This document shows positions 1 through 64,000 of a stretch of 64,000 nucleotides of DNA, piece after piece; the stretch's first letter is position 1, and every line of letters starts with the position of its first letter. The position numbers and the translations under genes were made by a program. Below the pieces are notes generated by a model. It saw only the letters and a program-made list of their open reading frames with translations, was not told where the DNA came from and did no database searches. Origin of the DNA: Tribonema minus (taxonomy: Eukaryota; Sar; Xanthophyceae; Tribonematales; Tribonemataceae); NCBI GenBank assembly GCA_017506865.1, contig JAFCMP010000095.1:124001-188000 (forward strand), written 5' to 3'.

Positions 1-294
1 GCGCTGAGCCACGTGTGGCAGCAAGTGCTGGCGTTGACAACGGCAAATACAACCCATGGCAGGGAAGCAACGTTAGTGTGGCTTGTGAACAAGATGATAA
101 GGCTCAGCCAGCTACTCAGTACACGTCTGCCAGCATAAGCCCCCGTGCAACTGTTGAGCAAGCTGTACCCATGGCGTGGGCTGCCTCGACGGACGAAGCG
201 CGTCGTGTTCCGACGATGGGCTGCTGCAGAAAAGACCAAGTTAAGCTACTCGACGAGCAGGAGGAGCACGACACTGGTGGTCAAGGTGACATGC
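1..294. other. Left edge, no gene seen
   Basis: Short open frames here have no recognisable domain and no splice pattern. Nothing can be supported before the tandem repeat that follows. Confidence 0.5.
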
Positions 295-915
295 AGATAT
301 GCAGCAAATTGTGGTCGGTTGATTTGGCGACTCGTCAGCAATGAACCTCCATGTGTGGTGCTTGCCAAACTGTTCGCAATGGCGACTGGCCTGGCTGGCA
401 GCTGGAGCCATGATTCAACATACAAGCCTGAGGCTTGCAGAGCCGCATGCTGTCAAATGAGGCAGTAAGCAGGCAGAAGACTGCGATCGATTGACTTGGC
501 AACCCATCAGTCGTGAATTTTTATGGCTGGTACTTACCAACTGTTTGCAACGGCGACTGGCCTGGGCTGGCTGCAGCGGAAGACATGTGCAACATGCGAG
601 GCTTGCAGAGCTGTCAGTGCCTGCTGTCACACTGGGCCGTGTATGCAGTGAGCACGTATCAGGTTGCGGTCGGGTGAATTGGCGACTCATAAGCATTGAA
701 CTGCCATGGCCGGTCCTTGCCACCTGTTTGCGATGGTGACGTGACTGCCTTGGGCTGACTGCAGCTGAAGACATATGCGACATGCGAGGCTTGCGGAGCT
801 GCCTGTGCATGCTGTCAAACTGAGCCATGTGTGCAGTGAGCACGCAGCAAGTTGTGCTCGGTTGACTTGGCGACTCGTGAGCATTATCCTGCCATCTGGC
901 AGCAGGTGCCTGGTA
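295..915. repeat. ~187-bp tandem repeat, about 3.3 diverged copies
   Basis: Units start near 300, 480, 656 and 846. Each carries in the same order a 'GGTTGA(C/T)TTGGCGACTC'-like start, a 'CTTGCCA..CTGTT(T/C)GC' segment, a 'GACATGCGAGGCTTGC' segment and a 'GCAGTGAGCACG' end. The copies differ by substitutions and small indels, so the array is old. The open frames across it are by-products of the repeat. Confidence 0.75.
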
Positions 916-1809
916 ATGCATTCTTCATGAGGCCAGGTGATACCAACGACGCACTGGTGTCAACAGCATCATGTGGTATGAGAGCAGCTGAGGCCCAGAC
1001 TAAGCTGGCACAGCAGGACGTGTTAGCACACTTCTGCCACTGCCAAGAAACCTGCATGGAGTAAGTGCATGCCTCTGGACAGTGTATGCGCTTGAAGCTA
1101 CATCATGTGGTACATTGTTTTTCTGAACTCCTGCTTTGCCATGCTTGCCAACATACACAACTGCAGTGTGCAATGAAGCAGCGTCGGTTGTGGTTATGCC
1201 TTCGATAACCCCAAGCGGTGGAGCAGTCATTACAGAACTCAGTGGAGTCGCGCAGCCCTTCATACGCACATACGCACAAAATGGCTGCTTACCTGCAGCT
1301 CAGCATGGCTGACATTTGCGCTTGAAATCTCTCAAGTTTAGGGGGAAGGTTATGCCCCCGTGTTGTTTCGCAACCAGCTTTTGGGCATTTGTACACATTG
1401 TCACACAATGCCGCCGCCTGTGTCCCCTGCTTCCTCTGCTGCTGTGCATGCATTGACAACGGTGTGCCTGTTTGCATGGCTAGCTTTCCAACATGTTCGC
1501 AATACAACAACCCTGACATCAAATTTCCACAGCTTTTGAGCAAACACAATACTCTTGTCGCTTTCTGTAGCGCCATGGTGCACTCTATCTGCTTGCGTCC
1601 CTAGGACTCTCCCCCAGCCCGCAGGGCTATTATGCAGCATCTGCAGCTGCAGTCCGCCACCTGCTTGCTGCTGCTGCACCGGCGCGAGGCGCCGCTGCCT
1701 CCGGGTGCTGCCCAGGCCGTTGCAGTGCCGGGGAGACGACGATGCGTGGCGGCGGCTGTTGCTGTTGCTGTTGCTGCGGCGGCCATGGGGCTGCTGCGGG
1801 TGGCAGCAG
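916..1809. other. Noncoding flank, no gene seen
   Basis: No domain, splice-site chain or RNA gene was recognised. Open frames are short and overlap on both strands. Confidence 0.5.
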
Positions 1810-2123
1810 TTGTTTGATCTTCTCAGCTGTTGCTGCTCGCAGAGAGGTGGCAGGTGCGGAAATCGTCTGCATGAGGGGCAGGTGCGCCACCCCTAGCGCC
1901 GCTGCGCCTTGCAGCGCAACATTGCTGGAGTGGACTCTGGAGCACACAGCACGTGCCGAAGCTGCCAGTGCAGGCGTCAAAGCAGCAGCGCGTGCGCCGC
2001 TGTAGGGGCATTTGCGGCGTCTGCCGCCGGCGGCGCGGCAGCGGTCGCTGCCATTGGCGTTGCCGTCCGTACGACTGCGGCGCTGCCTGCCGCCGTCCCT
2101 GTTTCAGCTGCAACAACAGGACT

Positions 2124-2161
<38 letters not shown>

Positions 2162-2320
2162 CCCTGGAGCAGATACTTCATTGCCAGCGCACGCAACAGC
2201 TTCGGCAGCCGATGGCATTGCAGGCGCTGCCGGGGCACGTGCTGCCGCTGCCAGTGCTACTGCCAGTGCCTCCCTGTACATGCGCTTTGACGTGCTTAAG
2301 CGATTGCACCACGCGTGCGC
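1810..2320 (-). repeat. Left copy of a GCN-rich dispersed repeat (inverted relative to 14700-15310)
   Basis: Read on the minus strand this segment has an alanine/glutamine (GCN/CAG) tract followed by a conserved stretch translating as LPLM-Q-TI-APATSLRAAT. The plus strand near 15230-15300 codes for nearly the same words (LPLMRTIATAATSLRAAT). The two copies flank the LTR element in opposite orientation and are clearly diverged. The (CAG)n at 2133-2160 belongs to this tract. It is probably a relic of the same retroelement family as the right-hand copy. Confidence 0.65.
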
Positions 2321-2852
2321 AATGACAAACAGAGCAGACAGCACACTGACACCAACAGCAGCACTCAAACAAGTGTGTATGTTACCGGGCTATCGCCCAG
2401 TGTGAAGGGTGCACCCTTGCCAGTGGGTACCCATCATGGCAGAAGACAACTAACCAAATTCAACAGACTAATAAAGCAGGTGATGCAACCCAGTGGCATC
2501 ACAGCGTTGACCGTGATGTCTCGACATTGGCTGCCCCCAACAGCGGCCAAATGACCACAGTTGAAAGCACTGATGACCGACGTGCGCCGACGTGCGTGAA
2601 TCAACATGCCACACATCACCACTGCATTTGGTCAGCACTCCTTCCTTGACCGCATTGCTCAGCGCGTGCCGCCGCCATGGGGCGTTACAGCCTAGGCACT
2701 GAACCGCCATGCCGCGTGCATGTGCAGCAGAGCGCCAGCCCGGCGGGCGCTGCACACTGGATGGCTCCTGCATGCGCTTTGTACGCCATGCTCAGATGCA
2801 CTCCATCTACATGCAGCCTCGCATCTCAGTTCATAAACTCAACCAGGCAGCC
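2321..2852. other. Noncoding flank, no gene seen
   Basis: Only short open frames with no recognisable product lie between the GCN-rich repeat and the retrotransposon. Confidence 0.5.
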
Positions 2853-2856
2853 TGAG
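2853..2856. repeat. Target-site duplication TGAG, left copy
   Basis: TGAG directly precedes the LTR at 2857, and TGAG directly follows the other LTR at 14303-14306. A 4-bp duplication fits an LTR-element integrase. Extending to 5 bp fails, because the left side reads CTGAG and the right side TGAGG. Confidence 0.75.
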
Positions 2857-3211
2857 TGAAACAAGGTTGGGGTTATATTTGTTATGTTAAGCCTGTCTTA
2901 CTTGTGGATGGGGCAGCGTTGGCTTGGGCTGATGTAGAAGGGTCCATGATGGTTGATGGTTGTTGGCTTCAGTTGTCTCTATCCTGGAGCCGTGGTATCC
3001 TAGCTGACTGACAAGAACCGAGGCCTTGCAAGCACAACCCTTCATCTGGGGAGACTCAAGAGTCTCACCGGTTAAGGGGTTTTCCTGCAATGTTCCCCTA
3101 GTTCAAACCAATTGCCCTGGGCCCTAATAACGGCCGAATATAATAGAGTTGAAACATCATAAGCCAGAAGGCTACATAAATAGTTTACTTTACATACAGC
3201 TGCCCGTGTCA
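2857..3211 (-). repeat. 3' LTR
   Basis: 355 bp, beginning TGAAACAAGG and ending GCCCGTGTCA on the plus strand. It matches 13948-14302 over its whole length by eye. It is the 3' LTR because the coding genes run on the minus strand and a polypurine tract abuts its inner edge. Confidence 0.95.
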
Positions 3212-3212
3212 A

Positions 3213-3224
3213 CTCCCCCTTCTC
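3213..3224 (-). promoter_or_regulatory. Polypurine tract (plus-strand primer site)
   Basis: On the minus strand a 12-base all-purine run, GAGAAGGGGGAG, lies 1 base inside the 3' LTR. This is the position where LTR elements prime plus-strand DNA synthesis. Confidence 0.8.
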
Positions 3225-3464
3225 ATGATTTCTCTGTCCCCAGAGAAACGCATAGCACCACAGGGATCAACGTTGCTACAGTTCTACGTTAGCGTATGTG
3301 TAATTCAATTTACTTCACCTCCACACCCAACCTTTACAGACCCTCGTATAGAGTATCCACATAGGTACTGTGCAGCGCAATATTCGTTTAAGGCGCCGCT
3401 GCACAGCTCGAGGATAGCTTCATGTCACAGCGCCGGCCAGCCACTGAGCACATGCGTGGTGTAG

Positions 3465-5681
3465 CTACCTCACATCACCATCGCTCAAATCCATGTCATC
3501 GCCACTGGATGAATCTGAACCTCCCTGACCAGACTCCTGGCCCAAGGGGACCTCTTCTGCGACCGTGGTCAGCAGAAGGTTCCAACTGGACATAGGGTCT
3601 GCCTCAGCCTGCTCGCTTGTAACTGCGGTGCTGTAGTAGTCAGGCCTCAGCCGCACGGTGATTAAACGCGTGACTGGGTGCCCGTTGTAATGCACGCGAA
3701 ATGTGTACTTGCCGGCCCGGGGCAAGTATTCCTTGAGCACTGCACGGCTCCAACCAGTTGCACTTTTGACTCTCACGGTCTGACCATGGTAAGTCGCACC
3801 AAAGTCTGGTGGGATCCCAGGGCACATTTCCTGCACCACCTTGGGGCTAGAAACCGTGACGCCCAGATCCTTTGCGCGCTGCTGAGTGGCTTCAGCCAAC
3901 GCAATTGCGCATTGCAACTGCCGCTTTGTGAAGTCCTCCCAGTCACCATCTTCATAGCGCACGCGCCAGTACGGCGCGAGGTAACCAGTGATGGTTCCCC
4001 ATAGGTACTTGACTTGTTGCTTAAGCGCGCCGCGCTCCTCACGCACCACCTTAGTACCTCTCGGGAATAGGGCCAGCGCAGCCTCTTTCGTGGCTACGCG
4101 CCGGTCCTCCCGTGGTATCCTCATGGCGTAGTCAGGCATGTCATTCACATGCTTCAACTCGTAGAGCGCGTGAAAAGTATCGAGCGTCCAAGGCATGGCA
4201 ACCTCGAGTGCATCGTCCTCTGTCTTCCATGTGCTCAACGTACCATCTCTGAGCAGCCAACGGTAGTCCCACGAACCATTGGGGTTGTACCGGCGGTCTA
4301 CCAGCCTCTCTAGCCAGCCATCCTTGGGCAGTTGCTTAATGTCTTCCTCATTAAGCACCGCGTAGGGCTTGTCAAGTTCCATGACACTTGGCCTTAAATG
4401 AAAAGGCTTCATGTTGGTCACATGTGCCTGCGTGCGACGCACCCGGCGCCCCATCATGCGGCATGAAAATGACAGCCCAGATCCGCCAGTTTCCTCTGCT
4501 ACCACCCATGGTCCAATGAATTTAGGGTCCAGCTTCCTGGAGCGTCCCTTAGCAGGCTTCTGCTTAATCATGACCAGGTCCCCAACTTTAACCTTCATTG
4601 TGCGCTTGACCGCTTCATTAGCCTTGTCAACTCTGCGCGCCTTGATGCCATATGCCTCATCAATAACCTTTTGTGCCATTTTGAGGTTGACGCGCTTGCG
4701 TTCAATCTCAGGATGTAAGTCACCACCATGCACTTCATCAGGGAAGGTTTCGAATGGCAGGGACGGCTCGCGGCCATACACACAGTAGAAAGGGCTAAGG
4801 CCTGTTTCTTCTCTGGGGGTGGACCGGAGAGCGAACTGCACAGCATCAACGCCCTCATGCCAATTCTGTTGGGTCTTGTCAACCCAGGCAGTCAGAATGG
4901 CCATGATGCGTTCATTTTGCCGTTCAGCGACCCCATTTGCCTGTGGGTGGTATGCACTTGTGTCAATTTTCATGATCCTGAAAATTGAGCACAAATCGCG
5001 CACCACAATGTTCAGAAACTCCTTGCCTTGGTCCGACACCAGTTCCTCTAACATGGATCCCATTTCTAGGATTACCTTGTACAAGAGCCTTGCAACCGTA
5101 TGCATGTCCTTGTTTTTAATTGGCATGAGCCAGCAAAATCCAGAGCGTGCCTCAATTACTGTCAGCAGCCCTATGTGCCCCTCTGAAGACACCACCGAGG
5201 TCATGGTGATGTCAGTGTGCGCTCGCTGAAACATGCGAGTTGGCAGTGTTAACATCATCTTGGCCTTGCCAGTCGTAGCCTTCTTGCGCTGTAGGCAAGA
5301 CATGCAACTAGTGACATACGTGTGTACATCACTGCTGATGCGAGGCCAGTAGAAGCGCTCAAACAGGCGGACATACGTGGCGCTTGCGCCGGCGTGACCG
5401 GCCGTGGCGTCGTCATGCCCCAGCCTCAAAACCAGAGGGCGCAGCGCGGCGGGTACAAACCATTGGCGCAGCACCATCCCGCGTTTGGGGTGGCTGGTGG
5501 CCAGATGTACCAGCACGCCGTCCTCCTCGTGACAGTACCAGTCACGGTTCACCATTAAGTGTGCAGCCAGCTCGCTATCCTGCGGGTATATATTGTCCCT
5601 CAGAGTGCGTGACACTGCCTGACACAAGGGGTCCCGCTGCTGGAGCTCAATAAACGCTTCCCGGCTTAGCATTGCCGGCAC
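3465..5681 (-). CDS. Integrase region of the polyprotein, with chromo-like and Tudor-like tails
   Basis: About 738 residues. The zinc-binding HHCC set is H89, H96, C126, C129. The catalytic triad is D157 (in AHTD), D217 (VSDQGKEF) and E253 (in YHPQANGVAERQ), giving exact D-35-E spacing. A GPY/F-like module (K-FIGPWVV) lies near residue 388. Residues ~455-510 look like a chromodomain (WLERLVDRR...WDYRWLLRDG...W), and ~545-590 like a Tudor/SH3 fold (WRVRYEDGDWEDF). A second basic beta-rich block ends near 700. Integrase joins cDNA to the genome, and chromo-like tails in this family can bias insertion to marked chromatin. The first residue shown is not a real start: the frame continues from the RNase H segment through a missing base near 5684-5692. 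Confidence 0.92.
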   Translation of the reverse strand: MPAMLSREAFIELQQRDPLCQAVSRTLRDNIYPQDSELAAHLMVNRDWYCHEEDGVLVHLATSHPKRGMVLRQWFVPAALRPLVLRLGHDDATAGHAGASATYVRLFERFYWPRISSDVHTYVTSCMSCLQRKKATTGKAKMMLTLPTRMFQRAHTDITMTSVVSSEGHIGLLTVIEARSGFCWLMPIKNKDMHTVARLLYKVILEMGSMLEELVSDQGKEFLNIVVRDLCSIFRIMKIDTSAYHPQANGVAERQNERIMAILTAWVDKTQQNWHEGVDAVQFALRSTPREETGLSPFYCVYGREPSLPFETFPDEVHGGDLHPEIERKRVNLKMAQKVIDEAYGIKARRVDKANEAVKRTMKVKVGDLVMIKQKPAKGRSRKLDPKFIGPWVVAEETGGSGLSFSCRMMGRRVRRTQAHVTNMKPFHLRPSVMELDKPYAVLNEEDIKQLPKDGWLERLVDRRYNPNGSWDYRWLLRDGTLSTWKTEDDALEVAMPWTLDTFHALYELKHVNDMPDYAMRIPREDRRVATKEAALALFPRGTKVVREERGALKQQVKYLWGTITGYLAPYWRVRYEDGDWEDFTKRQLQCAIALAEATQQRAKDLGVTVSSPKVVQEMCPGIPPDFGATYHGQTVRVKSATGWSRAVLKEYLPRAGKYTFRVHYNGHPVTRLITVRLRPDYYSTAVTSEQAEADPMSSWNLLLTTVAEEVPLGQESGQGGSDSSSGDDMDLSDGDVR

Positions 5682-6916
5682 AGGCGTGTCCCGTCAACTG
5701 GTTCAGGGACCAGTTCATGGCTGGGCCTGCTGAGTGTGCGCTTACGGCGTGGCTCCGACACCCCCTCTGTTCGCTGCGGGGGGATGGCGCCCCCTGGTAG
5801 CGGTACAGCGGTGTTGGCAGCGACCCGGCGGCGCTTGGCAGATATGCTCGCAGTCTTGCTAGATGCCGGGGAGTCCCAGTCAGACTCTGCCGCCTCATCC
5901 ATGCATGCATTAGCATACATATGCAAAGTAGCTGGACTGAAAGACATCGACGCAGTCTCTCCATCCGTCCACGAAGAGTCTTCCTCGTCCAGCTCACATA
6001 GCAAAACATTGACCTGTTGGACCGTAAGCGTAGCCAGCCTGGCTGCTATGCTTGAGTCCTCACTTGCATTCTTCATGGCTAGCTCATTGAGCGAGAAGGG
6101 AGTGCCCCACTCATTGCTCACCAGTTTACCCCTGAAGTTGGCAATTTTAATTGCCACTGCAGAAACATGTGACCCATGGTTGGTCGCCTTTGCTTGGTCA
6201 GCAAACTCCCCTAAGGGCGCCGCAAACTCTTCCACAAAATTTGCAAACTTCACCCCTGAAGGTGGTGCTGCAAAGCATGGGATTGAGTCTGACCATTGCT
6301 CGTCTGCTTGCTCATACTCTCTAGGAGCGTCCAACTCTTTTTGCATAGGGAGCCTGGACAGGCCGTCTGCATTTGAGTTCACCAGGCCTGGTCGGTGTTG
6401 TACGGTAATGTCGTACTCCAGCAACCTCATAGCCCACCGCATAAGCTTGCCATTGTGGTCCTGCAAAGTCAGCAGCCATCGTAAGGCCGCCGCATCTGTA
6501 ACCACTGTGACTGGGTTGCCCCACACGTAAGGTCGGTAATGGTTGAGTGACAGCACGACGGCCAGGCACTCTAGCGCGGTAGCGCCAAGTTTGGCGTCTT
6601 GTGTGGAATTAATTTTTGAGAAGTAACCCACTACTACTTCCATTTCCTCCTTCCCATTTACTGTGCGCCTGCGGCCTGCCGCGGGGGCAGCTTCTTTGCC
6701 ACTAAGTGCCTGCACTGGTTTAAATTGCGTCAAAATGCCACTAGTGGCAGTTTGAGATGCATCAGTGTACAGCACAAATGGTAGTGAGAAGTCTGGGTGT
6801 GACACCAGTTTTGCCTCGCACATTGCCTTTTTTAATGCCTCAAAGGCATCGCGCCTGCGCCTATCCCATACCATTTCTGCATCACTTTTGGTCAGCTCCA
6901 CAAGTGGGGCTGCCAA
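5666..6916 (-). CDS. RNase H domain and linker of the polyprotein
   Basis: About 416 residues. The Ty3-type RNase H spans residues ~45-200: LYTDAS (first Asp), ALECLAVV (Glu), VVTDAAALRWLL (Asp) and the closing region HRPGLVNSNADGLSRLP. It degrades the RNA strand during reverse transcription. Some 200 residues of low-similarity linker follow before the integrase. The segment overlaps the RT frame by 25 nt, and the RT palm-connection text (NYYRRYV... to ...LAAPL) continues across the overlap if one base is restored in the A/T run at 6921-6933. No canonical slippery heptamer is in phase there, so an indel is more likely than programmed frameshifting. Confidence 0.9.
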   Translation of the reverse strand: MAAPLVELTKSDAEMVWDRRRRDAFEALKKAMCEAKLVSHPDFSLPFVLYTDASQTATSGILTQFKPVQALSGKEAAPAAGRRRTVNGKEEMEVVVGYFSKINSTQDAKLGATALECLAVVLSLNHYRPYVWGNPVTVVTDAAALRWLLTLQDHNGKLMRWAMRLLEYDITVQHRPGLVNSNADGLSRLPMQKELDAPREYEQADEQWSDSIPCFAAPPSGVKFANFVEEFAAPLGEFADQAKATNHGSHVSAVAIKIANFRGKLVSNEWGTPFSLNELAMKNASEDSSIAARLATLTVQQVNVLLCELDEEDSSWTDGETASMSFSPATLHMYANACMDEAAESDWDSPASSKTASISAKRRRVAANTAVPLPGGAIPPQRTEGVSEPRRKRTLSRPSHELVPEPVDGTRLCRQC

Positions 6917-9900
6917 TGTTGCAAAATTTGAACATACCGCCGGTAATAGTTGAAGCAGCCCAGTACTGTACGTACTAGCCCCTTGTCAGCTCTCCCTTTG
7001 GCATTCAATGGTGCGCTCATGTCAGACATTGCCTGAACCTTTTCTGGGTCTGGACGAATGCCCCCTGATCCCACAATGTGACCAAGGAACTTGATCTCAG
7101 TTTGGAACCATTGGCATTTGTGCCGCGCCACACTTAGACCAGCGTCTTTGATGCGTGATAGGACGTCACGGATATGCGCAAGGTGCGTTTCCATGGAGTC
7201 ATCATATATCAAGACGTCGTCGACGTAAACCATGGCATATGCACCTAGGGCAGCGCCCAAAGTGTTGTGCATCAAGCGTGTGAATTGCGCAGGCAAATTC
7301 ACAAGCCCAAAAGGTGCCACTGTGTACTGCCATAGCCCTCCATCAGGTGTGCGGAATGCCGTTTTAGGCTTGTCACTTTCGCGCAATGGTATCTGATGGT
7401 AGCCCGCGGCCATGTCGACTGAGGACACGTACCGGGCGCCCTTCATTTGATGCACCATATCATCGATGTTGCCTAGACCTCTGCTGTCGCGCTTCGTAAC
7501 AGCGTTGAGACGGCGGATGTCCACGCAAAATCGTATCTTATCACCTTGCCTTGCTAGTACTGGGTTGCATGCCCATGGACCATTGCTAGGCTCCACTTGC
7601 TTGCGCACATGCATGGCCTTGACATGTTCCATGATGTACTCTGCCTCCTTTTGCGCCCACCTCCTAGCCTTTTCAGCGATGGGCATTGCATCACCAGTGT
7701 CAATCTCAAACTCCATGAGGTTTGTCACTGTCGGATTTTTGGGGTCCTTTGCAAACACGCTCGCGAATTCGTTGAACACATCCATCAGATGCTCAGCATA
7801 TGGCCTACCATCGGGGGCTTTCATATCATGAAGGTCACCTTTGGTGGGTAGCATCTCGCGTAGCTCTGCTTCAGTGCAGGGTTCCTGTGTGGTTCGAGTG
7901 CGTTCTGTGCCTGGTGTAGCAGCAGACACATTAGCAGCACCATAGGTACCAGCAGCCTTCCCCAATGCAATTGCTCGCAGCGCCGCGGTTGCAGCGTAGC
8001 TAAACTCGCTGTTCGGGTGGTGAGCTGCAGCCACCTGCAAGAGCTGTTGCTCAAGCTTGGTCGCAGATGCGTCCTCCAACTCAATGATATCCTCAGGCGA
8101 AGCCGGCCGTGCCTCACCAATGAAGGTGTTTCTGGCCATAAGCACCGGCTGGTCTGAGAAGTTCACCATGCGTGCGCGCACAGGGTTGTGCGCGCCAACA
8201 ATATCCACCGACATGGCGGCCTTTACGCCCCTTTCTTGCAACTTCAACATCGTCTGAGACATTGCGGGTTGTATTACTGCCGAGTAGGGGCTCAGCCCTT
8301 TCACTGGTGGGTGTAATGCAACTTCAACGTTCACCTCGGTGTGCGCTGGAATGAGTATGTCATTCACCAGGCACACGGCACGATGCGCAGGGGGGGCTGG
8401 TACTTTGGGGCTAATTTTCACAGCCCCTGCGGTCTTAGCGCCTTGCCACACCGTCCCATGCGCTGCCTCGCTGCCTAGCATCTTCAACTTTGGGCCGTCC
8501 GAACCTAACGGCTGGTATGTCAAATCCTCATAGTCAAAGAGGGTTTTGTACATGCCAAAGAAGTCGCTGCCTAGAATGGTGGTGATGGCCAAGTCCACAA
8601 TGTAGAACTTGTGCCGCACCAGCTTGTTACCAAACTGTAAGGTGAGGTGCAAAGCGCCTACGATCTTGACCTGTGTGCGACTGTCTGCCAGTTCTATGAC
8701 TGAATGGTCCCCCTTCTCAAGAGGGCATGTCGTCCCTGGAGATAGCTCATCCGCCGTTGCTTTTGCCATGATGCCTGCCTCAGCGCCGGGGTCCAGCAAT
8801 GAGACAAAGTCTCGTTCTTTAAACCCACGTTGGTGCTGCACGCGTGCCTTCAGCCTGGCAAACCGCTGCTTGCTGGGCTGGCCACTTGGCAACACAACTG
8901 TCTCTCCCGGCCTAACCGAGGCGGGATCCACTTCAGCGGCTTGTGAGCGGCTCGCTTCATCGTGTAGCTTGGCAGCCACAGCGCTCACGCGAGGGTTGCC
9001 TAGCCCACGCCTGCGAGTTGCCTCATGCACCGTGTCGTCAAACTGATGCTCGTCTTCACTGGCGTATGCACCTTGTGAGGAGCCGCTAGGGTGTGACTGC
9101 ACAAGTTCATCTTCCTCAACTTCATCAACATCAGAGTCTGAGTCATTGCACGAGTCATTGAGCGCTGTGCAAGACCAAGGACCTGTGTTCAAACCTTCTG
9201 CACATATCATATCAGGGGTGACTGCATACTGCCAAGCACTGTATCGTGCGGTGACGGCCGCAACCCTAGCCTGCACCTTGCCTTGCTCAGTAGGAGTCTC
9301 TGCCACATGCATGTAATCTTCAGACCCTGGCAGCATCCATTCAGGGGGGGGTGCACTAGGGTCATGGTCCAGGCGGACACCCCGGGGACAAGGGGCGCCT
9401 ACTTGAAGATCAAGCATGCCAGATGCCACAAGCCCAACGGCAATGTGAAAAGCCATGCGTGGCATGACTAAGTTTACAAGCCATAACTTCATGTCCTCAA
9501 TGGTGGCCTTGCATGGCAAGTCACGTGTGAAGGTGAGCAGGACAGCCATTTCACGCAATGACAGTACTCTTGCATTTTGCACAGGGCCAGCATCATGTTC
9601 ATCATCAGCCACATAGTCAGCCAGATCCACTGGTGGTTTTCCAGGGTTCCGCCTGACCGGGCTGGGCATGCAGTCATCGGCATCATACACACTCTTGGTA
9701 CCCTTCACGCGAGATTTCCAAAAGCAACAGCGCTCAGGGCAGCGAAGAACACGCCGTACGGACATGGGTAATGATGAACGCTGAATTGCATTAATTAACG
9801 CCCCGAACCGTGCCATAGCGGTCGTGACACCAACCCCTGCCCGCGCAATCACCACATACACCCGCCGCCGGTGGCACGCTATGCTAAAATCCGACCCCTT

Positions 9901-12803
9901 CAGCTTGCTGACATAGAGACAGTAGCCGTGGGCCAGCAGCAAAGCCTGCGCGCGCGCCCACGCCTTGGAGCTGAGCATGGATACCACATTCTCGATGACA
10001 CAGCAGCGCAGCTTCGCCCTCACAATCAGCCGCGCCGCCATGATCGTCACCTCCGCCGCTGCCCCCTCAACGCCACTCCCGTTTGCATAATCTGTGCACG
10101 GGGGGGACATTGTGGTGACGTCAGGATCCAGTTCAGCCAGTGCTATGGCTACTGCATCATCGCTCAGGCACGCGTTTAAAACCTTGTGGGTGCCAGGGTG
10201 CAGTTCGTGGTACGCCTCACACACGCGGGGGCACTTGTCAACAGCAAGTTGAGTGTCCACCAAAAGGCCTGCCACACTTGCCTGCTTTAAACCCTCGTCC
10301 CAGCCACCAATGCCGCAGCTTATGGAGGCGTGTGTCACATGCCGCGCTGCACCCGCCACTGGCATGCCAGCATCAGGGTCCTGTGTCACAGCGGTAGCAC
10401 AGACAGGTGATTCGCTTGCATTAGGTATGGTAACCGTATGCGGCGAACCAGTGTTTGATGGGGGAGTATCGTTTGCACTATCACCTTCAAGTTGCATGTT
10501 AGCATCAGCCGTAGACTGCGACACTTCCGCGAGGGAAGGTACGCTGGGTAACGAAGGATGCAACATAGCCAGCAATACGGCGTCATTGTGCCCAGGCGCG
10601 CGCTCACGTGGTGAGGTTGCGGTGGACGCGGAGACGCACATATCACGTTGACCAAAAACATGTTCAAGTTCAACTGCGGCGCGCGCACCGCTGGTGCCAC
10701 CCCCTGAGAGGGGCGCACGCGCGCGCGCGAGCGAAGTAGACTCACCCTGAGCCCTCTGCCAGGCCACAAAGGCCATCATCTTGTGATACTCGTCCGCCTC
10801 CGCCGGCGTTGGCGCAGCGGCAGCAGCCGCCGCTGCCACGACCGGCGCCTGCGGCATAGCAGCCGGGGGCGGAAAAGGGGGGCGAGGACCGTACCGCGTG
10901 TACTGATTCGCCTGATGCGCCGGTGGCGCGCCGCGCGGCTCACCGCGCGGCCCGCCGTACGGTGCGGCGCGGGGGCGGCGGGAAGGATCAAACGCCGGGC
11001 AGTTGGGCGTGTTGCGATGCATGTCAACGGCGATGCCGCGCGGCAGCGTCGTCTGGCAGTCAAAGCATACCCAGTGAGAACGCGGGTTGAACTGCACCAT
11101 GCCTGAATTGTCATGCTCAGGCGCGGGGGGCCCACGCCTGGCGGGCGCGGCTGCCGGAGCCGACTTGGCGGCTACAGCAGCAGCTCGCACCTCCAAGGCT
11201 TTCTCCTTTTTGGCAAGGCGCCTCTCCTTGTCCGCCAGCGCCCTCTCCTTGCGCGCAATCTGCGAGGCAGAGGGCGTCTGGCGCGGCGCGTCACTTGCTT
11301 GCGACGCGTCGTCGCGCAAACTCTCAAGGTCAGAACCATCCTGCGACGTGGGTCCGCCCTTGCTCGCGGCATGGGCTTTCCCGTTCCAGGTGCGCTCAAT
11401 GTGCTCCTGAATGCTCGCAAGACCAGCGTCCTGCCAGCCCCTCCCCAGTGCAACCCTAGCGGCCGTCCGCTCCTTGGATGAGATGAGGCGCAAGTAGTAA
11501 AGCTTTTCAGAAAACTCACGAGAACTTTCGCTACCACCTGCCTGTACGACCATGTTCCGCACGCGGAGAGCCAACTCCCCAGGGCTCTCGCTCGGGAGAC
11601 GCCTGGCTTGAAGTAGAGAATTGTACACCTTCTCTTGGGCAGCTTCAGAGTTGAAGTGCTCAATTATGGCTGCACAACGTTCTGCGTACGTTAGCTGCTC
11701 CCACCCCTTCCGCTTGCCGCCGACCTCTAGGGACAGTAGGCGCACAGTTGAAAGTAAGGGTTTGTCCTTCGACGCCTTTATGGCCACACTTACAGCGTGG
11801 ACCTTGACGTCCTCTGCCATGGAGCGCAGCGCAGCGGTGAGTGAGTCAAGCCTGGTGACACATACACCTACGCGAGAAGAGAGGTCGGCTACGCCGGCAA
11901 TCCTACCAGCCTTCGCATAGACGTCTCCCTTGCCCCTGTTAGCAGCGTCAGCGCCGTCCGCTCGGGACGGTTCACTGCCATCGTCGCTGGGGGTCATGGT
12001 GACCCCAGTGCTCGACGGCGCAGTATGAAACATCTGAATCGAGGCCGCCACGCCAACGCGGGGCGGGGCAACCTGGACCAAACGCCCTGCCTGCAAGTGC
12101 TGCACCAGCTGCACCTTCTCGAACGCCTTGAGACGGCGCAGTGTATCTGCATCGCCAAGATCGCGATCCATGATTGCGTCGAGTTTTACGCGAGCAGTCT
12201 CCAAAGCGCTGAATCTCTGTGAGTACGCGCAGCGGTCAACTTCTACCTGCTCCATGCTCGCCTTAAGACGTGGAAGCTGGTACGTGATTGCATAGAGGTC
12301 CGTCTTGTACATTGTACGTTCAGGGGAACCCTCCTTGCTAGCATCGCGCAGGCCACGCAACACCTTAGCCTGGGCGTCAAGGTCCTGGAAACGTTCTTGC
12401 AGCTGTACCTCGTCTGCAGACAGTGTCGCCGAGGCAGATGCCCCGGACTTGTGCGAGGCCGCCTACAGCTCGAGCAGCCGGGTATAACGGGCTCTGGATA
12501 CGGTTAGACCGGCACCAGTCTCACCCGCATCAGAGCTGGCGTCGTCACCGGCGCCAGCGCATATCTCGTCGTCGAGCTCCGCCTCTCGCTCGCTACCGCC
12601 AACGGCCGGCGCAGGAGGGGTTGCGGGCTCCTTTGACGACTTGGACTTCTTCGCGGGCTTCTCCGGCTTGTCAGCCGGTGCCGCATCAGCCTTGCCCTTA
12701 CTCCCCTTTCTTTTCGTGGAGGAGTCCGAGTCTGCACATGGAACAGGATCATGTGTTGAGTCTCTCAAATATACCCCTCACCATCAAACACTAAAATATC
12801 CAT
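6892..12803 (-). CDS. Gag - DNA methyltransferase - protease - RT polyprotein
   Basis: The ATG at 12803-12801 begins a frame that needs one base restored in the C4/G4 run at 12774-12777, then runs to a TAG at 12465-12463 (CAG to TAG would explain it) and on for 1,833 codons. Gag shows a coiled-coil-rich N-terminus, a capsid-like helical region, and one atypical C-X2-C...H...C finger (CFDC...HRNTPNC, ~10995-11078) instead of a standard zinc knuckle. A C5-methyltransferase domain follows (9400-10345). The protease has LLDPGAEAG near 8790 (D-P-G instead of D-S/T-G) and a downstream ILGSDF. RT has the YVDD box near 7220 and FLGHIV. The polyprotein makes particles and copies the RNA into DNA. Confidence 0.93.
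9400..10345 (-). other. Embedded cytosine-5 DNA methyltransferase domain
   Basis: Lies in frame between gag and protease, about residues 670-990 of the open frame that begins at 12363. Motif I (SAM binding) is SCGIGGWDEGL at 10290-10322. Motif IV with the catalytic Cys is SPPCTDY around 10095-10103. Motif VI is ENVVSML at 9976-9993. Motif VIII is HRRRVYVV near 9860. A degenerate motif X (NLVMP..AFHIAVGL) is near 9440. All key residues except the usual Gln of QRR and the Gly of motif X are present, so activity is plausible. The gap between motifs VIII and IX is short, so target recognition is probably simple. A cellular or bacterial/phage-like DCM origin cannot be resolved by reading. Confidence 0.9.
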
Positions 12804-13870
12804 CAGCCTGGGAGAACAAAAATTATTATAGTACTCATCAAGAGAGCCTCTCTTGGAACATGGGATGTCCCTGTGCGCTCGCCCGTGCAATTAGCCAGCC
12901 CGGGACGTGCACAGAACACACCGGCACTCCCATGAGATGCATGTGGTTGCCAATCATAGCCACGCAAGTCAGTAGAACCACGGGCTCCCGCAACCGTGTC
13001 AACCGCGGCATGCTATGTCTCAATGCATTTGATTCTAGTGCGGCAGCGGCAGAGCAGAGTTACTGTTGTTGCTGCGCAAGCACCATATGCACACCTGTTT
13101 ATCGTCGTAGTTAACGCTGTTGCCTAGCTGATTGTGGCCTGCACCAATCCAACACCTCCGGTATGCAACCGTTACCTAAGTTGCTCTGGGTAGCAACTTT
13201 AAGCGAGCGTCGACGCATTCGCAAGACGAACTGTGATCATCAGCTCGATTACACCATCATCAGATGGTGCCGAGAAACAAAGGGTGGGGGGTGATGGGTA
13301 ACCTCGCAAGCCCACTAATGCCCGTGCAAGTCAGTACGGGAGAACCCGTACCGCAGCTTTCGACAGTCAGCCTCATCATCTCAATTACACAGCGTTAACA
13401 GCCGACGTCATGCGAAGCAACTACGGGTGTGTGAGCCGCTGCTAAGCATGATTCCTCCGACACAGGCACTGGAGCTAGGGCGGCTCACGCAGCATAAAAG
13501 CACTGCTGCTCAGTGTTCACTTGGTAGCGACAGCTGGCACAACCAAGCAAAGGATGCGGCATGCAGGCGCATATTTACAATGTGCATGCACACCGACCCC
13601 TGCGCTAAATTCCTCCTCATAGCTGCCTCCAGTTAGTACGAGCGGTAACCAACACTCAGCGCGTCCGCCTCGCGAAGGGCCGATACTGAATGATTGGACG
13701 ATTTCCTATTCAGTCAATTGGCCTACGTTAAGGAGCGGAAAAGCAACGTTGGCGCTCCAGAGCACGTGTTGATGAGGGCAAGCGAGGGCTAACGATACGA
13801 TATTTAGTGAGCACGTGTAGCTTGGTTCGTCAGGGCCCGCCAGAGCGAAGCAAGGGGTGGGTAAGGACTG
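12804..13870 (-). other. Retrotransposon leader (untranslated)
   Basis: About 1.07 kb between the primer-site region and the likely gag ATG. No open frame of interest was found. Long leaders of LTR elements usually hold packaging signals, but none can be recognised here. Confidence 0.6.
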
Positions 13871-13947
13871 TCTGTAGGTGTCTAATCGGATAGGGCATCC
13901 GCCTGCGAAGCGGGGGGTTGCAGGTTCAGGTCCTGCTTCGAGTGCCA
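13871..13947 (+). other. tRNA-Arg-like body containing the primer-binding site
   Basis: Reads as a tRNA on the plus strand and ends in encoded GCCA exactly at the LTR edge. The minus strand therefore starts TGGCACTCGAAGC, a normal primer-binding site. Unlike a normal ~18-nt site, the match to a tRNA continues: T arm GCAGG/CCTGC with 7-nt loop, anticodon arm TCCGC/GCGGG with loop CTGCGAA (anticodon GCG, Arg), D stem GTCT/GGGC, 9-nt D loop. Only the acceptor 5' strand is poor (4 of 7 pairs). Eukaryotic tRNA genes do not encode CCA, so this was probably copied from a mature tRNA and is not a tRNA gene. Confidence 0.8.
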
Positions 13948-14302
13948 TGAAACAAGGTTGGGGTTATATTTGTTATGTTAAGCCTGTCTTACTTGTGGAT
14001 GGGGCAGCGTTGGCTTGGGCTGATGTAGAAGGGTCCATGATGGTTGATGGTTGTTGGCTTCAGTTGTCTCTATCCTGGAGCCGTGGTATCCTAGCTGACT
14101 GACAAGAACCGAGGCCTTGCAAGCACAACCCTTCATCTGGGGAGACTCAAGAGTCTCACCGGTTAAGGGGTTTTCCTGCAATGTTCCCCTAGTTCAAACC
14201 AATTGCCCTGGGCCCTAATAACGGCCGAATATAATAGAGTTGAAACATCATAAGCCAGAAGGCTACATAAATAGTTTACTTTACATACAGCTGCCCGTGT
14301 CA
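13948..14302 (-). repeat. 5' LTR
   Basis: 355 bp, with the same sequence as 2857-3211 by eye. On the minus strand it begins TGACACGGGC and ends CTTGTTTCA, followed at once by the TGG of the primer site. It should hold the element's promoter. An AT-rich stretch (TATTTATGTAG) lies about 30-40 bases from its minus-strand start. Confidence 0.95.
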
Positions 14303-14306
14303 TGAG
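14303..14306. repeat. Target-site duplication TGAG, right copy
   Basis: Directly follows the LTR end and equals the TGAG at 2853-2856. Confidence 0.75.
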
Positions 14307-14472
14307 GCTCTCTCGTATATGTTCTGAAGATGTCTTTCCGGTAGACAGTAGCCACAGGTGCCCCCCAGGGACTTGTCAATCTGCAGAAGTCTTGAATACA
14401 ATCAACGGAACTCAGAAGCTCGCTCGCGCGCTTTGACGGAGCGCGGATGCGCTACATCGCACCTGCTAGGGT

Positions 14473-16421
14473 TTGGGCTACTCTAGGGCTGGTACGACCC
14501 TCAACCGCAACCCCTACCGCGTTCAAGCTCCGTGCATTGCATCCGTGCATACGCTTTTTCATGGGCTGAAAGAACGAGTGCCCGGGCCCGCCATGGGCAC
14601 CGTCCGGACATGCCACACTCCAAGGGTAGAGGGTGTTGGGCTTGAGGGGGGTGCAGATGAGTTCAACTTCATGTTAACTTCAAAATCAAGTACAGCCATT
14701 CCGGCAACACACGACGCAGCTGCCGCTGGATCAGGGGCCGCGGCGGCAGCACAGGCGGCACCAGCGGCAGCAGCAGCAGCGGCGGCGCACGGCGCAACTA
14801 CTCCGGCGGCAGCAGCAGCGGCGGCAGCAGCAGCTGCTCCAGCATCAGAGGCTGCTGCAGCAGCGGCAGCACATGTTGCACCTCAAGTGGCCTCGGCGGC
14901 GTCACTAACTGCAGCATCAACAGCAGCGGCTGCGGGCATAGGCAACACAGCTGCTACAGGCCCTACTAGCCTAAGGGCTGCTGCAGCACCTGCAACAGGA
15001 GCATTGTCGGCAGGCGGCGCCGCAACCGTGCCGGCTGCGACAGCGGCAATGGCGGTGGCAGCGGCCAATGCGGCAGGTGCTGCACCAACACCTGCGGCAG
15101 CAGCAACACCACTGGCAGCAGCAGCAACGGCAGGCGGCGCAGCTGCAGCACCAGCGCACGCAGCAGCGGCAGCCGTCAATGCAGGCGCTGCGCGTTCCAC
15201 ACCAGCAATGCTACAAGGCGCAGCAGCAGCAGAGGTGGCGCGCCTGCCCCTCATGCGGACGATCGCCACAGCTGCCACATCTCTACGTGCAGCAACAGGT
15301 GACAGCTGGAACATATACTGCCACCAGCGCTAACGCCACTGCAGCAGCAAAAAACTACGCAGCAGCCGCCGCTGCGGCCAACAGCAGGTGGTGGCACTGG
15401 TGCGGATGCTGCTTGCGTACTTGACGCCAGTGCTCTGCAGTTGCAGTGTAGCCTGAAGCGTCCCAATCAGAGTGCGCTTGCAGATGGCGTCGCTACCGAG
15501 CTTGCAGATAAGGCGGAGGCGGACCTGCAACAGCTGCCGCAGGGCACGCAACGCACGCAAGCACTTGCTCGATTCCGGTCGCAGCGCCACATGCACTCGA
15601 TCGGCATGGCATTCCTCAACGAGCCCATGTACTCCACAACAGCTTCGTTCGATGGCCTATCCTGGCAGCTGGCCGTCAAACGCGCCATCGGAGTAGAGGA
15701 GCAGACGGCAGGCTGCAAGCTGTGCGGGAAGTCGCCGGGCGGCACCCTGCATGCACGGCTGTGTCAAGCGCCACGCGTCAATGCGCACGACACCATCGTC
15801 CACAATAGCGTCAAGAGGGCCACGCAGCGCATCCTGCGGCAATACCTCAAAACGGGACTGGCGGACGAGGACTACACGCCGTTTCTGGGGTCCGCCGGGC
15901 CGCCGGGGAGTCGCAGGATGGACATCGTGCTGCCTGCCGACGCCTTCCCGGTGACCGGCTACGACGGCCCGACACGCCACCTACCGCTCATGGTGGACGT
16001 TACCTGCTTCGAGGCACAGGTGGCGTCGCGGGCGGCGAAGACTGCAGCAGACCCCGAGCGATGCTGCCGCGACCAAGAGGCCGCCAAGACTACCCACTAT
16101 TCTGGTCATTATGATCAGAATTGCTACAAACTTGCCACTTTGGCAATAGGGTCATTTGGCAGCATCGGGGAGCAGGGGCGGAAGCTGCTGGAGGCTGTGG
16201 CGACGGAGTATGCCAGCAGGATGTCAGTGCCCGGAGGAGCGCGCCCTAAAGCTCTCAAGGGCATCGCCCTGGCGCGCTTACGCTCGGCACTGTCGGCAGC
16301 GCTCCACATGGCGTACTCTGGCCGTGTCATGACACTCATGGCAGAATCCAGGGGGGGGGGGCACATGGAGGAGGACGTACGGGAGGACCCCGAGATGCCA
16401 TTTGGCGGCGGCGGCGTTTGA
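14473..16421 (+). pseudogene. Relic of a retroelement with an endonuclease-like C-terminus
   Basis: Two consecutive frames: 14473-15333 (286 codons, almost pure Ala/Thr/Pro GCN tract) and 15441-16421 (326 codons). The second shows a CCHC finger (C92, C95, H104, C108), an HN pair at 121-122, then MDIVLP (D161) and LMVDVT (D186). This order resembles the finger plus restriction-like endonuclease tail of site-specific non-LTR retrotransposons such as the R2/CRE types. No reverse transcriptase is present and the frames between the two parts are shifted, so this is a truncated, probably dead copy. A different algal retroelement family with the same tail is also possible. Confidence 0.55.
14700..15310 (+). 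repeat. Right copy of the GCN-rich dispersed repeat
   Basis: Dense GCA/GCG codons, then a conserved segment at ~15206-15300 that matches 1817-1905 in reverse complement. Together the copies form a diverged inverted pair around the LTR element. Confidence 0.65.
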
Positions 16422-19094
16422 GTGGTTGTCGTTGCGACACTTTCAGACTGTCATACGACATGTAGGTTCCTTACAGCTAGATGCCAATCATCTGGGCTTT
16501 TTCGCGCCCTGAGCGAGAATTAATAAAAAGTACAGTCCCAATTTAGGACGGATTCGAAGGTGGTGTGCTCGAAAAACATCACCAGCGCATAAGCGCCAGT
16601 AGGTATCAGTTGGGCCGCCCGTTTGCAGGAGGACAGAGAGCGCCCCGGCAAACATCATGATCAGGCAGAGACCCACTTCGCTCATGCCAGCGGCGCGAGG
16701 CACCATCCAGGTGTCTTACTGCATTGTTTTGTGATGGCAAGCAAGGATTTCAGAATGCGTTGTGGTGCCAGTATAAGGTGTTGAATGCTGTCATCTGCAC
16801 ATCAGATGCTGTGTGACAATAGAGCAGGGCAACAGGGCGAGATCCTCAGCCACAGGAGAGCTAGCTCAAACATTTTTTTTTTTTAATGGTTTATTCTTCA
16901 GCACGGGGAACTTGAAGTAGTTGTGCAGATCGTTATGAGAACTTCGCTTGGCAGCTTTGCTTGATCCAAGCTGCTGCAATACACCCTGGCCTTTCTACGA
17001 CCATCTCTCATGATCAGAAGCACATGCCGCGCGGTCCGCTGCGCTTTGGAGACTCATGAAGTGGCAGAAGATGCTGTCGCCTCTTTGAGTGGCCGAAGCT
17101 GAACGGCCTGCGATCGGATGTGGCGCTGAGGTCGTGCAGCAACTTCGACGGTCTGCGCCGTTTTGTGTCGGGAATCTATTGTCGGTCAACACTCTGATGA
17201 TCATTGCTTGCTTGCTGCCCGCCGGGCACTTGCGACTGGCTGCATCGGAACGGCTTCACCTGGGAGTCCCACCACACGTGAGGAGGCTGAAGAGGGCGGG
17301 TTCCCGGAGGTGCTTATTTCCTAAGAATCCTGCTTGAGGTGAGAGGGAATTGCTTCGCAGCAGTTCTCACACAAGGAATTCCTAGTAGTGCAGGGGGCGG
17401 AATCACAACTGGAGTGATCGCAGCCGTCCGTGTCATCGCTCAATTAGTAATAACCACAACAATTGTCAAACGTTTTGCATTACTGCTTGTGTAAGCGTCA
17501 CAAGGATCGCGATCCTGTGATGTGAATCGGACAATGAAGTAAAATCGGACAGCGAAGTCAACAGCTTGCAACCCTTCCGCTTTGACTTTTTTTGGGGGGT
17601 ACCCTTTTTCTTGCTGAGCACTGGCTCTTTGCCAGCAGAACTTCAAGTGATTGTGGTGGGTTGGTCAAAGCGTGTGGTGTGGTGGTGACTACGCTGCCAG
17701 CATGATGCCACAATGTGTGCGGTGTCCTCCCAAGAGGACACCAAGTGTGAGATCACTCCATCAAAATAGGCAACCGCTTATGTAGGCAACCGACGATCGC
17801 GCCGTCACACCTCAGCGAACATTTGTGACTCATCCTTCATCATTGAAGTTCGCTCTTCGTTAGAGGCAACGTCACTCATGTCGGATCGTCCCAAAGGCAA
17901 CACTGCACTGTGAAACAGCTGGTCAGCTTGTGGCTTAGGCAGTGTGTATTTTGCTTGAGTTCTTTGTTCAAGCAGCACTCAGCAGCAGTCTGCTACGCAA
18001 ATGGTTTGGAACGAACGGGTTTCCTTTCCCCAAAGGTTCTGCAGCTGCCTCAATCTAGAATGTATTGTTCCATGTTGAGTCCATGTATGCACAATGATTG
18101 GGGGTGGCCAGCTGTCTGTCCTTGCAGCCATCATGGATTGTTAGCCAGCATGCGGGCTGAAGCAAAACTAGCTCCCTGACAATAGCCCGCTTTTCTCAAG
18201 GTTGCACGATGATACACCGCCGATGACTAAGCTTTCCTCAGTGTTCCCCCCTGCCCCAGTCATCGAACATTCTGGAAAAACCGGTGACGGTGTGTCGGAG
18301 CGATAGCGAAGCCAGGCGTGATGTCTGTTAGCGTTATTTCAGTCAAGCAAAGCACAGCAAGCACCACGAATCAGCTGGCCTATGAGAATCACTTGTACCG
18401 GAGCATCCAGAGGCGCTTCCCGTGTTATGATCGATGAGAGCCAAGTTCTTGCCCGACACCGCAGAGCGTGGCAGCACTGATTCAGAAAAGTTTGGTTTTG
18501 TGTGCCTGTGATTGTGGTTGTGTCTCATCGTGTTTAGGCTTTAACGGACAGGCCAACTTTGCTGACAACGCATCGGCGCCCCGCAACGGGGGCCGCGCAC
18601 ACACAGCTACCTCTGAGCTGAGCACTGCCGCGCCCGCAATAGCGCACGGCCAGCAGCTGCAGCACCTCCCGACAACAACAAATCTTCAACTGTAATTTCA
18701 ACCCCAGTCCCGGCACTGTTGGGCGGTTTCGGGTCTCTGGCAGGCGGGCACAGCGCAGAGACGGGCTGGCCTGAACCGTAACCCTATCCTATCGCCACCG
18801 CCCTAGCCCTAACCCTACCCCTCCGGCCACACTGCATGAGGCCATGTGTGCAGCGGAGCATTGACGCAGGCAGCTACGCGCTAAGCCCGCCGTGCGCCGT
18901 CGCACAACCCCATCACCTGAGCGCCGCTGCAGCAGCCGCCGCCGCTGGCGCCGCTGCCGCCACAGCTGCTGGAGCACAAAGCTCCAACAGCCGCTGCCGC
19001 TGCTGCTGCCGCCGCCACAGCCGCCGCAGGAACGCGCAGCAGCCTCTGCAGCGTGCCACCGCGCCGCGTTGCTGAGCGCTGCTGCTACCCCAGC
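16422..19094. other. Intergenic, no gene seen
   Basis: About 2.7 kb with only short, overlapping open frames. It has a T10-like tract near 16873, a short CCCTAA-type tract near 18780-18820, and a GCN-rich stretch at 18900-19080 just past the peroxiredoxin stop codon that is probably its 3' UTR. Confidence 0.5.
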
Positions 19095-22000
19095 CTAGAT
19101 GCCGAGCGCCTGCTTGGAAATGGAGACGTGCGACTCTGCGTCGATGAGGTTGTCGTGCACCTTCTTCACGATGCCGTCCTTGCCGATGACGTACGTAACG
19201 CGCCCGTCGAGCGCGCCAAACATGCTGCGGGAGAGCGGAAGAACGCAACGCGAAAGAAAAACAAGAAGGATTTGAGGGGAAGGTTAGCGCGAAGAAAAAG
19301 GGAGTCAGCAGACAGCTTGCGCACCGCGCCGCCGGCGTCCTATACTACATACTTGTTGAGCATTGTCGCCGAACGCTTAAGTCAGCACCTCTGCAGCCAA
19401 ACTTCCACAAATCAGCCAAAACCCAAACTTCAACAATGTGACGCTCACCTGCGCGGCACGTTGTAGAGCTTCCGCACGGCACCGCCTGCATCCGCGAGCA
19501 GCGTCATGCCGAGGTTGTACTTGGCCTTGAACGCCGCCTGCTCGGCGTCGCTGGAGATGCCGATGATCTCCGTTCCGGCCTTGGCAAATACAGGCAGCTC
19601 TGCGTTAAACTGCGCGTGCGCGCACACACACAGACACACACACAACAGCGCTCAGGTCAAGGTCGCTTCTCGTCAAGCCGTGTGTGCACTGCCGCGTGAT
19701 ACATAGGTATGCAACGCGCGCATAACGGTGACTGGATTAGATAATGTCTCTGTGCCGGCCTTGGCAAACACGGGCAGCTCCGCGTTGAACTGCACGCACA
19801 CACACACACAACAGGGATGAAGCCAGGGTCGCGTCATGTCACGCCGTGTGCGCAGTGCTCTCATGCGACAGTTATATACTCAGCGTCGCGGGAGATGACA
19901 ACGATCTCCGTCCCGGCCTTGGCAAAGACGGGCAGCTCCGCATCGAACTGCAAAGTGCACGCACAACAGCGAGCTCAGCTCAGGGCCATCGTGTGAGAAG
20001 TACTTGAACACAAAAGCCATCCCCAGAGTATACTCTCGCCACGCTCATGCTCGGTTACCCGTCTCGTCCCGGCTGTGCGAGAGTCGGTTGGAGTTTGAGG
20101 CCGCGTGTAAGAGACAATTGGTCTTCTGAGGTCACGCCGTGTACGCACAGCTCCCATGACGGTAGTCACAGCAGCAGCGACATCCGTGTCTGCCTGTATA
20201 CAAGCTAACCCTGCCCCCTAACCCTAACCTTAACAAAGCATACTCCCCAAATGCCCATGTTAACCCTAACCCTGACCGTAACCCACAGTATCAATCTGAG
20301 TAGCCACGTCCACCCTGACCCTGACCCTGACCCGGAGCATCAAATCAGTATGTAAACCGCCCTGTTGAGCTTGCAACGTTGGGAGTGCGCAGAGTGCAAA
20401 GTAGATCCAGAGGCTCGTGCGCACTGTGCGTGCCATCCCGCCCAAACCTCTCATTTCAGTGTCACGGGCAGCATGGATGCGCACGCTTCTTTGAAGAAAT
20501 CATGGGCTACAGAAAATGCGCGTCAAGACGCCTCGCAAAAGTGTGCGATCGGTGCCGTGTCCAAACTCTGCAAAGCAAAAAACCACACAACGTATGCACA
20601 CAGTGCCTACCTACGTAAACCTAACCCTAACCTTGACCCTTAACCCTAACCCCGAGCCTACCCCTACCGAGAGGAGCCCGTGCAGGACACTGCACGCACC
20701 CCTCGGTGCACCCCGGCGTGCAAACATGCACACAAAACGTACCTATCTGCTGAAACTTTTAGTAGGGTTAGGGCAGCGCACTCACTGCGCGCGCCTCCTT
20801 GATGCATCCCGACGCACATACATGCACACAATACCTACATACCCCACCTACTTGAGAGGGTTAGGGCAGCGCTCTCACCGCGCACGTCTCCTTGGCGCTC
20901 CCCGGGCGCGCATACATGCACACAATACCTTCATACCCACCTACTTTAGCAGGGTTAGGGCAGCGCTCTCACCGCGCACGTCTCCTTGGTGCTCCCCAGG
21001 CGCGCGATACATGCACACAATACGCGCCTACTGATTGTTCACTCACCGCGCACGCCTCCTTGGTGCACCCCGGGGTGTCGCTCTTGGGGAAGCTGCGAGG
21101 GCGCGAGAAGAACGTGAAAAGTGCACAAGCACAAGCAACAACGATGAGGCAGCCACCGGTAGACGAGGCGCTCACACGAAACAGCGCTTTCAACGCAATT
21201 GAAGCCGAGCATGAATGAATGAGTCAATCTGCGCGCGCAGGAGTCCACCTGCCCAGGAGGAGGGGGGGGGGGGGGGGGGGCACTCAAAAACGCTGCAAAT
21301 TCACAAGGTCCCGAAATGGGCATGTGTCTGCGGCTTCACACACAAGAAACCCGCGCCGACGCGCTGCGCCAGCAGAAGACCGACGCCGGGTTGCACGCAC
21401 GCGTTGCACGCTGCGGCAGCCGCCCCCTCCGTTGCACTGTGGTCAGCAGTGGTGCGCGCGAGACGCAAGTGCCGCCACAACATGATGGAAGACACACGGG
21501 AAGCGTACTGCATGTTGTGCACTGTGATGCCGACTGCGCTGTGGCAGGTGTTGATATGCTAGTACTCGTACCAGCTGCTTCGTGTATAACTGCTCTGTGG
21601 TATCTGGTGACGGTGCAAAAGCACTGCCAGAGCCGGTCAGCTGCCAGCCCGCGGTCACCTCCGAGTTATTTGAGCATCGCCAGAATCAAACTCTTGGAAT
21701 CATGTACTCGCCTGCAACAAGATGTGGTGGCGATGAGGACTAAATGTAGAAGCCGTTTTCGTGACTGTGAAGGCAAGTGAAAGCTAAGCGCTGGCTGCAT
21801 GTGACTGTCTCAAGTTGAAGAGAATGACACATGCACGACAACACCAGGGCTGCTCAACGATGCACGCACAGCTATTGTCACTCACAAGAAGAGGACGACG
21901 TTCTTCTTGCCCTTGAAGCTGCTGAGAGAGACAGACTTGCCCGCAGAGTCCTGCGACAGGAAGACAATATGAACTTCATGTCACCTCGGTGCTGACTCTC

Positions 22001-22459
22001 TGATCGCTGAGTCAACATGATCGCATTGTTGCAAAACCGACAAGAATGTGCGATCATCGCAATGCGTATGACTATGGCAAAGACTAGCCGTCCGATGGAC
22101 ATTGCAGGCGCTGTCCAGTGCCAGGTTCCTCATATCTTTGCCAAGCACCTCGCAACACGTAACAGTTCGCATGTGTCAGACAGCACAAGCTGCAACTTTT
22201 TGCCACAGACGGCGCATTGGCATCCATTGCTGCCAAGTAGATAAACGTAGATATGCAAGGCTAGATCTTCGCATAGCACACCAGCAGCAATTGCCTCCCG
22301 GCGTACCTTCAGGGTGAAGTCTGGTGCCGAGTCGCCGGCCTTTACCATCCTGAGCGAGGCAGCACCGCTGCGGGCGACGGAAGGCAGCGAGCGGGCGACG
22401 AAACCCTGCACCGCGCTGAGGATACCAGCCATGGCGACCAGAAGAAGGGCGAGCTTCAT
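19095..22459 (-). CDS. Peroxiredoxin Q (BCP type), plastid-targeted
   Basis: Five exons: 22307-22459, 21886-21950, 21047-21092, 19449-19609, 19095-19224. They sum to 555 nt (184 residues) with all phases agreeing and GT-AG borders. Thiol peroxidase that reduces hydroperoxides with thioredoxin as donor. The core reads FFPKSDTPGCTKEAC, with peroxidatic and resolving Cys five apart, the PrxQ/BCP hallmark. GISSD, ALDGRVTYVIGKDG and the C-terminal helix follow. The first 40 residues are a hydrophobic signal peptide ending AVQG followed by FVARS. Phe after the cleavage site is typical of import into secondary red plastids, so action in the plastid stroma is inferred. Intron 3 contains extra copies of the edges of exons 3 and 4. 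Divergent neighbour: RBM25. Confidence 0.93.
19700..21010 (-). repeat. Exon-edge echoes in intron 3 of peroxiredoxin Q
   Basis: Donor side: copies of the end of exon 3 (the KEACA codons plus GTGAG) lie at about 20968-21003, 20874-20909 and 20780-20815, spaced 94 bp, each followed by GCGC(T)GCCCTAACCCT-like sequence. A fourth decayed copy is near 20670-20710. Acceptor side: copies of the start of exon 4 (FNAELPVFAKAGTE) lie at 19755-19791 and 19883-19951. The second still reads FDAELPVFAKAGTEIVVISRDAE-like for over 20 codons. Each acceptor copy keeps a (TG)n...CAG border. Confidence 0.85.
20215..20655. repeat. Interstitial telomere-type tracts in the peroxiredoxin intron
   Basis: Short runs and variants of CCCTAA (CCCTGA, CCCTTA) occur near 20206-20240, 20260-20340 and 20618-20655, all inside intron 3. 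They are too short and degenerate to be a chromosome end. Confidence 0.75.
21262..21280 (+). repeat. G19 homopolymer
   Basis: An uninterrupted G run in intron 3 of the peroxiredoxin gene. Comparable runs occur at 48610-48630 (G) and 57435-57457 (G), and as C runs near 30143-30160, 36370-36387 and 52860-52875. All are in introns or intergenic DNA. Confidence 0.85.
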
Positions 22460-22733
22460 GATTTTCTTTGGAGTGATTTGTGTTTTTTTTTTTTTTTTCA
22501 CGCAGATGTGACTCGATGATGCTCAAAACCTTTTTTTTCCTCCTAAGGTCTCTCACGGACAGGGCGGGGATCATTGGCGCAGGCAAGGCAGAGGAAGGAG
22601 AGGACTCAGTAGGCCCGCAGCAGAGCCTTCCACTGATGCGCCCGAGCCTGCAGGGACAGACAGCAGGGGGAGCTGCGCCAGCAGCAGGTTGACCAAAAAA
22701 CTGGCATCTACCTACTAAAGTTGATCTAACAGG
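22460..22733. promoter_or_regulatory. Shared divergent promoter region (PrxQ / RBM25)
   Basis: Only 274 bp separate the ATG of peroxiredoxin Q (minus) from the ATG of the RBM25 gene (plus). Both 5' UTRs and both promoters must fit here unless an upstream noncoding exon is missed. A T16-like run lies near 22483-22498. No clear TATA box is visible. Confidence 0.55.
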
Positions 22734-25700
22734 ATGAACTTCGGGCCAGGCAGAGGCTTCGGCGGCCCGCCACCCCCCTTTTTCAACAACAACAACAACT
22801 TCCCTCGCGGACCGCCGCCTCCATTCGGTGGCCCGCCAGGCGGCCCTCCGCCAGGGCCACCCCCTCCCTTCGCACGCCCACCGCCTTTCAATGGTGGCCC
22901 CCCGCCTCGCCCTCCCGTCGGCCTGGGCATGCCTCCCGGGCCTGGCGGACCGCCGCCGAGGCCCTTGCAAGGAGGCATGCAGATGCCTCCGGGTGGGCCA
23001 CCACCTCCATTTGGAGGTGGGCCCCCTCCCCCTTTCAACGGAGGACCGCCGCCGCCGATGGGGCGCCCGCCGCAGCAACAGCAGTGGTATCCCGGGCCTC
23101 ATCTGCCGCCTGCCATGCCGCAGCAGGTGCAGGGCCCCACAGGTAAGCTCCGGGTGCAGTGCGATCCTCTTGAGATCAGGTTGCGTCCGACCTGTGCTGC
23201 GGACGAAGCTCAAGCACCTGTATGTGGTTAATGCCGGCAAATGCTTGTCCGACATTCTCTAGTTTGCAACACGAACTTTGATCTATGCAAAAGTCAGATG
23301 CACCTGTGGCTTCCTGCATGATCTTTGACAAGACCGTCATACCTGGATCCCCTCCCCAAGACTATCATGCCTGGATGCCCTCCCTCAGCACAAAACACAC
23401 ACTGGCAGCCAGCAGTCAGAACAGAGCTGCCTGCCGCGCTGTACTCGTACTCCTGCTGGACATTAGCGGCGCAGTTCCAGCTCCGCTACAGCCCCAACTT
23501 TAACTGACTAAACGGTGTGCGGTTACTTCACACGCACCCGCACTTTCGCTGCCCTATGCTGCCATCAACAGGCCAAATTGAACCGGAGAAGCTGTTCGTG
23601 ACGGTGTACGTGGGGAAGCTCGCAGATGCTGTGGAGCCGCAGTACGTTGGCGAGGTGCTCAGGAGCGTGGGCCGGCTGGCCAAGTGGAACAGGGCCAATG
23701 ACGCGGAGACGAACAAGCTTAAGCACTTTGGCTTTGCGACGTATCGTACTGCTGAGGAGGTGAGATTCAGGTTCCATCGCGTTCATCGGTGACACACGTG
23801 GTCCTGCTGCATTTAAAGTATGACATAGCAGTCAGTATGTCTAGTAGTGGTTTCTTCAAGAATGACGTAGCAGTGGGTATGTCCAATACCGGTTATTTGA
23901 GTATGACATATGTAGCAGTAAGTGTGTAAGATGGCAGTCTCTTCAAATATGCCGTAGCAGTGAACATGTATAACAGCGGTGTCAGCGCACACGCCTGTCT
24001 CAGCGGTTCAGCAGGACCGTGTCGCGGCGGCCTGCTTCAGTAGGATCGCTATAACAGCAAACTCAATGCGGGTATGCACTGACACTGTTACGGTCACGAG
24101 GATGCACTTCAGACAGAGACCCAATAGCTGGAGTGCTTACAGTTGTAGTTGGAACTGTGATAAGTAGTAGGCATATGTGTGTGAGCAGGGTTTCGCTTAC
24201 TCCCCCCAAGCAGTATTTACACCTACTGACAATCACGTTGCTGGCATTGCTTCATTGCGACAATGCAATTGGATGAGGCGCTGGCTTTTAGCGCAGTTGA
24301 GCGCTGTGCACTTTGCCATTCTGCATCATCACATCAAGCCCTCATTTACTAGGTACATCGATCATCCGAGCCTCTCTGTGGCGGATCGCCGCACAGTACG
24401 ATGGACAGCACGACTGATACCCTATTTGCGCGCAGGCGGACGTCGCGGTGAAAGTGCTCAATGGACAGAAGGTGATGGGCGAGGAGCTGCTGGTGAAGGT
24501 CGGAAAGAAGGAGCAGGCCGCCATCGACGAGTTCTTTGCGAAGAAGTCGGTGAGTGCGCTGCAGCAGCGCTCAGCATATGCAGCGGAGGTCGCCAGTGCA
24601 CTTCGTTCTTGGGCCTTCCTTCATACAGTATTTGGTCATACCCGAGTTCTTTGTGAAGACAGTATGTCGGTGAGAGCGCGCAGCAGCGCCCGGCGTATGC
24701 GACGGAGGCCATCAGCGCACTTCATTTTGCCTTCCTTCACACAGCATCTGGTCATCGAGTTCTTTCCAAAGACAGTGAGTCGGCGCGTGCGCTGTAGCAG
24801 CGCTCAGCACATGCGAGGCCACTGATGCACTTCGTCTTGGGCCCTCTGGCACACCAGATGCACTTGCAGTGCTCGTTGGTGCCTGCGCCGCCCTCCTTAC
24901 TGCTGATGGGCAGCCTACCGCCGTATCTTCACCGTTAAGCAGTTTTGTGTGCATGCAGCGCATGACAACGGCGTTGAGGTGGACTACCGCCGCTGAGCAC
25001 TGCTGCTGCAGTCATTGCCAGTTGCCACCATTTGCAGCGCCACCAATATGCGTGCAAGCACCGTTTGCTCGGTGGCCACGCACGTGTGTGTGAGTTGAAA
25101 CTTGAAGTTGATCACTCCTGCCGCAGTCATTGCCAGCTGCCTCTGTTGCAGCGCCACCAACATGCAAGCACCATTCGCTTGGTGGCCATGCCCCAAGTGT
25201 GTTGAAGTTGAAACATAAAGTTGAAACGGCCCGTCGCCACTGCAGCCGACCAGTGCGGCCAGTACGCATGCTTCCGCAGCCTGTCATGGTGGATTAATGA
25301 GGTTGGGCCTTGGTATTGAAGTTGAACCTGCCCCCCCCCCTGCGCGCCGCAGCCGTACCAGCTCACCAGCCACCAGACGCGCGTCGCAGACGCGCGCAAG
25401 CGGATTCTTGAGGTTGAACCTTGATGTTTAAGTTGAACTTGCCCCCCCTCTTGCCGCCGCAGCCGTACCAGCTCACGAGCCACCAGACGCGCGTTGCAGA
25501 CGCACGCAAGCGCTTCGAGGCTGTAGTGGCCGCTCGTGAGGGCCCTAAGGTCAAGCTTGAAGAAGCTGCCGCCAGCGGCGGCGACGGCGCAGCAGCGGCG
25601 GCGGAGGCAGAGGCGAGCGGCGTGCAGCCAAAGGCAGAGGCGACCGATGCGGGGAAGAGCGCTCCCGCTGCCGCTGATGCAGCAGCTGCTGCAAAGGGAG

Positions 25701-28700
25701 CGGAGGGGGGGGCGGTGAAGGGGGAGGGGGACGTGCTGGTGCCGCCGCCGCTGCGCCGCGATGAGAACGGGGAGCCAGAGGTGAGCGCTGCGTATTGGTC
25801 CCTCGGCGGTGCAACAGCTGCTCTCGTGCCTCGCACTGCCTCTGTCCGCTGAGCTTTGAGCGCCGCGTTGCGCACGTTCGCTACCGCCAGCACACCCTGC
25901 TGCCGCCAATGGGTATGTCTGCGCGTGTTGCCAGCGAGCAATGACCATGTACGCCTGCCGCCAAACCCCGTACTTCTGACTTACACTTCACAGCTCGCGT
26001 CATCTTGCATCTACGATGAGCACCCGTGCCTCGATGCGTTCAATCATACTGCGCTGTGCGCGTCGCGCTCCGCAACGCATCCTACAGTGATGCGGTCATT
26101 CACACAGCGCCTCGTGCGTCGTAGTCCGCGACTCACCCTACTACATTTGTGTATAATGCCCTTGAAAGCAGCAAGGAATGACGGAGGAGAAGGCGGCGTA
26201 CGCCTTCAGCGAGGCGATTAAGTTCCGCCGCCTCCAGGAGGAGCGCGACCGCCGCGACGAGGAGCAGCGGCGGCAGGAGCTGCAGCGCCGCCTCAAGGCA
26301 TCGCACCGCGCGCAGGTGGAGAAGCAGCGCGCGGAGGAGGAGGCCAAAGCCAGGTATGTGCGTACCTTTTATTATGTATGTACTTCAAGATGAAGTAGCA
26401 GCGCATTGTGCGCGCGCGCCGCCTCGAGGCGCCGCACCGCGCGCAGGTGGAGAAGCAGCGCGCCGAGGAGGAGGCCAAAGCTAGGTATGTATGCGCATTG
26501 CGTGTGTGTGCATATCCAAGGCGCCACGCTGCGCGCAGGTCGAGGGGCGGCGCGCGGAGGTGAAGACCAAAGCCGGGTATGCATGTATGTATGTACAGCG
26601 TACGTATGTTTGAGCGTATTGGGTGTGTGTATACCCGAGGCGCTGCGCCGCGCGCAGGTTGATAAGCAGCGCGCGGAGGAGGAGGCCAAAGCCAGGTATG
26701 CATGTACCTTCTATTTTGTATGTACTTCAAGATGAAGTACTAGCAGCAGCGCGTTGTGCGCGCGTGCGTTCTCGAGGCAACGCGCCGTGCGCAGGTCAAG
26801 CGGCGGCGTGCGGAGGAGGAGGCCAAAAGCCAATATGCATGTATGTATGTATGTATGTATGTTATTGTCTGAGCGCACTGGGTATTTGCATATAGGGGCG
26901 TCGCACAGCGCTCAGGCGCAGGAGCGGCGCAAAGGGGAGGAGTGTGAGCAAACTTGTAGTCTGCATATGATCATTGCCGCTGGCCGCGCGCTAAGGCGCT
27001 TGCGTCTTAAAACAAACGGGTACTCTTGTGGCGAGGAGCAGCGCGAACGCGAGCGCTCACTGACGATCCCTCGCGCATGCGCATTGCGCCGCGCCGCTCA
27101 GGGCGCTGAAAGAGGAGGCCGAGGCGCTCAAAGCGGCCGCCAAGAAGGCAGCGCTCGCCGCAGAGAAGGCAGAGCAGGAAGCCGCCGCCGCAGCAGCAGC
27201 GGGCGACGAAACCGCCACCGCAGGAGACGGCGCCGCCGCGCGCGACAAGGGCGGCGAAAGGGAGGGCTCCGCAGATGGCGGCGGCGACGCGTCGCGGCGC
27301 CGCAGCAGCCGCAAGCGCAGCCGCGAGGGGCGGCGGCACAGCCGCTCGCGCAGCCGGTCGCGATCGCGCGGGTCGCGGCGGCGGCGCAGCGGCGGCGACC
27401 GCGAGCGCAGCCGCGAGCGCAGCCGCGAGGGCGACCGGCGGCGCAGCAGCGACAGGGACCGGGACCGCGACCGGAGGGATAGAGACAGGGACAGGGACTC
27501 GGAGCGGGATGGGGGGCGGCGGCGCGATAGGGATGGCAGGGGGGGGCGTGAGGGGTCGCCGCCGGGGGGAGGGCGGCGGAGGACGAGCGGCGCGCGGCGC
27601 GGCGCGCGGAGTCTGTGGCGATCGCGGAGCAGCACAAGCGCGACGAGGTGAGCTTGAGTGCTAACACGACAGCAGTTGTCATTCATTGAGTAGTCACGTG
27701 ATACGACTTTGCGCAAGCGCGCAATGGAATAGACGTACAGTTGAGGAGTGCCTGAGGCCAGTGGCGCGCAGAGTCTGCGGCGATCGCGGAGCAGCACAAG
27801 TGCGATGAGGTGAGCGCGCGTGTTAAAACGCAAGCGATCGTCATATGAATAGGGCAAGTCATTTGATGCGAGTGCATGAGCGCGCAATGAAACAGCTATG
27901 CCACCTGCAGACTGCCTGGGGTTAGTGGCGCGGAGGTGGCGGCAGCGGCGGCGGCAGCGGCGAGTGCAGCGCAGCATAAGCGCGGCCAGGCGAGCGTGGA
28001 GCGGTGCAGTCGTTGAGCAGGAAGCAGCCATCGTCAGTTAAGTAGTAATGTGCTGGGGGAGTGCGCCACACCAAGCAGGCACAGATGCGGTGATGCAGGG
28101 GTGCAGTGTGCCTGTGAGGTTTGAAGGGGGCCTGGCAGGGTACCACCACGCCTGCTCGGCAACTGTCAGCTTCCAACCTAGCTACTGGCTGTCACGCTGC
28201 TGCGAGGCGTATGCAGGATGGCGCAGAGCAGCACAGGCGCTGTTGGTTGAGCAGGTGCCGCACGGCTGTTTCATTGTAACTGTCAGCCCTCCTGACATGA
28301 TCAACAGACAGTTCACGGCGCTGCTGCGTGATGTACATGCAGATGTACGCGACACAGGCGCTCGCTTCCGCCCAGCAGGTCATGAAGCGGCATCTACGGC
28401 AACTTGCTGCAGGCATTCTCGTGCAATATTTCACTGCAATGCAAGCGAGCATGCAAAGCACTCAGACAGCCGTTTTTCAGTACAGCGCGCAACAAGCTTC
28501 ATGCCCTCGTGCCTCTGGTCTCCGCTGCGGGCCTGGTACGCTGTGACACGATGGCAGGTCAGGGGCGCCTCAGCACGCTTCTGCCAGGTGATTCTAATCA
28601 CCCTTCTTCAAGTACCCATCTGAAGCATGATTTGAGATCGGCTCCGCTTTCCTCCGCTCCTCCAACTGCCTGATGCGTCCAGCGCAAGCTCGGGCGAGCG

Positions 28701-31122
28701 CACCTTCATGTCTTTGACAGCCCCTCACGATCACAACTGCTCATCAACTCCCCCCTTCTACGACCCCAATCCCCCCTTCACAGGAAGAGCGCAAGACGCG
28801 TCAGCGCATGGCAGTGCTCGCCGCCCTCGGCGACGACGAGGACGAGCCGCCGTCCGCCGCCGCCGCCACAACCACCCGCCTGTCCAGCAGCGGCGGCGGT
28901 GAGGAAGAGCGCGCAGACTGGACGGCGTCCATCGCGGCAGCAGCGGCGGAGCGCGCCGCCGCCGCCGCCGCGGCGCGCCACGAGGCCGCCAAGATCGCCG
29001 CGGCGGCGGCGGCGGCGGAGGCGGAGGCGGCGGAGGCGGCGGTGCGCGTGGAGGAGAGCCGCAAGCGGCCTGCCGGCGCGGGGTCGGGGCTGGGGTTCTC
29101 GCTCGCGGCGAAGGCGGCGAAGCGCGGGTCGGGTTCCAGCGTGGCGGGCATGTTTGGGCTCGAGGGGGAGGAGGAGAGGGCGCCGTCGCGGCCGGTGGTG
29201 CCCATTGACTACGATGACGGTGGGGCGGCGGCGGCGGCGCCTGGCGGCGGGCGCAAGGACCGCGACAAGGTCCTGGTGGACATGATCCCCAAGGTGCGCG
29301 CGGTGCGGTGCTGCCAAGCGCTGTCGTGTGCGTGGCCAGTTGAAGTTGAAGTTTGTCACCTCAAGTGCTGCTTGCTGCAAGGACCGCGGCAAAGGTCCTG
29401 GTGGACATGATCCCAAGGTGCGCGCGGTGCGGTGCGCGGCGCGGTGCTGCCGGGCGCTGGCGTGTACACGCGTGGCCAGTCAAAGTTGAACTTGCTGATG
29501 TAACTTCAAGTGCCGCTTGAAGCCGTCGTGTTTTTGTTGCAGCGAGGTCGCACAGGACAGGACCGCTGCTGCGGCAGTCAATGTGCAGCTGCAACGGCTG
29601 CACTTTCAGAGGTATCGCAACTCGCTCGTGTGTCAAAGGCGCGTGGCACGCCCCAGGAGGCGGTAGCTGAATAGCGCAGCAGGTCCCGTGGTGCTCGATT
29701 TTCAATTGTTTCGGAGCGTCTGCTGATGAGCCACGGCCCGCAAGGCGCGCGGTCTGTCGCAGCGTGCAGCACTGGTCAGCGTGCGTGTCTGCCGCCGGTC
29801 GTGGGCACTCTCCCTGCATGGCTGAGCACTGCAGCGCACCTGAGCACTGCTGCACCGGGACAACAAGTGGGAGGCGCCAAGGTGTAGGACGAGCTGTTGC
29901 AGTGTTGCGTGCGCCCCACTGGTTCGCTGTGCTTATCCGCCAGTGCGCACTGCTAGGCTTCCAGACCTGAGACCATGAGCGAGAGTTTGTGTTGTCAGTT
30001 GAGGCACCCAATGCTGCTCGGGCCCTGCGATCGGCATCCCCCTTGTCAGCAGACGTTGCACTCATGCCACTGATGAAATCCTCCTGAGTCAAAACCACCG
30101 CTTGCTACATGCACCACTGCACTTGGTGCTCACCCGCCACACCCCCCCCCCCCCCCCCTTCCCCTCTCCGCGGCGCTGGCGCAGGACAAGGACGCGCTGT
30201 TTGCGTACCCGCTGGACTGGGGCGTAGTGACGTCGCACGGCATCGTGGCCAACAAGATGCGGCCGTGGGTCGTGCGCAAGGTCAGTGCTCAGCAGCAGAG
30301 TACGTGTGTACTCATGCGCAGGCATTTCACCCAGCTCGGTCGATGTTGGCTCATGCTACAGATGTGGGAAAGCACACACTGCGTGCGCCTGCGCAGGCTG
30401 CAGCATAGCGGCTGAAGCGACGTCTGCGCAGCACACAACTCGGAGATCATTTTCATGATTACCAACGCATTCACTGTTTACGCCTGCTGAGCTTGGCCTG
30501 CTTGCAGCCGACACACATTGCAGCAAGCCACAGCCCCCCACCGTTTTACATACCTACATACCCCCAACCCACCCCCCCCCCCCCCCCGCATGACGGGATT
30601 GGAGACTGAAACGCAAATGCATTTGCATTGAACGGCCGTGATGTATTGTGACCCATACATCCCCCCCCACCCCACCCCACCCCACACCCCCCCGGCGCGC
30701 AGATCCGCGAGTGCCTCCGGCTTACTGTTCACGCCCGTTGCGCTCTCGGCGCCCTTACAGCCGACGCACATCATGTCCAGCCCCCCACCGCTTTACCTAC
30801 CTGCATGCCTCCCCCCTCCCCCCCTCACACCACTGCTTTACACACCTAACCCCCCCACACACACACACACCCCTCCCCTGCGCAGATCCGCGAGTACCTC
30901 GGCGAGGAGGAGCCCACGCTCATAGACTTTGTGTGCGCCAAGCTCGAGGCGCGCGCGCCGCCGCAGGCAGTGCTCGACGAGCTGCGCCTCGTCCTGGAGG
31001 AGGACGCCGAGGTGTTCACCGTCAAGATGTGGCGCATGCTCGTCTTCTGCGCGCTGCGCGCGGCCGCGGCGCCGCAGCCCGCGCAGCTGCTCGCCGTCGG
31101 CGGCGACCGCCCGTTCCTGTGA
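22734..31122 (+). CDS. RBM25: RBM25-type splicing factor (RRM + RS + PWI)
   Basis: Nine exons: 22734-23142, 23572-23759, 24436-24549, 25460-25777, 26172-26353, 27102-27647, 28784-29293, 30185-30280, 30886-31122. Order: Pro/Gly-rich N-terminus; RRM split over exons 2-3 (LFVTVYVGKL as RNP2, HFGFATY as RNP1); charged Ala/Glu linker; exon 5 helix with RDRRDEEQRRQEL; RS/RD-rich exon 6; exon 7 with VVPIDYDD; PWI domain in exons 8-9 (LFAYPLDWGVV, RPWVVRKIREYLGEEE, FVCAKLEA, EDAEVFTVKMWRML). This is the RBM25 layout, a U1 snRNP-associated nuclear factor in 5' splice-site choice. All phases agree except exon 6, which is one base short and changes frame within G-runs at 27509-27572. Confidence 0.93.
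24529..24779 (+). repeat. Exon-edge echoes after RBM25 exon 3
   Basis: The exon 3 end (GAGTTCTTTG..AAG...GTGAG) at 24529 recurs at 24644 and 24757, a period of ~114 bp. Both copies keep a GTGAG donor-like end but have lost the coding frame. Confidence 0.85.
25349..25404 (+). repeat. Exon-edge echo before RBM25 exon 4
   Basis: An intact C-rich tract, a CAG acceptor and the first ~15 codons of exon 4 (PYQLTSHQTRVADARKR) are present 107 bp upstream of the real exon at 25460. The frame stays open for these codons, so use as an alternative acceptor is possible. Confidence 0.88.
26290..26840 (+). repeat. Five-copy exon-edge array after RBM25 exon 5
   Basis: The exon 5 end (HRAQVEKQRAEEEAKA followed by AGGTATGT) recurs at 26421-26486, 26521-26582, 26636-26700 and 26770-26840, a period near 117 bp. 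Copies 1 to 3 keep GGTATG donors; the last has changed to CAATATGC. Intron parts between them contain (TATG)n and 'CCTTTTATT(A/T)TGTATGTACTTCAAGATGAAGTA'-like segments. Confidence 0.9.
27762..27812 (+). repeat. Exon-edge echo after RBM25 exon 6
   Basis: A copy of the last ~45 bases of exon 6 (AESVAIAEQHKRDE codons with GTGAGC) lies about 165 bp downstream with few changes. Confidence 0.85.
29376..29430 (+). repeat. Exon-edge echo after RBM25 exon 7
   Basis: The exon 7 end (GGTCCTGGTGGACATGATCC then CAAGGTGCGCGCGGTGCGG) is repeated ~125 bp downstream with single-base losses. Confidence 0.88.
30694..30735 (+). repeat. Exon-edge echo before RBM25 exon 9
   Basis: GCGCAGATCCGCGAGT plus a few bases of exon 9 recur about 190 bp upstream of the real acceptor. 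The copy decays after six codons. Confidence 0.75.
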
Positions 31123-32485
31123 GGGGAGGGAGGGGGGGGGGGGGGGCACACGGGGGGTGCGCCTTGTGGGGTGCTACAGCGGTCTGGGCTGAGAGCGCGA
31201 GCCGATTAGGGCGACCGCTTTCGGGGGGGTGCAGTGTGAGCGCTGCTGCGTCCGGGCAATGCGCTTGCCAGCGGCGGCGGTGGCTGTCCATGCCTGGGCA
31301 AGGGGTGGCATGGGGGGGGGTGCCAGGGGCGCTCGTGCCGCAGCACTGGTGCAGCAGGGCGTGGCGCGCGCAGTGGCGCTCTCTGCGCTGTGCGCTGGGG
31401 GTGGCCGGTGAAAGCAGCTGCTTGCCGCCGCCGCGACCGCTCCCTGTGGTCGAGCGCCGATTCTCAAACGCGTCGGTCGTCATGGATCTCGGCCCCTGCT
31501 GTTGACAGCGGCGCAGCAGCTGGTGGAAGCTGGTGTCTTTCGTGGGGCATTACGGTGAGCACCGCTGCCGCTGCTAGTGGCGTGAGCCGGACCTTTCATG
31601 CTCCCGCGTTGAGGACTGATTCAGCGGTCATGCGTGTCCGTATCGGTGGTTGTTGGCAGTCGTGCTGCTGGGTGCTGCGCCAGGTTTCGCAACGCTCAGA
31701 CCCTAGTAGGCAGCCAGTCTCACACATGGTATGGTCCCTTTGCAGCAGTGGCGGCAGCACCGGCGGCAGCAGCAGCAGCAGCTTGCAAGTGCCTTTTAAG
31801 CAGTGCTCCCTTTCGGTGCTGTGGACGTGCACTTGGTTGCGCTTTAGCAGCGAGCGCCAGGCTCTGCGCGCTTCTCAGTAAACGTCCCCAGCACGCATCA
31901 GGCGCGGAAAGCAGTGGTAGAAAGCCCAGACAGGGGCGCGCGCGCGCGCGCTACGTCTTGGCGTCACGCCACGTGTGCCCTGATACACCCTGCATCGCTG
32001 CTGAATAGGAACACATATCTAGCCAGCCTGGTGACGGCAGTGCTCAAAGTGTGCATGCTCTCATCCATTGTCGCATCACCCGCACTTTGCCAATCGTGCC
32101 TTCAGCCTTCGCCGTTGTCATTCATCTCGGCGCCTGCTGCGTGCTTGGTGCTTTCTTTCGTGCTGATAGCGTAGAGGCTGGTGTAGCATGCTTCGCCCAA
32201 TTCGTGGACTGTGCATCTCAAGGTGAGTCATGCCGTGAGATACCGTATGTATGCATCTAGTACAATGTAGTCCTTCCGTTGTCATGCTAGCATTGATCTT
32301 TGCCAGCATGACTGTCCGCTAGCAGTACAGTAATGAGTACGATTCAGGTAGTTTGTTTGTTGGTATGATGCAGATGGCACCGAGTCCTTCATGCTCGCAG
32401 CATGCTGCTGGCGGGAGGATCCGTGGCAGTGCATGCATCAGGGCGCAATCACAAGGGCTGTACGTATGTAGTGCTGGAGCAGATT

Positions 32486-32627
32486 TGTGAGTCGTGGTTG
32501 AAGTAGCCGATTGTGTTTTGCTGCATTCACTCATTGTCTGACCATTTTTGATGTGAGTCATTGATGCATGGTTGAAGTAGCCGCCTGTGATTTGCTGCAT
32601 TCACTCATTTTCTGACCATTTTTGATG
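32486..32627. repeat. Two-copy tandem repeat (~75 bp)
   Basis: Both units contain GTGAGTC, GGTTGAAGTAGCCG, TTGCTGCATTCACTCATT and CTGACCATTTTTGATG in the same order, with a few substitutions and a small insertion. Confidence 0.85.
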
Positions 32628-34600
32628 AATGCATGTCATTTGTTGACTTACTTGTGTAACGTTCGGCAGTTCAGTCGACAGGGGGTCGTTGCGAATTACT
32701 TATTCTGTTGCAAATATCATTGGCGGCAAACGTAAGCAGTATTTTCAGGGAGCCGGCTACCGGCTATGACTGCAGGCAGCATACAGCCAACCACAAAATC
32801 AGCCACCACCTTCAGAATTCAATTTTGCGCGCCCTGTGAGTCCGCGTCAGCCGCTGCACAGATCAGATTATGCGCGTTGGCAGTATGCCGCGAGTGCCTT
32901 GTCTTTAGGTGCTGCAGCTGTGGAGCTACATACACTGCCACTCCTGTCAGCAAGGGCAAGCGGGCACGCCAGGGGTGCAAGCAGGCGATGCGGAACCGAA
33001 CTTCAACTTCAAGCGCTGCACTGGGGAGAGCTCCTGCAAATGCCACAAACTCATTTACTTGCCTACCGTCAAGCGCAAAAGAATTTGTTGCCTGTTGGGA
33101 CGATGTTCCTGCCAGACTGTTGTTTTGCACCCCTGTGGGACACCAACGCGTAGATCTGCAATATTGGACTTGCACAAGTCCTTGTGGGCTTGTAATTCCA
33201 CACAAAGCCCCCACGCGAGGCCGGGTGTTCCGTGTGACCATAGGCAAGTAGGTTTCACGAAATGTGAGCAACTGATAGACTGTGGAGTTGCGCAGCTGCC
33301 AGTCAGTACTTATGATCTTGTATTTATAGCAGCCCCAAGGTGGGCTTGATGCGTTGGATAAGATTGCAAAAAACTAAAATCGGACGGGCCCTTAGAGCCC
33401 TGCGTTGCAGGCTTGTACTAGACTCATGGGGGGTAGACACAGCGGCACCCATTCTGAGCCACACCTATCGTAGCCGATGTCTCCATCTCTTGAGCGAAAA
33501 CGCCGGAGGACCGCGGTTATGCCTCTAGTATACATTTGGGCCAGAGGCGCCCGGTCCTCGATTCCTTGCCTAAGCACGCCGCTGACGTGCCTGGCCGAGG
33601 TTCTCTTTCTTGCGTTTTCAAGCAAACGATCTACAGTGTGCCCTGATGCTATCCGCATCCCCATGTTCCAATATCCCCTGCTGCTGCCCAAAGCCGTATC
33701 CTCACCACACGCAACTCCGCAGCTCCTGCTCACAGTCAGAACCAGCATCTCCCATCCCCTAGCTGCCTGATGCACCCTCGCCACCATCAGCGCCACCGCA
33801 AGCGCTGCCGCACCTCTCGGTGCTAACGAGCAGCTGGTGTCAGAATTGTGTGACCCTGACCCCCTACTTGGGGTTAAGGTTAGGGTTTGAAGGTGTCAGA
33901 CGCCATTTGCAGGGCGCTGAGCAATTGAATTGGCCATGCAGTATGTAGAAGACTACTGCCGGAGCAAAGACATGCGCATGTGTGCACATGATAACAGATT
34001 CATGCCGGTGTGCACACAACTGTAGGCTGCTGCATAGGAGTCAACCCTAGGAATGCACAGGAGACCCGCCCTCCCCCCATGAGGCCTTCAAAAATGTGAG
34101 TCCGCAAGCACGTGTGCATGCTGTCGACTCTTGTAATGCGACCTGGTAGGCATGGCAACATGTGCGGAATGTCCCGCTTCTGCACTCTGTCTGATCCTGA
34201 CTGCATCCATGCTTGGAGTGAATGAGCTGACTTTGCACAAGCTGCTGCTCCGGGTAGCAGAATGCAAAGGCAGCCCACCTAGTGCATCAGCGACCTTGAA
34301 TAGCACTTTGACAGCTGTCCACATACACTTGTGTAAAAGCAAAGTGCCAACTCTGGACATGTCAAAGGTGTTCCAAATCAACAACTAATCACAGTTCGAT
34401 CCGGTCGCACACAACTCTTTCTCATGAAGAAGCATCAGGCAGCGCAAGTGAGGCCTAATTGTAGCCATCGCAGAATACAGGAGCTGCGTTACAGCAGAGG
34501 GTGCGACATTGTTAGGGCCGATGCCAACTAGCCCGGAGGGGGTCCGCTAGAGCGAGAAACACATGCGTTTCCCGCCTGCACACTCAGCTGCAGTGGGCAG

Positions 34601-34607
34601 TATAAAT
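34601..34607 (+). promoter_or_regulatory. Possible TATA box
   Basis: TATAAAT lies 240 bp upstream of the ATG at 34849 in otherwise mixed sequence. This is a motif match only. Confidence 0.3.
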
Positions 34608-34848
34608 GTGGTAGCGGCTTTTGAAAGCGGCGGCAGCGGCTAGACAGCGGAGGTGAACGGATCATTACTGAAAATAATCATCGCAGCATGATTATCGCAT
34701 AAGGCATGGCACGTGTTTTCCGTTTCGCAAAGGTTGAAGTTGAAGTTTCAAAGGTCGTGCCGACGCTAGGCAAGCCCCCACACACAGAACAGCAGCAGCA
34801 GCAGTCGTAGCAACAGCAGCAGCATCAAGCAGAAACCGTGTCGGCGCC

Positions 34849-35714
34849 ATGCATGCCTTGCGCCTACTGCTGCTGTTGGGAGCAGTCTTGACAGCTCCGG
34901 ACCCAGCAGACAGCTTCCTCATCCTGAAGCGCGTGCTGTCTATGCCGCTCAACCTTGTGATGACAACAACTGGTCAAGATTTCACTCCTGGCGGCACCAG
35001 CGCTGCTGCAGCGGTGCAGAGACTGAGGGCAGGCGGCAACTCAGGCGCCCATCAAGATTGCTTTGATGCAATTGACCCGCTATTGACGAGGACGGCGGTG
35101 CACGCCGTGGCCCAGGCCACTCGAGTGTTGGTCTACGCTGCGATCAAGTCCCTCATAAGCAAGGGACTACCCAAAACAGACACGCGGGACACCGCCGCCA
35201 CCGTCCGGGAGCGCTTCGCTCTCACGCTGTCAATTTGGGCCGTCATGACGCCCATGCAGGAGCTGACTCAACCGACGACCGTGAAGAGCACCGCGGCCGA
35301 GATCATGGGCTTTCGAAAGGGCAGTGGCATTCTCAGCGCCACGGCGCTGGGAGCTGCCGTCGTGGGGAGCTCGGAGTTCCTGCGATGGAGAGTGGCGCCG
35401 GTGACACCACACGACAGGCCCTCTTTGACGAGTGGGAGTCCGTATGGGGCAGACTCGCGATAGTTCCGCTGAGCGCTGCTGTGCGGGCCTGCGCCTACCG
35501 CCCGTACCCCGGCATACCATACGCCGACAAGGACCACAAGCGGAACAGGTTGCTGGGAGGCTTGTACGGCTGGTACTTTGCTTACTACTGCTGGTTCGTG
35601 AAGGGTAGCCTGCGGCCAGTCATCGAGGTGTACAGCGCATTTGGAGGATTCGGCATCCTGTACCTCGGGATACGTGCCTGGTGCCGTGCCCGTTCTGGTG
35701 GCAGTGCGCAGTAG
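34849..35714 (+). CDS. Unknown plastid-type membrane protein (one frame break)
   Basis: I do not recognise the family. The first frame runs to 35463 (204 codons). The downstream part reads well in the frame ending at 35714, so the product would be about 285 residues with one base missing around 35340-35400 (an intron there would have to be about 29 nt, which is unlikely). Residues 1-23 are a hydrophobic signal peptide ending ADS followed by FLILKR, the same Phe-type plastid signature as the peroxiredoxin. The C-terminal part has two aromatic-rich hydrophobic stretches (GLYGWYFAYYCWFVKG and YSAFGGFGILYLGIRAW), probably membrane segments. No intron is needed elsewhere, unlike its neighbours. 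Confidence 0.65.
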
Positions 35715-36855
35715 CAGCGCTCTCATGCTTGGCATTGCGTAGTAACAGGACTACTGCTAGTCTCATGTGCATTGCGCACTGTGCCATCGCAGCGCCGTGC
35801 ATGACAAAGCTGAATGAAACTGCTGTACGAGTTCGCATTGAGCCACTGCTGCATTTTGCTTTTTTCTGCTGGCTGAATGCGTTATGTTGAATGCTGGTCT
35901 TTTTGCAAGTTCGACCTGAAGTTCGTGTGCAAGGGCGCTGGCACCTTGCAAAATAGATGTACTTTGAAGATTTGGACATGTTTGCTGCTGCGTGTGTGCA
36001 CAGTTCTTCGCTTCACCACGGGTGCAGGTTTATGACATTGACCCTTCTAGTGACAACTGTCATGTGTTGGTCATCTGGGGTTTTCTGAACCAAAGAGAGT
36101 CCTCTAGACTGGTCTAGTCTAGCCTTCCTGAGTACATACACTCCTATAGCACACATGACACTACCCTGAGGGTGGCGGTGGTCGGCCTTGCTGAACTAGT
36201 ATACTTTTATTTATGAAGCAGACCCATGAATGTGCATGCTTGGGGTTTTGGTGCCCTGAGCTGAGTCCAGAGAAGAGTCAACTTTTTTTAAACATGAGTG
36301 CAGATGCATGCTACCCTTCAGCCGTCAGCTTGTGAACGCATACACTTGGGCATGCTTGTTTTGGTAAAGCCCCCCCCCCCCCCCCCCATTCACCTACATG
36401 GTGCAGCTGTCTAAACAGTGTACGCTCCAGCCGCCGCATGGTGGATGAGTTGCCATGTGTTTTTAGATGAAACGGTCAAAGCCATGTGTTTTAAGATGAA
36501 CTCACAGAACTGCATTATAATTTACAACCCACTTTGCACTTGCATCAGCGGCAAATGTGCGCAGCAAGGATGATCATACCGTGCAAATGTGTCAGGACAC
36601 GAGCGCCACATTGAGCGTGCAAGCAGCAGCAGCAGCAGATGGCGTGAGAAGCAAAACAACAACCGCTGTGTAACGCCTCGATAAGCCTTGAATTTACAGG
36701 TGCGAACGCCGCCTAAGCGCTTTTCAGAAGCTGGAACAGAGTCGACGCGCGCGTTACGCAGGCTGCGCAGCCGCCCTTTCCCACTGCGGCATGCGGCGCA
36801 CGCCTCAACATGAAGATGGCACGCAAGGCACCCCCGTCGCATGATGCGCCATACT

Positions 36856-36957
36856 TCAAGTATCATCAGGCTCCGAGTCTGCAACCCACTACCACCTGCA
36901 ATCTGGTCAAGTATCATCAGGCTCCGAGTCCGCAACCCACTACCACCTGCAATCTGC
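36856..36957. repeat. Two-copy 53-bp tandem repeat
   Basis: CAAGTATCATCAGGCTCCGA ... CCACCTGCAATCTG occurs twice in direct succession with one or two differences. Confidence 0.9.
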
Positions 36958-37417
36958 CGTCAACAAACTAGTGTCCTGCACGCTGGCATCAAATTCCCAT
37001 TCATGCAATAAAAAGTGCGCGCGACCCCCCCCCCCCGCTTGCGCAGGACAAATGCGCGCTGCACAAGCGGGGGCGATGTGGTGGCCGTTGCTTTTTAGAC
37101 TCCATGCATGCGCCCTGTGTTGCATACATCAAGCTCAACAGACCCCAACAAACTAATGGCATTGCGGGCCTCTGTGTACTTTTGCCTCAAGTGCTGACTG
37201 TCAAAAGGGGAAATCGCGTGAACATAGGACGCGGCGCGCGGGGCAGCGGCTCCATACGCACTGGCATGCTGCTCTGTCACAGATTAAAACATATATATTG
37301 TGCGCCCAGGTGTTGTCGATGCAACGCATCTCGGTAATGTCCTGCTCCGGTTGCCAATGTGGAACTGGGGTGCGCCAGTCTCCTGTGTGTGTGTGTCGTG
37401 TGTGTAGCTACTACCAG

Positions 37418-37688
37418 CCGCTGTTGACTACCTCACCCGCTCCTACCTCGACCCAGCAATGACCCGTGTGCCGTGAGAAAGGGTGTGCCCCCTAACTCCC
37501 ATAAGAACCCAAGTAGGCCACCATGGTTGGCAAGTACAAGCAGAGCAAGGCGCTAAGGCTTATAGCATGGTTTTACAGGTGTCGAAGTGATTAGCATGAA
37601 GCATCTGCAATGGCAGAATACGGCATAAAGCCAGCGTGGCAGAATATGGCTAAATAGCCCCCTCTGACCCTAGGGTCGCCTCACAACA
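37418..37688. repeat. 271-bp direct repeat, copy 1
   Basis: Nearly identical to 37966-38236; I see one clear difference (TCTGACCC against TCTAACCC). Both share GCCGC then TGTTGACTACC at the left and CCTCACAACA at the right, so TGTTG/CAACA ends like small LTRs are possible. The 277-bp middle has no primer-binding site next to the copies, so a simple duplication is equally possible. Confidence 0.9.
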
Positions 37689-37965
37689 CACGCCCCCTGC
37701 ATGGCGCATCCACGCACAAGTGGTAAGCCATGTACAAGTTTGAGGCGCCCTGGCATCTATCAGCTACACTGTGGCTGCAAAGAACTTGAATACGTGCTGG
37801 CTGCACACCCGACATGATGGCGCTATGCAGCTACCGCTACAGTACATATGTATGCGCCCCCAACATCATGGTGCTGCGCAGCATCTCCGTTGTATGCGCC
37901 CCCGACATGATGGCACTGCGCAATTTGTCTCCCCCCCCAGCGCTCCAGCGCTTGTGTCACACGTG

Positions 37966-38236
37966 CCGCTGTTGACTACCTCACCCGCTCCTACCTCGAC
38001 CCAGCAATGACCCGTGTGCCGTGAGAAAGGGTGTGCCCCCTAACTCCCATAAGAACCCAAGTAGGCCACCATGGTTGGCAAGTACAAGCAGAGCAAGGCG
38101 CTAAGGCTTATAGCATGGTTTTACAGGTGTCGAAGTGATTAGCATGAAGCATCTGCAATGGCAGAATACGGCATAAAGCCAGCGTGGCAGAATATGGCTA
38201 AATAGCCCCCTCTAACCCTAGGGTCGCCTCACAACA
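37966..38236. repeat. 271-bp direct repeat, copy 2
   Basis: Second copy, 548 bp from the first and directly followed by (AT)n. The spacer between the copies contains a short array of CGCCCCCGACATGATGG-like units. Confidence 0.9.
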
Positions 38237-39647
38237 ATATATATATAAGGCATAGATTGGTTGAGCGCTGCATTAACGCGCAACGCAGCATGGCTCAGTA
38301 TGTGAACAGCACGCAGTACGCATACATGGTGGAAACCCACAGCAGACGAATGCATAGACAGTGCACAGTGCTCAGCAAGAGGCTCTCACCTCATGGCAGG
38401 CCAGACTTCAGGGGGTGACCGTGACAGACATGCTGGTCATGCGAAAAACGACACCCATTTCTGAGTTGCGTACATGAGCATGGATCAGCATCACTACGTG
38501 TGCAGTGCAACAGGAGGTACTGCAAAGTTTAACTTCAAATCTGTTTTCTATGACGCTGATGCCAGACTTGCAGATAATTCTTGTCAGTATTGCAACACCT
38601 TTTTAGCAATCACAAACACACTATAAGACCAGCAACATGCTGCCAAAGGACTTTCTCAGCATAAAATCTGCTGGTGGCTACTTGCACAGGGCTTCAGACT
38701 ACACGGCAATTCAGCAACTTCAGTCTGTGCCAAAGGGTAAACAAGTCACATTGCTTTGCATGTTTGCAAAGCAGGCATTGGCATGCTGCCATCAAGGCAC
38801 CGCATGATGTGGCAGTTGACATTACCTGATACATAAATGGCTGTGTGCTTGCCATCACATGAACTCAGATATCCACCTCACTGTCACTGTCACAGAGTAT
38901 ACGACACCACATGCACGCAGCACAGCAGCGTGCAGCGTTTGACGGCTGCAGTAACGGCGGCTGGTGGAACCTGGCTGCTTGGTTATGCGCACAACATGGC
39001 ATATCAAAGCTGTGCTGGAGAGTGTATGCTGCGCGCTGCAGAGTTTGCATATCGTGCGGCCATATTCCTTCCAAGCCTGCACAATGATGTCAACCCTATG
39101 CTCACTGCAGCATTGCAAAAGCATTGAAAATAGGCGAGGCAGGCCAGCGCACGCTGTCAATAGGCACACTGAATGTGGAACACAAATAGGCGTGGCCATT
39201 GTTGCCTCGGTCAAGCACATGTGATAACGGGCGCACTCAAGACATGTCAGACGCACGCCTGTGGCACTAGCTGGTCACTGCAGCGACTGCGAGCGCCTTG
39301 CCCGCGCATGACTACTACTGTAGTGAGCTCGCACCGCCTGTAACGCCTCTCTGTGCTCGTATGCTGCGTGAACCGCCAACGAAGAATGTCATCGCCGCCG
39401 TTACGACCGTCGCTGCCGTCGCCGCCGCCGCCACCAGGCCAATCAGCGCGCTGTAGGCAGCAGTCAATCAAGCGCCCTTGCTTCATCTTGGCAACGACGT
39501 TCAGTTGAATGGGAGCGGCGAAGTGCGTTGCCGTGCAGTGGCTCCCCAGACTGCATCCTGCCTGGCGCCAGCTCTCAGTGCCCTCGTGCATCAGTTCACC
39601 GCCTTCTGCCCCTGGCCGCGCCCGCTGCAATGCCCTCGGTGTGCGCG

Positions 39648-40781
39648 CTAGAGGGCCACCTCGTCTTCGTCGTCCCTATCCGCGAAATCAGCGGCAGTGT
39701 CGTCGTTGGCAGGGCTTGGCGCGGATGCCTCAGCAGTGTCGCTGTCATCCTCCGCATGTGCCGCAGGTGCCAGCACATCATCATGAGCCACGGTGGCGCT
39801 GCCGCTGCCACTACCGCCGCCGCCGCCGCCGCCGCCGTCAGCGCCGTCACTGTTTGCCTGCTGTCCATCATCCGCAGCCGCCAAGCCCCCCGGCGCCGCC
39901 ACTGGACTGCTAGCGTGCTTAGGAGGCGGCTCATTGCCACTTTCAGGGTCGTGCAACGCGTCGGTCGATGCCGGTAGCGACACCGGCATCCCCACGGCAG
40001 CGCTCACCAGATTGAACCCCCCTGCCTCCTGCCCCCCCATCTCCATGGTCGCGACAGAGCTGAGCGCCGCGCCGCCGCCGCCGCCCGCCGCCATAGGAGG
40101 CGGAGCGCTGCTTGCATTCACGATCGCTGCCGCCGATGCTACCGCCGTCGTCGCTGCTGCTACAGCAGCGCTCACCACCGCCGCGAGCGTGTCCGCGCCG
40201 TCATCCACGACTTCAATGGGCATGCTGCTGTCGTCCTCCTCCGCGGCAGAGAGCGCCGCTGCCGCCGCTGCCGCCGCCGCTGCCGCGCCGGGAAGCTGCG
40301 CGTCGAGTGCGATCAGAGCGTCGCCGTGTGCACCACGCGCCTGTGCTTGTTCCTCCGCTGCTGCTGCTGCTGCGGCCGTCGCGACTTCCATGCTGCGCTG
40401 CTGCGTCGCAAGGTCTGGCTCTGGTGCGGCAATGGCCCGTTCTGTCAGGCTATGACCCGCTGCGCTGTCGAGCATCGGGACTGGCGCAGGCTCGACTGTA
40501 GTGCCTCCGCCCTCTGCACGTGGCACCTCATATAGCTTTATGTCAGTGGCGCCCGCGGCTACGGCCTCTGCTGCGGACGCCACTGGCGGCGGCGCGGCGG
40601 CGTCTGTGCGCGCGCGTTTGGTCGGCGGCGCGTCACCGCCCTCCGCTGCAGTCACCGAGACAGTTCCCGGCTTCCCTTCAGAGTCTTCCGCAGTGTCTTT
40701 CGCGGGACGATCGTCGCCTTCGCGCTCCGCCGTTGCTTCTGCACCGTCCGTGCGCACATGTTTGCGTCCCGCCGCGCCCGC
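39648..40781 (-). CDS. Exon 18: disordered Ala/Gly/Asp C-terminus
   Basis: Begins AGAAGRKHVRTDG after a CCAG acceptor at 40782 and ends DRDDEDEVAL before the stop. Low complexity (Ala, Gly, Asp, Pro), with one basic PPTKRARTD motif that could be a nuclear localisation signal. Phase 0 entry agrees with the previous exon. The frame is open further upstream but lacks the same composition there. Confidence 0.8.
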   Translation of the reverse strand, partial: AGAAGRKHVRTDGAEATAEREGDDRPAKDTAEDSEGKPGTVSVTAAEGGDAPPTKRARTDAAAPPPVASAAEAVAAGATDIKLYEVPRAEGGGTTVEPAPVPMLDSAAGHSLTERAIAAPEPDLATQQRSMEVATAAAAAAAEEQAQARGAHGDALIALDAQLPGAAAAAAAAAAALSAAEEDDSSMPIEVVDDGADTLAAVVSAAVAAATTAVASAAAIVNASSAPPPMAAGGGGGAALSSVATMEMGGQEAGGFNLVSAAVGMPVSLPASTDALHDPESGNEPPPKHASSPVAAPGGLAAADDGQQANSDGADGGGGGGGGSGSGSATVAHDDVLAPAAHAEDDSDTAEASAPSPANDDTAADFADRDDEDEVAL

Positions 40782-43700
40782 CTGGCCGAGCCATGTGACG
40801 CGCGCCGTGAGAGTGAGCGCAGCGAGAAGAGGCGGGTATGTAGGGTGTCCCGAAGACGCCGTGCGCAGCGTCCGAGGGGGCAGTGGCAGGGGAGCAAGAC
40901 GCTTAGCGCATGAACGTGAGTGTGCGGGCGACGTCTTGGGTGCCCTGAGCACTGCTGCTGCGCCAAGGCACATCAGCCGCAGGTGAGCTGCAGATGAGCG
41001 CTGCTGCCTGTAGGCATGCCGCTGCTTCAACAACGGGCGGCCGCGAGCAGCAGCCAGCAGCACATGCCTTTGTTATATCGGTATGCAAGCTGTTGCCTAC
41101 ACGACTCATGACTACATGTAGCAGTTACTCTGCGGTTAGCACTGCATCTAGAGTCAAATGAGCAGGCCATCTGGTGCCTTATTACGGCATAAGGAACATG
41201 CACCTTATGCAACACATCTACTGCCCATTCTTAAGCAAATGCTGCTACTCTCGACATCCCAGAGGAAGATGAATACGCAGCCGGCCATGGGTCCAGGGTC
41301 CGCCAGACTATCAGTTGTGCGGGCAGGATGGCGGCTGTCTGAGGCAGGCCTGGAAGCAATGATTCTAGAAGCCAACAGACACCGCTCGGCGATGTCAGCT
41401 GTCTGCTTCGCCGTGGATTGGCATCAATCACAGCCTCTAGAGTGGTCGCTGCAACGTCGCAATGAGTGCGCATTGGCGTTTGCGCATGATCAACTGTGTC
41501 GCCTGGGGCACATCAGAACGATGTGCAGGGGCTGCTGACGCCTTCCTCTTCCTCTCTAAACACCCATCTTGCTGCACGCATGCGCGCATTGTACGCGCAT
41601 GCGTGTTGCAGAGAAACAACTGCTTCACAAAGAACCAACTGCTGTCGCGGCTTTCGACGCCAGCTCGTAGCACGTCTGAGACAGCGCACGCGCAGCAGTC
41701 TCGGCACCCTGCTACAGCGCTCCGTTATAATCGCCATGATCAGGACCTGCGTGCAAGGGGGCGCGCGCTGCAGCTGCCGGTCGCGCCCGTTGTCAGCCTT
41801 AGTGGAGAGTCCGACATCGCCGCTACCGCCTTCTATGTAGCGCCGCTGCAACTCTCCTCCGTCTGGTCTGGTTCACGCCGTCTTCACTGCCGCCGCTCGA
41901 CTGGCACCTCCAACACCGAGGACATCCGACTGGAGCCGTTGGCAGTGCTGCACGTTGCTCTATCTGCTGCGTGCATGTGGCCCGGTCCTCGGCAACTTAA
42001 AACATCATATACAACTTCAAGAGAGACTTGAAGTGTGTGCGCCGCAGCGCGCCAATCACAACGCTCCGCAGCAGAGCAGCCTCAGCGCCTCGCGCGCGCT
42101 GGCTTGAACGCCAGCGCGCACGCAGTCACCACTCATGTCCCCAGCCGTACTCCTGCAAGTGCGGCAACCCGACACAGCGCACTCAACGAACCCTCATCTG
42201 CCTGCCTCTACCCCTTCAACTTCAACACAGCGCGACAACTCAACACACCCGCACTCAGCGCACTGTTACACGCCTGCCTCTACCCCTGCAAATGAGACAT
42301 GGCGCGACAGTGCGCGCGTGGCGTGCTTGACAGCGCATCCGGCGACAGCGCCACAGTACCTGAGCCGTGCTGCCGTGCTCGTCATCCACCTCCATCGCCT
42401 TCGTCGCGCCTTCCGCCGCCGCCGCCGCAGCAGCAGCTGGCGCGGCCGCTGCTTCTGCTGCGGGCGCAGCCTTCGCCTCCGGTGCAGCAGCCTTCGCGTC
42501 GGAGGCCGCAGGCTTCGCCGCCGCGGCAGCAGCAGGCTTCTTCACTGCCTCCGCCGCTGCTTTCGCCGGCGCCAGCTTCGCCTTTGCTGCAGGCTTCGCG
42601 GCGCCGGATGCTGCGGCGCTCGGTGACTTGGTCTGCGCGCCGCCATCACCGCTGCTGTCGGCCGGCGCCGCTGCCGCCTTCGCCTTGGGCGACGGGGCGG
42701 CGGCAGCAGCAGCGCCGGCAGGTTTTTTGCCGGGTGCTGCGGCTGCCGCCGCCGCGGCCGTCTTGGCCTTCGCGGCGGCGGGCTTCTTGCTGCCCGTCGG
42801 CGATGGCGCCGCCGCTGCCGCCGCTTTCTTGGCAGCGCCGGCATCGGCCGGCTTGGTGGCGCTGCTCGGCGCCGCCTTCGCCGGCGTCTTGCCGGCAGCG
42901 GACTTGCCGCCCGCCGCAGCAGGCGCAGCTGCCGCCTTTGGCTTCTTGTTGATGACAGCGGTGCCGCCGCCGCTGCCGCCGCTGCTCGGTGCGGCGGCGG
43001 CGGCGGCCTTGCCCTTCGGCGCGGCCTTCGCGTCTGCCTTGTCGCCGCGCGACGCCGCCGCAGGCGCCGCCGCCTTGGCCTTCCCCGCGTCGCTCATTTT
43101 GTCGCCGGCTGCCTTCTTCTCGCCCGCCGGCTTCTTATCGCCCGATGGCCGCTTCTCACTGCTGCTAAGCGGCCTCTTGTCGCCCGCGGCGGCGCCGGGC
43201 GTACCGCCCTTCGCCCCCCCCTCTTTCGCCGCGCTGCCCCCCCCCTTTTCACTGCCCTTTTCGCCGCCCCTGTCGGCGGCGGAGCCCACCGACTCGCGGC
43301 GCGGCGCGCGGCCGCTGCTGCTGCCGCCGCCGCCGCCGCCGCCGCCGCTGCGGCGCGCCGGCGACGGCGGCGCGCGCTCGTCGCGGTGGTGCGAGCGGCG
43401 GCTGCTGCTGGCGTGCGACGCGGGGTAGTGCGCCTCGCGCGCGTAGCCCTCGCGGCTGGCGCGCGACCTGGCGCAGGGTTGGAAAAAGTAGGGGAAAATG
43501 TGACTTTTCCCACCGTTGGAAAATTTCAGCCTTGCAAATATGGATTTTCCACTGAAGAGGGTTGATTTGGAGGACAATCATGATTTTATTTATGAAAACG
43601 CATCAAAAGATCGTAAAGCTCTAGGTGACAAGGGATGGTTAGCCGCAAGTGCCTTCCAACAATAATTTAAATTATTATGCGGGGTAGTGCGGCTCGCACG

Positions 43701-46700
43701 CGTAGCCCTCGCGGCTGGCGCGCGACCTGGCACAGGATTGGGAAAATTTAATGTTTGCAGTTTCACCGTTGGGAAACCCAAACCTTCCAAAGTTGACGTT
43801 TGCCTGATTATATGCAATCTGGAGGACGTAAATCATCAATGGAAGGTGAAGTAAATTCAACAATTAAGGTCTGGCATTGAAAAAAGTACACCAGTGGTAG
43901 TGCGCCTCGCGCCTCGCGGCCGGCGCCGCACGACCTGGCGCAGGGTTGGAAAAAGTTGGGATCTTCTAAAATCTCACCCTTCCAAATATGCATTTTCCAC
44001 TCATGAAAATTGATCTGTCTGGAGGACATGATTCACCGGTAGAACTAACATTGATGCAGGTTTAGAGGAGGTGACAGCACAGTGCCGGCTTTGTTGAACA
44101 GTCTTGTGGGAGCGAGGGCGAGGTGACAGTTGAAGTTCACACAGACAGACGCCGGAGGAGGCAACTTCAACAGGGCGCATCACCCGTCCCGGTGCCCAGC
44201 GGCACGCACGTAAGCAGCTGTGCAGAGCACCGAGCGCACACTGCTGTGTGTGCACATGCCGCAACTGCAACCCTGACTTGAACAAAGCACGCTCACTAGT
44301 CGTGCGCAACTGAGCACTGCTGCGTGCGCGCATACGACGTGACTTCAACCCTGAGTTGTGAAGGAACGCCAGCGAAGCTCACCAGTCGTGCGCGGGCTGT
44401 GCAGAGTACTCAGCACTGCGTGTGCCGCACACGACACAACTACAACACAACTTCAACCTTGACTTGACGAACTCACCAGTCGTGCGGGGGAGCGTCGTCT
44501 CGCGTGCGGCAGTCGCCGGGGGCGCATACGAGGCAACTTCAACTCTGACTTGAAGAACAGTGCAGGCTGTGCGGTGCACTGAGTGTGTGCGCGCATACGA
44601 CGCAACTTCAACCTTGACTTGAAGAAAAGCCAGTGAAGCTCACCAGTCGTGCGGGGGAGCGTCGGCGCGTGTGCGGCAGTCGCCAGGGGCGCGCTCCACG
44701 CCGCTGTCGTCACGCGCGCCGCCGCCGCCGCCGCTGCTGCCATCTGGGCGCTTCGGGCGCCTGCCGTCGTACGTCGGCGTCTGTGGCAGGCGGCACGCGC
44801 ATTTGACAGTTACATCTGTAAACAGTGACTTATTTGTATGTCGTACCTGCGACAGCTATATGACGCGCCGCCATTGCCGTCGGGGCGCTTTGGGCGTCTG
44901 GCGTCATACGTCGGCGTCTGCTTGGCGGGCGGCATGCGCATTTGACAGTTACCATCTGTTACACAGGGACTGTTACACAGAAACTATCTGTATGTCGTGC
45001 CTGTGGCATGTACATGATGCTCCGCCATTGCTGTCGGGGTGCTTTGAGCGTCTGGCGTCGTATGCCGGCGTATCTTCGGCGGGCGGCGCGCGCATGTACG
45101 TGAGGAGGCGCATTTACCAGTTACATCTGTTACACATCTAAAGGGCTCATTGGTGTCAGCGCTCCGCCCCTCACGTCCGACCTGACGCGAGTGGCTGGTC
45201 CCTGGAGTACACAAGGAGTACACATAGAGTACACATGGACTGTGAGAGTGCTGATGTCAGCTGCGCCCCTCACATCCGACCTGACGCAAATGCCAGTGGA
45301 GTACACATTAAGTACACATGGAGTACACACAGAGTGCGAGTGCCAGTCACTACAGTACCCATCAACTACACATGCAGTACACATGGAGTGCAAGAAGGCT
45401 CGCATCAGCGCTCAGGACCCTCACCTCCGGCCCGCCGCGGTAGCGCTTCAGCAGGCCCATGAGGTACACATCGAGTACAAATCGAGTACAAATGCAGTGC
45501 AAGAGTCAGCGCTCAGGCCCCTCACCTCCGGCCCGCCGCGGTAGCGCTTCAGCAGGCCCATGAGGTACGCGCTCTTGTCGCGCACGCGCGTCATGTCGCA
45601 CGACGAGAACTCGTCCAGCGCAGCGACCTGCGGCGCGCGGCGAGTGGCAGCAGCGCTCAGCAATCAAGCAGTATTGCGGTTGTGCACGTGCGAACGTGCT
45701 CCCGGCTGACAGGTCACCTTCATCATGCCAGCTCAGCAGATGCTCGACAGCAGCGCATGCGGTGTGCCAGATTGCTGCAGCGGGAGACGGGTTTGGTCTG
45801 AGGCACGCGGCGCGCGCGCATGAGCGGCAGCAACGCTCAGCGACCACGCACGCGCGCGAGTCTGCACACGATTCTCGGGGCCCTCGTGGCACGAGCGGCG
45901 CGCGGGGCGGCGGATGCAATGAACGGCGACAGCAGCAGTGTGGCAGCAGCGCTCAGCAATCAAGCACGAGCGCGCGCGCGTCAACTCTCGGGGCGCTCGC
46001 GGCGCTTCCCGGCAGTTGAGTGTCGCACGGGGCAGCAGCAGCAGCAGAGATGGCAGCAACGCTCGACGTTCTAGCGAGGGCGTGGATCACTACTGCTCAG
46101 CGTGCGACGAGAACGCGTCCAGCGCGGCGATCTGCGGCGTGCAGCACGCGGCAGCAGCGCTCAGCAATCGACCACCAGTGTTGTTTTTATATTTCTGCAC
46201 GTGCCAGTGCGCTCCTTGTTGTACCCAGGGGTTTGCATGTATGAATGCTGGTGACTCACCGCGCTCGCATCTGTTATCTTGCCGACGGCGTCCGCCAGCT
46301 TGTCGTCGTCGACCTCCTCGCTGACGAGGAGGCCCTGCGCCACCAGCGCCTGCGGCAGCGATCAGCAGAGGGGCATGAACTTCAAGGCATAGTTGAAGTT
46401 ATTCGACTTCAAGGCAGAGTCACGCCATCGCATCGTCGTCAATCTCCTCGCTGAGAGCAGGCCCTGCGCCACCAGCGCCTGCAGCGGCGATCAGCAACAG
46501 AGGCATCAACTTCAAGTTGAGGTGACCCAACTTCAAGTTAAAGTGATCCAACTGCAACAGAGCTGCACGCGTACGCACAACATTCAATGCTCTCATACTT
46601 CAGAAGTACTGTTTGTCGAGCGTGCGCCACGCTCAGCGCTCCTCGCATGGAAACAACACATGTGTGCGACATGGCTGTTAATAGAGCGTGTGAACAATAA

Positions 46701-49700
46701 CCTTGAGGATTCATCGATGCGTGCAGGCGCAAGGCACCGTTTGACTATGCCACGACGTCAGAGACTACTCTAGCAAGGTTGAGCCCCCTTGCCAGACCTC
46801 ATTCTGACCCCGCACCCCCTCCCGCTCACCTGGAAGGTGAAGTAGACCCTCTCCGACACGCGCTTGTACAGCGCGGGGAACATTGGCCCCTTCGAAGGCC
46901 GCCTGCCGCCAGCGCTGCCGCCGCTCTCCAGCGCCGCGCGCGCCGCAAAATCGAGCCGCGGAGCCTTGGGATCCCGCCGGTCGCCGCCGGGGCGCGCGCC
47001 GCCACTGCCGCCTGCGTAATAATCATCGTCGCGGCCGCGCTGCAAGGCGCAGAAGAACAGGAAGAAAGGCCCCCCCGATACATGTTAGAAATTGGTTTTC
47101 TGAAGAACGCATGACTGGATGAAATGCCGATGCTTGAGATCAGTAAGTGAATAGTTGAGTACTTGGGCTGCGCGCCGCCGCCGCCGCCGCCTGCGTAGTA
47201 GTCGTCGTCGCGGCCGCGCTGCGCGGCGGGGCGCACAAGAGGATAAAATAAGCGGAAAGCCCCCAAGAGAATGATGAGGTAAGGGGGTCAGTATCAACCT
47301 TGGGGCTTAGGGTTAGGGCTAGGGTGCATGCCGCGCGCACCGCAAAATCGAGCCGCGGAGCCTTGGGGTCGCGCCGGTCGCTGCCGCGCCGCGCGCCGCG
47401 TAGTAATCGTCTGTATGCGCCTGCTGCGCAGGCGCAAACAGCAAGGATAGCAGAAGGCAAAAGCGCTCTACAGGAGACCCAAATACTTATGACAGCACCA
47501 AGACCTTAGGTGAGCATGGGCGGGTGCACTGTGCCTGACTGCAGCGGCCGGCGCAGAGTTGAACTCTGGAGTTGAACTCTGGAGTCAAGCTCTTGCCGGA
47601 TGCGACGGCGCAGATGAGAGTTCATCTTAGGGTTAGGGCTTACGGGTAGGGCAACTTCAACACAACACATTTCTCTGAAGCGCAGGTACAGCAGCAGAAC
47701 GGCCTATGCGGCACTCCCGTCTGCCGTTCCACATCGGGTTAGGGTTAGGGTTAGGCATCGCGGCGGCCCCGCAGACCAATCTCAACAGGCGAGCGCGCAA
47801 CGCCCGCCACCAAACGAGCGAGGTGAAGTACCAACACACCATACCGTACGTATGCGCGTCTGCCAGTACATCCTCGCAATTACGTACCAAGATCCATAGA
47901 AGAGTAGCTGAGTGTAGTGAAGGCGCACGGGAGGGCCTCTCTGTCCAGCTGCAGACGGGCTTCTGCTCTACACACATACATACATACATACATACCTTGC
48001 GGTCATCCACCCCCCAGCGCCGGTCCCCGACCCCATCGCCGCTCTCGCCGCGCCCCCGCTGCGGCGGCAGCGCTCCGCCATCCCCGCGCCCTCTCTCAAA
48101 CCCGCCCCTCTCCCCCCCCCTGTCAGGCCCCCTGCCTGGAGGTCCGCCCCTCCCGAGCGGCGCCCGCTCCGCGCTGAGGCCGTCCTGAGGGTGCCGCACC
48201 CCCCCCTGTCGCGGCTGCTGGCGCGCGCGGGGGGGGGTCCCCCCCTGTAGGAGGGCTGCAAGACGAAGTCGGGGCCCAGGCGGTCGTAGTGGGCCCGCAC
48301 AATGCCGAAAAACGAGAGCCCCGGCTGCGTGCAGGGGGAGGCCGAAAGGGGGAGGGGGGGGGGGGGTATGGTTAGGATTAGGATTAGGGTTTAAGGTTAG
48401 GTGAGGGTTAGGTAAAAAGGGGGAAGGGGGGGGGGGGGGGGATCGGCGCTCGCCGCGTGCGTTCGAATGATCGTGGGCAAAGCACGGCTTGCGCGATCGT
48501 ATACGCTTAGCGGTATACACATGCATACCCCTACCCAAATGCCCCTGTGACAGTGCATCCACGCGGCAGTACAGCATACGCCACCAGCATTACCGGGAGG
48601 GGGGGGCGAGGGGGGGGGGGGGGGGGGGGCAAGTCGTTACCATGCGGCAGCAAAAATACGATGATGCTCAGCGACTGTTAACGTTGTGGAGCTTGGCGCT
48701 AGCAGTTGTGTCCAAGCCAGCTCATGGTGCTGGAGCGCACGCTTGAAGACCAAGACTTAAACTCTGAACGACCAGTGCCTCCTCCAACATCGCAACAGCA
48801 AGAAGCCGCACGGGCAGAAGTCTCACAAGGCGTGTCTTGGCCCTGCCAAGGGGCTCAAATTCGGCGATGCCGCACCGCGCGTCGTCAAGTGCGAACTTTG
48901 CGTATATATTTTAAAGTACCATATAACCTACTGCTAACGCTCCTACTTCGAAGTATACAGCGTACATGGCATATCTTCACCGTGTCGAGGGCCTCGAACT
49001 CAGCGATGGCGCGCAGCGCGTCGCAATGCATGTACAGACCTCTACTGTTCGAGTATCAAGTAACTGGTAGTTGAGGTGCGACGGACGCGCTACGGTGGAT
49101 GCAACTGATGACAGGCCTATACGCCACCCAACGCCAACTTGTTGTTAGTGCTGTCTCTACATCTCACGTGGCGTATCTTGGCCGTGTCAGGGCCTCAAAC
49201 TCGGCGATGGCTCGCAGCGTGTTGTTTAGCATGTACATACTTTCAGTACCAAGTAACCTGCTGTCACTGCTTCTATACATATATATGGTACTGCTGCGAT
49301 GCGTCTTACGTGGCGTATCTTCGCCGTGTCGAGGGCCTCAAACTCGGCGATGGCGCGCAGCGCGTCGCACAGTACACATATACTTCTATATCAAGAGTAT
49401 GAATACATACTTCTACATGTTGCTGCTTCTACACATCTCACATCATGATGGCGTAACTTGGCCGTGTCGAGGCTGCTCGGCGATGGCGCGCCGCGTGTCA
49501 GGCTCGGGCAGCGTAAATCAAGCACGCAATGAAGCAATGGCGCACAGCGCGAATCAAGTACGCAATTAAGCGATGCCAGTACAGAGTGCACGGGCGATGC
49601 GTCTCACGTGGCGTATCTTGGCCGTGACAAGGGCCTCGAACTCGGCGATGGCGCGCAGCGCGTCGGGCTCGGGCAGCGCCTCCAGCGATGACGCGCAGCG

Positions 49701-52480
49701 CGTCGTCAAGTCCGTACTTCGTGTACTCTTACTACATTGAAGTACCAAGTTAACAGCAGGTGCGTACTTCACGTATATACATTGAAGTATCAAATAACAT
49801 ACTGTTGATGCTTCTACTTTGAAGGTTACATCTCACATTGCGCACTTTGGCCGTGTCAAGGGCCTCAAACTCGGCGATGGCGTGCAGCGCGTCGGGCTCG
49901 GGCAGCGCCTCCAGCAGCTCTAACGCGCGCGCATTCACTTCGCGTGGCGCCAGAAGGCCGCTGTCGTACAGTGCGCCCATGCGGCGCTGCACGGAGGGGT
50001 GCATCCGCTGCGCACGCATAGGCAAGCGATAAGCGATAGAGTGCAGGTTCACACATGCAGATACACTTGAACCGGCGCAGCTCATGTGATTTGCGCTCGC
50101 CGTCGCGTGGGCGATCACGACGATGAGCGCTGCTGCAATGGAGGTCGACGTCACGCAGCGGCAGGAGGCCGTTGTCGCACAGCACACCTATGCGGCGCTG
50201 CACGGAGGGGTGCATCCTCTGCGCGCGCGCAGGCGCAATTGAGCGCAGGTTCAACATTTCAACCATCAAATTGTGCCTTGGTCCGGGTTGACGTGGCGCC
50301 CACTGTTGGATTTTTGTGGTATGTATTGATGGGTTGCGCGCTGCTGCGATGGAGGTGCGCCAAGGGGGGGTAGTGGTAGGGTCAGGGTTAAAGCGCGCCC
50401 ATACGGCGGCGCTGCACGGAGTGCATCCTCTGCGCGCACGCCGCGGGCATGCAGCAGGCAAGCGAGCGCGTGCGTGTTCACATGATGCATGTAGCGATCA
50501 TTGCTGAGGCGACACTGAGCGTGAGCAGCGCGCCCATGCGGCGCTGCAGCACGGGATGCAGTGTAGCACTTGAAGTAACGAACTTGAAGCACAGCATCCT
50601 CAATATTTGCATCAAGCCGCTACGAGACCCCGTGCTCACCTCCGTTCCGTACGGCACGCGGTCAAAGTGCGGCGGCGGCCCCCCCCCGCCGAAACGCGCA
50701 CCACCCCCTCCCGGCCCCTGCCATCCCGGCCCGCCTCCCCCCCCGCTCCGTGGCGACGCCCCCCGCCCCCCCCCCCCTGTCCATCACCCCCCTATCCAGC
50801 GGAGGCTCCAACGCGCGGTCATAGCCGCCTTCGGGCCCCATGTAGCGCGGCCCGCCTCTCCCCTCCAGCTCGTGCTGCGGCGGGTACGGCTCACCCGGGT
50901 AGCCGCCCCCCGGCTCGGGCCCCCCCCCATACCCCCTGTCCGGCCCCCTCTCGGGATAGCCGCGTTCGGGGGGGGGGGCTGCGTACCTCCGATCGGGGCC
51001 GCCGTAGCCGCGCTCATCGTAGCCGGGCTCGCCGGTGCCGTACCCCTGGTCGTAGGGGGGGGGTCCCCTGTCCACCCCCCCCCTGTCGAACCCCCTGTCG
51101 GAGGGGTCCCTGCCGAGGGGAGGCATTTCCGCGGGGTACCGCTGATCGGGGGGGGGGCGGTCCAAGGGCATGCCCCTTTCCATCGCCATGCCCCTTTCCA
51201 TTCCCATGCCTCTGTCCATCGGCACGCCGCCCGGCGGGCCCCGCTCCCTATCCAGGGGGATGCCGCGCTCCAGGGGCATGCCTCTACTACCAGGGGGGTA
51301 CATGCCCCCCTCTACGTGCGCGCCGCGGTCAGGGGGGGGTATGCCCCTATCGAGCGGCGGGCCGCGCTCTCTGTCCAGGGGCGCCACCCCCCTGTCTCTC
51401 TCCCTGTCCGAGGGCACGCCCCCCTCTGCGCCGCGCATGCCGCGCTCCGGGTACCCCCTTTCAGGGGGCATGCCCCTATCCACAGGCATTCCGCGCGCAT
51501 CCGCATACCCCCCGTGGGGCTCCATGCCGCCGCGCCCCCTGTCCATAGGCAGATCGCGGTCCATGCCCGGGGGGCCCCTGTGCCCCCCCCCCGGCGGCCC
51601 CCTGGCATCCGGTCCCCTATCCATGCCCGGCTCCCCCCTAAAAGGCCGCCTATCAGCGCTGCCGTCTGGCCTGTCCGGGCCTCTGTCGCCTCTGTCCGGC
51701 CCGCCATCACGGCCAAGCCCCCTGCCCGGTCCCCTCCCAGGCCCCCTGCCCCCCCCCCTGCCGCCGGGGCCAGGCCCCCTATCAGGGCCCGCCCCCCTGT
51801 CCGGGCCGTACCCCCTCCCAGGCCCAGGGCCCCTGCCAGGCCCGCCGGACCCCCTGTCAGCCCCCCTCGCGAACCCCTGCCCGCGATCGAGATCCGCCGC
51901 ATCTCTGCTCGGCGGTCCGCCCCTGTCGGGGGGTCCCGCCCTGTCCCTGGGCGCGCCCCTGTCCCCCACGGGCGCCCCCCTTTCCGGCGCCCCCTGCCTG
52001 ACGACGCTGCCCCCCCTCTCCGCCCCTGCGCGATCCATCGCCTCCGGGTACCGCTCCGCAAGCCCCCCGTAGCGCTCCGCGCCGCCACGGTCGTCATAAC
52101 CGCCGCGCGCCCCCCCTGCGGGGTACCCCCTGTCTTCGGGGGGGAGCGCCCCCCTGTCCCCCCCGCGCGCCTCCAGCGGCATCCCCCTGTCCAGCGGCGC
52201 CGCCGCCATGTCGTCGCGCGTTTCGCCGCCGCCGCCGCCGCCGCGCGCGTACGCCGGCTGCTGCGGCGTGCGCTCCGCGAACGCTTCCGGACCGTGCTCG
52301 CGGAACTCGCTGCTGCGGTCAGCGTACGGTCCGCCGCCGCCGCCGCCGCGCTGTTCCGGGAACGGTCTGGCGGAGCGGTCCGGGAATAGTCCGCCGCCGC
52401 CGCCGCCGCGCTCATCCTGGTGCTGCGGCGGCGGCGCGCCGCCGTCCAGCGGCTGCTGAGCGTAGCCACCGCCGCCCCTC

Positions 52481-52516
<36 letters not shown>

Positions 52517-55500
52517 ATCATGTCGCCGCGCTGTGGCTGCTGCTGCTGCGGCGGCGGCTGCTGCTGCTGCTGCGGCGGAGGGCCCTGGCTGCCGGGGTCG
52601 TACTGCCCCTGCTGCTGCGCGGCGGGGGCGGCGCTCGCGGGATAGCGGCCCGGCGCTGCCGGGGCGGCGGCGGCGGCGGCGGGGGGATCGGACCCCCTTG
52701 CTGCGGCAGCGGCGTCGGCGCGTACTGCGGAGGCGCACAAAGCGACGGGCGCACATGAGTTTGTTGTTGCAATGTTGAAATGGCGGTCAAGAACGTCATG
52801 CGCTTGTACACCTTGTTGTCGAATGAATGACATGGCATCAAAAGCGCATGCACATCTGACCCCCCCCCCCCCCCCTCCCATTTCCCCCACCGACCATCCC
52901 CACTTTTGACCCCCACTATATGAGAATACCTGAGCTGAGTTAGCACAGTAACCCTGTGGTCGCGATGAGGACTGCTGAGCAACGACATCTCCATGGACCA
53001 AGACTGTCGTAGCAGGAGGAAACACGGCGACCTCCACAGCAGCTGAACTTAAGCAAGCGGCAGCAGCGAGTTGGGACTGAATTGGTCAAGGATATGAAAA
53101 ACGAATCAAGAGATCAAGGATATATTGTGCTCAAAGGCGATACTTCGAAGTACATACTAACCCTGCTGGCATGGTCTTTGACGCACTTTTGTGGTGCTTT
53201 GTTCACAAAGTCAAGACTTGCAGTGGCCAGAAGCATTTGATGCGATATACTGACGCGAACCTAACCCTAACCCTAACCCTAACCCTAACCCTAAATGTAA
53301 TCAAGGGCATAGATTATGGCAGCAGCTGCAAGAAGTGCACAATGGGCAGTCCTGGTCAGAAGCAGGTCGTCTGCCTATCCACCTTGGATTGGCAATACGG
53401 TTCCTCCTGTTGTGCAGCCTACATCCAGCCTGCGCTGGGCAATTCAGTTGTTTGAAAATGCACGAAAGGGTCCATCAAGTGCAATGAATGCCCCCACCAC
53501 CACAAGTAACTCATGCTGCTTTCCGGGGTAGTGGTTGCCAGACACGCCAGACAACAGCTCAGGCCACTCCGCTGTATACCTGACCGTGCTGCGGCGGCAG
53601 CACCAGTCAGCAAACACAACTGGCGCCGCTGACCGTATCGCGGCGGCAGCACTGAGTAACAAAGAGAATAACGGTCAGCGCACTGCATACCCGATCGCAC
53701 TGCCGCGGCAACGCCGAGTGGCAATTTCAACTGGACCTACTGATCGCACCGCGGCAGCGGCACTGGGCGACAAGTAGAACTGCAGTCACTGCGCTGTATA
53801 CCTGATCGTAGTGCGGTGGGGGCACTACGACTTGATCGCACTGCAGCGGCGGCATTGAGTAAACACAACCGGGGTCACTGCGCTGTATACCTGATCATAG
53901 TGCGGCGGCAGCACTACAACTTGGTCGTACTGCAGCGGCGGCATTGGGTAAATACAACTGCACTGTGTACCTGATCGTACTGCGGCGGCAGCACCGGGTG
54001 GCGTAGCGTCCCCGTACCCTGCATGACCGGCTGCTGCTGCTGCGCTGCTCTGCTGTACCCCTGCTCAGCGGCAGTTGCGGCGAAACGGCGGGCGATAAGG
54101 GGTCCAGCGATGCGTCCATCTCCGCGGTACAAACCGGGAACACGCACCGAGATCTGGCCGACCATGGCGGAAAAGCAACGCTTGTTGCGCGCAGGCATGC
54201 ATTGCTAGGCGCGTCACAACAGCGGTGGTTCAGTTCTAAACAACTTCAACACTTTGTCCAGTCAGCGCATGGCGCTTCTGCACGCAGCCGCACTTCTAGA
54301 GCTCGCTTGGCACGCAGTAGGAGAGTCACCCGCAAAGAAGGCCTCGCATCTGCCGTGAGCCTACAGACTTACGAAGCTCCACATGTTATGCATAATTACG
54401 ATACATATGGCCCGCTGTAACACTGCCTGCTGTGAACGCCGGCTGCTGCTGCGGCAGCGGCAGGTGCCACCCCGCTCCCCCCGCTCCCGCGCACCACTGG
54501 TGCTTACAACCCTGCCGCGACAGTAGCACTGACCCCGAAATTGTCACTCGCGGTGCCTTCATCACAGTAGCACTGGCCCCGAAAGCTGTCGCTCGTGGCG
54601 CCTTCACACTGACAATGTGACAGTACGTACCTGCCCATCGTAATACTGCCCGTCGCGAGCTGCGTACTGCTGCTGCTGCTGCGGCAGCTGCGCAGCGCCC
54701 GCCGCGTACCCCTGCGCGGGGCCCGCCGCCTGCGGCACGCCCGCCTGCTGCTGCTGCTGCAGCTGCGCCGCTGCCCCCGGTACCATGCCCGCCCCCTGCA
54801 GCCGTCACAAGCGCAGACGTCTTGAGCAGGTGCAACTGCCTGCAAGCGGCAAAGTTGCGCTGTACCGACCGTCAGACTTCATTGTGGAGTGCATAAATAC
54901 TATAGCCATACATAGCTGCTGCTGCTGCAGCTGAGCCGCTGCCCCGGGCACCATGCCCGCCCCCTGCAGCGCCAGCACGAAGCGCAGGCGTATTGAGCAG
55001 GTGCAATGGCCTGCACGCGGCGAAGTTCAACTGCGCAGACCGCCAGACTTGATTTTGGACCGCATATATTCAGTATAGGTACTTGGAGGGGGGGCGTCAA
55101 CTGCAACTGCCTGCACGCGGCGAAGTTGAGCTGCACAGACCGCCGGGGCCTCATTTTTTTTCAAACGCGTACATCTAGAATACCCATACCTACCCGTGCA
55201 ACTGCCTGCACGCGCTGAAGTTCAACCTGCACAGACCGCCAGACTTCATTCTGGCATGCATTGAGTATACCCATACCTACCCAGGGGGCGGCCCCCCATT
55301 TTGTGCCCGTGCTTGCCGGAGTTGCACCGCGCAAAAGTGACAGCGAGCTGCATGATTATGGGGACACTTGGTGGCTGCTGCGGCAGCGGCTTATACCCCT
55401 CATTCTAGGTGGCAGCTGACCGCCTGCATATCGCACAGGGACGCTCTGCTCGAAGCTGCCAGATCTTGAACCGCAAGCGCGAGTAGAGATGCTGAAGGGG

Positions 55501-57870
55501 AGCTGCTGCAAGTTTTTTGCCAAGCAAGCGCTGGCGTGCGCGCGGGGCGCGCGAGCCGTTGCCGTTCCCGCGGTGCACTTAAAGTACGCGAAGGCCCCTC
55601 AAAGTTACATACATGCCAGGTAGAGTATACATACATACCAGGTTGCAGCATACATCATACAAGGTTGTAGTACACAGACATACCAGGTATGGGCTACCAG
55701 CTGGAGCAGGCCTACCAAACACGTGAGAGCTTTCCAAACTGAACACCCATGCCTCGAACGCTAGAAAAGCTTGAGTCTTTTGACTACTGTGGATATCATG
55801 GCACTGACTTGTGGCCAGTGACTGCAGCAGCGGCGACCACGGTCATTGGTGGAAGGCATTTGCAGCTAACCACACATTGTCACCTAGAGCTTCACCAGGT
55901 TGTTTGTAGCATACCAGGCTGTACGGTACATACGTTCTGGTCGTAGTATACATACATAACAGGTCGTAGTATACATATATGCCAGGTCGTAACACACATA
56001 TATACCCGGTTGTACTACACTACCACTACCAGGCTGTAGCATATACACATACTTACGATACATACCAGGCTGTAGCATACATACATACATACCGGCTTGC
56101 ATACACTACTTACCAGGTTATAGCCGACGCCGCCCACGGGCTGCTGCGGCGCATACGCCCCTGGCTGCTGAGGAGGACCCCCCCGCAGCGGCTGTTGCGC
56201 GGGTGGCGCGCCGATCGCCGAGGGCTGCGTGAATGAATGCATGGATGGATGAATGATGAGTTACATTCACGGAGGCGGCTGTTGCGCGGGCGGCGCGCCG
56301 ATCGCCGAGGGCTGCACGAATGGATGGGTGAATAAACGAATGAATGAAAGAATGGATGGATGACAGGTCACATTCATATGGGTTGCTGTCGCCTGAGTGG
56401 CCCACCGACCAGCGAGGCCTGCGTGAAACTATGGGTGAATGAATGAATGAATGAATGGATGTTGGGTCATTCATGAATGAAGCAGGATTGCGGGCTGCGG
56501 TGCGAGCCCTGAGGTAGTCGCCGCGCAGAGGAGCACAGCCAGCATCATCATGCAGCCGCTGACCTTGAAGAATGAATGAATGAATGAATGAATGTAGAGT
56601 AGTTCATTAAAATGCAGCGGCGGCCGGCGTCATGCAGCCGCACTGCAGTCGCAGAGGCCGGAATCGCGTACTGTACCATGCCGCAATGGTCCATGAATGG
56701 TTCGTACACACAATACTGCTTGCAATGAGCGCTGTCGCATTTTTTCATGGTGCCTGCAGCGCCTGAGACTTGATTTGACGGGCGCACATGCATTTTTTCG
56801 TTGTGGAGGTTGCACTATGATGTACCGTTCTGGGCGTTCCTGCAAAGCGAGGTTTGTAGCCTGTATGATGGTGTACATGCCATGCTTTGTGCAGGAGGTG
56901 CAATGGATTTGAGCTTGTTCACGCCCGCACACTGTCTCTCACGCTGAGACGTAGAGGCACGGCGCAATCTCGGACGCGTGCACATGTCTATCTGCATGCA
57001 TGCTGAGCGCTGCCGCCCGCCGCGCTGCACACATCCATGCATACACACACGCACTGACGCGTAGGGGCATGGCGCATTCACAAACGCATGCGCATACCTA
57101 CCTGCTCACATGCGCAGACAAAGAAAGGCAGCGCTCACCTGCTGCTGCGCGGGCGCCGCCGCCGCCGCGCCGTATGCGCCCTGCTGCGGCAGTGCCTGCT
57201 GCTGCTGCGCCGCCGCCGCAGGCAGCAGCAGCTGCTGCTGCTGCTGTGGCGGCATTCCCGCCATGCCGCTGTACGCACCTCCCGCGTCCATTGCTCTAGC
57301 GCCCGGCGCACGGTACTGATCGTACAACTGCATGTGCGGGGATGAGATCTAGGGTTAGGGTTTGTGCCTGGTAAGGGGGGGGGGCTGGGGCTTGCGCAAC
57401 GTATTTACGCTGGATAGTCGCGGCGCGAGTTGAAGGGGGGGGGGGGGGGGGGGGGGGCATATCTGGACTGGGAAATGGCAGTATGATCATTATGATGACG
57501 ATGATAGTTGAAGTGTGAGTTGGAGGTCAGAGACAGATATGTTGAACTTTGAGCTGGAGTTCAGTCGGGGTCGCCGTCTGTGCTACTCGTCGCAGCACGC
57601 ATCAAGGCACGCGTCGCAGCAGTCAGATCTAGGGTGCGGGAGGTGGCAGCACGTCGCTATGTGCTGAAATCAGGTTTAGGTTTGAGATCATATGATGCAG
57701 CATGAGCGTCCGCGAGCGTCCAAAGTGCAACAACAACATTCCTTATTCGCCACACGAGCTGCCGCGCTTGCTTCTGCGTCGCAGCATTGCCTGGACGGCT
57801 GCGGCAGCGGCCGCAGTGGCGGCGATGGCGGCCGTCCCCGTTAGTCGACTTCATGTCATCTGCTGCTGGG

Positions 57871-57903
<33 letters not shown>

Positions 57904-60900
57904 ACCGCGTTGCAAACACGAACACCCGTCTAGCGGCGGCACATGCTTTGCCGATCGCCGGAGCACAACGCGGCGTGGTCCTGCTATCCTGTAACTGCTT
58001 GTAACTGCTTTCAACGACGGTCATCGGTGGCGTGCTGGCGGCGGCGAGCTGACGCCTGTACCGCGCACACACAGGCGGAGTCAGACGGAGTGTGCTTGCT
58101 CGCACCCTGCGTGTGCGACTCAACGCGTCGTTGATCTCGAATGCAACGTTTCGCACCCACAGGAAGGGCGAAAACCCTTATCAACAGATACTATAGGGCG
58201 GGAACTCTCACTTACATAAGGTTAGGGGTAGGTCAGGGTTAAGGTTGGAAGTACCGTGCACAACTGAGCGCTGCTGCCGGAATCTGCGCGCGCACCTGCT
58301 GCGCCGCCGGCTGTCCAGGGTAGCCGCCATACTGCTGCTGCTGCTGCGCGCCAGCTGGCATCCCCCCCTGCCCCCCCGCATACGCGCCCGGCTGCTGATA
58401 CGGCATCGCCGGCGCGCCGCCAACTGCGCTGTACTGCGGCTTGTACTGCTGCTGCGGCAGCGGCGCCTGCTGCTGCAGCGGCAGCAGCTGCTGCATGGGT
58501 GCGTAGCCGCCAGGGACCTGCACGCGTGCGATGTTGCAGAAGGAGAGTCACCACCAAGAACTTCAGCAATAGCAATCGCTGCTACGACTTAGGGTTAAGG
58601 TTAGTTGAGCCTGACGCCGCTGTACTGCGGCTTGTACTGCTGCTGCGGCAGCGGCGCCTGCTGCTGCAGCGGCAGCAGCTGCTGCTGCATGGGTGCGTAG
58701 CCGGCAGGGACCTGCACGCGTGCGATGTTGCGGAAGGAGAGTCACCACCAACAACTTCAGCGAAAGCGCTGGTGGTGCTACGCGACTTAGGGTAAGGGTT
58801 GAGGTTAACCCTAACTCTGGGCCGCCGCATGGAAAGCCAGAACATCGAAAGATGGGTGTTACCAAGCGACAATTAAGCCACAGAGTGATGTAACATCAAC
58901 ATTGGCATAACCTCAACAGCCCCGCCAACAAAAAAGTGAAAGCGCCAGTGGCCCAGTCGCTGAACCGTTGTTGCAGTTTGCATATAGAACACCAATCTCA
59001 TTGATGTCTGGTCTGGCGCCCCTAAGAGCCGTACAAGTGTGATACACCGCAGTCCACCGCTGTACTGGCCAAGTATACCCCTACATACCTACATGAATGA
59101 GTATAGGGCACCGTCATGGCCAGCAAATGGGCTATGAATGGCATCAGCATGCAACATGTCATGTCGAGCGGCGCACTGTGCTGCAAGTCATGTTGAAACG
59201 CCAGGACAAGGCATGTTAGTGTCGATGATACAGCGGCATGCACTGGCGCTACCCTCTCTCTTCATAAAAGTGGTTGACAAGGACCGTCGCGCCTCACCAC
59301 CAAGGCTGCTGCAAAGAAGCCAGCGAATACAGCGCGAATGCACCATACTCCAGCGCAGTTCACGTGAAGCCGCTCACACCTGCGCGTGCGGCGCTGGCAC
59401 CGCGACTGACAAGCCAGCAAGTACAGCGCGAGTGCACTGGACTATCATGCAGTTCACCACGAGTGCACTGTACTATCATGCAGTTCACATGAATGCGCTC
59501 TCACCTGCGCGCGCAACGCCGGCACCGCCGCCCCCCTGCTGTACCCCCTCAGTATCGACAGCAGCAGCTCCGTGGGGTCACGCGCCGCTGCCACGTCGCG
59601 CCGTCCCGCGACCTCATTCATCGCCGCCAGCGCCTCCGACTGCGAGGGCGGAGCAGGGCAGGGTAGGTAAGGTAGTTGAGCTCGGCCAATGGGGTACAGG
59701 TGGGGGTTCACTGTACCGAGGTTGGGCTGCGATGTGGCGCAGCAGCAGCGCTGACCCTAACCCTAACCCTAACCCTAAGCCCACGTCGTGCCGTCCCGCG
59801 ACTTCGTTCATCGCTGCCAGCGCCTCCGACTGCGGCGGCAAAGCAGTGCGGGGTAAGCATGGTATATTGGACTGCGATGAGGCATGGCAGCAACACTAAC
59901 CCTAATCCGAACCTAACCCTAACCCGAAGGTCACATCGCGCCGTCCCGCGACCTCGTTCATCGCCGCAAGCGCCTCCGACTGCGGCGGCGGAGCAGGGCG
60001 GGGTAGGTAAGGTATATTGGACTGTACCGAGGGTGGACTGCGATGAGGCACGGCAGCAGCCCTAGCCCTAACCCTAACCCTAAGGCCACCATCGCGCCTG
60101 CTGGCAACCTCGTTTATCGCGCCAAGCGTGATCGGCGTGCCTTCAGCTAGAGAAGTCAACCCCATGAGGTACAGGCGGGGTTCACTGTGCTGAGGTTGAA
60201 CTTGAGATAGGCGGCAGCGAGCAACCGCGTGTTCACGCCACAAGCCGCGACGACCCCCCTGCCTGTGGGAACTCCAAGTTATGATTGGTAGGCAGCTCTT
60301 GCGGCTCGCAGCCCAGCAAGGGCCGTATGACATGGGTCGGGGTCCGGGCGGCCACTTGTGCGCCTGTGTGCCCCGGACAATATGCAGTTGGAAAGGAGAA
60401 CAGCCGTTCTGTGTGCCCGAATTCACAAACCGCTCCGGATCGTGCGCGTGTCGATCAGTACATCGAGTGCACGCTGCGCGCACCAGCGCGCGTACGAGCG
60501 CAACCAGACACACCTTCTATTCTATCAAGCAGGAAGAGACTTTTTCCATGCGACTCTCCCCGCCGCTGAAGCTTCGACAACATCGAGCGCGCCGTCGCGC
60601 AGTTTACGCAGTGCATCGTCCATAGTGACTCTCCGCGCCAGTGGGAACTTCAACCACCTCGCTTGTGCCCAGTCTGCCGCCGGCGGAAGCCAATTGCACG
60701 ATAGACGACTGCACCGCACACAGCAACGTTCACAGCACAGGTGGTGCGCGCGATCGACTTCGAGGCGATGCTGCTCGTCATCAGCACAAGACGACAGTTG
60801 CCCATGAGAGGCAGTTACATGAATCTGACGGTATGTGTAGACCTTGTGCAGAAAGAGCAGCGAGGGGGCGAACCAGTTGTGCTGGTGTAGGGCGACCGCT

Positions 60901-63262
60901 GACTTGACCTAACCCGAACCCTAACCATGACCTAACCCTAAGCTGACGATGGGAAGTTGCGCGTGATGGTGCCAAAAACATACCACATCGACTACTGCGC
61001 CATGGATGCAGTCCGGCGTATACGCGGGTAATACACACGTTCGTGCATACATACCTCTGTCATTTCCCGAAGGGTGTCCATGCAGCGCCCGTCCATCTGC
61101 AGCGAAGCAACGACGCACGGAGGTTACAAGTGGCGATTACAGATGGCAATTACAAGTGGCGGTTACAAGTGGCGCAGGTCAGCGCAGCTCAGTCAGCTGC
61201 ACGCGCGCGCTGAAGGGCATCGCAGCAGCAGCAGTGCTCAGAGGCACTACGGCAGTGCTCAACGCTGTGCTAGCGGTGAGCAACAGCAGGCTACGGTCAT
61301 TCACAAACGGTGACTGATGTGAAGTTGTAGCTCCATGGCACTCTGCGCAACAGGCGCTGCATGCTTGAAGAGAGGTGACACCAGTTAAAGTACAGTACAT
61401 GGAAATTGAAGTATGCATGCCACCTGTCTTCCAGCACACAAGGACACGCACACGCACGCTGCGCACGCGCTCCCTGCTGCCATCACAGCGGGCGTACGCA
61501 CAGCAGCAGCAGCACGCCACCGTGACCATGGCGTACTGATACACCGGGCGAGAGGCAGGCGGGCGGTACTGTAGGTGCGCCATTACAGCTCGATCCGCGC
61601 CTGCAAACTGGCGTGCGCGCGGCGACCGCAACAGGGCACCATAGGGTTGGGGGTAGGGTTAGGGCTAGCTGTGGCGTTACCTGATCGCGCCGGACCACGT
61701 TCATCCCGTACAGCTGCTCCAGCTTGATCTTCACAGGGCGCGTGAGGCCGTCCGGGCCCGCCTGCGGCATGGCGCGCATCGGCATGCGCCCCCCCGCTGC
61801 CCCCCCCATCCCCCCCTGAGCGCTGCTGCCTCCCGCCCCCATCGCCGCCATCGCGTGCTGCTGCGGCAGCGGCGGCGGCTGCTGCTGCTGCGGCGGCGGC
61901 GCCTGCTGCGGCGGCAGCGTGCTCGCCTGGTACTTGCGCAGCACGCCGAGGAGGTACGCGCCCTTGTTGTTGCGGATCGCGGGGCCCGCGTCCGCGATGC
62001 CGTACGCGTACTCGTTAAGCGCCGCGTAGCCCTGCGGGGGCAGAGGTTACAGGGGGGGGGGCGGGGAATAAGGGTTAGGGTCAGGATATCAGCGCCGCAG
62101 CCATGCTGATGTCGTGCCTATGTGCACAAGTGCCGATGAGCGGCTGCAGTGCGCTGCAGGGCGCACTGGTTGAGCGTTGCGCGGCCGCGCAGAGCAATGC
62201 TGACGCAAGGTGGGAAGGAAGTCTAGCGAAGCGGTGGCGACAGGGGTCAGGGCACTCCTAATGCACACTGACGGACGTGGCGGCTTACGTGTAACTTCGC
62301 ATGTGAGTGTCTGCGTGTAACAATGAGCACTGGTGCGGCGCGAGCAGCGATTGCGCGCCGCTGTCGCGTACCGCAAGGAGCAAATTGTCGTCCGCGGCTG
62401 TCCGCGTACGCGCTTACGCAAGTGTTGAAGAGAGATTGCAGAAGCTTGCGCACTGTCCCTGCAGTTGGTGCATAGTGTGTTTAAAGCAAGCTGCTTTTCT
62501 TTGTGCCAGGCAGAATTCCAAAGGTGCAATGCGTGCACACGCGCGTTGAGCGGTGGCAACGCTCCCAATGCTTAGCCGTCGGCTGACGCACGTGCGCTAA
62601 GGATCATTTTTACGGCGGCAGGATGTGGTGCTAGTATCAACCACATCAAGCACAAGGTACAGGCAGTGGAGCAGTGCAGGCGTGCCGCAATTGTCTATCA
62701 CAACCGTCAAGTCCCCGCACTGTAGACTGTGCTTCAATTGGCGGCAGAATGCTGTATGCCAAGGCAACAACAGCCAGGGGTGGTCTGTTGTGCGCAGCTG
62801 CAGCAGAGCTTGGCAGAGGCGCAGTATCTTTCTCCGCTGTAGATCTCTTGATGATGGATGCAGCAGGATCCGATTTGCGACGCACCTACAATCCTGGAAG
62901 ATTGGGCTGTGCCACACAGAATCCGCAAACTCACAAGTCCGTGAATGTTAAAACAATTGCTCTGCTTACAAAAACGAACGAGACCGGCAGCAAAAGAAAA
63001 GCACTTGTGGCGAAACGCAGACGATTGGCAGGTAAATGTGGAAAAATAGAGCAGATTGAAGTGCTGCTATGTGCGGATCAGATTGATAGCACACGCAAGC
63101 AATAACTCTGCTGGGCTGGCTCACCAGCTCGTCCGTCAGCTCCGACAGCAGGCTCAGGATGCGGGTATCGGCAAACACCCTCTCGTCTTCCACGGGGTTG
63201 AAGATGGATAGGAAGCGGGAGCGTATAGGAGGACGCAGCTCATCTATATTGCGCGCCATCAT
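39648..63262 (-). CDS. Giant RNA-binding-type protein with four hnRNP-Q acidic (NURR-like) domains
   Basis: Eighteen exons on the minus strand: 63125-63262, 61681-62031, 61055-61096, 59505-59639, 58296-58517, 57139-57327, 56114-56224, 54631-54795, 53971-54060, 50640-52724, 49837-50007, 47996-48324, 46830-47039, 46260-46349, 45526-45627, 44644-44780, 42360-43467, 39648-40781. They sum to about 2,270 codons. Borders are GT-AG and phases fit throughout, apart from one missing base in 47996-48324 and two compensating indels in 50640-52724. Each of the four acidic domains is a helical unit ending in a V/I-R-[ND]-[KP]-S-A-Y-L-like signature (RNNKGAYLLGVLRKY; RDPTELLLSILRGY; VRN with PGLSFFGIVRAHY; VRDKSAYLMGLLKRY). 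In animal hnRNP Q/R this domain precedes RRMs, but no RRM is seen here. Q-rich, RG-rich and K/A-rich linkers suggest a nuclear RNA-granule scaffold (inference). Confidence 0.85.
42360..43467 (-). CDS. Exon 17: Lys/Ala/Ser-rich, histone-H1-like composition
   Basis: About 369 codons rich in AAAKPAA-, GDKKPAG- and SPKAKAAAA-type units, beginning SRASREGYAREAHYPASH and ending VDDEHGSTAQ. It resembles the tail of linker histones in composition only, with no globular domain, and is probably disordered and basic, able to bind nucleic acid. The GC-rich antisense frame over the same stretch is a shadow. Confidence 0.8.
43680..43945 (-). repeat. Exon-edge echoes before exon 17
   Basis: Copies of the acceptor and first codons of exon 17 (CAGGTCGCGCGCCAGCCGCG, then GAGGGCTACGC) lie at 43680-43735 and 43893-43945, about 220-230 bp apart, each preceded by a 'TTTTCCAA/GTTGGAAA'-containing intron segment. 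Confidence 0.88.
44293..45090 (-). repeat. Exon-edge echoes on both sides of exon 16
   Basis: Donor-side copies (CACGACTGGTGAGC) lie at 44476-44535, 44379-44400 and 44293-44315. Acceptor-side copies (ACGCCGACGTA-GACG-CAG...CCCGACGGCAA) lie at 44860-44935 and 45015-45090. The true exon is 44644-44780. Confidence 0.88.
45205..45505. repeat. GTACACAT-type short repeats
   Basis: Units such as GGAGTACACATGGA, GAGTACACATAG and CGAGTACAAATCG recur in four clusters (about 45206-45240, 45299-45330, 45365-45390, 45462-45500) just after exon 15 in gene direction. Between them lie echoes of the exon 15 donor end, the closest at 45417-45470. Confidence 0.7.
45526..47039 (-). CDS. Exons 13-15: fourth NURR-like domain
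   Basis: Exon 13 (46830-47039) has RGRDDDYYAGG then the domain start FPALYKRVSERVYFTFQ. Exon 14 (46260-46349) is ALVAQGLLVSEEVDDDKL...DASA. Exon 15 (45526-45627) is VAALDEFSSCDMTRVRDKSAYLM...GPE. Joined in phase 0 they give one complete helical domain with the GLL..EEVD and VRDKSAYL signatures of the hnRNP-Q acidic family. Confidence 0.85.
46428..46495 (-). repeat. Exon-edge echo before exon 14
   Basis: The first ~40 bases of exon 14 with its acceptor (GCAGGCGCTGGTGGCGCAGG, then GCCT) recur about 140 bp upstream. AACTTCAAG motifs lie on both sides. Confidence 0.85.
47165..47440 (-). repeat. Exon-edge echoes before exon 13
   Basis: Two copies of the exon 13 start (CGCGGCCGCGACGACGACTA) lie at 47165-47235 and 47337-47440, the latter also including the GACCGGCGCGACCCCAAGGC part of the exon. 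Confidence 0.88.
47736..47755. repeat. Interstitial TTAGGG tract
   Basis: Three clean TTAGGG units on the plus strand in the intron after exon 12. Further variants lie at ~47310-47325, 47630-47645 and 48369-48412 in the same introns. Confidence 0.85.
48835..50560 (-). repeat. Exon-edge echoes flanking exon 11 on both sides
   Basis: The true exon is 49837-50007. Copies of its 3' half (EALPEPDALRAIAEFEALDTAK then VR and a GTGAG donor) lie at about 49602-49690, 49440-49510, 49305-49372, 49165-49222, 48962-49030 and 48835-48880. Copies of its 5' half (CAG acceptor plus RMHPSVQRR) lie at about 50150-50225, 50395-50440 and 50520-50560. At least three donor copies keep a GTGAGA or GTAAGA site. This is the richest echo cluster in the window. 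Confidence 0.9.
49837..50007 (-). CDS. Exon 11: core of the third NURR-like domain
   Basis: 57 codons starting RMHPSVQRRMGALYDSGLL and ending DTAKVRN. With the next exon (48324 downward: PGLSFFGIVRAHYDRLGPDF) it forms the domain. It is the copy closest to animal hnRNP Q/R: GL-x4-ELD-like turn, ALELLEALPEPDAL, then AEFEALDTAKVRN. Confidence 0.88.
50640..52724 (-). CDS. Exon 10: long RG/DRG-repeat region
   Basis: About 695 codons. Starts YAPTPLPQQGG, passes a Q-rich block (QQQQ), then hundreds of residues of short units of the form M-P-x-[DE]-R-G, G-P-D-R-G and Y-P-E-R-G, and ends PPHFDRVPYGTE. Arg-Gly-rich tails bind RNA and are usual targets of arginine methylation. The middle is out of frame with both ends by one base, shifting at a G5/C6 run near 52690 and a G8 run near 50740. 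The total length is still divisible by three, so two compensating indels are implied. Confidence 0.82.
53260..53295. repeat. Interstitial CCCTAA tract
   Basis: Five to six clean CCCTAA units on the plus strand, in the intron between exons 9 and 10. Confidence 0.92.
53560..53970 (-). repeat. Eight echoes of the exon 9 donor edge
   Basis: The exon 9 end (GTGCTGCCGCCGCAGTACGA then TCAGGTAYAC) recurs near 53572, 53630, 53690, 53735, 53800, 53850, 53895 and 53940, roughly every 40-65 bp. Several keep CAGGTATAC. The true exon is 53971-54060 (VLPPQYDQ end). Confidence 0.9.
54912..54975 (-). repeat. Exon-edge echo before exon 8
   Basis: The CTGCAG acceptor and start of exon 8 (GGGGCGGGCATGGT, then GCCCGGGGCAGCGG) recur ~180 bp upstream. 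Further decayed units of the intron part (GCCTGCACGCGGCGAAGTT-like) continue to about 55260. Confidence 0.88.
56275..56430 (-). repeat. Exon-edge echoes before exon 7, with (ATTC)n arrays
   Basis: Copies of the exon 7 start (CAG then CCCTCGGCGATCGGCGCGCC) lie at 56275-56318 and, more decayed, 56395-56430. Each is preceded in gene direction by an ATTCATTC microsatellite; the same microsatellite precedes the true exon at 56224. Confidence 0.88.
58612..58720 (-). repeat. Exon-edge echo before exon 5
   Basis: About 100 bases of exon 5 with its acceptor (VPAGYAPMQQQLLPLQQQAP) recur ~200 bp upstream of the true exon 58296-58517, with an open frame and only a few changes, followed by a TTAGGG-like tract. 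Confidence 0.9.
59754..60130 (-). repeat. Exon-edge echoes before exon 4, each carrying a telomere-type tract
   Basis: Three copies of the exon 4 start (SEALAAMNEVAGRRDV) lie at 59779-59848, 59935-60003 and 60085-60130. Directly after each, in gene direction, stands a run of TTAGGG units (plus-strand CCCTAA at 59754-59779, 59895-59930 and 60060-60085). The unit is about 150 bp. Confidence 0.9.
60900..60945. repeat. Degenerate CCCTAA tract
   Basis: CCTAACC-type units with variants, in the intron between exons 3 and 4. Similar short tracts lie near 57350, 58215, 58590, 58790-58815, 61645-61670 and 62065-62085. Confidence 0.75.
61681..63262 (-). CDS. Exons 1-2: first NURR-like domain and second-domain start
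   Basis: Exon 1 (63125-63262) begins MMARNIDELRPPIRSRFL, and the paired ATGs at 63262-63257 are the only start in frame. Exon 2 (61681-62031) continues GYAALNEYAYGIADAG then RNNKGAYLLGVLRKY. A Q/P and Met/Gly linker follows, then RPVKIKLEQLYGMNVVRRDQ, the first helix of domain two. That domain continues in exon 3 (MDGRCMDTLREMTE) and exon 4. Confidence 0.87.
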
Positions 63263-63762
63263 GCGCCTTCCTCCGCGTCACACGGCGCCTGCTCCCTCTG
63301 AGTCCCTCCAAGTGTCGCAGCACTTTTGAGACTGCCTCTGGTATAGTTGGATCCAAATGCTGTGGTCCAAAAAGTGTGAAAGAGCAGGCTCGAGCCTCAA
63401 GCCAGCCACGCCTGCTATGCTCTGCTGCTTCAGCAGCCTCAGGCCCAGTATCTAGCGGAAGACCCGGTATGTGTCGATTTTTGCCGAGAGCACCGATACG
63501 TAACGGAAAAACTGGAAAACGTTGTAAAACAAAAGGTGATGGGATGGGATGGTATGGTGATGATGATGGAGTGTATGGGACACGCTGCCGCCATCGTCGC
63601 GTTCCTGCCTCCGATTTTGAAGGTCAGGAGCACCGCCGAGCCGCCGCCGAGCCAACAGCGATCACTGGTCGCTAACGACGTGGACATCAATACATCAATC
63701 CTACGGGTAACAGCTGTTCAAAGCGGCCGCAAGCCTACGATGACGCGTGCGCCGCAGCGCGC
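63263..63762. other. Upstream region of the giant gene
   Basis: About 500 bp holding the presumed promoter. No TATA box or convincing open frame is seen. Confidence 0.45.
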
Positions 63763-64000
63763 TTAATGGTGTGCTGCGTTTACGAGTCTCTGTCCCGACA
63801 CGATTTCCGCTAAGCCGAACAGTCGCCAGCGCGAGGAAGCCCGATATGTTGCTGCCTCAAAAGCGCACTCGCGGGGTCCTTGTAGCACTTGCAATCCTAT
63901 GACCTCTATAGCCCTGTCGATATGCGCGAACAAAGCATGTGTCCCGCTGACGAGACCATATGCAGCAGTGCCGCTGAAGGCGGCCACTTGGAGATGCTGC
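63763..64000 (-). CDS. Possible partial exon or gene at the right edge
   Basis: An open frame of about 78 codons runs from the window edge to a TAA at 63763 (words such as FSGTAAYGLVSGTHALFAHIDRA). No family was recognised and no start is visible. It may be the last exon of a gene outside the window or chance. Confidence 0.25.
   Translation of the reverse strand, partial: QHLQVAAFSGTAAYGLVSGTHALFAHIDRAIEVIGLQVLQGPRECAFEAATYRASSRWRLFGLAEIVSGQRLVNAAHH

Follow-up and report, generated by a model that had tools for sequence, protein, structure and literature searches.

Many introns in the genes of Tribonema minus, a xanthophyte (Xanthophyceae) of the PX clade, contain worn copies of the edge of the adjoining exon together with its splice site. 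Copies of an exon's 3′ edge and donor lie in the following intron, copies of its 5′ edge and acceptor lie in the preceding one, and both are local and have diverged from the exon. Judging from the sequence, these copies, here called echoes, are probably the scars of local tandem duplications after which the outermost splice sites would have stayed in use. Such scars would make introns longer while leaving the protein as it was, and they can pass for exons in annotation. The lengthening of introns without harm to the gene is rarely visible; here, its presumed traces are common enough for statistics and bring a clock of their own.

Gene models and occurrence of exon-edge copies

The analysis covered the window, that is, the whole stretch of 64,000 nucleotides under study (G000:C95:124001-188000 in the search of the whole genome, whose assembly has 554 contigs and 158,181,000 bases), together with other loci of the same genome. 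Local direct repeats, defined as being at least 40 bp long with copies within 600 bp, make up 15.5% of the window, 9.0% of 25 other loci of 10 kb (250 kb) and 0 of Markov-3 shuffles, of which one was made per sequence. As no repeat pair of such size was found in the shuffles, the exon-edge copies pointed out in the initial annotation of the window exist far above chance. Later counts of echoes are based on 354 kb, namely, the window plus 290 kb of other loci.

Genes were modelled with a small hidden-Markov gene finder, written by ourselves and trained on these same sequences. Because 19 introns of deposited models from these same genes served as the seed of its splice matrices, the recovery of the five PrxQ exons (exactly) and of the RBM25 exons (mostly) is not independent agreement. 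A first setting, under which the entire window became a single gene, was discarded, and a second one was used. Before the main counts, we removed 29 predicted exons recognised as duplicates of a neighbouring exon (the main count was also repeated without this removal), and introns longer than 4000 bp were left out, as were those shorter than 40 bp in the scans of exon edges. After removal, 354 kb contain 32 genes with 207 introns of up to 4 kb, the median length of the modelled introns being 615 bp; for Ectocarpus, PMC12477816 gives a median of 524 bp for autosomal introns and assigns 3.35% of the genome to tandem repeats. A chimeric query of 16 exon pieces led to three deposited T. minus proteins, P0123 (RBM25), P0122 (sulfotransferase, locus L019) and P0121 (locus L006), the last with 448 of its 618 amino acids placed on the locus.

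In the scan for echoes, the last or first 50 nt of each exon were aligned to the adjoining intron with a score of at least 40, and a random other intron served as control. The preceding exon's last 50 nt are echoed in 40/207 introns (permuted control, 0.4) and the following exon's first 50 nt in 36/207 (permuted control, 0.2). One kind or the other is present in 64 of the 207 introns, with 16/38 in the window and 48/169 elsewhere, or in 57/236 (14/43 and 43/193, respectively) when the predicted echo exons were not removed, and a smaller earlier set of 177 introns gave a similar picture. The excess over the control is thereby confirmed beyond the window. The placement described initially also holds, as no exon tail was found in the preceding intron and no exon head in the following one (0/124 testable cases each); part of this polarity arises because the duplications are local. 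Local repeats of any kind are present in 90/207 introns, and such repeats enclose 54 donors and 52 acceptors. The copies, mostly 65-260 bp long and spaced 90-420 bp, are local, direct and arranged head to tail, as in tandem duplication.

All three genes named at the outset, PrxQ, RBM25 and the gene with an hnRNP-Q acidic (NURR) domain, carry such copies (Table 1), which in PrxQ and RBM25 are evident on direct inspection of the sequence. Their number had been put at roughly 40; by our threshold the border-spanning echo copies in the window amount to 30, at 101-1010 bp from the true exon edge. The five-exon PrxQ model encodes 184 amino acids and matches the deposited P0001 from its first Met onward. 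In this gene, the echoes of exon 19449-19609 lie in the preceding intron and have “gcag”-type acceptors, with repeat pairs involving 19747-19952 and 19879-19965. The deposited RBM25 protein P0123 (window 23058-37095, + strand) seems to be fused to a downstream gene, with exons from 35092, over an intron of 3,972 bp.

Table 1. Genes, exon-edge echoes and examples of telomere-like repeats in the window (positions are those of the window).
Feature	Position	Strand	Remarks
PrxQ gene	19095..22459	-	exons 22307-22459, 21886-21950, 21047-21092, 19449-19609, 19095-19224; agrees with deposited P0001
Two echoes, 5′ edge of PrxQ exon 19449-19609, each with acceptor	19747..19965	-	repeat pairs
Array of 94-bp period, 3′ edge of 46-bp PrxQ exon 21047-21092 with donor	20701..21023	-	repeat pairs; single place in assembly
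RBM25 gene, RRM and PWI domains	23058..31122	+	deposited P0123
Two echoes, 3′ edge of exon 24436-24549 with donor (RBM25)	24643..24846	+	
Echo, 5′ edge of exon 25463-25780 with acceptor (RBM25)	25291..25402	+	deposited model: exon 25353-25412
Array, copies of 3′ part of exon 26172-26353 with donors (RBM25)	26285..26942	+	
Duplicated sequence surrounding exon edge 27610 and the small exon 27772-27809 (RBM25)	27601..27935	+	
Echo, 3′ edge of exon 28784-29293 with donor (RBM25)	29377..29519	+	
hnRNP-Q-acidic-domain (NURR) gene, predicted	39648..63262	-	own gene model; may be more than one gene
Two echoes, 5′ edge of exon ending 43467, with acceptor (NURR)	43679..44028	-	
Three echoes, 3′ edge of exon 44644-44780 with donor (NURR)	44245..44525	-	
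Echo, 5′ edge of exon 44644-44780 (NURR)	44866..45095	-	
Echo, 3′ edge of exon 45526-45627 (NURR)	45355..45467	-	
Echo, 5′ edge of exon 45526-45627 (NURR)	46105..46169	-	
Echo, 5′ edge of exon 46260-46349 (NURR)	46433..46516	-	
Six echoes, 3′ edge of exon whose donor follows position 49846 (NURR)	48821..49686	-	
Echo, 5′ edge of exon beginning 50007 (NURR)	50158..50257	-	
Short echo, 5′ edge of predicted 4-nt exon 53585-53588 (NURR)	53873..53914	-	weak gene model
Echo, 5′ edge of exon 54631-54795 (NURR)	54915..55069	-	
Echo, 5′ edge of exon 56114-56224 (NURR)	56275..56461	-	
Echo, 5′ edge of exon 58296-58517 (NURR)	58618..58800	-	
Echo, 3′ edge of exon 59505-59639 (NURR)	59355..59403	-	
Two overlapping echoes, 5′ edge of exon 59505-59639 (NURR)	59781..60128	-	
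Telomere-like repeats, examples	20200-20660, 53260-53294, 59754-59928		

Decay of the copies and use of their splice sites

Decay was followed in 104 echo copies from 66 junctions and 12 loci, 5 gapped copies being set aside. Compared with the true exon, the echoes differ at 110/1539 first, 111/1530 second and 226/1537 third codon positions, a ratio of 2.04 (bootstrap 1.67-2.49), where a neutral copy of a constrained exon should give about 2. Of 99 alignable echoes, 82 retain the splice dinucleotide, as against 1302/1511 (86.2%) of the dinucleotides at codon positions 1-2 of the same echoes (difference, -10.7 to +3.1 points); the smaller earlier set gave 64/74 against a control of 85.9%. The kept GT or AG, which had been read as a pointer to splice use, is consequently retained no better than the control. 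The echoes, then, appear to decay like neutral noncoding DNA, and passive decay would explain the retained dinucleotides. The exon parts of the echoes differ from the exon by about 7% (positions 1-2) and 15% (position 3), less than the 21% difference of the intron parts (78.7% identity) would predict.

Selection could also have maintained the echoes as functional alternative exons or splice sites, as suggested by the presence of GT or AG in most of them, by an open frame in 96/103 and by the use of some as small exons in two of the four deposited proteins retrieved (P0122 and P0123). However, the retention of the splice dinucleotide equals that of the neutral control, the codon-position ratio fits a neutral copy and 18/103 echoes are frameshifted, so that the coding constraint expected of alternative or tandemly duplicated exons was not found in them. 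Moreover, domain scores fall when echoes are included. With the echoes left out of P0122 (partly by hand), Sulfotransfer_3 rises from 20.6 to 40.9 bits and Sulfotransfer_1 from 24.9 to 30.4 bits, and the PP4R3 domain of our own model rises from 176.5 to 196.6 bits when its echo exons are left out. The extra LPIE copies in the latter are absent from all six PP4R3 homologues aligned, including a Vaucheria litorea transcript protein; in one homologue, P0128, unrelated sequence is inserted close to the site of the second echo, and the PP4R3 query gave no T. minus-named match among the matches listed. Based on domain scores, codon-position ratio and homologues, the echo exons were rejected as true exons, and their maintenance by selection is highly improbable. 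Homologous proteins, domain scores and deposited models point, instead, to splicing at the outermost sites. By our own splice matrix, an echo acceptor outscores the true one in 28/52 cases and an echo donor does so in 3/47; as echo acceptors are as strong as true ones by this matrix, alternative splicing through echo sites is conceivable.

In gene models of T. minus, false small exons derived from echoes would distort protein comparisons. The sulfotransferase gene (L019 1369-9039, - strand) has many echoes, several of which are counted as exons by the deposited model.

Origin of the copies and the exon-intron border

In the mechanism that we propose, a stretch within a gene would be duplicated close by. 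Copies lying wholly inside an exon would mostly be removed by selection, while those that are intronic or straddle a donor or acceptor would be tolerable. After a donor-straddling duplication the upstream donor would stay in use, and after an acceptor-straddling one the downstream acceptor; the surplus exon piece, with its splice site, would become intron, and the protein would be unchanged. From then on, the exon copy would be held by selection and the intron copy would decay freely, which should keep echoes recognisable for longer than purely intronic duplicates. Repeated rounds would give rise to arrays and to longer introns.

The distribution of the copies agrees with a local origin. The PrxQ array and the echo region of locus L026 each occur at one place in the 158-Mb assembly, and of 237 repeat copies, 235 are unmatched in every other locus of the 354 kb. 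Among the three other echo regions searched, that of the sulfotransferase gene matches the true exon at other places; the L003 and L007 queries contain coding parts that, as low-complexity sequence, have matches at many places. Repeats beside the splice sites of many introns could also stem from introners or from other mobile elements inserting there, since some introners flank splice sites in this way (PMC7789003). Nevertheless, with units private to each locus, single places for two of the regions and, in two of the three others, matches elsewhere restricted to paralogous exons or low-complexity coding sequence (apart from short matches), the arrays tested are local and not dispersed, and such an origin was rejected as hardly credible. 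A sulfotransferase paralog about 144 kb off on the same contig (G000:C85:60229-60561) shows a second short match to the exon tail, which may be an echo belonging to that paralog.

The initial annotation had named collapsed or mis-assembled haplotypes as a finding that would overturn its reading. Some near-identical contig stretches do exist in the assembly, but the median identity of repeat pairs, about 79%, is too low for such an artefact and the window gene was found once in the assembly; this explanation was therefore rejected, and its probability is negligible. A full second copy of four echo regions, sought as a sign of copy-number polymorphism, was not found in the assembly search. Contigs C144, C223 and C278, as well as C90 and C179, gave protein-kinase matches of equal or nearly equal score, which suggests that these are duplicated or haplotypic contigs.

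Local repeats cover 19.7% of intron sequence, 10.4% of exons (mainly exon ends), 7.1% of the 500-bp gene flanks and 4.7% further out. The ratio of intron to intergenic coverage is 4.1 (2.4-7.8, bootstrap over loci), to which transposon dilution of intergenic DNA or missed genes may contribute.

Whether duplication prefers the exon-intron border is a separate question, since the duplicated unit had been said always to span it. By best pair, 5/25 intron clusters in the window and 30/73 elsewhere do not, the border-spanning ones being 20/25 in the window, 43/73 (59%) elsewhere and 63/98 in all. With exons masked in detection, the figures become 12/19, 18/53 (34%) and 30/72, and 6/26 for two-copy clusters outside the window. 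The null was position-blind duplication, simulated through the same pipeline with varied unit length and age, which yielded 24-38% border-spanning clusters unmasked and 14-29% masked (the two runs differ, with 30-38% and 24-32% unmasked, 19-29% and 14-21% masked). A uniform-placement null, which gave larger excesses, was replaced since it ignored the slower decay of exon copies. Outside the window, the unmasked share exceeds the simulation (p 0.0002 even against 38%), a biased figure, given that the copy in the exon is kept from decaying, and the masked share gives p 0.09-0.31 against 25-30% and p 0.012 against 20%. Much of the apparent border preference would thus exist because selection holds the exon copy, so that border-spanning pairs are recognisable for longer.

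Duplication might nonetheless be targeted, if breaks or replication faults concentrate at borders, for instance, via co-transcriptional splicing or RNA-DNA hybrids. This is suggested by the window clusters that span the border despite exon masking, by the masked share over all loci (p 0.023 against 30%, 0.0014 against 25%) and by the unmasked share outside the window. Yet the masked and two-copy shares outside the window are near the simulated range, repeat coverage at junctions (27% at donors, 22% at acceptors) is only slightly above that of the deeper intron (about 17-25%), and the window, picked in the initial annotation for its echoes, is a biased sample for the border share. We consider targeting unlikely, with a border preference of up to about two-fold being possible; the unmasked excess over the simulation means that position-blind duplication may be wrong. 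Most likely, the echoes arise by ordinary local duplication, which can be seen because selection maintains the exon. From the earlier proposal that introns grow by boundary-spanning tandem duplication we retain the gain in length by local tandem duplication, many units of which carry an exon edge and splice site, and keep the targeting of the border as a possibility.

Known duplications and telomere-like repeats

The initial statement that no named feature type exists was too strong, as a tandem genomic duplication across an intron-exon border has been described in the potato RdRp gene (Ma, Lan and Niu 2016, PMC4974935, who also note an 83-bp tandem duplication within an intron). There, as in T. 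minus, the duplication includes an intron end and an exon start and carries splice signals, and the same spanning of the border is seen here in many clusters, though not in all. By contrast, the potato case is one event that produced a new intron, as was proved by RNA reads, whereas in T. minus worn copies in many introns, known from genome sequence, would lengthen existing introns. In the model in which introns are gained when exon sequence with AGGT is duplicated (Rogers 1989 and Hellsten 2011, as summarised in PMC3443670 and PMC4974935), tandem duplication is likewise followed by splicing of the surplus, leaving the protein intact. That model, in the form given there, predicts the upstream exon tail at the intron end and the downstream exon head at the intron start, while T. 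minus echoes lie on the near side of the intron; the predicted signatures were found in 3/207 and 4/207 introns (score 36; permuted, 0) and, hence, are not the rule, although a few introns may have such an origin. The introner elements of Amoebophrya (PMC7789003) share with the echoes repeats that overlap exon-intron borders in a protist genome, but form families dispersed over genes; related sequence over many loci was not found among the repeat copies of the 354 kb. No description of exon-edge echoes as a genome-wide pattern was found in a search of openly licensed papers. What is notable here, on our best reading, is the extent: tandem genomic duplication, known from single cases, would act on many introns.

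Mutagenic repair of DNA breaks is the source that we infer for the duplications. In mammals, interstitial telomeric sequences have been attributed to double-strand-break repair (PMC2246262), and, similarly, telomere-like repeats are enriched in these T. minus introns. A telomere-like 9-mer was located at 57 sites within the 152 kb of intron, whereas the 142 kb outside genes have 10 and the exons 1; 40 permuted 9-mers have a mean of 1.5 intron sites and a maximum of 9. Its sites are divided 29 to 28 between strands and, therefore, do not represent a strand-specific RNA signal. They form a feature separate from the echoes: 16/57 lie in local repeats, with 14.7 expected, no association was found within intron length classes, and a link between both features was rejected. 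The inserts and the tandem duplications would fit a repair origin for both, yet are unassociated beyond intron length. A broader idea, which we hold to be doubtful, is that introns are preferred sites of breakage and mutagenic repair, above all at their borders, and are marked by scars of two types, tandem duplications across the boundary and inserts of telomere-like sequence. The joint excess of both in introns makes such a zone of repair scars testable. If breaks follow transcription or splicing, gene activity would work as a ratchet that makes introns longer.

Two further features of the window deserve mention. Large frames at 3465-12363 (- strand) resemble what we take to be a Gypsy-type retrotransposon (integrase, reverse transcriptase), and a long frame within them presumably includes a stretch resembling a cytosine-5 DNA methyltransferase. 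Two direct copies of 272 bp outside the modelled genes, at 37417-37688 and 37965-38236, are 99.6% identical, lie 548 bp apart and are much younger than the intron repeats.
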